From positions 17,174,001-17,238,000 of the forward strand of contig OX359246.1 in the NCBI GenBank assembly GCA_947179485.1: DNA of 64,000 nucleotides, in the 5' to 3' direction. The stretch is from Allacma fusca (taxonomy: Eukaryota > Arthropoda > Collembola > Symphypleona > Sminthuridae). Within the stretch, counting starts at the first letter, position 1, and every line of letters begins with the position of its first letter. The notes under the pieces were generated by a model that saw nothing but the letters and a program-made list of their open reading frames with translations, did not search any database and was not told where the DNA came from. Position numbers and translations under genes: made by a program. Of this stretch, positions 1 through 64,000 are shown one piece after another.

Positions 1-590
1 TCTCTGTTATAAAGTTACATAATTTTCATAAACATTAATTGCTACTTACTTACCTGCTGCTCTTAACTGGAGAGCTTTTATGTTCTGTGTATAATCTGCG
101 ATTGATTAATTAACAGGAGTGCATTTCCTACTGTACAAAAAAATAAAGGGTGTGTGCGTATAAGCAAATCTGAGATTTGATCAATCATCACAGTAATAAA
201 TGCCAGCCTGCTGTATGTATGTACATTATTAATATTATGCACAGGGAATAATTTAAAATAACTGCTAAATCATCTATTAATTCCCCATCGACCATTTTAG
301 TGGTTGTAAATAATTTCTTACTTTCACAGTTTTTACAGGAATGCAAAATGTGGGAATTAAATATATTAAATTGAAACTTGCATGGAAAGAATCTATTCCA
401 GAAGGATTCAACGAATTTTAAAAATGTAAACAAAAGCTTAAAAAAATAGTATGATTTAAGGTAGAGATTCTATTAATAAACAATTTCAAATCACGCAATA
501 GTAAAACGACAGGAAATTCCATAAGACTTCATATTGAGACGTACGTAAGCCTCTCCATTTCCTGTGTGGCAATCCCCCAATTATTTCTGG
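1..590. other. Upstream region without a recognisable gene
   Basis: AT-rich sequence with only short, unsupported open frames. I see no splice-bounded exon. The last part leads into the core promoter of the cuticle gene. Confidence 0.5.
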
Positions 591-625
591 GGTATAAAGG
601 CTGTCGAAAACTTTGATTTGGCAGT
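591..625 (+). promoter_or_regulatory. Core promoter (TATA box and initiator) of the cuticle protein gene
   Basis: A TATA box (TATAAA) lies at 593-598. A GCAGTC initiator-like site follows at about 621, a spacing of close to 30 bp, as expected for an arthropod TATA/Inr promoter. It precedes the start codon at 752 by about 130 bp, leaving a short 5' UTR. The start site is inferred. Confidence 0.6.
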
Positions 626-751
626 CATTTCTTACTCTCCAGCCCAGACTGTCATCAATAATTAAGCCCTATTCCCTTAATCCTCACACAATAACATATC
701 AGGATCATTTAACTGAAGACACTCCATACACTTATAAATATCTTCTTCAAA

Positions 752-1703
752 ATGTCTTTGAAGGTGAGCGGTCATTGTTTACATTTTAATTATCTTCTTA
801 GATATTTCCCTACTTTTCCGCCTATTAATAATTTACAACTGTGTTTACCCGCAGGAGCAGCGTAGCGTTAACCTCCTTCATTTCCTATAATTATTTCGTA
901 TCTTAATTGCTCCCAGAAACGCTCCCAAATCTGACCACACCTTCACACTTGCGTAATTTCTTTCACATAAATTGCATTCCTTTTGTATTTCTTTTCTTCT
1001 GCAATGCACGTCGTTTCTGCTTCAACAATTTCTCTATTTTAACACTCTCTAACGTGTAAGCACAATGATACACAGGGAATATCCTCAGAATATCTTCCGC
1101 CGTTTGTTTCTGGGATCCATCCACTTGAAGATCATAACTCATTGGAATCCCAATGTGTGGTTTCTCAAATCTTAATTCTTTTAACATTTGTATTATCTCA
1201 ATTTGATTTCCCTTTTCAGGTTGTTATTGCTGCTATTCTTTTTGTTAGCATGGTCAATGGCCATCCGCCTCATCATGTACGTTCTTTTTCTGGAATTGAG
1301 TCAATACAAGTTCATTAAATTGTCAGAAGGGTACTATGAAAAAAAACATTGTGATTCTGTTATTGTATTTCTGGAACAGGGTGAGCATGCTCATGAAGCT
1401 GGATCTCCATTTGGTTTTGGGTACGCCGTGAAGGACTCTTACCATGGGAATGACTTCTCACACGTGGCGGACAGTAATGGGGATGTGGTCAAAGGAGAGT
1501 ATCGGACTCTGATGCCAGACGGTCGGATTCAAATCGTGAAATATACTGCGGATTGGAAGAACGGCTATCAGGCTGAGGTTATTTACGTGGGGGCTGGTGC
1601 TGTCTCTGGGGTCCCTGTTGTACCAATTCCGGATCGTTCTTCAGCTGTAGCCCTTCAAGCTGGCCAGGGCTGGTCCGCTCCCGGGGTAGTCCGTTCATTT
1701 TAG
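752..1703 (+). CDS. RR-2 type chitin-binding cuticular protein (three exons)
   Basis: Exons are 752-763, 1220-1276 and 1380-1703, joined by phase-0 GT-AG introns, giving 130 aa. The first exon encodes only M-S-L-K. The second completes a hydrophobic signal peptide (VVIAAILFVSMVNG), and the third holds the mature chain. This tiny first exon splitting the signal peptide is typical of arthropod CPR genes. The mature protein carries a Rebers-Riddiford consensus (chitin_bind_4): FGYAVKDSYHG, a G-x-V-x-G-x-Y segment (GDVVKGEYRTLMPDG), then VKYTADWKNGYQAEV. The spacing fits RR-2, which is usually found in hard cuticle. The C-terminal tail is rich in V, A, P and G. Expected role: secreted structural protein that binds chitin in the exoskeleton. 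A TATA promoter lies upstream and AATAAA is at 1821. Confidence 0.92.
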
Positions 1704-1820
1704 ACATACACGAAAGGGATTGAATTTTTGGCTAAATCTTTGCTTTTATCAAAAGAATTATTACAGTAGATTTTTATACTTAAATTTCACTAAATTAGTG
1801 TTTTATACCCCAACTTTTGT

Positions 1821-1826
1821 AATAAA
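1821..1826 (+). terminator. Poly(A) signal of the cuticle protein gene
   Basis: AATAAA about 118 bp after the stop codon at 1703. Confidence 0.55.
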
Positions 1827-2669
1827 GGCTCAATTTTTTGTAATAATATGGGGAATTAATTGACAAGCTTTATTTATTTGGTAGCTTTCATTTGACCTGC
1901 AAGGACTCAATTAGGACGTAAAATGTGTCCTGTTTAGGTTGGTTTTGCGTATCTAAGGATGAATAAGTTCCTTTGCATTATTTTACGTGTGTTTTGCGTG
2001 AGCAAATGTGTATGTCTATAGATATGCGTACATTTTTGGGGGCAAAATGAGACTAGGGTTTAATATAATTTCTCTTAAAATGACATCATATTTTAAGAGC
2101 ATAGTTCTGTAATCCTTACTTTCAGGGGCTCTTGTAGAGAGAGAGAGAGAGAGAGAGAGTATCATTTAGTGTTGATTGATTGGATGTAAATAGCTATTTT
2201 GGCACAAATTAGTAAATTAGGTGTGTTCACTGAAGATTTCTGAAAAATGGTTATTAATTGTCAATATTTATTTAAGGGAATAATTGCTGGGGGAAAGTGT
2301 CAGTAAAAACAATTCTGTCTGAACTTTATGTGTTCGCTTATAAATTTATTAGCAAGAAGTAGATATACATAAATGATGATGGATGTGCATGAGTTACGTA
2401 ATTTGATGCATATCTCAGACCTTGTCACTATAGGTGAAGAAAATTATTATTGCGTGTGATATGTGTTGGAAGGAAACATTCAAACTGTGGGAATATTTAT
2501 GGGCTCACATTGCATTAAAATCTTTAGCTCATTTGCCTGCACTGTTTTAATATTTTAATTCCCTGAGAATTCCCATCGGATTAATTTCCCGAAACGATTA
2601 CAGGCTGAGTAGATTAAATTATTGGAAAATCTTTTTACTTGAGGGAATTTTAGGACGCAAAAATTAAGG
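1827..2669. other. Intergenic, with a short GA microsatellite
   Basis: No exon is supported. A perfect GA/AG dinucleotide run lies at about 2136-2159. The rest is AT-rich unique-looking sequence up to the start of the first receptor gene. Confidence 0.5.
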
Positions 2670-4301
2670 ATGTTGCTACAGCTGATTATTTGTCTGTTTT
2701 GGTTAACAGGCTCACTTCCCACATCCAGCCCTTTCATAAATTCCAGAAATTTTAAAATCAGTTCCTGTATGTGTGCCTATTCAATATTTTACTTTGGGGT
2801 TCTCCTTTTCTCTGGACTTGACTCCGCGTTTTCTTTCATTCAATTACTTCTAAATACGGAACATCTAACTTTGGCTATGTTCATCATACTGTCAGCTGCA
2901 ACTTTCCCAGAATTCCTTCATGCCATTGGAAGCAAATTTCTGAGCCTTGCTTATTCTTCCAAAATTGTGAGAGTCATTGAAATTGTTAACAGAATTAACA
3001 AATTTACTGCGACAAAACTAGGACGGGACACCCCATATTCCCCCAACAGATGGCTGGAATTAAAATCTTATGCACTTCTAATACTTAGTTTTTACCTATG
3101 TATTCAAATGTATGTGCATGATTACATTCAATGTTGCTTGGACGGGAGCAAATTCGGTAGCTACTTTCTAAAATCCCTGGGGTCCTGGTCGAATGCAATT
3201 AATACTATTACTTTAAATTTTTTCTTCGCAAATCTTATCCTCACCCACTTTGTATCCAGTGGACTGATAGTATGCTTGGGCATGAAATTATTTGGAGCGA
3301 GGGATAAATTTATTAGGGTTTTGGTCGCTCAACTTAAAGAAAGTAAGTCCTTTTGCAAGTCGACGTCCAACCCTCAAGAATTAGCAGAATGTTTTCTGCA
3401 ACTAACTACAGCATTTAATCTCTACGAAGAGGCTATTGGAAGCATTGCTTTATTTAACATCCTCAGAAGTGGGATGTTGATAGCCAATTCCAGCTACATG
3501 ATTTTATTCCCACGATATAACCGCAATTTCAATGGGTTAGCTGCATTCTCAGCCGCCTTCGTTTTGATTCTAAGTCTGGGGGATGCTCTGGAGACGCAGG
3601 TAAACGTATTCGTATTTAATTGTCCTAATAAAACAATCAGGTTCTTGCTGGATTTTCAGATTGAAACAACAGGGGATCAGATCTTTCAAGTCATAGTGAA
3701 GGATGAGGTATCAAAAGATCGAGGGAAGAAGGAGGTAACAGGTCTCATATTATAGTAAAATTTGGATATAGTAGTTCCCAAGGATTGGAAAAATACCTGC
3801 CAATATATGCAGATGACATTATACATAATTATGTATAATTATGTTACTATATACTGCACAGCGTATTCTATATTTCTAAACATGGTCATGTCAATATAAA
3901 AGGAATGCCATCTAAGAGGAAACCACTATATAGGAAATCATTGTAGCACCAAATCATAGGAAACAAGGGGTTATTTATTTATGTCATTTTATATTTTACT
4001 TTGACACTATAATAATTATTATGTTTTTGTTCGCAGATGTTTCGGCTGGCCAAATCAGTTTTAAAATGGAAATGGCAGTTTACAGCCAGAAAATTGTTTA
4101 CTATTAATTTTGGGCTTATTCCGTCGGTGAGCTATTTAGTTATAAGTAAAGGGATTGTAAAACAAACCTAATTCCCTTATTAATTTTATTACCGGTGTAA
4201 TTATTTATGCATGAACTCTGTTTTTGCAGTTCCTAGGAGCACTAGTTGGTTGCATGACTTTTATCATCCAGCTTGAAATGTCCGGTCAAATGTTCTCGTA
4301 A
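2670..4301 (+). CDS. Gustatory receptor-like 7TM protein, subfamily A copy 1 (Gr-A1)
   Basis: Exons 2670-3599, 3660-3734, 4037-4126 and 4230-4301, all phase-0 GT-AG junctions, encode 388 aa. Hydrophobic segments are spread along the chain, starting at the N-terminus (LLQLIICLFWLTG) and including FFFANLILTHFVSSGLIVCLG near residue 200. The last two exons give INFGLIPS and FLGALVGCMTFIIQLEMS, a variant of the Gr TM7 signature (TYhhhhhQF) with QL in place of QF. The three 3' phase-0 introns match the conserved Gr gene structure. Expected role: ligand-gated cation channel in chemosensory neurons. The start was chosen because copies A2 and A3 begin at the equivalent Met. Next to it, in the same orientation, is its close paralogue A2. 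Intron 2 contains a TA-flanked MITE (3767-3932). The ligand cannot be inferred. Confidence 0.85.
3767..3932. mobile_element. TA-flanked MITE, family M1 copy 1, in Gr-A1 intron 2
   Basis: Terminal inverted repeats TAGTAGTTCCC and GGAAACCACTA are flanked by TA dinucleotides. Related copies are at 51502-51654 (reverse) and 62161-62298, and their interiors share the segment around TGCCAATATATG. The TA target fits Tc1/mariner-type MITEs (inference). It has no coding capacity. Confidence 0.6.
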
Positions 4302-5327
4302 CAAATGGGGTGTTACAAGTTGCTCATGTTTCGGGGACATAAAAACTTGTCGCTTTCAAATCCATCAATCAAATTAAGTATAATTAGGGAAAACATTTTT
4401 TAGATTTTTTTTCGAAAACGTTGGTGTAGCAATTTACATCGTTATAATATTATAGTTAAGGTTACTCACGGATGGGACTATTTGGCTTATATCCTATTCA
4501 AAAATTTTCGGATACAGTAGAAAGAAAGATGCCGCCCGGTACTTTAAATGTAAAATCCTTGTTATCCTACTTCTGACCAAAAATTTTCCTGTCCATATAA
4601 TTTTTACCTATGTCTGCCTCATAATTTCAGAAATACATCCGGTATATTTGCGGAAAGAAATACCTGCAAATTACTTGAATTGTCAAATTCGGGTTCAGGT
4701 AATTCATATACTGCGATCCGAACTTGAACGCGATAAATTGTTCAGGTATTTTATTTTACCCGAACTTGACGGTAATTCCAATTTATGTAACTTTCGGTGG
4801 GCAATCCTACATTAGTCGACGTAGAGTATAGAGCGTTACTTATCAGTAGTGGACGATCTTATTGGATGCAATTCACCAGCTGTACTAATTAATAAAACAG
4901 TTCTGTTCCCTTTGTAACGTATGACTGTCAATATTTGCATTAGGGAGTAATTGCAGCAAAACAAACATCAGCAAAATTAATTCTACCAGAACTTTTCGTA
5001 TTTATTCAATTAGGGAGGGATACAACTTCTAACCAATTTCATTAGCATGATGTAAACAACCGTGGCTATCAACCTATGTAGTATGAAGAATTTTACTGAC
5101 TTTACAGTTAGGACAATAATAGTGGAGTGTGTGTAATAAAATATTCTAAATCCTGTAGGGTTCCAGTGCGTTAAAAACTTTAGCCCGTTTAGTAGTAACA
5201 TCCTAAGTTTTTAATTTCTTGATATATCCCATCCCATAATTTGTCCTAAACGGTTAAAACCGATTTGGGATTGAATTACTGGGCAAATATTTTTAATTCA
5301 GTTTTATTTAACAGGTTAAGAATCAAT
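4302..5327. other. Intergenic spacer between Gr-A1 and Gr-A2
   Basis: No exon is supported. At about 4660-4800 there are several degenerate copies of a CGAACTTGA / TTCAGGTA word, which resemble the short-word arrays of the mobile elements elsewhere in this window. I could not find matching termini or a target duplication. Confidence 0.45.
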
Positions 5328-7004
5328 ATGCTGCTGCAATTGATTATATTTGTGTCCTGGCTAATAGGGATTTTTCCAACAGGCAGCCCTTTACAAAATT
5401 CTAAAAATTTTAAAGTCAGCTCCTGCATGTGCAGTTACTCCATTTTTCAATTTGGGGTGCTCCTGTTCTGTGGACTTGACGCAGCTCTAGCTTTCATTCA
5501 ATTACTTTGGATGGAGGAGAACCTTTCGTTAGCCATGTTCATTGTTGTGTCAGTTGTAACTGTCCCAGAATTTTTTCATGTTATTGGAACCAGATTCCTT
5601 AGCCTTGCGTATTGTTCCAAAATTGTTCAGTTAATACAAATTGTTAACAAAATTAGTAAATTTCCGCCCACAGTTCCACTAGTAAGGGAGTGCTCATGTT
5701 TCCCAATCAAATGGCGGGAACTCAAATCTTATGTACTCTTGATATTTAGCGGTTATCTATGTTATCATTCGTATGCGAACTATTTCATTCAATGTTGCTT
5801 GGAGAGGAAAAAAATCTTTAGTTATTTGCTTCAATTCAACGGATCCTGGTACGATGGAAGCGACACTGTTACTTCCAATTTTTTCTTCGCAAATGTTATT
5901 TTAACCCACTTTGTCTCCACTGGACTGATAATATGCTTGGGTAGGAAAATTTTCGGAGCGAGGGAAAAGTTTATTAGGGCTTTGGTCGCTAATCTTAATG
6001 AAAATAATTCCTCGACTGAACCAGCAACCAACCCTCAGGAAATGACGGAATACTTTCTACAACTGACTACAGCATACAGTCTCTATGAAGACGTTATTGG
6101 AAACATTGCTTTATTTAATCTCCTGAGAAGTGGGTTCATGATAGCCAACTCCATTCATTTGATTCTATTCCCGCGAATTACTACAAATTTCTCTGGTTTA
6201 GCTGGATTTGCATCCAGTTTCGTTTTGATTTTAAGTCTGGGCGATGCTCTGGAGAAGCAGGTTATAATTTTGAATATATTTTGGCATGTTTATTTGCCCA
6301 TACAAAATAACACTGTCCTTCCTGTACCTATTTTTCAGATTCAAACAACAAGGGACGAAGTATTTCAAGTGGTAGTGAGGAATGAGGTTTCAAACGATCG
6401 TACGAAAATGAAGGTAAGCGATTTTATTAGTATCAAATAATGGAAGACCCAGAACCGTTTAGGGTTTTTTACCAGAGAAATCAAAATTTTTGGAAAGGGT
6501 TGCAGTTCGGATTTCAAGTATTTGTTGAAACAAAAATCAATTATAACAGTAATCGTAATTACATGAATAAATACCAGGCAAGGCAGGCTCAAGAATACCA
6601 GGCAAAATACTGTACATGGCTTTTGATGACTGTTTATTTGGAAACGTTCCACTTAAGTTGAAAAGCTACAGTCATTGGACGCATTTCGTTGTTTATGTAC
6701 GTATTTATATTTTATTCCGAATACGTTATCATTATTTTCATACAGATTTTTCGGCTGGCCAAATCAGTCTTACAATGGAAATGGAAGTTTACAGCAAGAA
6801 GGCTCTTTACCATTAATTTTGGGCTGATTCCGGCGGTAAGCTATTTAGCTTTAATTTAAAGGATTATAAAATAAGGAATTACCATAAAATTGTCATTATC
6901 AGTATTTTTATGAAACAAATCGATTTTTTTAGTTCCTGGGAGCGCTAGTTGGTTGCATGACTTTTATAATCCAGCTTGAAATGTCCGGTCAAATGCTTAC
7001 GTAA
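5328..7004 (+). CDS. Gustatory receptor-like 7TM protein, subfamily A copy 2 (Gr-A2)
   Basis: Exons 5328-6260, 6339-6413, 6746-6835 and 6933-7004 are all phase 0 and encode 389 aa. Exons 2 and 3 match those of Gr-A1 exactly in length (25 and 30 codons), and the last exon is also 24 codons including the stop. The N-terminus (MLLQLIIFVSWLIG), the middle segment FFFANVILTHFVSTGLIICLG and the C-terminal CMTFIIQLEMSGQM mark it as a tandem duplicate of Gr-A1. An upstream in-frame Met exists at 5265. The Met at 5328 is preferred because it aligns with A1 and a poly-pyrimidine/AG lies between the two. The frame is intact with no disabling changes. It is a predicted chemosensory ion channel. A poly(A) signal is at 7178. 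Confidence 0.85.
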
Positions 7005-7177
7005 GGAATGGGGTAGCCTTAACATTTAAATACATTGTTGGTGTTTCCTGTGGAAATAATTCTTCTATAACCACCATCGGATATAATTTCCCAAATCATT
7101 TGTTTCTTTCGAAGTTCTTAGCAATTCAACAATTTGTTTCAGCAAATGTTTTGGAGCGTTTTTATATTGCATGATAT

Positions 7178-7183
7178 AATAAA
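7178..7183 (+). terminator. Poly(A) signal of Gr-A2
   Basis: AATAAA 174 bp after the stop codon of Gr-A2. Confidence 0.45.
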
Positions 7184-7189
7184 GTCATT

Positions 7190-8189
7190 GAAAACAATTT
7201 TGTGTATGAAAAACTAAACGATAAAAAATATTTTTTTTAAATCTTGAATGAGTGTGTAATAATTACACTCATTGAAGATATGTAAATCTCAATCTTAAAT
7301 TGTCTCATTCATGCATGTCTTAAAACGTTTTCCAAATGTGTATGCATACTGAATACTATATATACAATAAGCGTGAAAATTGCAGGCATATCAATATCAT
7401 ACCAGCAGTGCAAATTCGAAAAGTTTTATCCTGGACAAGGTTTTAAAGCTTAGTTTAACTCTGACGTTTTTACGTGCTTTGAAATTTTCCGAAATTTGAA
7501 ATTCAAGGTCTAAGTTGCGTATCTGGGGAATAAGCCAACACTGTCGGCGCTTGTTTCACGTTTCTAGGTGGAATAGTTCAAAGGTTTTATCATCGGCAAG
7601 GTAGTCACCCAGCGTTATTTAATACCGTTCGCTCATAAAAATCTTCTGCGATCATGTACTCTGTGTACAGATATGCATTTAAATGTACAGGGTTTTCGAA
7701 AACCTTGGTCCTTCAAGCCAGTCATACAGTTGTAGAAATCTCCTACGAATAAATCCGTGAGGATTAAACAAAGTTAGCTATGTTGGCTGGAGGTTAGGTT
7801 ATTTTTTATTATCCCTACTATAAATGCTTGACCATGAACTTTAATTTAAAGTAAATAAAACTTAAATAACGAGAAATTGTTGACTACAATCATAAATGCA
7901 CGAAGGACACCGCACAATCCTTACGAGAATATGCCCCCTGTTCGATCTCGATAAGAAAATTTCTGGAGGGTGCAGCTTGAAGAGTAGATCATTTTTTATA
8001 ATTGGCCCAAAGAAATCGTAAAACAGGATTTGGAGATATCCGGGGTTAAAGTTACCGAAAAATGGGGGGGGGCTCATTGGGTAACAAAAAATTCAAACAG
8101 TAAAAATTAGCAATATAACTTCAAAAATGGCAAGAATTAAAATTAAATAACGTTCAAAAAATTTTCAGCGAGATATGACCTCAAAATTT
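7190..8189. other. Intergenic, no gene seen
   Basis: AT-rich sequence with short chance open frames on both strands. I see no splice-bounded exon. The last 100 bases run into degenerate copies of the 148-bp satellite. Confidence 0.45.
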
Positions 8190-8835
8190 CAAGATACTGA
8201 CCTCAAGGTCAAAGAGCGTCGATACCGGCTTCCTGATCTAAACGGTGATGTAACTTGCCCAAATTAGAACTAGGGCTTTAATTAGACAAATATTAAACGT
8301 GTGCCGAGTTTGGTTCCAGTTAGTGACACGATGACCCAGCTGTGACCTCCGAGGTCAATATCACACCCATACCGGATTTGATGCCTAATAATCATTCGAA
8401 TTGCCCGCAAATAGTCCTAAACTTTTATTTTAAGCCCAGATGAGTTGCCTGTCAAGTTTGGTTAAAGTTGGTGACACGATGACCCAGCTGTGACCTCCGA
8501 GGTCAACATTTTACCCATAGCGGATTCGGTGCCTAAAAATCATTCGAATTGGCCGCAAATAAGCTGCAACTTTTAGCTTAAGCCCAGATGAGTTGCCTGT
8601 CAAGTTAGATTCCAGTTGGTGACACGATGACCCATCTGTGACCTCCGAGGTCAATATCCCACCCATACCGGTTTTAGTCCCTGATAATCATTCAAATTGC
8701 CCGCAAATAGGCTAGAACTTTTGATTTAAGTCCAGATGAGTTGCCTGTCAAGTTGGGTTCCAGTTGGTGACACGATGATCCAGCTGTGACCTCCGAGGTC
8801 AATTTCACACCCATACCCGATCTGCCTAGGTTCGA
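8190..8835. repeat. Tandem satellite, 148-bp period, about 4.3 units
   Basis: The anchor TGTGACCTCCGAGGTCAA starts at 8341, 8489, 8637 and 8785 (third-base variants allowed), which is exactly 148 bp apart three times. A degenerate earlier copy has TGACCTCAAGGTCA at 8198. Other shared blocks are GTGACACGATGACCCA, CCCAGATGAGTTGCCTGTC and ATCATTCGAATTGCCCGCAA. Each unit holds TGACCT-CCG-AGGTCA, an everted pair of AGGTCA half-sites. No coding capacity. Confidence 0.85.
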
Positions 8836-9871
8836 TCAAGTTATTGACACAGTGACCATTCTTCGTCAGTATGTCGCCAGTCAAAATGGTAGTGATTTCA
8901 GTATTTGTGAATACTTCTGTAAGCATCACCAGATCTATTGTAGAAAAATAACATCCAAGTTTGATTTATGTATTTGATGAACCTTCACCAGTTTGCGTAT
9001 ATTGGCTGGATGCTCCGAGTCAATGGACACATGGTTTTTGACTTTCGGGGCAGGTTTAGGCGGGGGGTATATTTCCTCCATACTGGGAAAACTATAAAAA
9101 TTCCCCATTATTTGTGAAACTAAAAAAAACCGACGGTCAAACTGAAAAATTTTGTTTACGCGAACAAGTTCAGTTAATCACTCATTTTTCCATTGCGGTT
9201 GCCATTACACCCGATTTTGTTCTCACTTAATTTATTTCCTTTGGAAGCCGTATTTTGTGTACAATATTTGTGAATTTGCTAAAAGTCATTTTTTGAAAAT
9301 CATACAACATTAATCTATATTTAAATTTTGACGCTATTTATTATAAACGTATACAATCATGAAATACAATTTCTTTGCTCCATTTCAATCTCTCTTCACA
9401 ATTGCTCCTGCTTAGATAGCAATTTTTGCCCTGGCCTGATAAAATTCGATTTCAACTCATCGCTTAGTGAGACAATTGTTAAAAGCCTTCGTAGACAAAC
9501 AGAAAAACCAGATGCCTTGGACGGACGGCATTTCCGATTATTTACGACGAAGGATTTGCTCTTCCAGCGTTATTTCTTTATTTCTGAATTAACTTTGGAA
9601 ATCATTCATAACTTCCTTATTTACGAGACCATTGCTTTGACAATAGTATAGGTAGATCTTTTATATATTTTTATACAATACACTCACTACCTTCCACAAT
9701 TGAGCAGCATGATCAAAACTTATACACAGAGCTTGAGCGCCTAAGTTTGTATATGTAAATTTAGTCCATAGGTTTAATATACGGACTCGCTGTTTATGTA
9801 TTTCTCACTAAACTATATATTCCAACTTGCTTCTATAGAATATGACTAGACTACCTGCCAATCTACGTCTA
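8836..9871. other. Intergenic, no gene seen
   Basis: Only short open frames without splice context. No repeats were recognised before the transposable element that starts at 9880. Confidence 0.45.
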
Positions 9872-11218
9872 CTACATACCAGTGATGCGATCAAACCGAT
9901 TATTTCAAAACTCGATGTTGGTTCGTATTCGAATTCAGATTACCGATTCGAAGTATGCCTTCAAATCGAAGTTGGTTTTACAAAACCGAATCGAATAAAT
10001 CAAGAATTCGAACAATTTATTCGAATCGAATATCAAAACTAGGTATCGATTTTTATTAATCGATTCGAATTTGGATTCGAAGTTGGTATCGAATCGGTTT
10101 TTTCGATTAATCGGTTAAGTTTATCCATTCCTCAATTTATTTAGATAACAAAGTCTGAGATTTAACAATTCTTTAAAATGAATACGTAGCAACGAAAAGT
10201 TCTTTCGACCCGAACTGTCGCGTCAATTGTCTTATACAATTGACTAAGAACTAATTGCTTTTAGGTGTTTATTTCTTAAACGAATCAAGTTAGCTCGTGG
10301 TCCCGGATGACAATTTAACAAAGCTTGATCTATGTATAAATAAACGTAATACCTACCATTAAACGTTAGACACCTTGAGAATACTATGGAGGAGGTTAGG
10401 GCTTCTTTCGGGACCTGACGTCCCGAAGTTTTCAGGACGGGACCGGGATCGGCACAGTTTCGGGACAAAATCTTTGTCCCCATTTTATTTCGGGACTGAA
10501 TGGCGACGAACGTTCTTGTCCGGAGGATTTCGGGACTGGACAGAATTGTCGCCGGGACAAAAAATTGTCCCAGTAGAAGCCCTAGTGGAGGGTTACAGTA
10601 TAAATATATGTCTATTAAGTAATTTCAAAATATTTAGGAAGCTTATTTGCAATAAAATCTTACTTGAAGTATTTGCAATGATGCAGATTTTCTTTTAACG
10701 TAAAATGATTGTGGGCAACGGATAGGTTTTTTTCGGCGTTGTGGAGTATTCTCACAGCTTTCAGCGTCACTGGTGACAATATCAATGATATTTGCTTCCA
10801 TGTAATTTTAAATTTACGAAAATTAATTTTCAAGACGTTCAAAGTGTTGAGGTTGGGACTCTTACTTCCTCACTACAATCCTCATCAGCCAAGTGGTTAC
10901 TCTCCTCGTGATAAGAATGCCGTGGGGTGTATAATTCGTTGATGGAATTTAAACCCTGGCGAGAATTCGATTGTTCGAAAAACCAATTTCGAATACAAAG
11001 CGATTAAAAACAGAATCGGTATCGAAATTGGATTTGTAGTTTAACTAATCGGTTCGAACTTTAATCGGTTTGATAAACCAACTTCGATTGTTCATTCCAT
11101 TCGAATTATGTTCGGATTAACGCAACCGAACCGATAGCTCTTGGCTAATCGATTCGGTTCGTATTCGAAATCGAACATTTCGATTATAATCGTAATCGGT
11201 CGCATCACTGCTACATAC
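9872..11218. mobile_element. hAT-like non-autonomous element HL1 with 8-bp TSD
   Basis: The element runs 9880-11210 (1,331 bp). Its ends are CAGTGATGCGA and TCGCATCACTG, an 11-bp perfect terminal inverted repeat. Identical 8-bp duplications ctacatac lie at 9872-9879 and 11211-11218 and fit the hAT consensus nTnnnnAn. Both arms are packed with degenerate ATTCGAA / AATCGGTT words. It has no transposase frame, so mobilisation would have to be in trans (inference). A smaller element sits inside it at 10397-10584. Confidence 0.85.
10389..10592. mobile_element. Small hAT-like element HL2 nested in HL1
   Basis: The core is 10397-10584 (188 bp), with ends TAGGGCTTCT and AGAAGCCCTA. It is much more GC-rich than its surroundings and is filled with CGGGAC / GTCCCG words in both orientations. 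The flanking 8-mers gaggaggt and gtggaggg agree at 6 of 8 positions, so the target duplication is imperfect. Nesting implies it inserted after HL1. Confidence 0.55.
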
Positions 11219-11689
11219 GTACATGAATTAATTTCCGATTTCCTAAAACGGAAGTGAGCTGTACACACATACAGATCCATGTGTAAGCAACAAAAAATTA
11301 ATTAATTTTGCCTGCGTAGCAAGTGATCCGTTAAATACATAAAACCTTTGAGCCGTATTAATTTCTTGTTATCATCCATTACTGTAATTTAGGGAATTGC
11401 TCAAACATCTGGATGCAGACTGGAAGCAATTATTGCTCTTGTAGCTTGACGCTTTTCAATGTCAATTATTATTGGGTGTGTCCAAAATAAAGATTTCATT
11501 TTGCAACTGAATATCCGACATTTGTATATGCAAATATTAGGAAAAGAAAACATACACAATAGAATCCTCAGTTGATAATTGAGAACAAAAAAAGAAGTTA
11601 AAAAGTACAGCATTAATAATTTGGAAATAATTGCATTTAATTATTTTAGTGTAAAATTAAAAATAATTCGAATTGTGTATCGATAAAAT
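11219..11689. other. Intergenic, upstream of Gr-A3
   Basis: AT-rich sequence with no exon and no clear TATA box. Confidence 0.4.
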
Positions 11690-13629
11690 ATGGACATCGT
11701 TCTGAACACTCTCCTTATAATTTCATGGATTATTGGATACTTCCCCGCCCAAAATCCCCTGGAATCCTCTCCCTTTTTTCAGTTTAAATGGAAGTCCTTA
11801 ATAACGGCATACTCAGCTGTTTTTGTGATCCTAACTACCCTCATTATGGTGGACACTGTTGGAGGGGGTGTTAAAAATACGGAATTCAAAACAAGTGCCA
11901 TGTACGTAATGTTCCTTGCCATTTGGGTTACGGACTCAATTCACATAATTGGGTCGAGAATTTTATCCATGTTTTTCTGCTCTAAAATAATATATCTCAT
12001 CCAGATACTAAAGTCCGTACGGAGATTCAACCAACGAAACTCTCTTTCAGAGGACACCTCTCAAAATTACTGGGTTCAGCTAAAATTTTATGTTCCATTG
12101 ATCACAACGTATGTAGCATCCGCTTACAATTTATACCTTTGGATAGACTACATCAATGCAAACTCCCTTTGGCTATCGATGCTCAAGACCCCGGACAGCT
12201 TTCAATGGGTTAGCAAAATGATCGTAATTGCCGCCACTGTCCTGTGCTTCTCCTCGAGTTACATTACCACGGGGTACATTGTAAGTTTGGGGGTCCATTT
12301 GATCCTGACTTGGAAAGGGCTATTTCGGATTTTCTTCTTTTTGTTCGAATGTGAGAAAAAGGAATTTCATTTGGCGGAAATACACCGGAAAGAATTGTTA
12401 GTTGAGTTTGTACAATCCCTTCTGAAATTAAAGAAGTGTTTGAGGATCTATGGACAGTTGTTTGGATGCTACGCGCTGCTCAATATTTTCCATGCTGGGG
12501 TCCTCGTTGGTTACTCCATCTATTGTCTTATTTGGCCCCGGGATGGATCCGCTACAGCAGCCACGTTTATGTTCGCGGTTTTAAATTTTGGACTGGTAGT
12601 TTCCCTTGGGAATGGACTCCAGCTCACGGTAAATGAGTAATTTTTGCTGTAACTATTTTTAAGGGCGAATTGCATGGAAGTACTTTTTTGTTATCGTTTT
12701 GATGTTTACGTGTTTGATTGTCCGTCCTCACGATAACTGCCGAATCAATGTCACCACACAATTCAACCTTTTCACAATGACACATTTCCCAATATGTCAG
12801 AACCTTGTTGATTTTGGAGAAGATCGGGTCATCCGTTTGTCCCCAGGAATGAAAACAGGGCATGTTTACATACATGCTAATGCATTCGTTTTGGACAGAA
12901 GCGTCGGTCCAGGTACACAGGTGCAAAATTGTATGGACGATGTTCCAATATCGACACAGAGATGTCGCTTCGATTCACCCCCTTGGCGACTTTGTATTTG
13001 ACTAGTGTTGTAGTCACGGATGAGCTTTAAGCATAGACCGGAAGAAATGGTTAGATAAATAAGGTCCCTTTGTACGGAATTTTGTTACCAGTTACTAATT
13101 TGTAAATTTTATATGCAGATTGAGCGCACGAGAGAAAAATTGAGGGAGCAGCTGTTACTGGAGCTGATAACGACACAAAAGCGAGACACTCAAGTAAGAT
13201 TGTATTTGGGTTAAAGCGTACTGAACATGCTAGATTAAAGTTATATTCTTCAACTAATGTTGTAAGAACATGTGTGTCAACTCCTTGGCTGTTTTTTCTT
13301 TATAGGTGATAATTACAGGTAAATCCGTGATCTCTTGGAAGTGGAGTTTTTCAACGCATAAGCTCTTCGTGCTTAATAACTCGCTTGTCCCTGCGGTAAG
13401 GGGGGCAGGACTAGTGCCCTTGATCTTATTGTTAGTTATAGTAGCAATAATTTTTAAGGCATTGTATTGTAGTAGAATAATTGCAATATTGTTTCTATTA
13501 CAGTTCCTGGGAGCACTTGTGACCTGCTTAACTTTCATTATACAACTGGATATGTCTGAGACGAAGGCACAAGTCCTTCACTGCCCTTCTAACTTAACTT
13601 CAGCTCCTAGCATTTTCAACAGATTTTAA
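11690..13629 (+). CDS. Gustatory receptor-like 7TM protein, subfamily A copy 3 (Gr-A3)
   Basis: Exons 11690-12628, 13119-13193, 13306-13395 and 13504-13629, all phase 0, encode 409 aa. The 25- and 30-codon internal exons match Gr-A1 and Gr-A2. The N-terminus (ISWIIGYFPAQNPLESS) and the C-terminal FLGALVTCLTFIIQLDMS align with those copies, but overall it is the most diverged of the three. The tail after TM7 is longer by about 18 residues (ETKAQVLHC onward). Several hydrophobic segments are visible, for example SSYITTGYIVSLGVHLILT. No frame damage was seen. Intron 1 (12629-13118) holds a dispersed repeat that recurs near 17875. Predicted chemosensory receptor; ligand unknown. Confidence 0.83.
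12700..12985 (+). repeat. Dispersed repeat R1, copy 1 (Gr-A3 intron 1)
   Basis: It shares ordered blocks with 17875-18160: TGTCCGTCCTCA-GATAA, ATATGTCAGAACC / ATGTGTCAGAACC, GAAGAT...TCCGTTTG, and TTTGGACAGA...AGGTG-CAAA. Spacing between the blocks is similar. Termini are not defined. Confidence 0.6.
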
Positions 13630-14381
13630 GTATCTAAATATGTACTGAGAGTCAGAGTAAGATGGAGAAGAACGAGAAAGAGAGGAAATAGAATCTACAA
13701 CTGGAATACGAAGCAGGCTTCACAAATTTTTAAATGTATTTCAGAAGTGCTAAGGTCATCGTCACTAGACATCTGTTGACAGATTTGGTGCTAGTGGCGA
13801 TTTTAAGTATAAGTTCGATAATTATATGTACAACATACAATTCCATACAAAAAACAGTAGCAAGATTATCATCTAAACATAATGTTTTTTAATACCCTGG
13901 AAAGAAAATATATGAAAATTCCTACGGGTTTTAATTTCCAAATTAATTTAATATTGTTAATCCAATCAGAATTGCGTTCTATGTGACGCACAAAAGTAAT
14001 GATTACGATAAATTTTATAGTTGATTTTCATGTCATTCCGGTGCATTAAACCGCTTTGATTCGAAAAAAACCCGCTTACAATCAACGCCATTCTAAATTA
14101 TCACAATTGTTTCTAGAATTTGGTTTATTCTCTCGTGTATTAATGTTGACAGTGCATGTGCATAGTCTCATAATGTAAACTTTGCTGTCCCATAATTATG
14201 AGTAAAAATTCCCTTGAGTCCAATACGAAATATTTGGTATCAAAACTATCAGGTTTATTAATTATTTATAATGTTTAAAGTGACAGTTGTGTAATTATAT
14301 ACAATATTTTAATGTGGGTCTATAATGACAAATAAAACATCCACCGTAGTTTTGAAATTTAAATTACTCTTCCATTTTGTT
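13630..14381. other. Intergenic between convergent Gr-A3 and Gr-B
   Basis: No exon. A short hairpin lies at about 13758-13801, with arms ATCGTCACTAG and CTAGTGGCGAT. Otherwise it is AT-rich sequence. Confidence 0.4.
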
Positions 14382-17175
14382 CTAATCAAGGTTTAAGAAT
14401 CTTGCCAGATGCTCAACAAGGCTGGAGGTAATGGACGCATTGGAAGATTTGGGTTGAAGCCAGTCATCAAAGTGTTGGACCATTGCTATAACGAAGCTTA
14501 TCGTCACGTAAATAAATGTAATAATAACCATCCCGATTATGACGGCCACATTTCTGAGCTGGAGACAAAAAAAACAAAATTTTAAAAGATTCGATACACG
14601 TTTTATTTTAACTCAGTCTCAATTGTAATAAGAAAAATTATGTCAAGGTTCCTTTACCACTCTGACGAAGTTGCGATTCAGTCTTAAACTGAAGATCTTC
14701 ACCGCGGGGTCCGAACTCGTCAGGAGCTTAGTCGTAAATGCTTGGACTTCTGCCCGACACTCCACTGGAATATTATCGTAGGAAACTGTCACTAGAAACA
14801 TTTTGATCCCTATTGCCTGAAAGAATGGTCAAATATTAAACCAATTTTAACGCATCCTTACCAGAGCTGCGTTCAAGTTCAAGTATAACTTGAATAGTTC
14901 AAGTGCGTATCAAGTTCAAGTCAAGTCAAGTGCAGACAATTTTGTAACTTGGAACTTTAACATCAAGTTCAAGTGAAATTATAATTTTAACTTGAATTTT
15001 CAAGTTCAAGTTCCATCAAGTTCAAGTTAATAATTTATTACTTGGTTGTAAAATCAAGTCAAGTTCAAGTACAATGAATGGAAGTACTTGAATAAAACTT
15101 GAGTATAACTTGAGTTTTTGTCACTGAAAAGCAATGAAAGCAATGCCTAATTAGTGGCATCATTGCATATTGCATCCCACTAAAAATAATATTGGGTGTC
15201 TATCATCATAATAATGACATCTTTGTATTTGTTTTCATTCCATCGACATTAAAGTCGCCTCCACGATGGCCAGTGGTCGAGAATAATTCTTGTCCTATTT
15301 CCATACTTTGAATTTTGAATAATTAAAATTTCCGTCTTATTGTTTTATAAAGATGTTCTTTATACTCAGGGTTCTTGTTCCATTATAAAAATGAAGTGAT
15401 TGTTCACTTCACCTGTTCTGAAGCTAAGAAGAAGTTTAAGAATAATTTATTTTTTCATGTAAAAATATTTTTTCCTGATATTAAACATGATGGCGCAGAC
15501 GAACAACCTTATAAATCAACATTGGTTAAATAAAATTAACGACGGCAAATATTTATGACTATAACGGCTGGTTACACTCAACAGATGAGTGCAACACTAA
15601 TGTGAACAGGCCAGTAAAGTGATTTCTAAAATCTTAATAGTGCAAATTAGTAAATTAGATTGGACTACAATGTTTACAGTTATTTGATCAAGTATTTTAA
15701 ATTTTTTAGAAATTTTAAAGTAAAGAATATCACCTGCATGCCGTTTAGTTTATCCTAATCACGATCCATCCATTATTAGCTATAATAGTTGTGGACGAAA
15801 TATTTAGTATTGTTTATTCATTTACTAAAAAATTACTTGAATAATCAAGTTCAAGTACAAGTTCAAGTTCACGTTCAAGTCAAGTTATGTGCCCAACTTG
15901 AACGTCAAGTTATGATCAAGTTCAAGTTCAATAAAATGAACTTGAAAATCGAGTACTTGAATACTCAAGTTGCTTGAGAAACTTGATTCATCAAGTACAA
16001 GTGTGGATACCTCGCTTAGACAATTTTTTCAAGTTCAAGTCAAGTTCAAGTCAAGTTGTCTAAAATAACTTGACTTGAACGCAGCTCTGGAATCCTTACA
16101 AAACATATAGTTTGTCTCTGCATATAAAAACTCTACATAATTTTACTTGATCGGTCATGTTCGCAGCGCTGTTGACAAATCCCAGGAAGAAAGACGACTG
16201 GAGAAAAATAAAGACAGTGAAGCCCCCTAGGGCCAAATTCGCATAAATGGTACAGGCGTACACTAAATGAAACATTACAATGAGAAGCTCGACGAATATG
16301 AATCCTTCAAAGATAAAATTGAACCGGACCAAATCTTCGCAATTTAAGTAGCTTCTTTTCAAAGAACCAAATGCTTCAGTGAACTCTTGTACTTTCCTCT
16401 CGTCAGATTTGAATGGTATCTTTTCCGTAATTTTGTAATCGATACTGAACTTGGGCGAGGGCTCCGTCTGAGCCGTTATCAATGTTTTCAAATGTGAATG
16501 TATCTCTTGAAATTGAAACCGAATCAGTTTGATGGAAAGTGTGGGTAAAATACTAGCAAGGACATGACCCACAAACCAAAACTGCCAGGTAAAGTAGCCC
16601 ATTGCTAGCATCCAGTGAGAGCGGAAATATTCCTGGTATCGAAGGTTCTCATATACAATGCAACCCACGTTGGTCAACACTGCCAGGAGAAAAGCGCCCA
16701 AATATTTTTTCATTTCAGTTCTCATCTCGGCATTGATCGATTCAATCTTCTCTCTAGGGCTGAATTTTGATACTTCTAGTAATATGTGATCCAGGGATTT
16801 CAAAAACTCTGGTAGTTTTCTTGCTGTGTCTAACCCCACGTAAAAGACGGTTTGGTAGAGGATGGCCAGTGCAATGTCGACAACAAAAAATGGGATTAAA
16901 ATTCCAGAGATATTGTTAAAAAACTCAAAAATAACAACGGATCCTTCCGCATTTATACCCAGTGTTTCAGTTTTAACGGCAAATGTGATAGTTCCGAATA
17001 TTCCCATAGCTGTGCTGGCAAGTATGAAGTAAAGCACTTGCTCGGAGCACCATCGAAATTTTAGCTCTTGTCTACGGTTTGTTATTGGGAGGATTCCAAA
17101 ACATTTGCACGCAAAAATTACGGGGTAGAATAAGTGGACGAAGTCCAGTCGAGGGTGCGAGGATTTCCACTCCAT
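14382..17175 (-). CDS. Gustatory receptor-like 7TM protein (Gr-B)
   Basis: Exons on the minus strand are 17175-16147, 14816-14658 and 14558-14382, phase-0 GT-AG junctions, encoding 454 aa. Exon 1 carries most membrane segments: VLYFILASTAMGIFGTITFA, ISGILIPFFVVDIALAILYQ, and FNFIFEGFIFVELLIVMFHL near its end. The last exon gives VIIGMVIITFIYVTISFVIAMVQHF, a TM7 with a Q-H-F ending like the Gr signature, followed by an approximately 30-residue tail. Length and 3' phase-0 introns fit the Gr family, but the sequence is unlike subfamilies A and D. Intron 1 (14817-16146) is almost entirely a hAT-like element, HL3. Both splice sites lie outside the element, so the gene should still be expressed. 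Predicted chemosensory receptor. Confidence 0.8.
14854..16099. mobile_element. hAT-like non-autonomous element HL3 in Gr-B intron 1
   Basis: The element is about 14862-16089. The ends CAGAGCTGCGTTCAAGT and ACTTGAACGCAGCTCTG form a 17-bp perfect terminal inverted repeat. The 8-mer atccttac occurs at 14854-14861 and again at 16092-16099, and it fits nTnnnnAn. Two extra bases separate the right terminus from the duplication. Both arms are dense in TTCAAG / CTTGAA words. The interior (about 15120-15790) is unique AT-rich sequence with no transposase frame. Confidence 0.8.
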
Positions 17176-18513
17176 TTTGATCCAAGTTCACGGGCAGTGT
17201 GATATTATTGTCAGTTGCCGTTGGGACTCATACTTTTTTATATACGTATGTATGTATATTTGTAGTTTTAATCAACCATGTGACGAATTCTCGGTATCTT
17301 TTAGGTGTGGTTGCTGGTCTTTCTGATTTGTGTACGTCAACAGGCCACTGACTCATGGCATAATAGCTGAACCGTGTTAGCAAAAATTGTATTCTTCAAA
17401 ACATAGAAAAGCCAATATGCTTCCTTGCTATCAGAGTCTACCTTATAACAGCGTACTTCCTTGACAGGGGCGAGCAATTAACCTACGGTAGATAGTGTGT
17501 GAGTAGATGTGTAAGAAATGCATTTATATTGGAAACAAATGAAAACAATTCGACTGCAAAACTCAACTGATTCTGTAAGCAGTTATTTTTAATGCAAAAT
17601 CTGTGTTTTTATGACAAACACACTTTTTAGCACCAGATAATACAATTTTAGATTTATGAGGAAGCGTTTCCAGCTACGTTGACGTGGTTCAATGTACAAT
17701 TGCATTGAGGAGTTCTGAAAACATGAGGTTACGGCAGAAATCCTATTATGCTTTTGACCATCAAATACGCAGTATAGCAAGAATGTATGTATCTATATAC
17801 ATAAGATTCCATCTATAGGGGCAACGTGGAACCCAGCTCCCTAATTTTATGGTTTTGATGCTTAGGGGCGAAGTGTGTTGATACTTGTGATGTCTGATTG
17901 TGTTCATGGTTGTCCCGTTGTCCGTCCTCAGGATAATTTCTGAACCAAGCAATTCACCCAGTACAGTGTTAAAATACGTAATGTGTCAGAACCAGAACCC
18001 TATGGGCTTTTTAGAAGATTGATTCGTCCGTTTGACCTAAGGGATTAAGATATGTAGGTCACATTTAAATATATGCTATTACATACGGTTTGGACAGAGC
18101 TCTCCGAGGTGCAAAGGCGTAATTCTTCTATTACGTCATCAACCTGTTGGGTTTCGATACGCAACCTTCTCTATACTTCTAAAGATCATGTAAGGACACG
18201 AACCCTTCCAGCGTATGAAGTTCGGATGTGTTTTTATATTCACAGTATAATAGAATCCATTATTACCAATGCATGCTAATAAGTAAGTACGAAGACAGCA
18301 AAGACTTTACTCACCAATATTATTGATGGCAGATGGAAATACTGTAAGTACTGACAGACGACACCGACACCACGTATTTTTCGAGCATCAATTGAAGTTG
18401 AGAAAATAATATTTTGATTTTCTACGTCAATCTTCATTGTGCCACTGACGGTTCACGAAGTCAGTCGCCAGTCATTTTTTTCTGTTTGCGCTGTACTGAC
18501 GAGTCCCAAATAG
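17176..18513. other. Intergenic with dispersed repeat R1 copy 2
   Basis: No exon. The segment 17875-18160 is a second copy of the repeat found in Gr-A3 intron 1, in the same orientation. The remainder is AT-rich sequence. Confidence 0.45.
17875..18160 (+). repeat. Dispersed repeat R1, copy 2
   Basis: Block order matches 12700-12985: TTGTCCGTCCTCAGGATAA, ATGTGTCAGAACC, AGAAGATTGATTCGTCCG and GGTTTGGACAGAGC...AGGTGCAAA. It could be an old transposable element, but no ends were recognised. Confidence 0.55.
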
Positions 18514-19874
18514 GACGAAACTAGAGCTTCCTTCGGGTTTCCGAAATCCCGAAGTTCCGTGTTCGGAAACGGAACGGAACACTTTCGGAACATTCTCTTT
18601 GGTTCCGTCATTGAATCGGGACAAAACCGGAACATGAGCACTTGTACCGATAATATTGGGACCGGGACGGTTCAGAGCATCGGTACGAAAAATGTCCCAT
18701 ATAATTTATGTCATCGGAAAGCGGAATTGTTCTGTTCCGTTCCGAACCGATCCCGGTACAATTTCTGAAGTGTCGCGCCATCGTTCAACTAGAATGGAAA
18801 CACATTTCTTATCGCACTGGCTTGTAAGCAGTTTTTTGCCAAAATAACGAAATTGGATGAACACAGATTTAATTTGCGCAAATGTTTATATGTAATGCGA
18901 GTATGTAGAGCTTCCAACGTGTTCAACATTTTTGTTCCGTACGAAATTCCGTTCCGTTCCGAAACCTACAAATAATATTGTTCCCGGTTCCGTTCCGGCT
19001 GTCGGGACATCGGAACATTTGAACTGACACCGTTCGGAACAAAGGAGTAAAGTATTTATTCCGTTCCAGGTTGTGTTCCGTTCCGTATTATGCTAGTTTT
19101 TCCGTTCCGAACCCGTTCCGTTCCGAAATATCCCGGAATTTTTCACAACATATACATGAAACGCGTGTACAAATTACTGAAAACTTAATATACATGATAT
19201 ACTTTTAATAGATTGGATGCTAGGGAATGCTATTATTTAATTACATAAAATAATATTTAATAATAATTAGGCCATTTAAAAAGAACTACTGTGCAGTATT
19301 ATATAATTATTATTAATTATTTTTTAGTAATAAATATTTGTAGCGTGTATATTTCAATGGCCTAACAGTGTTAATTTCCTGCAAGCTTGCTTCATTACTG
19401 CTAATAATTTCGATTTCAGAATTTTCATTTCGAGAAAAATCGCCCATGCCCATGTTTATTAAACAAAATTAGTTATTCTGTTGATTTTCATGGAAAACCA
19501 TACTCCGAGTATTAAATATTATTTTATGTAATTAAATAATAGCATTCCCTAGCATCCAATCTATTAAAAGTATATCATGTATATTAAGTTGCCAGTAATT
19601 TGTACACGCATTTCACGTATATGTTGTGAAAAATTCCGGGATATTTCGGAACGGAACGGGTTCGGAACGGAAAAACTAGCATAATACGGAACGGAACACA
19701 ACCTGGAACGGAAAAAATACTTTACTCCTGTGTTCCGAACGGTGTCAGTTCAAATGTTCCGATGTCCCGACAGCCGGAACGGAACCGGGACCAATATTAT
19801 TTGTAGGTTTCGGAACGGAACGGAATTTCTTACGGAACAGAAATGTTGAACACATTGGAAGCTCTAGACGAAAC
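18514..19874. mobile_element. hAT-like foldback element HL4 with long inverted arms and 8-bp TSD
   Basis: The element runs 18522-19866 (1,345 bp). Identical 8-bp duplications gacgaaac lie at 18514-18521 and 19867-19874. The ends are TAGAGCTTCC and GGAAGCTCTA. A second TAGAGCTTCC occurs at 18906, and from there 18906-19261 and 19511-19866 form a nearly perfect inverted repeat with arms of about 356 nt around a 249-nt spacer. The arms are filled with TTCCG / CGGAA words. The part 18522-18905 is related in word content but not part of the long palindrome. No transposase frame. Confidence 0.85.
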
Positions 19875-21520
19875 ACCGGTGTCTGCAGCTAACAAGGTTT
19901 CTGGTCTTAAGTATCAACTGTTAGTGGTCGCCAGAATTAAGCCTTTTGTAGAAACAGCTTGTTTCTATCATGGTATCACGTAATCCAGTTTTAAAATATT
20001 AAAATTACGTATTTTTCAGCTTTTATCGTTTTTATACAATTTACAAAATTGTTATTTTCAACTATTCCTCAGATACCAATCCTTCTTTGCCGTCATCATT
20101 TTCCCCCACACCCAAACCCTCTCAAACCCGTGTTGATGACGTTAGAAAAGAAGTACCCCGAACACCTCCACGCTAAACTAAATATCGATCGATAGGGGGC
20201 GCACCAATATCCTTTCGGCCTTTGGTGATTATTTAGTGCTGGTCACAGACGATTTTTAAAGCAAAGAGCTTTTACAAAATTGCTCGTTCTTGATTTTGTC
20301 CCACGAAAGGCTCATGCACGGGACGAGTTAAAACGACCGGACCAGTGGCAAACGACCTGTTGGGTCCTGGACTATGGAGTAACGCCTGTACGTTTCAATT
20401 TTCGAAATTCCATGAACTTTCCTGAAATCTCGAACATTCCCCGAATTCACGTAAAAATCTGATATAACCGCACAGACGAATTCGTTGATCACTAAAGTCG
20501 TGGGAAATACCTTTCCCACCCCAAATTTCATGAAATTTCGAAAATATTCCAAATTGATTGTTCCTACAACTCATTATTTGAATATGTAATTAGAATTGGG
20601 ATATTCCGTAGCTGCATATTCTTGTTGGGAAATTACCAATGAATAATATGGAATCTAAGGGGAAGATGTTACTTGTCTCGTTTCTCACAACCCACGCAAC
20701 CAATGTGATATAGTATTCCAAATTACAACAATAACGGTTATTATATCAACCTACTTTACTGTAAATATACATTTCGCTTAAAAGCTACCCAACCATCCAA
20801 AATTACAACAACTTTCAATCGAGCTCACACTAGCGAGGCAGTAGCGCTTCGCTTCTGTTGCAATCGATGAATCGATTGCAGTTTTGGATTTTTGTAATTA
20901 ACTAAGTAATTATACGTATAAAGCTAAATTGCAGGTAATGTCAAAGGCCCATGGAACACCAGGAGGAAAATATTATTGCATCCAAATTTACTAGTACTTG
21001 TATGTTTGGAGTCTACGTAGGAGTTACTTCAAAATTTTCTCCATAACGGCTCCTGTCAATCATGTCCCAAAAATCCAAACGTTTTATGAATAAATAAATT
21101 GAGAGCTTGAGACTATAATTTACATTCGATTGTGGAATATATAATTATTATACTATACTGGAAAATTCCGTAAAAATTCAAGGGAACCCTCATTCCAAGC
21201 ACTCCATTACGAAAATTGTACCTTCTCAAATAGCCAATTAATGTATTTATGTATGGTAAATTAAAACCACCATAATTATTATTTACGCCTGAGACATTTG
21301 TACGCACAATAGTATATATTTCAAATATTTAATTGTACCTTGTAAATTAAGCACAGTCATTTTGTCAGGTCCTACAGACAATTTCTTTCTGCTTTAGTTC
21401 TATCACTCACACAGTTTACACTCAGTGTTCGTTCCTTCAAGTATCTACAACATTTTGCTGTTGGAAGAATAACAGAACGGTATCATTCGGCTTCAGTTAA
21501 TAGCTTGATTCTTTTTCGAA
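19875..21520. other. Intergenic, no gene seen
   Basis: Only short open frames lacking splice context or family similarity. Confidence 0.45.
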
Positions 21521-22787
21521 ATGTTTTTAAATAAAATATATACACCGTCATATCTGACGTATCTTCAGTATGGAGAAAAACTAGGGTTTCATCCATACCG
21601 TTGGAACCCTAAAGCGGGGAAACTTGAATTTAAGCAGGATAAAAAGTATCGCAGGATTTACAATTTTTATTTCAGCATTGTTGTTTCATATGAATTCTTC
21701 CTTGTATTTCGTTGCGTCGAGACAGTTTCTGACCAGAAAGGAAATTTTCTTTCTCAGTTTAGCACAATGTATTCAACTGGTATGACTTTGTTATGCAATA
21801 TGAATGCCCTAGTAGTAGCGAAATCTTGGGGCTTGTTGCACATATTTTTCCTAAATGTTCAAAGTCTGGCTCTGGAAGTCAATAGTAAGTTTCTCAAGTA
21901 TTTTTCCTGTCCTGGTCATTGAATTGTACGATTAATGTTTCGGATGTTTTTTTTATTTGGAACTGTATAGTCAATATGAAGCCTTACAAGTCACATTTGA
22001 CCAAGGTGGTTCGCCTTTCTGCATTGATGTATGCCTTGGGCAGTATCGCAAGAGCTAGTGGAGGATTCAAGCATCCAACTACCCCGGATTTTCTGATATC
22101 ATTATTCGAATTGCCTCCATCTCTACCTTTGCGGATATTATCCGGTTGCTTCCATTTAGTGGTGAATTTCTTTCTCTACTATTTCGGGCATTTTTGTGCT
22201 ACGACCGCATTATTTTACTCGATGGTGATGGTTGAAATTTTGAAGACGCTTGATACAAGGTAACCCTTAATTTATACTTGACTGCACATAGTACAAGTCA
22301 CATGTGTTTAATCCTAAAATATTTTATCAGTTCAGAACGGAGTTCAGGGAACGCTGAAGGCCTTGCAGAAAGGGAGTTGAGGAGTCGTTACATCCGGCTT
22401 TCGCTCCTTCAAAACACATTTAATGAAATCTTCTCATCCTGGCTGTATTACTTTGAGCTCTGCGTAATTATGCTACTTGCAAATCACTTGTTCCACTCTG
22501 TGGTGTACAGGACTCTTCGATCCATTGTGGTAGTGACCTTGTGCTCATTGCAGGCTTTCTATTTATTTTGGGGATTGGGGGAAATGCATGAGAAATCTGT
22601 TGGGGTACTTGATTCCTGGCAGACCTGTAAGGGATCTCCCTCATTTGAGAAATTCAGAAGAGCAAGCCGACCTCTGACGGCCAAGCTGAAGGATTTTGGT
22701 TTCGTGGACAAGTTCTTCTTAGTCACGTTAGGATCCGTTGTGATTGACACCTCTGCGGATCTTATACTTACTTATCGTTACGAGTGA
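21521..22787 (+). CDS. Seven-transmembrane chemoreceptor-like protein (Gr-C)
   Basis: Exons 21521-21884, 21971-22259 and 22331-22787 join at phases 1 and 2 (GT-AG) to give 369 aa. The N-terminus has a cytosolic YGEKLGFHPYRWNPKAGKL block followed by YNFYFSIVVSYEFFLVFRCV. Further hydrophobic stretches are FHLVVNFFLYYFGHF and YYFELCVIMLLANHLF. The last segment reads FFLVTLGSVVIDTSADLILTY, close to the stop. Size, membrane content and the receptor cluster around it point to a divergent Gr-like receptor. The QF motif is not evident and the intron phases differ from subfamilies A and D, so family membership is an inference. Poly(A) signal at 22918. It is convergent with Gr-D1. Confidence 0.7.
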
Positions 22788-22917
22788 ATATGTTTGATGC
22801 ACAATATGGGGTCCACAGTAGCACAATTTATTACGATTAGGGTGCTACTAAATCGTGAGTCACACTCTTACATGTGTATACTACATTGTGCGACGAAGCA
22901 GTATTTCTATTTCTTAA

Positions 22918-22923
22918 AATAAA
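22918..22923 (+). terminator. Poly(A) signal of Gr-C
   Basis: AATAAA about 130 bp after the stop codon at 22787. Confidence 0.5.
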
Positions 22924-23199
22924 TAAGTTACATTTAAAATACATTACAAGAAATTCCTTCCACTTTCATGTAATAGTGTAGTATGCCAGAAATATGTCAG
23001 ATATACATACATTATTAAAACGACTACGATTAAAAGAACACCCAGAAATAATTCCCCTTGCCCCTTTTGGGTTTTGGGATTTTTTCGCTCAGCATCTTGT
23101 AATTTTTCAAATCATACAAACAGGTACTACTGCAGTTACAAATACACACCCTGGAGTTATCTAAACATAAGACACAAGTCTATTATGGCGAGCAATGTA

Positions 23200-25009
23200 T
23201 TATTTTGGGGTCGGCCGCGATTTTTCTTCATCATTTTTGAACTGAATTAACACCACGACGAATGTCAGGACTGAGCTGAATAACTGAAATATGAACATAT
23301 CATTTGCAAATAAAAACTTGGTTTTTAAAAGAAACATCATGTGGGAACAATTCTTTAAATTAAACCTCACCGAAGCAATACAAGACTTATTCACGACGAA
23401 GTAATCTGCTGCTGTCAAACTGATATTCGTACTGGAAATGTCATGATAAAACCGGCACATCTAAAGTTACAAAAACAAATCGTTTCTTTTCAATTCACCC
23501 TCACTTTTTCATACATTCAAAGGACATTACTCAAATACTTAAATGTGACTGTTTCAATGGTCACCTTTTTCTTGGTACTATCCGAAAAGTTTTGATATGG
23601 GAAGTGCTTCAGCAATTGGATCGGTTTTCGGCTCTGAAAAACAAAAAATATTCCGAATTTGTTTGAGCAGTTATGTACCTCCACAGCGTCATACATGTTC
23701 ATTTTTACTGTGGAGTCTATGCAAAGGAAAACATTCATTGCCTTGTTCCACATCGATGTGAAAATATTTAAAACGGACAAAGCCAAATGATACCAGATAA
23801 AAAAGCATATGAGATTGGAACCTCCATGTGTAGTCTATTCGCTGACACGGCTAGCCAATAAAAGAAATTGGTATGGGTGAAGATGTCCACCAAGGGAGTT
23901 GAAATTCTGTTAATTGAGGCCAAAGTGGTCTCATTATTAGTATTCAAACTTGTCACAATGAGAAAGTATCCACTGGACACCACATTCCCCATTAAAATCA
24001 GTACTTCTATGACCAAAGAAAATCCAAAGAGCTTGCTAATTCGCTGAATGACTTTTTCCACGGAGCAGTAGCAGTCTTTGAGGTAGTTCAATTTTTCTTC
24101 GATGTCTTCACCCCTCAAATAGGTTGGATCTTCGACTCCAAAAGCATTGAAAGGATTACCATCCCCGGAGTAAAAACCTTCTGACTTTTCAACTCGATTC
24201 TCATTCTTAGTGGCGAGTAAGTTAAGTAGCATCAGGAGCTGACCGTTCAAACTTTTGAGGCAGACATAAAGACTGAAAATAAAGTAAATGAGGAGCATGC
24301 AGACTAAAACGTGACTGAGGGTGGTGGAGTCCCAGAGCAAATACGCAATATAGAAGAAGTAGTTCTCAAAGTCATTTTGGAGAGTAACATTGAAAGACAC
24401 GCAAAATCCATTTTGCGTTTCCTGACCTTCCCGAAAAAACAGCTGGGTTGCATTCAAGACCAATACAAAGATGTAGAAAAGGACGCAATTGATGCAAAAC
24501 CTCTTTAGCTTTTTGATTTCTTTGAACTCCAACGCATGGAAATTAATGACGGACATTTGGAACGCTGTTGATAGGTCGCGCCACAATGCAGGAATCTTTC
24601 TTGCGATTGATTTGCCTCTGATGGTTAGTGAGAGGAACCCGAATATATGGATCGTTCGAGCCAAACTGACCGCAACGTCCGCGACTTGAGCCCCGGGCCG
24701 CTCATCGAAGAAACTCTGGTTAATTGCTCGGAAAAAGAAGTAGGAGAGGAGGGCGATGCCGATCGTGAAAATCCAGGAGTACAACATGTTGAGAGAGAAC
24801 CTCAAGTAGCTAATCTTCCCGTGAACGAGACTCACGGGAATGAGGCCAAATACAATATTTAGGAGGAGCAAATGGTAGCCATGGTCCATGAGGAATTTAC
24901 TGGCTTCTTGGCAGTCGTCCATTGGAGGATGCGCCATTGGACAAATTCTTCTGAATTTGGGTTTGACCTTCTTTTGGGTTTCTTTCGTTATGGTAAACTG
25001 AGGATGCAT
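23200..25009 (-). CDS. Gustatory receptor-like 7TM protein, subfamily D copy 1 (Gr-D1)
   Basis: Minus-strand exons 25009-23822, 23633-23565, 23460-23371 and 23283-23200 are all phase 0 and encode 476 aa. An approximately 40-residue cytosolic N-terminus is followed by a conserved block (CQEASKFLMDHGY). Membrane segments include LNMLYSWIFTIGIALLSYFFF and LSHVLVCMLLIYFIFSLYVC. A hydrophilic loop separates them from FSLVIEVLILMGNVVSSGYF. The last exon encodes SSVLTFVVVLIQFK, a clear match to the Gr TM7 signature (T-hydrophobics-QF). Exon 3 (30 codons) ends in TAADYFVVNKSCIAS. The exon 1 donor is weak (GTTCCA), but the junction position is the same in all four D copies. Predicted ligand-gated channel in chemosensory neurons; very similar to Gr-D2 downstream. 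Confidence 0.88.
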
Positions 25010-27892
25010 TTCCTTTTTTTCAGAATTTGTCGAAAGAAATCAAAGAATTCAGTATGGCTCTTGAACTTACCGACTGTCGGGTGAATCTAAACTGAATGTA
25101 TGAGTATTATAAGCAGTGTGTGGATGGATATTGACCGTTTAATTGTGAGCAAGAACATTCGGAACATTAATAAATGACGGGGAAATTTCAAACGGCCATT
25201 ACTCATCGGTACTGATTGCTAAGATCAAGGAGGCCGTTACGACACGTTTTAGAAGCACGATTTGTCCATTAATTTAAGGGTTTATTTTTGTTGATAACAT
25301 GTTATTCTTTTTTATTTACACAGAATATGTATTCAATGGGAGGAATATACTCGGGTTAGCATACTGGAGGATGTTAATGAAACGTTATTACAAATTGAAG
25401 TTCCAATTTGGATAGGGTGGCTCATATTTTTTTCTCCGTGTATTAGAAAGGATTAACTTATGAATTCTAGAGCGAATTCCCTAAATTTCAAGGTACAAGG
25501 TGCCACCAGCTAATTGTCTATTCTCTAGACGACATAGGCAAGCAACTCATAAAATATTTAAATTATTCATTTGTATAAAATAATTATTCCAAAACTTGTC
25601 ACATTCCCTTCGATCAATTTTGCTGTGAAACAAACGAAGCAAAGTCGAAATATTTTGTAATTTGAATTGAAAACTTGTTCATTTTCATACAAAATTATTT
25701 AACAGATATTATTAATGATTATTATCTGAAATTATGGGCTTTCGGAATAATGTTTAGGGCGGCCTGTGTCCAGATTTATTAACACAATCTCTAAGCAAAT
25801 GTAACAAGACGGAAAACGTTCCGTATAAAAGTTAAATCGGGACATCCCATCGTGATATCCACGCGTCACTCCTGCCTTATTATAAAGGTGTAAAGACATT
25901 AATACTTCCGTATGATGTACAATTTCTGCCAAATTGTGCTTCTAAAGCCGGCCTCCTCATATAATCTTCACGAGCTCTAAATTTTAGTTTATATTAGTTT
26001 TCATAACAAAACTAACGTTATTAAAACGTAAACTATTAATACAACATTAAATCAAACATGATCACTTCAATGCATGTAGTATAGTTTCATGTTATTTCAT
26101 ATTCGGGATCATGCCAGTAACGTTGGCCTAAGAATTCATCTCTATTTAAGAATCGATGGCAATGTATCAGAGAATTGACGGAATAAACGCAGACAGGTTA
26201 GTGATCTAAGATCTCATGAGTCTTGATTCAGGAACGAGGATCCACGATTTTCTACCTGCCGTTACTACGTACGATTGCCGAGGCCGGTTTACAGTTATCT
26301 CAGAATTGGAAGAGATTAAAAAAGAATACGAAGATGATTCTGCGATTTTAAATATTCTGAAAATGAAATCAACATCATTTTAACACCGTACAATGGTCTC
26401 GTGTCTGGACGAATGCATTACAGTGGAGGAATAATATCCTGTAGAGTACCGTTATGATGACCTCATTACCAGTGGTTTGTGTGGCGTTTTTTAACTTCGT
26501 ACCTGCCATATATTAAGTGTCGGGTCCGCAGGTCCAAGTTTGCTTCGTATCTTCGTTGGGGCCTCTGTCACATAATCCGTAACTGTGAGCGCGAAGCTCT
26601 ATTTTGTTTTTTAATTTTGCTATGCAAATGAAGCAGAAGCAGCCCAAGGTTTGTTAGCTTTTCAACTGCGTTTTCACGTCAGCGGGGAAATGATTCGAAG
26701 CACGGGGGGTTACTTTATGCTCGGAGTAAGTAAAAGGTGTTCCCTAACTTTTTGGGAGTTCTACAAACACGCTTTGAACGAGCCATGATAACAGACAGAA
26801 TGCAAAGGTAAATATTGTTACACTGCATATTACTCTGTTACGGCGCTTTCCAGACAGTTGATTTTTCAATAACGCGGGGTTCAACAAAAACTACACATCG
26901 ATGGGTACTTTTGGAAATGGCATCAGGGATGCCTCCTAAATATTATCTTTAGTATGCCATGTCTGCATGCCAGTTGAAGTACTAGATTCACTCACAATAA
27001 CTAACACACATGCACCAGGCAATGTATTTAAATTACACCATGCAATGTATTTAAATTTCAAAGGTCAAGGTCGCCGGAAATGATCAATCGGTACTATTCT
27101 TTCTCTTTGTTAACGTGTGGTAATGCAATGCTTCTAAATACTTGTGACCACTTCCAAATTTCACCCGTTGGAACGGTATGGTCTGTGTGAGCAATATAAA
27201 GGTATTTAATTTGTTTAAAGTAATTTGCCGTGGTTCCAGGTCATTTGCCTCATTATTGAAAATAAGCCGACATATGATTAAGCAAAATCTACTTATGCAT
27301 TTCCCTACTCGTACTGACATGAATATCATGACATTTGCTGAAATGTCAAAGGTCATTAAAGTCACACCGATAGGTCAATTACTTAACGGCGTATATTTTT
27401 CTTGTTCTGTCAATGTTGTAGTGCAATGCTTCCAAATACGTCTGACCCATTTCATAGTACGCTCGTTGGAACGGTATGATCTATGATTGTGAAAGTATTG
27501 GCATTTGTCGTAGTCAAAGGTACTTTGACACGTTATTAAAAATAAGCCGACACGCTCAAACACTCAAATATCATAACAGTATCCCAAAACCGCGACCATC
27601 AATATCGCATCATTACCCCACCGACCAACATTAATGAGACATTTTTGTGCACAGAAAAGCACGGTAAGCACGTATATTATAAGACAAGCGTGAATGTGGC
27701 GCATTATCCAGCTTTTTTGTCACTAATTATGCATATATATTTACATACCGCACGTATGCCATCTAACTGAATTCCATATAATTTCACAAGCATTTTCTTA
27801 AATCTTTTAACTTCTGAGTCAACAGTCATTTTGTTTCTTGTATTTTACTTGCACGTTCTTTCCAAATAATATAAAGGGCGGGCTCATTGCAC
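25010..27892. other. Intergenic between Gr-D1 and Gr-D2 (first part)
   Basis: No exon is supported over 2.9 kb. It contains a diverged two-unit direct repeat at about 27058-27560. Otherwise it is AT-rich sequence. Confidence 0.45.
27058..27560. repeat. Diverged direct repeat, two units about 290 bp apart
   Basis: TGCAATGCTT at 27124 and 27422, and GTTGGAACGGTATG at 27167 and 27465, are both 298 bp apart. AATAAGCCGACA at 27261 and 27541 is 280 bp apart. AAAGGTCA motifs occur in both units. No function can be given. Confidence 0.6.
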
Positions 27893-28257
27893 ATTGCCAG
27901 CAGGGGTTGGATTTTTATAAATCTCCCTGGGAGATTTTTTTGATTTTCACTGCTGGTTTTAATGTCCCTTTTCGAAGCAAGTTTAAAACTCCCTGTTGAC
28001 AAAATAATTTCCGTAATACATCCCAACAAATTCAAAAATCCCTACTGAAAGAGGTCAACAAATTGGAAATTCTCTGCTGACAAAAAATTGTTCTCGTAAA
28101 CCATCTTAAAAATTTCGCAAATCCCTGCCCAAAAGAAGGTCCATAGATTTGGCAATCTCTGTTTGTAATCCCGTTTGAAAATTTCCCTGCTAAAAAATGT
28201 TTTTCCCTGGGAGGATTCTTCCCATCTTCCCACATAAATCCGACTCCTAATTGTCAG
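27893..28257. mobile_element. hAT-like non-autonomous element HL5
   Basis: The element runs 27901-28249 (349 bp). The ends CAGGGGTTGGATTT and AAATCCGACTCCTA pair at 11 of 14 positions. The flanking 8-mers attgccag and attgtcag differ at one base, and the first fits nTnnnnAn. The interior repeats degenerate AAATCCCTG...GACAAA words. No coding capacity. Confidence 0.7.
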
Positions 28258-29306
28258 TTGCAAAATTGAACCACGTTGATAATTGTATACAAATGAATCC
28301 TCATGATTCCTTCATTTGAAACAAGGAATTCGTGAAAGGGATTCAATCGACAACTTTGCTTGACCTTCTCCGAAGATCCTTCGTTATACTGTTTCAAGGG
28401 TTGACAAAAACACGAACTATAGAAAAACGTTTGCACTTTAATTGTATCCATTTATCCTAACAAGTGTATTTGATATGTTCAGTAAATATTTGTTTATTTG
28501 TATTTTGTACTAACGTGTATCCAACATTTATTAAATTTCGATTAGTATCACAATGTTCCTATTTGCAAAAAATTCATGGTCTATCAGGAGCATAATTTCC
28601 GAGTTCTTTAATCCTCCCTTGAAGCGAGATTATTAACTGAAGAATTGTTTGTGTGGATTATTTCATGTGACCAAATACAAGGGACTGTTGCTATGTGTAT
28701 ACATATGTTCAATAATCCGGAAATATGTGTATAAAATGCCCTCAAAAGGCATCCCTGATAACGAGAGTTAGCGATTCAATACAAAATTTGATGAATTCCA
28801 GAATTGAAGGAAGATTATCTTTAGATGAAGGTGAATGTGTGTTGATGATTTTTAGAAGGACGGCTAAGGAAAGGTCAAATATTTGAAGAGCTTGTGAAGA
28901 TGTATTAAATGAGATTATTTTACAATATTTTGTCTTGGAAATCTTGAAGCAAGGTTATTTCTTTTGCACTTGGCGGTGCAATTATGTCCAAAGGTGTTTG
29001 CAATAGGCTTACCTACTGCAAGTAACTTATGAACTAATTTGCCTCTTCAACTTCGGTTATTTGCATAATCGAATTGAAAAGTTTTAGCAAGTTTCAGTTA
29101 CAGCATTACTGGTAATTTTAAGTTTAAATGAAACTGAAAAATTAAGTTATTCGCAATTTTTGCTCAGACAGAAACACTACTTTTATTCTTTTTATTTCTT
29201 TCCTGGGTCATGTACACATTTTTAAGTTGTTACAATAATTACAAATAATCCCACACCCTCCACCAAACCGATGAGTCGGTACACGTTTACGAGTTAAATA
29301 GAATGC
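28258..29306. other. Intergenic, 3' flank of Gr-D2
   Basis: No exon seen. A minus-strand AATAAA (plus TTTATT near 29182) lies about 120 bp beyond the Gr-D2 stop and could be its poly(A) signal. Confidence 0.4.
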
Positions 29307-31522
29307 TCAACGTACTATCTTTGGAGGTGGCCGCCATTTGTCTTCTTCACTTTTGAATTGAATTAAAACGACGACGAATGTAAGGATCGAGCTAAATAAC
29401 TGAAACGTAAATTATTCCCTGTAAGTCAATATTATTTACGGAAAAAAACAAAGGCTTCAAGACAAAATTACCAAATTTAAACCTTACCGAAGCAAGACAA
29501 GCCTTATTAACAACGAAGTAATCTGCTGCTGTAAAACTGATATCCGTACTGGAAATGTCATGGTAAAACCGACACAACTACAATGTAGTTAAAATTTAAA
29601 CAAATTCATACTATATTCATTATTTTTGAAACTTTGCCCGAATATCTATGCAATTATGTATTTATTGAATTCTCACCCTTTTCTTGGTACTCTCAGAAAA
29701 GTTTTGATACGGAAATTGCTTCAGCAATTGAATCGGTTTTCTACTCTGAAAAGAGAAAAAATTTCCTAATGTGTCTGAGCAATATTGTACTTTCACTACT
29801 TACATTTAATGAATTATAATAAAACGAACTGATACACTTGCATGAAGGATTTATTTTATTTGCTCCAGATATGCGCAAATGAAAGAGCCTTCATTCACGC
29901 CACCTATGTTAAAAATACTATAAAAATTCATCCTACATGACATCACTAAATACATTTGTCAAAATATTTAGCATTTCTTCAACCTTCTTTCTAAACAACG
30001 TAAATTTAATCCCTCCTTCCCCTTCCTCTAAAATAACCTTTCATCAATTTCAACACTCAAATGGAATTTATTAAGGCTTTCCCCAGACTTCAGAAAATTT
30101 GTCCAGCCTTCCATTCCTTCTAAAAGCTACAAAACTTTCCGGCTTCAATGATCTCTGATTTGTTCTACAAACATGCAAAATCCCTACACAGACTTGTTTA
30201 TAGCAAGAGCATATGAGAGGTAAAAGCATATGAGAGTCACTGGATACATCAATAAATCGTTAGATAAATTCTAAAACGAAATGTAGGATTGCTCAAATTA
30301 TTACTATATAACTGAGGAAGAAATTCAATGAAACCTCAATTTGTAGTCTAGTTGCTGACACGGCCAGCCAATAAAAGAAATTGACATGGGTGAAGATGTC
30401 CAAAACCGGGGCCGAAATTCTGTTAACAGAGTCCCAAGTGTCTTTGTCATTAGGATTTAAACTATTCACAATAAGAAAGTATCCACTGGAAACCGCATTC
30501 CCCACTAAAATCAGTGCTTCTATGACCAATGAAAACCCAAAGAGCTTGCTAATCCCCTGACTGACTTTTTCCACGGAGCAGTAGCATTCTTTGAGGTAGC
30601 TCAATTTTTCCTCTATATTTTCGCTTCTCAAATAAATTGGATCTTCGACTCTAAAAGCAATGGAAGGTATCTCATCCCCGGAGCAAAATGCTTTTGGTTT
30701 TTCAACTCGACCCTCATTCTTAGTAGCGAGTAAGTTTAGTAGCATCAGGAGCTGGCCGTTCAAACTTTTAAGACATACACAGAGGTTGAAATTGAAGTAA
30801 AGGAGGAGCATGCAGACTAGTACATGGCTGAGGGTGGTGGAGTCCCAAAGTAAGTAAGCCACATGAAAAGCGTAGTTTTCGAAATCATTTTGTATGGTCA
30901 TGTTGAAATACATACAAAGTCCCTCTTTCGCTTCAGAGCCTTCCCGGAAAAATACCTGGGTTGCATTCATGACCAACACAAGGATGTAGAAAAGGACGCA
31001 GACAGTACAAAACTTTTTTAGCTTTTTGATTTCCTTGAACTCCAGTGCATGAAAATTAATGACAGACTTCTGAAATGCCATCGCTAGGTCATTCCATAAT
31101 ACAGGAACCTTTCTTGCGATTGATTTTCCTCTGATGGTTAGGGAAAGGAATCCGAATATATGGATCGTTCGGACCAAACTGATTGCCATGTCTTTCGCTT
31201 GAGCCCCGGGCCGCTCATCCAAGAAATTCTGGTTAATTGCTAGGAAAAAGACGTAGGAGAGGAGGGCGATGGCGATCGTGAAAATCCAGGAGTACAACAT
31301 GTTGAGAGAGACCATCACGTAGGTAATCCTTCCGTGAACGAGACTCACAGGAAGGAGACCAAATACAATATTGAGGAGGAGTAAATTATGGCCATGGTCC
31401 ATGAGGAATTTACTGGCTTCTTGACACTCGTCCATCGGAGGTTGTGTCTTTGGACCAATTCTTCGGCGTTTTGGCTTGACCTTCTTTCGGATCTCTTTCG
31501 TCATGGAGAGCTGCGGATGCAT
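29307..31522 (-). CDS. Gustatory receptor-like 7TM protein, subfamily D copy 2 (Gr-D2)
   Basis: Minus-strand exons 31522-30335, 29745-29677, 29577-29488 and 29399-29307, all phase 0, encode 479 aa. Exons 1 to 3 have exactly the lengths of Gr-D1 (396, 23 and 30 codons). Shared blocks such as CQEASKFLMDHG, ERPGAQ and LRSENIEEKLSYLK show a recent tandem duplication. The last exon has SSILTFVVVLIQFKSEED, again the Gr TM7 signature, followed by a short charged tail. The exon 1 donor is the weak GTTTCA at the position used by the other D copies. The start Met is shared with D1 (MHPQ). No frame damage. Exons 2 to 4 lie some 600 to 1,000 bp beyond exon 1, so intron 1 (30334-29746) is longer than in D1. 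Confidence 0.87.
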
Positions 31523-32695
31523 TTCTTTCTTTTCAGAATTTTTTAAAATTCCTTCTTGAAATTGTCAACTCTGAGGATGGATTTCAACTGGCTGATTGAG
31601 CCTTGATTGAGTGACTGTATTGATGGATATTGACCGGTGTGAACGTGAGCATCCAGAAATTAGTCATGGGGGAAATTCGACTGGCCATTGCTTATCTGTG
31701 TACTGATTGCGAGAATCATAATGAGTCGTTCCAACATGTTTGATTGGCATGAGTTATCCATTAATTTCATCATCGGACGATTTAAAACTTTATTTTTATG
31801 AACATACATGATTATTATGAGTATTCGTGTAAACATTGTGTCATTGCATATACGGATGTGAGATTGTAAGTGGTACATGAAAATACAGTGAGCTTTGGGT
31901 ATGAGGGATACCCTTATAAGGGATTTCTCGATATACATAAGGGATTGGGATTTGTTGACCCGATTCCCATTTATTTGTAAAACGTACAACACTAATAATT
32001 AACGTTTGCTCACTACGGATATTAAAAAATATGTAGCTTAATTCTAAGTCTATATCTACATTCTACCATTTTCATATTTCATAACCTATGCTTTTTAAAT
32101 GGATTCGCAATTGAAAATGGTACTTTTTAGAAATTAGCCAACGATATCCTTTCCTGCAACAGTTTTTGGTCATGAACACTAGAATATTTTAGGACATGTG
32201 CTACTTCTTTTGTTTGGGTACTCCGTGTAAGTACCTTAAGCATAGTTCGTTGTATCAATTGATTGACACAACTCCTTTACATTTCTAACTGACTCCCTAC
32301 AACATTACGGTTGAAGTCATTCCTTTACAACAGATTTCGTATATTTTGGGATGCTAATCAATTTTTGGACATATGTAATTATACCGGTTGTATGTACCGA
32401 CTGGCCACTTCATTTAATTAAGAACTTGATGGTGTTTTAGGAAGAAAGTATGTTATCTTTGGACTGTGTGATAAATTGTTTATAAAATATTTATAAAATA
32501 TATAAAGAAAGTGATTGATGAAATGCCGAGATGGTTAGGATTTGTTATGTAAATTAAGTATGCATTTTGTATTATCGCATTGCAAAGTTGTAATTTAATT
32601 TACATCAACAATAAACGTTGCTACCGTAATTTTATTCCTGTATTACAATCGAATGTGAATTTCTTGAAGAAAGTTACAACGTTTTTACAATTTTG
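31523..32695. other. Intergenic between Gr-D2 and Gr-D3
   Basis: No exon. The plus-strand TTTATT at 32631-32636 reads AATAAA on the minus strand, 60 bp beyond the Gr-D3 stop, and is a likely poly(A) signal for Gr-D3. Confidence 0.45.
32631..32636 (-). terminator. Likely poly(A) signal of Gr-D3
   Basis: AATAAA on the minus strand about 60 bp downstream of the Gr-D3 stop codon. Confidence 0.5.
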
Positions 32696-34580
32696 TTAAT
32701 TTCCAATCGATCTGTTTTCCGTTTCCTCGCTTTTAAACTGAATCAGAACAACCACGAATGTAAGGATTGAGCCGAATACCTGAAAGTAAATAAGTTCGAG
32801 TTTACATTCCATCCAAACAGCGGATAAGGCAATATTAACGCAATATTTCCATCCAAATATTGTCTCCATTCTTAGGTTGAGAACACTTACCGCAGCAAGG
32901 CATGCTTTGTTTACCACAAAGTAATCTGCTGCTGTTAAGTTTATATTTGTGGAGGAAATGTCGACCTGCAGTCGATCCAGCTAAATTGCAAAATGGCATT
33001 AATTCATTTTTTCAATTAACCAAATTTCAATTTTATACTTGAAATATTTCCCTGCATTTTGTAATCATTTAAAAACATTGAATTGGCAACCCTATCCTTA
33101 CTGTAATAATTCAATGTAAAGTTCTTGTAATGAAATAGTAATCGTATAAGAATATTTTTCGCTTTTAAAAAAATGCTTTTCCGTGCTTTAAATATTACCT
33201 TCTCCTGGATATCTGGAGGAAATGCTTCATATGGAAAGTTCTTTAAGATTCGGATTGGTTTCCGACTCTGGAAATTTATAAAGAAAACCCATTTGGGAAA
33301 ATGTTGGTCCGCATAAGCTAAAACGGTCTGAAATGATCGACATGCATGAGAACCAATACCTGCACATGTAGTCTATTCGCAGTTAAGGAAAGCCAATAGA
33401 AGAAGTTCGCATGAGCAAAAATATCTATGATTGGATCCGTATACCGGTAGTATTCTTCAAGCCCCTGGTCTCCTTTAGTGGGAAGGAAGCTTCCAACAAT
33501 AAGAAAATACGTGTTTGCAACCACACTCCCCATTAAAATGAGAATCTCGATGACAAGAGAAAACCCAAATATCTTGCTCAGGCGCATTGAAACTCTTTCT
33601 ACCAAGCAGTAGCAATCCCTCAAGTACCCAAACTTGACGTCAATATCCTCACTCGTCAAAAAATCCGGATCATCCACTCCTAAAGAGATACAATTAATGG
33701 GAGTCCCTAGGGATGGTTTATTTTCCTTTTCAAGGGCAGCTCCGTATTTATACGACATTAACCTTAGCATAATGGAAAGCTGATCATTGATGCTTTTGAG
33801 ACAAGCATACAAGCTCGCCATAAAGTAAATGAGCAACATACAGACCAAAACGTGGCTCAGAGTAGCTGAATTCCAAATGATGTAAGCAATTCCAAAAAAC
33901 CAGGTCTCATAATTCGAACCAAATTCGACTTTAAAACGGAGGGAAAACCCTTCAATGATTTCGTGACCCTCCTTGGTAAATATTTGGAAGCCGTTTGTAA
34001 TCAGGACTGCAATATAAAATAGTTTACTGTGGACACAGATCCTTCGGAACTTCCCTATTTCCTTGAACTCCGTCCCGTGGAAATTGATGACAGACTTCTG
34101 AAATGCCACTGAGAGATCATGCCATAGTCCGGGGATCTTTTTAGCAATTAACCTTCCTCGGACTGTTAAGGAGAGGAATCCGAAAATGTGGACCATCCGG
34201 GCTAAATTTATTGCCACGTCCGACACTGTTGCAGTGGCCAACTTAGCGTAGAAGCCTTGGGTTAAAGATTCCATGTACACATACGACAGAAATGAGATGA
34301 CGCCTAAAAATACAGTGGAATAGATGTTAGTGTAGGACAGCCAGTGATATTTTATCCTCCCATGGACGAGTTTGACCGGCAGGAGAGAAAATACGATGTT
34401 GAGGAGAAGTACAAGATATCCATGGTCCATGAGGAATTTACTGGCTTCTTGACAACCCTCAGTGGAATTGGTTTTCTTGGCACAAAGACGTTTGCAGGCC
34501 GGCTCTATTTTTAGCCTTGCCTCTCGGGCCACTCTACAATGCTGAACTTTGTGGAACATGACAAACTCCGAATTTAACAC
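32696..34580 (-). CDS. Gustatory receptor-like 7TM protein, subfamily D copy 3 (Gr-D3)
   Basis: Minus-strand exons 34580-33360, 33267-33199, 32980-32891 and 32779-32696, all phase 0, encode 487 aa. The block CQEASKFLMDHGY, the loop LTSEDIDVKFGYLRDCYC and the terminal SILTFVVVLIQFK place it in subfamily D. Exons 2 and 3 keep the 23- and 30-codon lengths. Exon 1 is 11 codons longer than in D1 and D2, partly in the N-terminus before the conserved block. The exon 1 donor here is closer to consensus (GTATTG). The reading frame is intact. Predicted chemosensory channel. A more upstream start is not supported. Confidence 0.87.
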
Positions 34581-36032
34581 TACTTTTCTTTTGATGTCAC
34601 TACTTCATATTATGACTTTCGGACAATACGTCAAAAGAACAAATGACGAATGGTATGGTCATTTGCGATTATTATTCCATAAGTTGCTCGTCAAGTTGGA
34701 ATTGCCTTCTTGCGATTATGGTTGGTACAACGTGTAAATAAACGGAGCTAACCATATTGTTTTCCGAAACATCATACTTCAATTTAATAACAGATTGCTT
34801 CTAGAATCGACATGCTTATTTGCCACATCACACATGGTGATAATTGCATGAGTCGGCTCATCATCGAAACAGGGCAGGGTTGTGCAGTTCAAAACAAATA
34901 TTGATTTTACACTCCAACGACGTGTAGTGTTTATTACGCCAATAATTTACAGCTACAGATAATTAGGTTGCGCGCATAAAAATCATCCAGTGTAGTGGTC
35001 ATCCCGGGAACGGGTACGGGAACAAATATTTTGTTCCCAACCAATTTAGCTACTAGGACATGAACACTCTCAAAATTAGTCTTGTAAGATTTGATAGTTC
35101 TTTATTTATGTAGCAAATCCAATCAGCACATTCCATTATGTTGTCCCTGCAAATTGTACACACAGAATCTTGGCCTTCAAGAAAATAATGTTGCAACTAT
35201 TCACAAACGTTTCTATTTAGAAAGTTTCAGCATAATTGTGTTCTGTTCTAGAATAGTTCCACATGTTCGTATAAAAAAATATTAAAATAATTAGTATTAG
35301 TTTGTGTAAATTCTTTTACAAGTTTCTTACCACACGACAAATTAATTTCTGGAGATATTTTTTTCAAATAAAACTAATAAAGAGAAACTCATCCGTGCTG
35401 GAATATATTCTCAGGTGCATGCAATGTATATTCACATATGTAAAATAATTTTTATATTTGGGCCAGCAATTATGCAATCTCAAAGATTAAGTACAATTTT
35501 TAATCCCTCGTCATCATTAAATTTGTTTAGTGGGAGGGTAACATAAATCCTCCATTTATTTTTGTATCCTTTCGCATTATGTAGTAATTTAAAGTTTTGA
35601 TTTTAGATCCATTCAGAACATAGTCTCTGAAGAATTAAACAATCAGTTATTATGTGGTTACGTTTCGCACTGCGAGGGGGCTAAGCCACCCAGCATATTT
35701 TCTGTTTTTCATCAGCAAAACGGCGGTCTTGGTAATTACAGAAATCCTGGTAATCTTTGCTGCACTTCAGCACAATATGACTTGGACCCGGGAATATAAG
35801 CTGTGGGAAAGCGGACGGGTTCATAACGTTTTTAATTTTTGGGTGAGGGAATAGGAACGTCCGGGTATGCATCTTAATTAAATTCATGGGAACGGATGCC
35901 TAAAATACTATTCTGGAAATGGTTACTGGAACACGTAGTGGGAGTACCCATTGAGTGGGAATAGGACCGGACACAAGCATTTTGTATACCCATAATGGTC
36001 ACTGGCTCCAATGATATAAAATCTTTGTGCAA
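34581..36032. other. Intergenic between Gr-D3 and Gr-D4, mostly an element remnant
   Basis: No exon is supported. Most of it (34993-36005) may be a degraded hAT-like element; see the separate entry. Confidence 0.4.
34985..36013. mobile_element. Possible degraded hAT-like element HL6
   Basis: The left end TAGTGGTCAT (34993) and the right end ATGGTCACTG (to 36004) pair imperfectly and follow the YAGTG rule. Flanking atccagtg and ctccaatg agree at 6 of 8 positions, with a one-base offset on the right. CGGGAAC / GGGAAC words are frequent near both ends and absent from nearby sequence. Evidence is weaker than for the other elements. Confidence 0.4.
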
Positions 36033-38161
36033 TTACATATTTTTATTCTCTACAAGCTCAGTTGTTTTTGTTTCGGAATCTTCATCTTCATTAGGTTGTG
36101 CACTGGTCTTGAACTGGACTAACACCACAACAAAGGTCAAGACCGAATGGAAGATCTAAATAAAATTCAAACCCCTTAATACGTTTTCAGTTCTAGAAAA
36201 TCTAAATCACAAAAGCATACTTTTTGGACGTTTTATTGTTGAATTTCCTATTTCTGAACTTACGGATGACATGAATGCCTTGTTTACAGCGAAGTACTCT
36301 CCAGCATTTAAAGTAACCGATGTGAATTCAATATCTTGTTTGAATTTTCCCAACTGCACCAGAGCACACGTTTGCAATTAGCATATTTTTATACTACGAA
36401 AAATGAGGGCGTTGGCCCTGCTTGCGTATGTATATTTTAAACATTTAAACGCTTATGAATGTATATGTTGCCATTCATTAATACTTTATGAAAATATTTT
36501 ATGAACAAATTTTGTTAAATGAAATAATTAATAAACCTGCCATGTTTTCGATGTTTGCAGAAAATTGCTGATACTCCAAGCCTTTCAAAAGTTTTACAGG
36601 TGTTTGGGACTGAAATAACAGAACAAGTAATTTTAAATACTTGCAGCACGGATAAACTCAGTCAATGACCATAAGGTCGTCCTAAAAATCAGCAATAAAA
36701 AATAAAAAATAATATAAAAAGTGGTGCTTTAATATGTAATAATCATTTGTATAGAAATTCATAACACATTGTACTATCATATATGATGTAATACACTAGG
36801 AAATAGTATACTGAGTCAATGTATGGCTACTTCTGTTGAGAAGCAGTGTCAATAAAGTCTTTATATATATATAAAGTGACTTGATTAGAAAAGTACGAAA
36901 AGTTGTCATAATACACTTCTGACATTACCTCTGTCTTCAATGAAGTAACAACGATGGTAAGCCAATAGAAAAAGCTCGTGTGACAGATAAGCTCCATCAA
37001 TGGCTCGATTGTTGAAGTCACATAATCCGTCAGATGTTCCCCGCTTCCATCCAAAATGAAAGAATTTCGAAGTAGCAATAAATAAATGTTTGAAATTGCA
37101 TTCGCAACCAAAATGAACACCTCAATAACAATTGAAACTCCCATGAGACTACTCAAATCCTCCAAGACTTCTTCCACTTGATGATAGCAATTTTTAATAT
37201 GATTTAATGATTTCAAAAGCTCTTCGTCGCTCAGATTTGTTTGCAGGGATTCTCGCTGGTCCCTGGGACCCGATATTGGGATCATCGGCACCGAGCTTTG
37301 TTTTGGAACTTGGCAGATGGCGCCACTATTGACACTATTTAGCTGAGTCGTTGTTTGCGCATCTTTTATTGACTGTAGGACAACTTTGAAGCGGTTATTT
37401 ACACTTTTTAAGCAAATGTCCAACGCAAATATGAAGTACAGCAGCAACATGCTTACCAAAACATGACTCATAACTGTCAAGTCCCAAAGTATGAAACCTC
37501 CAAGGAATAGAATTTGCTCAAGAATGGAAACGCCGTGGGACCCGTAGGATTTTTCGTACGTGCGAGTCAATGCATCAACATCGTTCCAAAGCTCAGATTC
37601 ATTTGCAATAAGAACCAGCAAGTAAAATAGGACACACCGACGGGAAAAGGCTCCGAGTAGCCTCACTGGCTTGTACTCCTTCCCGCGAAGGCTAATGACA
37701 GAGTTTTGAAACGTGACCGAGAGTTTGTGCCAGAGTTGAGGGTATTTTCTCGCAATGAACCTTCCCCGAAGGGTTAAGAAAATAAATCCGATGATATGAC
37801 CCTTTTGAGCCAAATTGATCAGAGCATCAGCAGTGGATGGGGTTGTGGTGAGCTCTTCATAATATAACTTGGATACGATGGAGCTAAGTCGGAAAGAGAT
37901 GTAACAAACGGCAAGGACAAACATCCAAACGTAGAAGGATGAGAGGGAGAAAAGGGCGTAAGTAACGTCGCTTCGATGGATCGTTATTGGCAGAAGTCCA
38001 AAAATAACGTTTAAAAATGTTAAGTGAAATCCATGACTTGTGAGGATTTCTTTGGCTTCTGAGCAACTTCCGTCGTTTTCAATGACAACCTCTAAGCAGC
38101 TTTTCTCGACTATTTTCCTAATTTTTGCGGGGTAATTTTTCCTCAAAACTTTCCCAATCAT
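36033..38161 (-). CDS. Gustatory receptor-like 7TM protein, subfamily D copy 4 (Gr-D4)
   Basis: Minus-strand exons 38161-36929, 36609-36541, 36353-36264 and 36155-36033 encode 504 aa if all junctions are phase 0. The last exon has SVLTFVVVLVQFK, the Gr TM7 signature, then an acidic 25-residue tail longer than in the other copies. Exon 3 (LNAGEYFAVNKAFMSS) aligns with the 30-codon exon of D1-D3. Exon 2 has 23 codons ending ...ENM. At that conserved junction the intron begins GCAGGT rather than GT, so a GC-AG intron is required to keep frame. The first in-frame GT, four bases later, would shift it. The exon 1 loop is longer (a stretch rich in Q, S and P). It is the most diverged D copy. It could be functional through GC-AG splicing or newly impaired. 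Confidence 0.8.
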
Positions 38162-38560
38162 ATTTAGTCAATTACAGAATCGTATTTTGAATCAGATGTT
38201 TTGCAATTATTATTGTTATTATTTTACCCAAAACTTAATGGAGGCTGCTTAGCCCACACTATTATTAACAACTGTTGGAGCTAATATTTAATACTAAGAA
38301 CAAAATATTCTGGTTTCAATTGGTTCCTTTTCCTTGGAAAAAAACATCATATGTTCAATGTCCTATTATGATTAGATTGCGACCACGTAAATAAAAAATA
38401 ACACGGAATAGCTATTAGCAAGGAATTCATTCCTGGAATCCGGTATTTTGGACGTAAATTTCTGCCATGTATGAAAAAAACACATTATCTTTTTGCATGA
38501 TCGAATAATTACCACAGCGTATGTACATGTGTATAAATCCTTAAAATATAGTAAACACTA

Positions 38561-38657
38561 GCACTGCACAGCCAGCTATTGCTGGCTTCGAAAGGCTTCA
38601 TAGTTAGTTGTTTCAGACGCATAGCACATGGCACAGAAATAGCTAACTGTGCAGTGT
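38561..38657. mobile_element. TA-flanked mini-MITE, family M2 copy 1
   Basis: The ends GCACTGCACAGCC and AACTGTGCAGTGT are inverted repeats flanked by TA on both sides. The element is only 97 bp. A sister copy lies at 39670-39748 with the same terminal words and AGCTATTG next to the TIR. Confidence 0.6.
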
Positions 38658-38945
38658 TACTATCTATATAAACATTAACGTACGACACAGAGAAAGGGCT
38701 AATGGATTAATCGGCTAGTATCAAAATATTCTAGACAAAATGTGGCTACTGAGATGCATAAACAAAGTTCGGTTTCGTTAATAGAAAATACACACCAATT
38801 GTTAATACACGCATGTTACATACCGCAAAAAAAAATCGGGTAAGGTAATTGGTACTCTCAATTGCAAACCAATAGGAGTTTCTACCCTTTAAGAGGGAGA
38901 GCAAAGATTTAATTTTCATCATCGTCAAATTACGTTATCAGATAA

Positions 38946-39025
38946 CGGATCAAGCCACCGCTTGCGTCGGCGGATAACCCCAATTTCCCAATGACAGCAC
39001 CGACGCAGTCTAGTGCCTTGATCCG
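38946..39025. repeat. Short imperfect hairpin repeat
   Basis: The arms CGGATCAAGCCAC...TGCGTCGG and CCGACGCA...GTGCCTTGATCCG pair over about 25 bases around a short loop. It may be a tiny MITE. No clear target duplication. Confidence 0.5.
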
Positions 39026-39669
39026 CCAGTATTAAAATTCTATTTAATAATGAAATAATTTTTTTCAAATAGAATATTTTTTAAAATAATGAACGTTGCT
39101 TCTGAAATACAAATTCGTATGATATAATCTAAGAGAACTTCTTTAAATACACAACTTGCAATTTGTACTCGCGAACCTAGAGGAATTAGGAGAGATTTAG
39201 CCAATAGCCTTAGTAAAGCCTATTTAATTACTCCAATATATTATAGTAATTAAAAATCAAAAAAATTAAAAAACATTTTCTAAAACATAATTACTTGTGT
39301 ATGTACATTCACCTTCGCCCATTATTTCACCTCGTTCGACAGTTTCAGTTACAACGACCTATATATTTTCTTTAGACTTAGTTCAACATACAGTAGCTCA
39401 TAAAAGTTCACCAAAACTTTGTCCCTGACATTTATTGACTGTCTTTGCAAATAATCCTCTAATAGGAAACCGTCTTCACTTTAATACAAATGTATAGCCA
39501 CTGATTATATTGCTAAAAATGTAGCCCGTGACAATATCCCCGCCCCTGGTACTGTATAGTGCTTTGATATTCCTCTCATCTAACAATAATTAAGTTGCAG
39601 AAAGAGTATATAGTCTCCGTGACGGTAAGAATCAAATTTTTGCGCACTCTTGATGCATCCACGACCATA

Positions 39670-39748
39670 GCACTGCGCCGCTAGCTATTGTATGTACCAT
39701 AAACATACATTTGCCTTGCTTAGCCAACAATAGTTGGCTGTGCAGTGC
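39670..39748. mobile_element. TA-flanked mini-MITE, family M2 copy 2
   Basis: 79 bp with ends GCACTGCGCCGCTAGC and GGCTGTGCAGTGC, flanked by TA. Same family as 38561-38657. Confidence 0.6.
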
Positions 39749-39795
39749 TAGTACCATACCTATACCAGTAAGCTTAGCCTTTATGGTAATTTGTA

Positions 39796-40740
39796 CTCCC
39801 GAACAGAGCTATGCAAAATACTTGGTCTTCGTTGACAAAATACAAAATAAAGTACTTGAAATAAAATATGGAAAATACAAAGTAAAATACTTCAGGTTAT
39901 ATTGCTAAAATACAAATGAAAATACAATACATGGTAGGTATTTCAAAATACTCAAATACAAAATACTGTATTTTAAATACAATACTTTCCTTAAAATACC
40001 CACCTACATACTGCTCACTCTTTTTGGTTTCTAGAACACAAACCTATTAGAACAGCCACTTCAAACACAATGCATATAAGACATGTGTAGTAACAAATTG
40101 TTCAACGGTTGCCGAATAGGTCAGTCCATTAAAATGTATTATATTATAAATCGTTTTGAATGTTAATGGAGTAGATTAATATAAAAGTTGTATTTACATA
40201 CTAGTAATTAGATGAATTTTCGAAATGATTATTATAAAAAATAGTTATTATCTGAAAATTAAATCGAGTCGGTCTTCGGCTTATATTAAATATCGTTGTT
40301 GCAGAGCAAAATGGTCTGTGCTGCACAAAAGCATGCGAGCGTAGACCATTCCGCCTCTTTAACGACGTAATGCAGTATCGAGAACCTGAAAATGTTAGAT
40401 GTAGTAAAGGGATTCATTCCAACGTATGTCATTCCAGTGCTAAAATGGAATTTGCACAGATATTTCACATCATACAAGCTGCATAAAATGTCAAAATAAG
40501 AAGTAATACTAGTGAAAACTATTTTGAGCCAAATACTTTATTTGAAATACAATTCACATGTCAACAGAAAGTAAGTAAATAACAAATACTTTTGTACTTA
40601 CTGGTCCTCAAAATACTACGTACAAAATACTTGCTCACTGCTCACCAACATTGAAATACAAAATACAAAATACTTTGTGGTCTGAAAATACGTATTTTAA
40701 AATACTGTATTTTAAAATACTGCATAGCTCTGCTCCCGAA
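39796..40740. mobile_element. hAT-like non-autonomous element HL7 with perfect TIR and TSD
   Basis: The element runs 39804-40732 (929 bp). The ends CAGAGCTATGCA and TGCATAGCTCTG are a 12-bp perfect inverted repeat. Identical 8-bp duplications ctcccgaa lie at 39796-39803 and 40733-40740 and fit nTnnnnAn. Both arms are full of AAAATAC / GTATTTT words, while the central part (about 40020-40520) lacks them. There is no transposase frame. Its terminal CAGAGCT is shared with HL3 although the internal words differ. Confidence 0.88.
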
Positions 40741-42115
40741 CCTTAAGAGAGTGAGAGCGAAGTTTTAAAATTCATTTTTTGTTCGTGCCATCACGGTCGT
40801 TTTATTATAAAGGATAATTACCGTACGGTGTCATCATTTTGCATATTTTTGTGATATTGGTTGGGGTTCCCTGGAATCAGAATCACATTCTATGCAAAAA
40901 CGTTTTTGTGCTTAAGTAAACGGCTTAAGTTTAAGTACATTCAAACTTTGATAGGGATGTTACCATAGAACTGGACTAAGCATTTTACATTTACTGGTAT
41001 GTATTCTGAAATTACATGTGTATACGTTGTAATAATTGTAAGGAAGTAAAATACAAACACTATATCTCCATTTTCGAAATTTTGTAAAATACTTAATCAA
41101 AAAATAGGCTTTATGGGCGTAAATACTTATTTAGAACGAGTGAATTTGTGCTGTTCATTCTTAAACTGAGCTGGTACTTTAAATCCTTTTTAATAACGTT
41201 TTAGACTCACAATCAGCCTACTGTGATGATTGATGAAACCCGCAACACGTGTTTTCTATTCTCTGCCTCATTCAAACAGGATTGGGATTCAAGTCATATC
41301 TAATCTTTTAGGAACTGCAGCGGTAGTGATACCCATAGTGATATGATAGGTTCGTCGTAATATGGCAACAAAATTCTTCGTTTGAAATCCTGCATTCTGT
41401 CATGCTTTCTTTCTCGATGGAAACAAACCTCTTGCATCTCCAGCAACATCGTAACTGCTCCCGTGACATCTGTAGAGCTCCACTTAATGATCTCTCTTAA
41501 TAGTCATAAATCATAATTTAATTCAATCAGTGGCTCCGCTTGTTGTCAGCTCAATGTCTGGTTCAAGGATTGGATTAGAATGTTTAATGAAGCTGAGGAT
41601 AGTGAGGATTGAGCCCAGCTTACTTTGATCCTGATAACACAAAATACGCTTAGGGAACTACGGTGATACATTCGCTTTAGTTTTGTTCACCCTGAGATTG
41701 CTCTTTTGCCAAATCCGGCTGTCAGGATGAGTAAAGAATGCAGAAGTAGGTAATACTTTGATAAGGGCTTATCAGTTAAAATACTTTTATTACTTTTTGT
41801 AATTTCAGGAGCGGGTGTTATGTACCAACTCCAGCCTTTCAAGTTTCGTGTCAAAAATGATACATATTATCACAAGCTCATGTACTTATGCATGTACCTA
41901 CTTTGGTCCAAAAAGCCTTAACCTAACCTGTAATCTGAGTTATGAATCTGTACAAAAAAGCTTTGCTGGATCTATTCACAATTTGCTCTTTCCACATCAA
42001 AGTCACCTGTGACTTTCCTTCGGGATTTTGAAATCCAGTGAGTCCCTGTTTCTTAAATCCATTATTTTCATCTAGTCTTTTGAGTATCCCAACTGTATTT
42101 ATTTTAAAGTGCACA

Positions 42116-44818
42116 ATGTCAGCACTGAAGAAGGGCAAGGACTCTCAAGATGACTACGAAAATAATAATAATTACATGAGCGTGTAAGCAAGGACAAACT
42201 TGTAAAACCGTATTTTGAAGTCATAGTTACTTAATTGACAATTTAATTCGGGAAGCAACTAGCAAAAAGTTTATATTTTTTCTAACAGCCCCCTCAATGA
42301 CAATGGAAAGGTTGAGCTGGAGACGGAGGAAGAAAAATTCCAACGGAAGATCTCACTTTGGATTGTGTACGCCACAGTCTTCATCCAATGTTTAGGAGCT
42401 TCCATAGTTATCACCCCACTATGGCCCTATTTACAAAAGGTTACATTCTACATGAACCCAGTTTAACTTCGCTGTAAGAGAATCTCTGAAATCCACAAAA
42501 TTGGACATGATTACATGCCCTTGTAAAAAAAATTGGAATTTGTCCATAGATTTTTCCTTACATAAATTTTCTTCTATCCTCTGGTAGTGAGAGGATGAGC
42601 CTGTAAAGAATACGTAAAAAATTAATTGCTTGTACTAAATGTGGGGAATAATACAAAATATATATTTTTATAAAATAAACATAGATATTTTTGTATGTGA
42701 CAAAAAATTAAACTATTTATACAGTTAGACAACGACGCCAGCAAGGAATGGTTCGGAGCAATAGTTGCAGCCAATCCCCTCGGGCAGTTATTATTCTCGC
42801 CTGTGATTGGCTGGTGGTGCAACCGCCTGAGGTCTATAAGAGTCCCATCGCTCTTTTGCTTGGGTCTCTTCATTTTTGCAAACGTTTGGTATGCCTTGTT
42901 ACCATTGCATGGTAGCCACGTGAAGCACTTTATGTTCACAGCGCGGTTCCTTGTTGGTGTCAGCTCAGGTGAGGGTTCCAAAAATTTGAGAGTAATACTT
43001 TTAGTGTAGTTAAAGCCCCCTTAAAATATTGTTTTTAATGGTAATGGTAACTAAAGTATGATTACTTTAAATATAGGTAGCGTCGCTGCTTGCAGAACGT
43101 ACTTGTCACAAGGGACTTTAATAGCGGAACGAACAGGATCCATTTCGACGTTTTCGCTCTGCCAATCGTTAGGATTTATTTTGGGGCCCAGTATGTATAA
43201 TTATAATTACCAGGATTTATACTTCATTGGTTTATATTTTAAAGAATGTTTTAATACCAGTTTTTTTTTAAATGTGTATATATTTTTTTATATCAACAGT
43301 TGCCCAAGTAGCGTTGACATTCATCGGCGATGAGGGCTACCCAATCCATGGGAAATTGAGTTTGTCAATGTATACAGCATCGAGCTGGATAGCTGCAATT
43401 GCAGGCGCTCTCAACGTCGTTCTGTACTTCCCAAAATTTTTCCAGGAGTCGAACGTGGCTGAGAGAGAAATATTGGCGCAAGTTAATTCCGATGGGGATA
43501 TTGGGAAGGATGTGACGTCCAAAAGTAATTCGATACAGTGTGGGGATAGGTCTTTAATCTTGTTTACTCAAATGTTTTCGAAGATGTTTAATATATTTTT
43601 TGATTACTAAAGAGGAAGAAATCAATTGGTCGAAAATTCCACCGGATTACATCGGAATTTTTCCTATTGTTTCGGGATTCTTCTTCATCTTCTTTGGTTA
43701 CTCACTGCTGGAGACGTAAGGGTAGAGAGTATTTCAAATAATGATCAGTTAACAAACAAAGCTTCGTATGAATCAAAAATTATTTGGGGTATTTTTTAAA
43801 TGAAACGTGTGAGAATCGTATGATTTTTCAGACTTGCTACGCCTGTAATGATCGATCAATTTGGAATGGATAATGCTCAAGCCATTAAAACTATAGGAGT
43901 GTCTACTGCAATCTCATCGGTGGTTGCTTTAGCATGCTTTTTTACCATCCCTGCTCTTTGCAAAAGGTAATGTACATCGGACAGTGTTTTAATAAACACT
44001 TTCGTTGTAATAGATATAGTTGATAGATATTGTTGGAATAATTTGATATAATGATGATAATTGATATAATTTGATCACACACATGCTTTATTCAGATTTG
44101 ATGAAAGAAAGATCCTAATAGGCCTTGGACTAGTACCAACATTGCTAGGACGTGTTTTCTTTTTCCCTTTTGGTGGTCCGATTGCACCGATGCGTATCGA
44201 AGGCTGCATGATGAATACAACCACTCTCACGGATCTTGCAAATAAAGCCGCCTGTAGTAATGTCCCTAATGCAGTGTGGTCAGTTCTCCAGCACGGATGC
44301 CCCAAGGAACAAACTTGGTGTTTTGAAATCCCTGCACTCAGCGAGATCGCTCTCGGGATCGGCTACGCAATCTGCACCATCGGGTACCCATATTCCGTTG
44401 TCCTCCTCCAAACTATATTCTCGAAGATGGTGGGACCTCGACCTCAGGTCAGATTTGAGCTTGTTCTTTCAAATTTGTTATAAGTATACGTAGTAGTTAT
44501 TTTTGTTTAGCAATTCAGACATGCAGATATGTTACAAACGATTAACTAATTCCTGTTCAATGTAACCATTTCAAAAATACTTACGAAGTTTGTTACTTGA
44601 AATGACACGAATTTGTTTTGTTACAGGGAGTTTGGATGGGATTCCTGACTGGAATTAGTAGCTTGGCAAGAGTTGTGGGACCTTTTTTTGTGACGTTCAT
44701 TTACACAAAGTATGGAACTATTGCTACGTCAGGAGCTGTCACTGGATTAATATTCGTCTCTTTCGTCTGTATTCTGGTCGTTTACAAACGTCTCGTCCCT
44801 ATTAAGATTCCTTACTGA
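42116..44818 (+). CDS. MFSD8: MFSD8/CLN7-like major facilitator transporter (nine exons)
   Basis: Exons 42116-42183, 42289-42439, 42725-42968, 43077-43190, 43300-43524, 43613-43715, 43832-43966, 44096-44447 and 44627-44818 join in frame to 527 aa, close to the usual MFSD8 length. Twelve membrane segments are expected. Diagnostic parts are the A-loop after TM2 (SPVIGWWCNRLRSIRVPS), RTYLSQGTLIAERTGSIS, CQSLGFILGP, MYTASSWIAAIAGALN, a luminal Cys-rich loop ending GCPKEQTWCFEIPALSEIA, GPRPQGVWMGFLTGISSLARVVGP, and a C-terminal VVYKRLVPI. MFSD8 is a lysosomal membrane protein reported as a chloride channel and linked to CLN7 disease in humans. An acidic cytosolic N-terminus precedes TM1. All junctions are GT-AG. 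It is unrelated to the flanking receptors. Another member of the same MFS subfamily is possible. Confidence 0.85.
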
Positions 44819-47800
44819 AACTTTTGTTGCTGCATTTAATAATTATTATTATAGAACGTCAAGGGAATGCTAACTGTATGAACTTGCGTATTCTGATTTT
44901 ATACTGTATTTATTAAGGGTTTCATTTGCAGTTCTTAAAGTCCCAATCGATCAATCCGTAAGCATGTAGAATTTCCATCTGGAGGAAAATTTTTATTTCG
45001 TACTTCAAAGTTATTACACGTAAAACTGATTTATTTTAATGCAACAGTTTTGCTTTGAACTGTGTTTTCAATAGTCAGAATTGTCATGATGTATTGTCTG
45101 TGTATAGTCGGGAAAATTACTTGTTTGGGTCCCCGTTGTAATAATTATGTATTCAACTTATCCCTTGTATTTTTCTTTCATTGTACGTAATTTCTTTTTT
45201 ACAGCAATTTGAATAATTTAATTGGAATAATTTATCCCATTATCTATAAATGTAGTGCATATAAATGTTTCTTAAGTTCTGTAAATTACAAACACTTTAT
45301 AAGTTGACCGGTTCAATTTTTGTGCTATACTGTTGAATATTTTGAGGATTGTAAATAGATATTGATAAAATTGCTTAAATGCGTAAATTGGACATGTGTC
45401 TTTAATCCGGCATGCCCAATAGTAAAGATACGGACAATGAATTTATTCAGTAAATATAAAGATTTTGTCGAGGCTTAGGCTTCCACGATTGGATGCCAAA
45501 AATTGTATGAACTTAAAAACTGGACAATCAAGGAAGTTGCGTATCGACCTTGGGATACAGTATAATAGCCTCACTGATTTTTCTGCAACTAACCTATGGT
45601 AATGTTGAGCTTACGTGCGGAGTTTCTGTAAAATATTGAAGAAAAACAAATAAAACAAGCTTTATAAAAAAAAATACAGATAAAATTGTCATCCCTAAAT
45701 GTTTCTTGAGTGGCTAAAAACATTCGTGCTTTAAAAAACCAACACTGGGCTGGACTTATAATTTCCCCCATTGAATTGTAAAGTACCAGAGAGTACATAG
45801 GGAATATTAATATATCGAAGTGGCAACCCCAGCCAAGGAGACCATCAGTCAATTTGCATCTTAGCTTTTGTGCCTTGTCTGAGAGATAGTCTTCCTCTTC
45901 CCACAAAATTTAACCTCTAATTATGCAAAGGATGACACAGCTCCGGGCATATCAATGGGATTCAGTAAAGGACACGATCAAATCAATTTAAAATGCTTAA
46001 ATGGCTGATGGCACAATCCCTTTCATAACGGTCCTTACACTTGTAAAGGAATTAAGCCTGTCTTCCCTGATCGTAGCTGTACACAAATAATGACACAAAA
46101 TCAAAATCCCACTTTGGATTAAATTAATAATAATACGTGCCTCATACGTAGATTCATATCCAAACGGAGGTTTAAGTTACAGTTAATTAATTATAAATCC
46201 ACCTGTAATTCAAAGTCACTATGAGGATGAGCTCAAGACAAGACTCTTCAGCCTAACCCTGATATTATTCTCATTGATCTTGTGTTCCACTCACAATGAA
46301 TATATAGCCTTCGTATCCGTACTTAATGATGATAATTGTTTTACAACTTCCCATCCTCGTGCACTTTCAAAGAACTTCATAACTTATTTCGTTAATTATT
46401 GTTATGTCATTTGTCTCTAGTCCCCAAAACATACATTTTTCCCTCCCTGAAATCCATTTAAGGGTTCAAGAGCAATATTGTGCTACAAGCTACAATATTT
46501 TGCTTACTGGCTAGACTGTGGACATTTTTAGCAGATATTTGAAGACTAGCACAGATGTAATGAAAAACCCAAATGAACCGTAAGAGTTCGTACACGGTGC
46601 TGATGCAATGGGATACGTCACTTTTAACAATTCACATGCACAAAGCTCATTAAACAATAATACCACTATAAACAACAACCACTATAATAAATATATGTAC
46701 ATTTATGAAAGCTATTTTCACTTACAGGCTAAAGTTCAATTTCCTATAATTTTTCTGCCGATACAAACATGTTCGTATAAGTTACTGCTCCTTTCATTGC
46801 ACATGCCATTATATTGGGCTCAGAACGGTCCAGGTCAGAAGTGTTTATAAATGATACCTATCACTTGTAAGTATCTCATATGTGATATGGATGTATGGAA
46901 TACGTTCTTTTTTAGGATCGACACCCATTTACTCACAACAATAAACTACGTATATGCATATATTTATATGTCTATGTGCATAAACGTAATTAATTTACCA
47001 TGTGCATGATGCTCAAATACATTAACTCAAGTCGAATACGCTAACATCCTCTAATTTGATACCCTTTTTATTTGACTTGACATTGTAATACAAACAGACA
47101 GGCATGAAATCTCACACAGGCTTGCAAGAGTTGCTTATGTTTAACATGTGTTAATGTAGTACATAATATGATTGTACTGTGCACACACACAAACACACAC
47201 ACACACACACACACACACTTACAATTAAATCTCACTGTCACAGCCAAGCACTCAGGAATAGGGGGGACATGTGGGACACCAAAGCTAATTATTTAAATTC
47301 AGTAAAATAAGGTAGGATCAGCAATTCTACTTATATGAGCTGGCGGGAGAAAAGTTACATATATCTAAATATATATATATATACAGTATATCTACGTTTG
47401 CATAAAGCTGCTATGTGAGTAATTAAAATTAATCACTTAAATATTTTGTCCCCCCCTACTTTTTTTTTAGATGTTCCAGAATGACTGATCATAGCTTCCC
47501 TCCTCCTCGAAGAAACATTTAGCCCTTATAAATTTATTCTCCTATAATATTATTATATCACAGCAAATGTATATAATGACAACAGAACTCCCTAGGTATT
47601 TTTCTTCGTAAAAGTGCTCCTTCAAAAAGATATCTTATATCAAGAGTACAACGTGCGTTAGGTCCACATGTATTCAAATAAATAGTATATCTATACATAC
47701 ATACTCCCACTATACACTCGTATGATCTCCCTCCTGAAGATTTTACCGACCTTAGTGTAAAATCCATTGACCATGTACAAAAGCATAATTTCACTCTCAT

Positions 47801-48566
47801 GAGATATTATGCATGCTTTTGTGTCGTCCAAGCAGACTTGAGCACGTATAAAGATGTTATGTAAAAGACAGATTGTAAATCCTGTAGGGAATGCTAATTG
47901 GGAACTACTGTACATATGTACATTCATCTGAACAGCCGCCGGAGCAAGGTGCCTGTACTAATAAATAGCTTAAACTTGAGAGATCTTAAGTACAGTCACT
48001 TATTGTTAGGGCCGACGAAATCGTTCAAGGTAAATTTTCGCTTCGTTTCCCTTTCAAAGACTGTATTACATCATTGGTATGGATTCATTTGATCATTGAG
48101 TAAGATTTTGCCGGCATTGTCATTTCCATACTCAACGGACGGAAAAGGAACGTGTGACTTCCTCCTGTGTGTGTTCCTTTCATTCTCTTATCTCCTTGCA
48201 TCTTTGTCTCTCCTGTTAATTACACCCGTAACATTTCTGTTAATTTTTTTCAACAACTGTTGATTGTGAGTGAGAACATTGTACACACGCGCCTGAGGCT
48301 ATCAAGACACAGTTAATGCCTACAAGTATAGCTATTGTCCCAGGTATTGGGGAATACTCAGTCGACCCAAGAATTATGACATAAATCTTGTCTATGCATT
48401 TTAAATCCTCCAAACATTCATTGAAGCCCTTTGAAGGAAGTGGTTTCAGAATATTAAAATATTTAAAGTGCGAAATACTCGTGTGCCAGAATTTATTTTA
48501 TAGGATTCATTCCCAACGTTGTAATTATTAAATTTATTTGGAAATTATTTTAAGTGAAAGAAAAAA
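44819..48566. other. 3.7-kb intergenic stretch, one CA microsatellite
   Basis: No splice-bounded exon was identified. A CA dinucleotide run, interrupted once by AA, lies at 47181-47218. An open frame of 105 codons on the minus strand near 45589-45906 lacks splice context or family similarity. The last 100 bases hold the short 5' flank of the esterase gene. Confidence 0.45.
47181..47218. repeat. (CA)n microsatellite
   Basis: Thirty-eight bases of CA/AC dinucleotides with one interruption. Confidence 0.9.
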
Positions 48567-51226
48567 ATGGTCCTCGTTTCGTTCTTCTTAACAAACGTTC
48601 TCTGCTCCATTTCTCCCATGTGTTTTCCCACGTACGCTCCTCCCACGGTTTCGGAGCAGCGAATCAGGACTCGGAGTAGTTTATTTAACGGTGTTTTGGA
48701 TCGCTGGCCGGTCGTTAAAACGTTGGAGGGAGATGTCCGTGGATTTCCCATGTCCACAGGAGGAGGCAGAGACATCCTTGCCTTTGATGGGATCCCTTTT
48801 GCAGAGCCACCAACGGGACAGAGGCGTTTTAGGGTAAAAGAATTTCCCGTATTTTCCCGCCATTTTCTAGAAATTCATCATTATAGTTTTTTGATAACAC
48901 CGCCGATATCAAATACAGTCACCAGTGAGGAAAAAACCTTGGGGAGGTATCTGGAACGCGGATAGTCGGACAAATAATTGTATCCAGCTGGATTTGACCC
49001 GGTTTTACACTGTCACCGGGAGCGAGGATTGTCTGTATTTGAATGTTTACACTCCCGTGGTAATTTGATCTCATGCGTCTATTTTGAACTTTTTAAATGA
49101 GTTTTATTCCGGATTGTATGAAACGCAGGATGGATTTTCAAATATTTTCAGATCCCAAGGAATAAAACTGAATCAAAATTACCAGTGATAATTTTCTTCT
49201 TTGGCGGGGCTTTTTTCTTCGGGTCGAAGGACCAATACGGGCCGGCTTATTTTCTGGAGAAGGATGTTGTTCTGGTTACAATGAATTATAGGCTTGGAGC
49301 ATTGGGTAAAATTATGGTTATGGACACTTATTTGTTTTAAATGTGGCGTTCATAACTGTTATGTTTTAGATTCGTGGGTAAAGTTTTTGAAGATAAATTA
49401 TTATTATTTGTAATTTAGGATTTTTAAGCACCGGAGATGACGCCAGTCCTGGGAATTTCGGGCTGAAAGATCAGTTAATGGGAATTGAGTGGGTTAAGGA
49501 TAACATTGATGGTTTCGGAGGGGATCCGAACAAAATAACTTTAATGGGTGAAAGTGCTGGTATGTTAAAATCCTTGAACTCCTGTTATAACAATGCGTTT
49601 CCATTGCTAATCATATTTTGCTATATAAATGTTCTTTAAATATTAAATTTATAGGCGGTGCTTCCGTCCATCTGCACATGCTGTCAAAGCGCTCTAGAGG
49701 TAGTTGAGTTAATCTTAAAATGAGTTCAAAGGATATTATTTCAATACAAAAGACAAGGTTTTTAACACAAAGAGGACATTCTTAATATTTTTCAATTTTT
49801 TAAGGGTTATTTCAGGCGGGAATATCTCAGAGTGCTTGTGCCTTCAATCCTTGGAGTATTTACAGGAACCCAAGAGAGACGGCTTCAAAATTCTCGAGAA
49901 ACCTCAACTGCGATTTCGATGATACTTCCCGAATGATCAACTGTCTGCGGAAACAGTCTGCTCACGATATTACTGCAGCTCAAGTTAAACTCCAGGAATG
50001 GTTGAATCATCCAACGGTACTTTTTGCTCCAGTGGTCGAGCACAACCATAGTGAAGCATTTTTGACAGAGAGTCCTCGGGATTTGTATGCCAAAGGGGAT
50101 GTCGCCAGAGTTCCTTGGATTATTGGTTTCGTTCCGAACGAAGGAAACATCTACAATATTTGTAAGATTTTGATATTGTAGTCGTATGCTATATTTGAAA
50201 GGTTTTTGTAGCAATATAGTTGTAACATGAGGAATGATTATTTTTTTAGTAATGATGCTAATACCAGTGAGCTTTTTCTCCTTCAACCGAAATTTCCAAA
50301 CATTGGCTCCCATGACTTTGGGATTCCGGGGTTTAGGCCTCAAGGAGGATGAGATTGCCAGGAGGATCAAGAAGCAATATTTTGGGAATGAAGCCATAAC
50401 TTATCGAAATCAGAAAGAACATGGGGACGTAAGCACTTACTCAAATCTCTGCTATAATATTTATAAATTTTGGAAACTTAACACTTAAAAGATACATTTA
50501 CTCAATAATATTTAATATTATTATCCCTTTAATATTGAATCAAAAATTAATGGTATCATGTAATTTGAAGTAATTCCGACGATTGTAATTAATTACGGTC
50601 TGTATTTTTGATCTTTTAATAAGATGTACGGGGATCGGACCTTACTTACGGGAATATACGAAGCTATGTTAGAGCACTCCAAGCTGGCACCTACGTATGG
50701 TTACTTTTTCAACTACACTGGGAAATTTAGTGTTCTGGAACGCGTTGGGATGACAAGGAAGGAAGCAGGTTTGAGCACTCAGGATTTTATAAACTCTCGA
50801 CGAAACTTCGGAAGTTAAAATTCCATTGTATTTTTTTCACAGGAATATCCCACTATGACGACATTATATATCTATTCAATAGCTCGGCTCTACATCCCTC
50901 TCTAAGTCACTCCGACAAAGACTATGACATGGTCAAATTTTTGACCGATTTATGGTCAAATTTTGCAAGTACAAAGTAAGTTTTAAAATTTCGGTAAAAA
51001 CCTGTAGAATTTATGTTTTTTAAAACAGTCTTAAACATTCCTCGAAATATTTTTCAGAAAACCCTTCCACACAAATAACAAAGGTGAAGAGGTTGATGTG
51101 TGGACTCCACTCAATCACTCTCAGCCAAGGTTGTTCGAAATTAGCCGAACACCCGGGATGATCGAATTCCCTTTGAAATTCTTAAAGAGAATTGAATTTT
51201 GGCAGTCTTTGAAAATTCCAGATTGA
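48567..51226 (+). CDS. Secreted type-B carboxylesterase (COesterase family, ten exons)
   Basis: Exons 48567-48833, 48919-49059, 49152-49305, 49419-49559, 49655-49699, 49805-50161, 50250-50428, 50624-50768, 50843-50975 and 51058-51226 join in frame to 576 aa, normal for the family. A signal peptide is predicted (MVLVSFFLTNVLCS). Landmarks are FDGIPFAEPPTGQRRF, the SEDCLYLNVYTP block, the nucleophile elbow GESAGG (Ser about residue 233), the acid in PNEGN (Glu about 362) and GISHYDD (His about 480). All three catalytic residues are therefore present. The oxyanion-hole region reads FFGGAFFFG, where most members have HGG, so the usual His is Phe. Expected role: hydrolysis of carboxyl esters, for example xenobiotics, pheromones or hormone esters. 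The substrate cannot be told. A cholinesterase is unlikely given the ordinary length and lack of its C-terminal domain. Confidence 0.9.
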
Positions 51227-51924
51227 GTATTAATCTTATAACTCACAATTGTAGCATTCTTAATGTGAAATGTGACCTTTATCTTTCAAGCCCAGTTTTA
51301 TGAGAGTTGCTCAAAAAGCTACACAGTATGCGCTGTGTACCATGTAAATATGTATGTATGTGTGTACATTTTATAATTACATCTGTAAATAATTAATGTT
51401 TTTATTATATTACATTGTCCTAATTTATACGGAGTTAAATTCTGTAATGATTGTGCCTCTATTTATTTTTGATGTTAAAGGCTTATTGAATTTCCTATAT
51501 ATAGTGGTTTCCTCTCATTGTCAGATGGCATTCCATTATTAATATTGCCAGCATTAAAGTTTTCCCAGCATTATGTATATACAACATATAGTAGAAACAT
51601 ATAGTGTCATCTCCTCATACTGACAGGTATTTTCCCAACACCTGGGAACCCCTATAGAAAATTCACTATAATAATTAATGTAGTTAAATAAATTTCCTAG
51701 GAAAAGATGATACATGACGCGTGCGTATAAATAACATACACATAAATTATACCTATTATTAATATTTATTGCACGAATGCTTCCAGAGCAGGAATTCATT
51801 TGACTAATTGTAAGTACGACATATTGTTAGAGTAAACTGAATTATGTGTCTGTCCTGGACAAAGTAATTTGGCAAGACTCTGTAATTTTTGTAATTAACA
51901 CAAGTTGGAAGCTTAATTGGATTT
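51227..51924. other. Intergenic between the convergent esterase and orphan genes
   Basis: No exon. It contains MITE family M1 copy 2 at 51502-51654. Confidence 0.45.
51502..51654. mobile_element. TA-flanked MITE, family M1 copy 2 (reverse orientation)
   Basis: The ends TAGTGGTTTCC and GGGAACCCCTA are flanked by TA. The left part (TAGTGGTTTCCTCT...TGGCATTCC) is the reverse complement of the right part of the copy in Gr-A1 intron 2. Confidence 0.6.
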
Positions 51925-52519
51925 TTAATCCTCAGCTTTGTGGAAGGTACAGTAAGAAAACTCATCCGGTGCAGGACAACTCATATGAATTAAGTTAAAT
52001 CCCCAGGACTTGATCTCGTCCAGAAATGGTCGGATGGATGATATCGGGGGGAATTTCCCTGGACCTGGAACATTCATTGCGTTTATTGTTTATAAGTCTA
52101 ACGACTAAAATTGATACTAAAAAATTATTTATTTATCGACCCATATGGGATTTATTACCTGCCCCGTCAATGTAATAAATAGCTGTGACAAAATTATTAA
52201 AGGATTTCCGAGCTCGACGTCGAACATAGACTTCATCATCCTCTTCATCTTCTCGCACATGAATTTCGTCACTGTGTTGCTTCAAAGCTATGTACTGGAC
52301 GTCGAGTAAGCCAGTAATGAGTAGCTCCCAGGCCTCCCACATGACCGGCATGAAAGGATCATGTTTTGGATGGACCCTGAAAATGTGTTTGAAAGTAATT
52401 AAAAAAATAAGATCAAAAAGTCCTTAATAAACCCGTAATAAAATTTTATAACAAATATATTCTTATACAATAGTAATGAAACCTTTGAATATTACTTACA
52501 CTAAATGAATAGCTGGCAT
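51925..52519 (-). CDS. Small uncharacterised cytosolic-type protein (three exons)
   Basis: I do not recognise this gene. Minus-strand exons 52519-52500, 52376-52159 and 52064-51925 join exactly in frame (phases 2 and 1, GT-AG) to 125 aa. Four features argue that it is real: two clean introns, an intact frame, a consensus donor (GTAAGT) after the 20-nt first exon, and in-frame continuity across both. There is no signal peptide or membrane segment. The middle carries a charged patch, REDEEDDEVYVRRRARKS, with acidic residues followed by basic ones. The C-terminal exon has three Cys (CPAPDEFSYC...). It is convergent with the esterase and divergent from the odorant-binding-like gene, with about 900 bp between their starts. 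Function unknown. Confidence 0.65.
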
Positions 52520-53345
52520 GATTACTCCTTGTTGTCCAGCCTTCAATAAAGCCTCTCAAGTTGAAGCAAACAACGATAAAAATAAATGTGGCTTTCCGCC
52601 TTTATCACACTTCGTTGTGGTTAAAGCTGAAATATTTCAGATATCATTCCCAATTTTTGTATCCCTCTCATTAGCCGTAGCCTGGATTTGAGGGTGTCAT
52701 AATATTACTTAATTTTGCATAGGTCTGCTTGCGGTTGTGGATCCACAATATTTCCGTGCTTGTTGAAATGCTGCAGTTTTGTAGGTTTGTTTGCAGACCT
52801 CAATTTTATTCCTCATCCGTCAGCATTGTATATGTATATTAGAGGCATGACGAAAGAACTTTCGTGTTAATGTCCAAAAGCAATTCACCTCATTTGACAC
52901 AAAGTATCTTTAACGCCTTTGAAAAGTACAGAAAATAATTGTAAATTGCATGGGCGGATATCTTGACATTTACCGTACAAAATGTCGTTCGTGCATCATT
53001 AATTCCCATATATGTAGATATTTAAACTGGGAAAATTATAAACACTTCCATATGATCCTTTTTATACATGAGTCAATGCAGTAATAGGATGCAATGAGGA
53101 ATTTATTCTTATGATATGTTCAGAAGCAATATGTGTTTGCAGGAAAAAAATCCTAATTCCTATAAAATTACACCAATTAACCAAAACATCAAATAAATTT
53201 TATTAAGCAGGCAATGCACTAAATACAATGTTATTTGGATATCATTTGAGGGGTATAAAAACTCCAAAATTAGCATAATTGCTTTTAATGTTGCATGACC
53301 GGAAGCAGTTAGTGTCAAAACTTGGACGGATTGTTACAGCAAGCT
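52520..53345. other. Divergent intergenic region upstream of the OBP-like gene
   Basis: No exon. It separates the starts of two divergent genes. Nothing beyond AT-rich sequence was seen before the TATA box at 53346. Confidence 0.4.
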
Positions 53346-53352
53346 TATAAAA
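53346..53352 (+). promoter_or_regulatory. TATA box of the OBP-like gene
   Basis: TATAAAA lies 80 bp before the start codon at 53426, which would put transcription start near 53376. The start site is inferred from spacing alone. Confidence 0.5.
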
Positions 53353-53425
53353 CGCACCGCAAGCTTAACCTAATTAACAGTTGACATCCAGTAATTTTCA
53401 CGTCGTAAAGTTCTGCGGTCAAATA

Positions 53426-56400
53426 ATGTTCCACAAAAATTTACCAATTTTTGTCCTTGCTTTTGCTGGACTAGGCTCTTGTCAGAATCCACCTCCGGCC
53501 CAAAAAGCCGTTCAAGTAGTGAAGCTTCCAGCGTTCGAAGATGAAACCACATTTTGCATTCCTCATCCTCAGCAATTCCAAAGAAATTTTTACAGGAGCA
53601 AATTAGATGGAGCAGTGTGTTGTCGAGGGAATATCATTCAAGCAGCTACCATTTTGCCGGATGTGACTGGTGAATGTGCAATGACTACCAAAACTGAGTC
53701 CAATGGGATTGTGAACACGGCTGGATTGGTACGAAGTTTTTATTTAAATTTTAGGGTGCTATTAATTCTCGATTATAATTATTCACAGTATAAGTTGTTT
53801 CTATTTTTTTATTCTTTCAGTGGTGTGCTTATACTTGCTCCCTCAAAAAGCTTGGGATGGTAAGATATAATGATATATATAATGATTTTACGAGAGGACG
53901 ACTTAAAAATGAAGTTGCAAAAACACACTTTACAATATTAGATGGACGCCAAGGGTTTCACAAAACCAGTGGAATTTTACAACCACCTGGCACGGGGTCT
54001 GGGGCCTAAAACCAAGGAAAACGTTAGACTGGTTATGGATAAACATTTCAAGTGTATGGTTCCCATTAAAAATCCTAAATTCCCTTGTTACACCCCATTG
54101 GCCTTCCATAAATGCTATATTGACTCTCTGGAGTACCTTTGCAACCATGGACTGCCACCAAATGGGGATTTCAGCAAGGTGGCGCCTCCGAAGGTTCGTG
54201 GAAAAGCTATAATAAGTTGTAAAACTGTAATAATTATTATGTATATGCATGTACTATAATGATAGCCCTGCTGAAACACGAGGCTTGGAAAGTGAATTTT
54301 AAATGTGCTGGGAGATTTTGTAAGTGACTGTGTATAAAACAAATTATGAGTAGGTGGATTACGTCAATTTACAACCTACGTGCGAAATCAATGGGAAACA
54401 AGTAATGCCAGCTTGCTGTCACGGGCGCCCCCTACCATGGACTATTTCAGATATTGTGGAAGCACCTAGGGACAAAAATAAAATGAAAACTTGCATGACA
54501 AATATGCAAAATCGAGTGGTAATTTTGAACCTTGAATATAACTATGATGAAGAATTTCTAGGTGTTTAGTCTTCCTCTTGATCGTGTTCTTGTTGAGTAT
54601 CAATTACCAAAAAGGTTTAGCATATCCGGTGTTTATGTATGTTCCATTGGAAAAACAGCCTTTTATGCCTATTATTATTGGACTTTTTGTTAGAGTGTAT
54701 TCGGTAGCTCGCAAAAATTCCGCTGTAACGTACACGCAAGATTTAGGCGTACATAGTGCTATCCATATGATTCGCGTTAATTATTGGACACTTGTCCGTT
54801 GATTTGAATCCCCGCGCGCTATTACTAGCAATTTAGCTCTGCACTGCAAGGACATATCGTCGGTGAAGAGGCAAAATGATCTAGGTGCATGATCGATTAG
54901 AATCAAAATGATCTACATGCAGTTTCACTAAAGTCAAAATGAACTACTTGCATTGAATTTTAAAATCAAAATGATCTAGATGCAGTTTCTCTTAAAAGCA
55001 AAATGATCTAGATGCAAATTATAATAAAAAAAATACGTGTAAACACATTATAATGTCAGTATATGAATATGCGAGAAATTAAAAATCTTTTTTGTTCCTA
55101 AAAAAATTAGTTATTCTGCGTTTAAATTATATTATAAAATACAAAATAAATACTAGGAGGCAGTAAACCCAAAATTGTAGTTTTCAGGAAAAGTAATGTG
55201 ATAGTGATTTGAGGTCAGATTATATTATTTAATTATAATGAAATTTTATTAAATATTTATTCACTGACCCCTTATAATAATTAACAATAATAATAATTAA
55301 TAATAATAATAATTACAGTCCTTATAAGCTACGTGCCCTCCTTGCAGAAGCTATTTTTCTCACACAGAAATTCAGGACAGCACTTAGATCATTTTGCTTT
55401 TATGGAAAACTGCATATAGGTCAGTTTGCTTTTAAAAAGACTTGTACCTAGTTCATTTTGCCTTTAGGGAAAAAGTTATGTAGATCATTTTGATTCTAAT
55501 CGAGTATGCACCTAGATCATTTTGCCTCTTCACCGACGATATAATGATGCTCTGCTAATAAAGTGTATACTGCAATCTGCCAAGTGTAAAGTAAGGCGCA
55601 ATTTTAAAGTCATTTTAATATATCGTTAGGGGTTGTGTGTTGACAACAGCAATCTTGACAAAAGCTGCTTGTTTCTGTAATATGGTAAAATACTTAAACG
55701 GTAGTTTTGCAAAGGGCATATCATCGGTGAATAGGTCAAATCGTCAAGGTGCTTATTTGATTTGACCTGTATTGTGGCTCTGGTATACACAATAGTAAGA
55801 GCCCAAAGAGGGGAAAATTCGAGAACTTATCCAGGCCATCAGCATGGTTGGAAGGAGATGAAGCATGATTTCAATTTTCTTGCTAGAAGGAGAGAGTCCG
55901 AAAATGTAATTGCTGCTATCCAATTTACTGAGATTTATTACTATTGCATATAATAACAGAAGCATCAAATCTCGATAATATTTCTCGACAAGAAAAGCTC
56001 CCGTAGCACTTCAGGACTTAGATGTGCAGACCAACAAAATGTGCACATTCGCACCCCCCCTCCAAAGGACTATCCCTTCAAAGGAGAGCTTTTTAATATT
56101 TTGTAATACAAAAATTTAAACGAATCGTAGGATTGGCAAGGATAGTTTGCATTGGCACGGATAGATATGCCTAGGTAGTTATAGGTACATACCAGTGGTC
56201 GGACTTTGATTCATCAATACAATACTCTAGTGCTATTTTTGTACAGTTGCCTTTACCTGTACTGTGCTTTACTATAGTCTGGATATGATAATTGTTTCAA
56301 TACAATGCTTTACTTTTAAAAGCACATCGAAATATGTTTCAATACTCTACTTTACTACACTAGTTATGCAAAAATAGTTATCAGTACTTTGCTTTACTCT

Positions 56401-57439
56401 ACTAGTTATACATAAATAGTTATCAATACTGTGCTTTACCCATAGAAGTACGTATATAATCGTCAATATTGTATAATCACAAATATCGCCCGTTCATTCT
56501 GCTTTCGTTTGTCGTTTTAATGTCGTATGCTAAATGTCTAACGTAAGTAGTTCCTCCGTAAATTTACTAGATGGGGTCCTTTGCGTGTATCAATAATTTG
56601 CTGTACTTTATATGAATTTGTATTATTTATAACAATTCGTTGCTTTGCTTTACTTGTTTTTATTGCTATAGCGGCTTTTCAATACTGTGTCAATAGTTCA
56701 TGCTGTGAATAGATGTAGATACTGTACTCTGCTTTGTTGACGAAATATAATGATGATGCGTTACTGTACCAATGCTGTACTTTTATCAATACTGTACTAA
56801 AAAGTACAGTACAGTCCGACCACTGGTACATACATACACTTATGTGTCAACGTTTAATGAATTTATGTCTTATGTATATGTTATTTTCAGTGCTCAGCTA
56901 CCTGTTTCATGAATTCCGCTGGAGTGGTAAGAAAAGCTTAATGTAACTTACTGTAAGCTTACTGTAAGCTCTCAACCTTATAGTAAATTGTGAAGCCATA
57001 ATTTAAATACAATTACGTAAGTACCATACAACATCAATCTCATTACCCGTAATATAACACTTTAAGGTGAACGACTCCATGGAGCTAGATGTTGATCGAT
57101 TTAACAAACAATTCCTCGGACTTTTCCCATTTGTCCAGCCTTCCATCTGGATGAATTTTCTCGGCCCTACTTACGTCTTCTTTGACGAAACGCTGGAGGA
57201 AATGTCAGGTAGTTTGAAAATTTTGTACAACATTGACTATTGATCAGAACTTGATCAGGAAACTTCATTATAAGGAGTAACTAAAATAATTAAACATTTT
57301 GGTATATTTTGAAGCCAAAATTCCAACTGCAGCCAGAGTTTGTCTATTCCACGATAAAATCCTTAATTTCCATGAGGACAAGATTCAGCAGTATTGCGAG
57401 ATGTCTCCGCAAGAAATTCAAGCTATCGGTAAACAATAA
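53426..57439 (+). CDS. Secreted two-domain odorant-binding-protein-like protein (seven exons)
   Basis: Exons 53426-53728, 53821-53859, 53942-54178, 54354-54518, 56891-56926, 57067-57208 and 57315-57439 give 348 aa. A signal peptide (MFHKNLPIFVLAFAGLGSC) starts the chain. Two successive halves share a Cys pattern: C44, C65-C66, C84, C103-x3-C107 and C203, C214-C215, C240, C249-x3-C253. The WCAYTCSLKKLGMMDAKGF stretch resembles the helix of classical OBPs that carries Cys-x3-Cys. In each half that motif sits alone in a 36-39-nt exon bounded by phase-0 introns. Expected role: binding of small hydrophobic ligands in lymph. OBP assignment is inferred from pattern; another Cys-rich secreted family is possible. 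The donor after exon 3 could instead be at 54193 (five codons longer). Intron 4 (2.4 kb) hosts two mobile elements. The poly(A) signal overlaps the stop. Confidence 0.72.
54855..55541. mobile_element. TA-flanked element M3 with five-unit repeat arrays in each arm
   Basis: The element runs 54857-55539 and lies in intron 4 of the OBP-like gene. Its ends TCGTCGGTGAAGAGGC and GCCTCTTCACCGACGA form a perfect inverted repeat flanked by TA. Similarity continues inward: each arm has about five copies, near 32 nt apart, of a unit around AAAATGATCTAGATGCA, in opposite orientations. No coding capacity. Confidence 0.75.
55719..55769. repeat. Solo end related to element M3
   Basis: TATCATCGGTGAATAGGTCA matches the M3 terminus (TATCGTCGGTGAAGAGGCAA) with a few substitutions, and no partner end is visible nearby. 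It is followed by a small inverted repeat, AGGTCAAAT...GATTTGACCT. Confidence 0.5.
56185..56833. mobile_element. hAT-like non-autonomous element HL8 with perfect TIR and TSD
   Basis: The element runs 56193-56825 (633 bp) in intron 4 of the OBP-like gene. The ends CAGTGGTCGGAC and GTCCGACCACTG are a 12-bp perfect inverted repeat. Identical 8-bp duplications gtacatac lie at 56185-56192 and 56826-56833 and fit nTnnnnAn. The arms repeat TACTGT / CTTTACT words. No transposase frame. Confidence 0.88.
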
Positions 57440-57440
57440 A
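57435..57440 (+). terminator. Poly(A) signal overlapping the OBP-like stop codon
   Basis: AATAAA starts two bases before the TAA stop at 57437-57439, so the 3' UTR would be very short if it is used. Confidence 0.4.
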
Positions 57441-58081
57441 AGTCCACTATTTGCATGGACCCGACGAAAAAAAAAATAATTCACAAACATTTAATTTCTA
57501 AACATCTCTATCTCTAAACTCTTGGGGGTTACCTTAAATTTAGTAAGTCAACATATGTTTATTATTACATCCTAGGATTTTTACAGTTATATAAGCAATA
57601 TGTTTTCGTGCTTGCTGTGTTTGCATAAATACCTCACAACCATTTCAAAGGTACTTCGGCCTGAATTTCCATTTACAAAAATAAACAACATACTCGTATT
57701 TTCTGTGCAACTCTTTATTACGTTGATTTAGGCAATGTGGCACCTTAATAAGCATTGTATGCTTTTTTTTTAATTGTACACACACAGGAGTGGGAATATT
57801 AGTGTATTTAGAGCTCAGGTACTGACTCTTAATTAATTAAGCTAAAGTAAAAACAGTTCAGGTTTCGCCAGTGCTCGTTTCCTAAACGAGATTAAAATCC
57901 GTTATCAATATTTCTATACAATGAGGTGCTCGTAAGAAAAAATAACATATTTTCAGTACTGGGTTAATGCTAAAAAACTGCAATAATTCTTGCAATGAGA
58001 ATGACCTTAAGCAGAACTGTACAGAACCTTCACTGTACTTGCAACAGTGAAGGTTACCAAATACGGGCATATACTCAAAAA
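57441..58081. other. Intergenic between the convergent OBP-like and Gr-E genes
   Basis: No exon was recognised. Confidence 0.4.
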
Positions 58082-59555
58082 TTAAAATGAGTGCAAGAGC
58101 AAGATATAAGTGAAGCACTCCGTGGTCATGTTCATGGGAGTGCTAACTTTAATAGGTCCAAAATTGCCGATATTTGATCCAAATGCCCGCAAACAGTTTA
58201 ACTCCCGCTTCCTGGCAGGAAACTCTTCCGGGTTCAAGAGAAACTTCCCAATATGTCTACTCTTGAGATGAAGCCTTTTCATGTCATCTATGACGGCTTG
58301 GCCCTTGTGCATGATTCGTGCGGCTTCAGCATAGCCAAAGAGCATTCCAAAAATTGTACTCAAAGCTGCGACGGGAAACGCCAGGTACAGCATCAAAGGT
58401 ATTTTACCATACATATCGGTAGCAATGTAGATCGAAACGACTGTGAACACCATTTGGAAAAGGGTGGCTCCAGTCACAAACGTATGCTTTGAGAAGGCAT
58501 CTACCATTTCATGGTAGAGTTCCGCATAGATGAAGGCCTTGTACCGTTCCAAATGCCATGCCTGGATCCAATTCGGTCGTTCTCTTGTCACGTGCCTAAA
58601 TTTTCAGTGGACTTAAGTTTACCCAATGGAAATCCTTGATCTGAATTATTGAATTACTAGCTAACGGACATTTTGGCTCGAAATAATTTTACAAAGGTTG
58701 AAGATCGGGACCACATTTCCAGTCGATTGTCTGGAAAATTTGCACACTTGCTTTGCATTCCTGAATATTAAAATAGCAAAGAAGAACTTACATCATTTCC
58801 CAAATGCAGGACATGTCGTTACAGCTCCCCATCGTCCCAATGATGGCAGTTGCATATGCTACGAGAAGCATCAGTATGAGTAGCAATGACTCTATGACAC
58901 ATGATCCCGTCATAACCAACCAGATGTCGTATTGCTCCAGGAGATGGGGCATCAGTGAGAGCAAGTACATCTCACCGGTAGGATTTAAAATATGGATTAC
59001 TCCCAGAAGTAGCACAATTGAGACGATTGTAGGTGTCAAGTACAAAACCACCATGATGGCCAAAGGGTGAGAGTGCCATTTGCCTTTATGAAATATTGGT
59101 TCATCCTCATCCCCCCAGGCTTCCGCACGTTGATACAGGCGTCTCATTAAGTTCTCTGTATGATTTAGTAGATCCACAGCTTCTTCATGTTGAAAGTGGA
59201 TGGTTGCGTGCATGATGACGAAAAATAGATACAGGAGGAGGTACAAAATGTGCACTACTGACTGCGTATTTAGCCCATGCTCATGAAAGTAATGAATGAA
59301 GCCGAATACTTGGTGAAGGACACTGCACCAGCACGCTGTCGAGGTTAAGTAGTAGAAAAGCCACTGCCAATGCTTGATAAAAAGTCGGTATTTTCTTGTT
59401 TTGCCAGGGATTGGCTCAAAAGGAATACATTTTAATGTTGCGGCGACATTTAACACTTTATGGGCAGTTTTAAGGGTAAGGAGCGATAGGTATTCTTCAA
59501 ATTTTTGAACTTTAATGGTTCTATTTTTTGTCCTTTCAGTATTGTCTTCCTCCAT
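58082..59555 (-). CDS. Seven-transmembrane chemoreceptor-like protein (Gr-E)
   Basis: Minus-strand exons 59555-58792 and 58595-58082 join at phase 2 (GT-AG, donor GTAAGT) to give 425 aa. A charged N-terminus of about 60 residues precedes WQWLFYYLTSTACWCSVL. Other membrane segments are VVHILYLLLYLFFVIMHATI, LAIMVVLYLTPTIVSIVLLL and SCVIESLLLILMLLVAYATA in exon 1, and FQMVFTVVSIYIATD and MLYLAFPVAALSTIFGMLFG in exon 2. The C-terminus reads CLRAFGSNIGNFGPIKVSTP then FTYILLLHSF and stops, a layout like insect-type Gr/Or receptors that end shortly after TM7. The single intron and lack of QF make it a different lineage from A, B and D. Predicted chemosensory receptor. No frame damage. Confidence 0.72.
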
Positions 59556-59643
59556 TTTTAAAAGGACGACTTCTAAAAAGTTAATACACTTCTACTGCTT
59601 CAGGACTACTGAGTGTACCTGCAGCTATTATGTGGATATTCAT

Positions 59644-60856
59644 ATGGGCGACGCTGCTTCAGGTACTTTACGTAATGTTTTCGTAAGTTCAGTTAAACAT
59701 TATGCTAGTCAGGTAGGAAATTTAAAATAAAATATTTTGAAAGGTTACTTAGATAAGATAGACCCATGTATTTATTTGGTTCTTGTTACAACGGACCCTG
59801 ATGATTACGTTACAAGTGCAAATTCTTATTTACTAAATTTTTTAAAATTAGTTTCATAACCTCGTTTACTTTGAGGATAACAGTGGTTGCGTTCGACAGC
59901 TAAAGTAGCAATTTTTTGCGGATTTCGAAATTAGCAGCTCTTTATTTCAGAAACAAATATTCCATTGTAAGAATCTTTTGAACGGTTATTCTAGGAAACG
60001 TTTTGAGCTCTCCGGTGTGCTATTCAACTGGTTCCTACCTTGATAATTTTAGGCATAACCAGTAAGAAATTAGTGCAAGGTTGGGGAAATTAAACTTAAG
60101 GAGCGAAAGTTTCAAATAAAAAATAATTTTCCATTTTCTCATGGACTGCCTGACGTTCATTAAAATAATAACTCCGAATTTTTAAGGTAACAAATTTTGT
60201 GAAGATTAATTTAAGCATGGTATAAATTAGCCTAATTTAACTGATGAAATCAATTTGAGAATGTGCGGTTTTAAGACCCAAAACTGTGAGGACATGTTTA
60301 CAAGAACTACAGGGAAAATAAATATGTTAGGCATATTTTCAAGTCCTGATTTTGAGACACGAGGCCGACGTTTAGACTCCAAAGAATTCCTCATATCGTT
60401 CTAGTTTCTTCGCGTCTTTGTCATTTTTGCTCTCGAAGCTTTTTGCACCAAATTTCAGCTCTCCGTTAGTCATACCCACACTGCCCAACGTAAGGCCATC
60501 AGCCAGTTCCAGAGCTCCCTGGAATCATAAAAGTTCCCAGAAAAATAAAAAAAACTTCTTGCGGCAGGAGATTGTTCAGAAGTGTTGTAGGTTTTACTCA
60601 GTGTGACATATGTAAATACTTACTGTAAGGGACGCGTGGCTTTTGTATGTATTCTGTCACCTTGCAGTATGACTACAAGACTCTCCGGCAAAATTTTATG
60701 CTATGTACACATTTCTTGGACGATTTGGTATTTTTTGGCACTTGCCTTCGACGAACAGGGAGTGATGTTTTCCGATTGCAAGGAAGGCATATTCAGCAGC
60801 CTTGGAAGGTGCACCATTACTACGTCAGTCTCCACTCTTGCTCTTTCCCTAACTGA
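59644..60856 (+). CDS. Weak candidate two-exon small gene
   Basis: Exon 59644-59712 (MGDAASGTLRNV..., donor CAG|GTAGG) and exon 60668-60856 would join in phase 0 to an 84-aa frame. The second exon is preceded by a good acceptor (TCACCTTGCAG), stays open for 62 codons (YDYKTLRQNF...) and is followed by AATAAA at 60883. No family is recognised and the first exon begins only 88 bp from the Gr-E start. It could be chance. Confidence 0.22.
60372..60518 (-). CDS. Weak candidate terminal exon on the minus strand
   Basis: After an AG acceptor (ATTCCAG) there is a 48-codon frame to a stop at 60372. It reads like real protein (LADGLTLGSVGMTNGELKFG, ending in ERYEEFFGV). No compatible upstream exon was found: the nearest donor (near 60620) gives the wrong phase. 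It also lies inside the intron of the competing plus-strand candidate. Confidence 0.22.
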   Translation of the reverse strand, partial: GALELADGLTLGSVGMTNGELKFGAKSFESKNDKDAKKLERYEEFFGV

Positions 60857-62160
60857 CTCCGTTTTTACTCGTTTTTACACATAATAAAGAGATTATAATT
60901 GGGAAAACTAAATTTCTCAATCCTTCTACATTACCGTAGTCCAATGCTTACACTCTACCATGAGCGAGTTAACTTTCACACCGAAGTTACGTGCAATGTA
61001 GATACAGCATACAGCAGATTCATTCATTGTAAGTTTGATCAAATAAGTGAAAATGAACTCAATTCATAAAATAACTAATTTCTCAACAAATGTTCCCGTT
61101 GCTCTTGAATTGTCAATGAAAAATGATTGCATAGGCTGACCGAAGAAACATTTATATCAATGACCGTTAAAAATCAACACTGATGGCAGAAACACAACGT
61201 TTTGAACTTACGTACATACAATGCACGACAGCCATCATAGCTTCTAGAAGTAACGATCTAGAATGCATTTTAGATGCCAGCTAAAACACTATGCAAATGA
61301 TTAGAATATCATTTAAGATTACTAAAATTTATTAACAAGTGGTCTTAGAAGCTAGATCCGTGTTTTGCCAGTGTTTTGCCAATGGCATGTCAAAGTGTAT
61401 TTAAAACGTTAAATAGGTTCTCGTAATCAGCATGATGATTTAGATTTTGGATTTTGGCGTTGAACGGTATCTTGATACTGCATCATATTCGAAGAGAAAA
61501 CGGAAGGCTTGTACCATTGCAACATACAGTACTTCATCGTTGTAAAGTCTCAACTGTCAAATAACGAAGAATCAATAAATAAGTAGTAGCAAAAACTAAT
61601 TTCGAAACGGATACGAATCTGGAATGCAAAACGGACGATGATACTCACATGGTATTCCATTTTGACCTGTTGACCTCCCGAAGTACACAGTAATTATGAA
61701 TATCATAACTACGCACAATAAATATTAAAATACTTTCGAATCAACTCGTGGTGCTAATATGCAAAGTAATAACTATGGAGACTAATACGTAATAAAAATA
61801 GTTTGAGCTCAGCACATGACAAACGATACGAACTCTCCGACAATAAAGGAATATACCGACTGCGAAGCGTTCTCTAACAACCACTTCAAGAAGCTTGCGT
61901 AGCTGTCGCCGCACCTTTCGGAAGAATCGCCAGGTCGTAGATCGTTACATCAAAATCGTCCATGTATTTCAGTTGCATGAAGACTTATTGAGATTAGGAA
62001 GGATGGCTACGTAAAGAAACGACGCCATTTTAATAATATGTGCATAGAAATTTCAATTTCATATTTATCACGGAATTTCATAAACTCATAGTTCCGACTC
62101 CACGATTAATTACGGGCATTACTAAGTGAATATCATTAATAATATAGTGACTTTCTTATA

Positions 62161-62298
62161 TAGTGGTTCCCAAGGGATGAGTAAATACCTGACAATATAT
62201 GGAAATGCCACTATATGTAACTATACTGTAGAACGTAATACAAGGGAAAATTTATACATGCCAACATACGGGGAATGATGTTTAAGAGGAAACCACTA
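62161..62298. mobile_element. TA-flanked MITE, family M1 copy 3
   Basis: The ends TAGTGGTTCCCAAGGG and AAGAGGAAACCACTA match those of the copy at 3767-3932 in the same orientation, with shared interior words (GACAATATATGG, ATGCCA). The left side is flanked by TA; the right TA is mutated to TT. Confidence 0.6.
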
Positions 62299-63031
62299 TT
62301 TAGGAAGTTCAGTTTAATCCTTTTTGGATAGAAACCTTTAATAACATGGTTTTGAATCAAACGGAAAACGTTTAGTGACTAATTATAAATGTCGGGTATA
62401 TAATCTTTATATCTCCTGAGCAATTACGTCAGTTTTAATTTCAACAACCGGAACAATTAAAAGCTTCTAACCCGATGTATTTTTAAAATATAATTATTTT
62501 ATTATTAACCTTTAAGGTTCTCGTTATATTTGGACTCATTTCCTTATATGTACATGTACACAGTAACGACATTTTGCCTAATATGCCGTCGTTTTGGCAT
62601 GTGTGACAGGGATTAATAACCATAGCTTATTATGGGTGTCATTTGTATAAACGTATGACTGACTTAAATTGAGTCAGTGTAAGTCAGTTAGTGAATAGGT
62701 AGAAGTCGTACTGAATTTAAAACGTCCTCAAAAATACTTCCCAAAATAATAAAACCGCCATTAACAAATTAAACATCAAAACTAAATAGGCATTTCCCTT
62801 TTACACAATTAACTAAATGAACCGCTGAAATTCTGGATTAAAATCGTATATACATACATTCCTTGATTCGTTTAGCCTCTCCGTGTCATTAATAACCGTA
62901 AATATAAAAGAGATAAATATAAAAGTAAATTTTCCGGCTACCTTTTCCGGAACTACATTAACGAAAAAAAACCAAAGGTGTAGATTGATCGTGAACGTAC
63001 CTACGTTGTAAAAACACGACTATAGTTCAGA

Positions 63032-63929
63032 ATGCTATCATGCTTTGAAGTACGTTGGAACATGCACAATTTTAAAATAGCTTCCCAGCTTTGCACAGTG
63101 CCACTACAAATTGACCAGAGAAATGGAAAAGTACAGTCTTGTAGATCTCCGTATAGGAGATTTGCATTTTTAGTCCAGTTTGGGTTTGCAGGAGCGTATG
63201 TTATCCTTCTATTGGGAAGATTGTTGGAAATAATAATATTTTCAACGCATTTGAATCCAATAGACACAACAATACATGTTGTACTTCTACAGGTAACGAT
63301 TTCCGTCTTATACAATACGGTCAAGCTACACATACTACATCCTGAAGGAACAGTGCTTGTGTTCAATGAGCTGTATAAAGATAGTGGTAAGGAACATTTG
63401 GAATGAATATAAAATCTTTCGGTCATTGAGACCGCAATGTTTGACATCAGTAAATCTGCATGCACGCATTATTGACAACTTCATGGGGATAAATTATTTC
63501 TTAAAATCCTTGTGTAGCTCACCTGAATCTGTCGAAAGTATCTATATATGAAATAGCTGCACTGGAGAGATAACATAAACTATACGTAGAATTAAATTTG
63601 ATATTTTCAGGCAAAAAGCAGTTCCAATGGCGCAATTACACGATTCAAGAAATACTTACAATTTTTATATTTGCGTCGGATTACATTGGCTGGACCATAC
63701 TGTTGTTGCCTACATTTGTAATGAATCCTAACCGCTCCTATTTTATTGGATCGGCGTTTTCATTGAACAATGTTGGCCGAATCATAATTGCCATACTGAT
63801 GGAAATCTCAATACATTACTTTATCTGTACACATCAAATTATATCCGTATTTATGCAGCTGTCCATGTTTCAAAAGGCGTCATCTGATATAAAAAGTCAA
63901 ATTCAACAACTGAAGGGCCTGAAAAAAAT
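63032..63929 (+). CDS. N-terminal part of a further 7TM chemoreceptor-like gene (Gr-F, cut by window end)
   Basis: Exon 1 (63032-63386) ends in phase 1 at GAT AGT G|GTAAGG, and exon 2 (63611-63929) continues in frame to a GTAAGT donor. The gene runs beyond the window. About 224 residues are visible. The early block YRRFAFLVQFGFAGAYVILL is a membrane segment, followed by DTTIHVVLLQVTISVLYNTV, then ILTIFIFASDYIGWTILLLP and ISIHYFICTHQIISVFMQL. Membrane topology and the presence of ten other receptor genes support a Gr-like receptor, but no diagnostic C-terminus can be seen. The start Met at 63032 is the first in frame. It is unlike subfamilies A and D in intron phases. Confidence 0.6.
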
Positions 63930-64000
63930 GTAAGTCGTTATACATGTGTTTTGTTACAGCTTGCAATTATTACATCCAGATCAGATTCCTTAAATTTTGG

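Follow-up and report, generated by a model that had tools for sequence, protein, structure and literature searches.

To our knowledge, little is understood of the ways in which hAT transposases acquire a new DNA address and keep from moving one another's elements. Subterminal repeats peculiar to an element have been described before in this superfamily, in Tgf2, Herves and Hermes, and the comparisons that follow draw on parts of the cited reports. The two arms of Tgf2 carry 17 and 18 subterminal repeats, and efficient binding to an end that contains five repeats depends on its N-terminal zinc finger (PMC4890040). The fish elements Tol2 and Tgf2 resemble those described below in their inverted ends, 8-bp duplication and many subterminal repeats in both arms (PMC4890040), but have another word, whereas here many lineages with different words occur in one genome. 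In the mosquito element Herves, the transposase binds CG/AATTCAT, a motif that recurs in the subterminal region of both ends, and its authors noted that the sequence of the binding region varies between hAT elements, ensuring specificity; that part of the report, unlike the present case, concerns one element whose motif is repeated several times with variants, and does not set sister transposases of a single genome against each other (PMC3143072). The BED domain of Hermes, from the house fly, binds AAG(T/C) subterminal repeats, with 17 sites in one end and 14 in the other (PMC10368747), a four-base site where the arrays here consist of one longer word. In the portion of the study drawn on here, hAT-derived CGG-binding proteins with BED and Hermes DNA-binding domains show diverse specificity, mostly for CGG and in some cases AT-rich, and the specificities of hAT proteins match subterminal regions (PMC8097297). 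CGG and AT-rich sites recur here, in CGGATA, CGGAAC, CGGGAC and AT-rich words, but those proteins, so far as that portion describes them, are mostly domesticated host proteins across species, whereas our comparison is of element families in one genome. What is newer here is the scale and the turnover within a single genome: a literature search by title and abstract, with Repbase reports and most subscription journals outside its coverage, returned no report of a single genome in which numerous hAT lineages each carry another word.

In the window, a 64,000-nucleotide stretch of Allacma fusca DNA, the original prediction had placed six hAT-like elements with 8-bp duplications and two weaker members, HL2 and HL6 (Table 1). 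The duplications are exact and the inverted ends match in the window copies of HL1, HL4, HL7 and HL8; HL3 has inverted ends and a duplication (ATCCTTAC) that is offset on the right by 2 bp, and the duplication of HL5 contains one mismatch. In controls with shifted duplications, 0, 0 and 2 matches were obtained, vs. 5 for the true scan of the window. The terminal inverted repeats start with [CT]AG[AGT]G, the common terminus that had been proposed, except at the right end of HL5, which, read inward, starts with TAGGA and matches [CT]AG only. HL3 and HL7 start with CAGAG, as do the ends of Tol2. The nTnnnnAn rule of the Ac group of hAT is obeyed by the duplications of five of the six window elements, just as had been claimed. 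HL2 lies inside HL1, its flanks (GAGGAGGT / GTGGAGGG) differ at two positions, and it appears to travel within full-length HL1 copies. Neither inspection of the sequence around 35000 nor the window scan, with one duplication mismatch allowed, yielded a bounded element corresponding to HL6. The window copy of HL4 is three-ended, with a third, internal end at 18906. No coding for a transposase was seen in the window copies.

Table 1. Elements bounded in the window, with their ends, target duplications and arm words
Element	Position	Strand	Type	Ends	Duplication	Word
HL1	9880..11210	.	non-autonomous hAT element	CAGTGATGCGA	CTACATAC	ATTCGA (ATTCGAA), both arms
HL2	10397..10584	.	small element, 188 bp, within HL1	TAGGGCTTC		CGGGAC
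HL3	14862..16089	.	non-autonomous hAT element	CAGAGCTGCGTTCAAG		ACTTGA/TCAAGT
HL4	18522..19866	.	hAT element	TAGAGCTTCC	GACGAAAC	CGGAAC
HL5	27901..28249	.	hAT-like, 349 bp	CAGGGGTTGGATTT / TAGGAGTCGGATTT	ATTGCCAG/ATTGTCAG	
HL7	39804..40732	.	non-autonomous hAT element	CAGAGCTATGCA	CTCCCGAA	AAATAC (AAAATAC)
HL8	56193..56825	.	non-autonomous hAT element	CAGTGGTCGGACT	GTACATAC	looser array

In a genome-wide search for the ends, the hAT elements HL1, HL3, HL4, HL7 and HL8 each had many copies, and 8-bp duplications accompany them. Exact HL3 ends occur 812 times, vs. none for the reversed pattern, and end patterns of HL1, HL4, HL7 and HL8 occur 132, 456, 617 and 143 times, respectively. Full-length matches were present at 35 of 40 scored genome places for HL1 and at 28 of 40 for HL8, the window copy being counted in each case. 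Clean 8-bp duplications flank 25 of 30 HL3 loci; they were also seen at 16/20 loci of the HL7 family and at every one of the additional pairs of ends from HL1, HL4 and HL8 (8/8). The nTnnnnAn rule fits 19 of 25 HL3 duplications and only 5 of 15 in HL7.

Arrays of one word in both arms, proposed for each element, were found in HL1, HL3, HL4 and HL7, marginally in HL8 and not in HL5. When the commonest canonical 6-mer, summed over both arms (220 bp each; 211 bp in HL8 and 116 bp in HL5), was compared with 200 Markov shuffles, not one shuffle reached the counts of ACTTGA in HL3 (36), AAATAC in HL7 (26), CGGAAC in HL4 (19), ATTCGA in HL1 (11) or CTGTAC in HL8 (8). The looser array ascribed to HL5 was not recovered, as its top word occurs 4 times, a count reached in 72/200 shuffles. 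CGGGAC, the word suggested for HL2, was retained with 5 copies and 0/200 shuffles (tested as 10397-10585, one base too long). When 1000 pairs of 220-bp segments were drawn at random from the rest of the window, the same count had its 99% point at 7 and its maximum at 9; HL8 barely exceeds this background because four of the 1000 pairs score 8 or more, and its arms are unlike in their commonest 6-mer (CTTTAC on the left, CTGTAC on the right, with CAATAC also on the left).

As had been expected, word density separates arms from centres. HL1 has 12 + 5 words in its 270-bp arms and none in its 791-bp centre, HL3 has 21 + 22 in arms of the same length and one in the centre, HL7 has 13 + 13 and one, and the centre of HL8 contains a single copy when TACTGT is used as the word. 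The exception is HL4, with 12 copies in the centre, because the window copy is three-ended. The words lie on both strands and are irregularly spaced, with short tandem runs at 15845-15931, 16029-16057 and 40685-40722. Further, the description of related elements with the same end rule and a word that differs between lineages holds, but the words are only roughly private to element families: locus L055 carries the HL3 word between other ends, one of its arms being partly homologous to an HL3 arm, and ATATCG is common to L033 and the outer element of L059. Once the L047 fragment had been dropped, no clear array could be ascribed to 6 of 22 rows in the main transposase clade, nor to about 21 of the 27 other hATC rows examined (L082 counted as having one). 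The control set of non-hAT inverted-repeat elements consisted mostly of sub-repeats of hAT arrays; the only clean member, at 38561-39748 of the window, had no array (top word 4, n = 1).

Variation among genome copies was compared between word columns, arm spacer and centre in a test slightly biased in its own favour, the word columns having been set on the consensus. In 29 of the 30 fetched HL3 copies (one was dropped), the mean minor-base frequency was 0.27% in word columns, 1.46% in spacer and 2.12% in the centre, so that word columns were 5-8 times less variable than the others; none of 2000 shifts was as low, and word columns lay below spacer for all four bases taken separately. For HL7 (16/20 copies, four being dropped for lack of an exact end) the corresponding values were 2.9%, 5.1% and 7.2%, with 3/2000 shifts as low. 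The gap frequency in HL7 was highest in word columns, at 4.4%, against 3.0% in spacer and 0.3% in the centre, and therefore array length changes even where the letters are kept. The low variation of word columns points to selection on the words of HL3 and, less strongly, on those of HL7.

A relative with a hAT transposase, of the kind that the original prediction had said to look for, was found for HL3, as a 4.7-kb element with a BED finger, an hATC domain, near-identical ends and the same word. It occupies positions 659-5353 (4695 bp) of the joined stretch L119+L118+L111, its ends are identical to those of HL3 at 14/16 and 15/16 positions, and its left and right arms contain 13 and 16 TCAAGT words. 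The hATC domain scored 45.4 bits and the BED finger (PF02892), with exons joined, 31.3 bits against a cut-off of 20.6; L111 alone, with half a BED finger, reached 17.6 bits against that cut-off, and Pfam did not recognize its RNase-H part. The ends lack a matching duplication (GAACGTAG / ATCCCAGC), and the copy is therefore old or rearranged. A second transposase element, L083, is complete, with duplication GCGGAGTA, 24 CGGATA words over its two arms, a BED finger of 35.6 bits (PF02892, exons joined) and an hATC domain of 48.5 bits; PF14372 scored 22.3, under its cut-off of 27. L008, which has an hATC domain, and a transposase-less element in L025 both have CAGAGATGTTCAAATGATTTT and GAAGGA words, and L007, whose hATC is 82% identical to that of L008, has 16 GAAGGA words. 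The array beside L008 probably belongs to it, although a second hATC gene lies on the array's other side.

Similar pairings were sought by position. An HL1 end pattern at C8:48522302 lies 255 bp from an hATC match at C8:48522571, and an HL8 end pattern at C1:47982173 lies 1217 bp from such a match, both in the right orientation and by coordinates only (chance expectations 0.006 and 0.03, before correction for the five families examined). For HL3, HL4 and HL7, 100 listed ends per family on C1 were set against 76 hATC places, and none of these places lay within 4 kb of the HL4 or HL7 ends. Within 7 kb there was one fitting HL3 pair by coordinates (end C1:3952903, hATC C1:3958399, 5.5 kb); HL7 gave three pairs, two of them in the wrong orientation and the third fitting but at the end of a short copy, and HL4 gave two, both wrong-way. 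Among the first 100 of the 812 listed HL3 places, four pairs of ends separated by over 1.8 kb were picked out by eye, and the three that were read were rejected as carriers of the HL3 transposase: in L059 an HL3 copy is interrupted by nested insertions, the centre of L060 is longer and lacks an open frame above 98 codons, and L061 is an HL3 copy with a nested element bearing an hATC fragment (23.4 bits). For L103, no BED finger was seen by eye in L120.

In a hand-picked set of 21 transposase loci that have arrays, word content tracks hATC relatedness (Mantel r 0.69, 0/5000), and it does so after removal of near-duplicates (18 loci, r 0.545, 0/5000). Seven loci whose array was weak, incomplete or a neighbour's (L082, L086, L088, L116, L003, L004 and L085) were excluded, as was every locus with fewer than 7 words; L008_m2 was dropped because its array was assigned to a neighbouring element, L092 was dropped as AT-rich, and L115 was cut to 450 bp. 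Loci less than 60% identical in hATC have hardly any word content in common, and of ten pairs at 70-80% identity five keep most of their words. At about 70% identity of the hATC regions, the word cosine is 0.00 for L106 vs. L110 and 0.21-0.22 for L083 and L099 vs. L103, whereas L099 and L100, at a similar hATC distance, have kept their word (0.83).

Cumulatively, these observations make it highly probable that several related hAT families are present whose arm arrays are putative BED-finger sites that turn over with the transposase. The word of a family would most likely be the site for the N-terminal BED zinc finger of its own transposase, because of what is seen in other hAT elements and because word and transposase are paired. 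Many sites in both arms may gather the transposase and direct it to the DNA that is to be moved. Selection would keep the word while the family is active, as low variation indicates for HL3 and HL7, and the word would be replaced as transposase lineages diverge, a pattern seen across the lineages for which such divergence is the presumed cause. With many sister transposases beside numerous copies of their own putative words, the BED-finger code could be worked out by comparison and then tested by binding and excision, which makes this genome a good test bed.

The correlation of word with transposase fits co-evolution, raised earlier as a possibility, but joint descent by itself would yield it too. 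The words could thus be inherited passively with the arms, lineages differing by drift without any co-evolution of finger and word. Beyond the shared word, the arms of HL3 and of its transposase element are weakly alignable at most (of 200 nulls with the same composition, 5 and 23 attained the alignment scores), which is in line with passive inheritance. However, HL3 words vary little, and the change of a whole array at about 70% hATC identity is not readily produced by drift at single sites; we therefore regard passive inheritance as unlikely, though it is the alternative that deserves most weight.

VANDAL elements of Arabidopsis, which are Mutator-like, suggest another role, in which the arrays serve expression as targets of an anti-silencing or regulatory factor encoded by the element. 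In the part of the VANC report drawn on here, lineage-specific short motifs form dense non-coding arrays that change fast and with the binding protein, as here, but the protein is an anti-silencing factor and the motifs are tandem in one orientation, where we find a hAT transposase (PMC5735166). One arm does lie at the expected place of a promoter; yet the arrays stand at both ends, the HL elements, with no transposase coding seen in them, would have no direct gain from expression, and the DNA-binding domain found in both transposase elements that were read from end to end is the BED finger of the transposase itself, all of which makes an expression role improbable. An origin of the words as common microsatellite or low-complexity sequence that lies near element ends by chance, as AT-rich words such as AAAATAC and the short tandem runs might suggest, is very improbable: they lie on both strands at irregular spacing, occupy both arms and not the centre (HL4 apart), recur in copies, show less variation than any other columns of HL3 and HL7, and in HL1, HL3, HL4 and HL7 exceed the maximum of 9 attained by random segment pairs. 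This contradicts a background origin for HL1, HL3, HL4 and HL7, with HL8 near the limit and HL5 without an array, and warns annotators that such arrays can be element ends instead of microsatellites. Membership of another superfamily with 8-bp duplications, which the window copies without a visible transposase would allow, is hardly credible given a hAT transposase bounded by HL3-type ends and words, though the comparison by position gave no such partner for HL4 or HL7.

Returning to turnover of putative BED-finger sites with the transposase, we tentatively propose a more specific history, which we rate somewhat below an even chance: one hAT transposase clade here may have switched its recognition word repeatedly, in some cases by small steps that kept a CGG core, each switch rebuilding the arrays of both arms and leaving transposase-less followers behind. 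If so, the genome would offer a naturally formed collection in which each BED finger is paired with its word, and from which a BED recognition code could be read. Words with the CGG core include CGGATA, CGGATC and AACCGA/CGGTTC, to which, by the look of their ends, HL4 (CGGAAC) and HL2 (CGGGAC) may be added.

The hAT-like elements of the window belong to a known kind, and the short words crowding their arms are a real feature of them. Scanning the window for inverted ends flanked by 8-bp duplications recovered HL1, HL4, HL7 and HL8 exactly, and HL5 was added once one mismatch in the duplication was allowed, a setting at which shifted-duplication controls gave 0, 0 and 2 hits vs. 5 real ones. 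In the window copy of HL3, the right-hand duplication is offset by two bases. The expectation of related elements with consistent 8-bp duplications was borne out in copies from across the genome (392.7 Mb, 91 contigs): duplications were clean at 25 of 30 fetched HL3 loci, exact at 16 of 20 HL7 loci (L043 and L044 have the same flank and hence are not independent) and exact in all eight further copies with both ends read (HL1 and HL8, n = 3 each; HL4, n = 2). End patterns numbered 812 for HL3, 617 for HL7, 456 for HL4, 143 for HL8 and 132 for HL1, with the backwards pattern found once for HL8 and never for the others. HL3 was matched at about full length at 38 of 40 scored places; HL2 is located inside HL1 and apparently moves along with it, since HL1 was full length at 35 of 40. 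The window HL4 is unusual, its full length being unmatched at any other scored place (the usual form is ~980 bp), and its three ends arose perhaps from faulty repair during transposition. Three evenly spaced HL8 copies on another contig are likely a tandem duplication.

Summed over both arms, the commonest 6-mer had 36 copies (HL3), 26 (HL7), 19 (HL4), 11 (HL1) and 8 (HL8), and for each of these elements none of 200 Markov shuffles reached the count; the top 6-mer of HL5 (4 copies) was reached in 72. Because random pairs of 220-bp window segments (n = 1000) had a 99% point of 7 and a maximum of 9, the HL8 array is marginal by this measure. A word dense in both arms, as originally noted, holds for HL1, HL3, HL4 and HL7, less firmly for HL8 and not for HL5. 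The words lie on either strand with irregular gaps and are nearly absent from the centre (0 in 791 bp of HL1, 1 in 688 of HL3, 1 in 389 of HL7), except in HL4, where the extra internal end accounts for 12 in 805 bp.

The same rule yielded further bounded elements in fetched and window sequence totalling 323.6 kb. When 14 stretches from loci were shuffled, ten stood at 0/200: L014 (CCTATA), L025 (GAAGGA), L038 (HL7 family), L055 (ACTTGA), L059 outer (ACGATA) and inner (ACTTGA/ACATGA), L082 (ATAACG), L033 (ATATCG), L011 (CAATTC) and L083 (CGGATA). The others were L086 (bounded on one side only; 1/200), L040 (12/200), L061 (18/200, the CGGGAC words of its inserted element being one-sided and not significant) and L019 (69/200). 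In HL elements other than its own, each word appears only 0–2 times, but privacy is not strict: L055 carries the HL3 word between ends CAGGCCTG, with one arm 76% identical to an HL3 arm over 138 bp, so that in this case the word was retained and the end altered. In the nested L059, every nested element has its own word.

Low variation of the words extends the case. Across 29 HL3 copies aligned in a single orientation, the minor base had a mean frequency of 0.27% in columns belonging to a word, against 1.46% for spacer columns of the arms and 2.12% for the centre. Word columns were below spacer for all four bases separately, and shifting the word mask circularly gave a value as low in 0 of 2000 trials. 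For HL7 (16 copies) the values were 2.9, 5.1 and 7.2% (3 of 2000 shifts), although word columns also had the most gaps (4.4%; spacer 3.0%, centre 0.3%). Since the consensus defines which columns count as word, the comparison leans slightly toward low word variation. The pattern points to selection on the word in source elements.

A second extension is the pairing with transposases. The search for hATC, the C-terminal transposase domain, gave 860 candidates, 150 of them listed as matches; the 47 loci examined were chosen by us and not at random (8 cut out with the search, 5 with long open frames, 20 for distinct scores and 14 more, of which 13 match hATC positions 24–27 to ~84 and L117 matches 1–83). 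A transposase-bearing relative with nearly the same ends was read for HL3: L111 with upstream L118 and L119 forms a 4695-bp element with HL3-like ends (14/16 and 15/16 bases), TCAAGT arrays of 13 and 16 words in its arms, an intron-split BED finger, hATC and, by eye, RNase-H-like exons. Its left end resembles by eye the AAGTTCAAGTA end of HL3 and its right end the AAGTCAAGT end; its flanks formed no duplication. One further HL3 candidate, by coordinates, lay among 100 listed ends, and HL1 and HL8 end patterns were linked to nearby hATC matches by coordinates alone; no partner appeared among 100 listed ends each for HL4 and HL7. The L083 element, 3369 bp long, has duplication GCGGAGTA, a BED finger and hATC, and its two arms together hold 24 CGGATA words. 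L008 and the element in L025 make a second pair; a caveat is that another hATC gene sits on the far side of the L008 array. Three identical-scoring hATC matches on C8 probably reflect a hAT-bearing unit repeated in tandem.

A profile matched hATC in the 47 loci and in three flanking cases; with one of the latter, L047, left out, the tree has 49 rows. In it, an own array of at least 7 words accompanied 16 of 22 rows of the GVPxExxF-type clade and 5 of 27 outside it, six counting L082 by shuffle test. Words within the clade included CGGATA, ATCCGA/CGGATC, AACCGA, CGAGTA, ACTCGA, ACTTGA, CAAGTC, ATTCAA/GATTCA, GTTTCA, ACTGAA/ACCGAA and GGACCA; those outside were CACTAC (L005), AGAATA (L006), GAAGGA/CCTTCA (L007 and L008) and AGTAAG (L095), the last recalling the AAGTA-type repeats of Tol2. 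Since each locus count is the highest from many sliding windows and a count of 7 (L006, L107, L109, L112, L114) does no more than equal the maximum of 438 background windows, these loci rest on the whole word spectrum and not on one word. Among 21 loci with arrays, mean cosine of word spectra was 0.84 at ≥80% hATC identity (4 pairs), 0.48 at 70–80% (10 pairs; 5 above 0.5, 1 below 0.1), 0.29 at 60–70% (12 pairs) and 0.00–0.01 below 60% (184 pairs, 181 under 0.1). Given this fall and the Mantel result (r = 0.69, 0/5000; 0.545, 0/5000 minus three near-duplicates), the words track their transposases and give way to others over a narrow span of divergence, a pattern that fits co-evolution and does not prove it.

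In the portions of the literature drawn on here, Hermes has short subterminal repeats bound by its BED domain (PMC10368747), Tgf2 forms without the N-terminal finger bind a five-repeat end poorly (PMC4890040), four motif copies suffice for Herves binding (PMC3143072), and measured BED specificities of hAT-derived proteins are diverse, most with CGG (PMC8097297). By analogy with the first three, we infer that the words would be sites bound by BED. Confidence in this reading is lowered very slightly by the additional hATC gene next to L008 and by the gap frequencies in HL7. For array dynamics, the best parallel in those portions is VANC/VANDAL, whose dense arrays change fast and are matched to a binding protein that changes too (PMC5735166). 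What is of interest here is how many lineages one genome contains and how fast turnover runs among them.

Coordinates of the features (contig, window or locus-local positions)
Feature	Position	Details
Window	C8:17174001-17238000	
HL3 query	window 14863-16090	one base off
HL4	window 18522-19866	ends 18522, 18906 (internal), 19866 within one 8-bp duplication
HL5	window 27901-28249	
HL8 copies	C12:39275905, 39278828, 39281751	spacing 2,923 bp
hATC matches	C8:28181777, 28191590, 28201403	9,813 bp apart
AGTAAG array	L095 350-580	hATC locus outside main clade
L059, HL3 copy	C1:1270877-1274376	
Element in L059	635-2851	ends TAGGCATTGGCA; words ACGATA/ATATCG
At least one more within it	1447-2452	ends CAGAG[AT]TGAT; words ACTTGA/ACATGA
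L061, HL3 copy	C1:23514042-23516420	
Element interrupting L061	753-2311	ends TAGGGTTC; duplication ACTTGACT; hATC fragment, 23.4 bits
Long open frames	window 23768-38167	several, mutually similar by eye
Tandem repeat	window 8307-8821	148-bp unit, 3.5 copies
Inverted-repeat element	window 38561-39748	1,188 bp; TA flanks; GCACTGCACAGCC ends; without word array

Among seven open frames of the window tested, one matches insect cuticle proteins and one 7tm chemosensory receptors, which marks the host as an arthropod; the receptor match is one of the mutually similar long frames, which are probably a receptor gene cluster.
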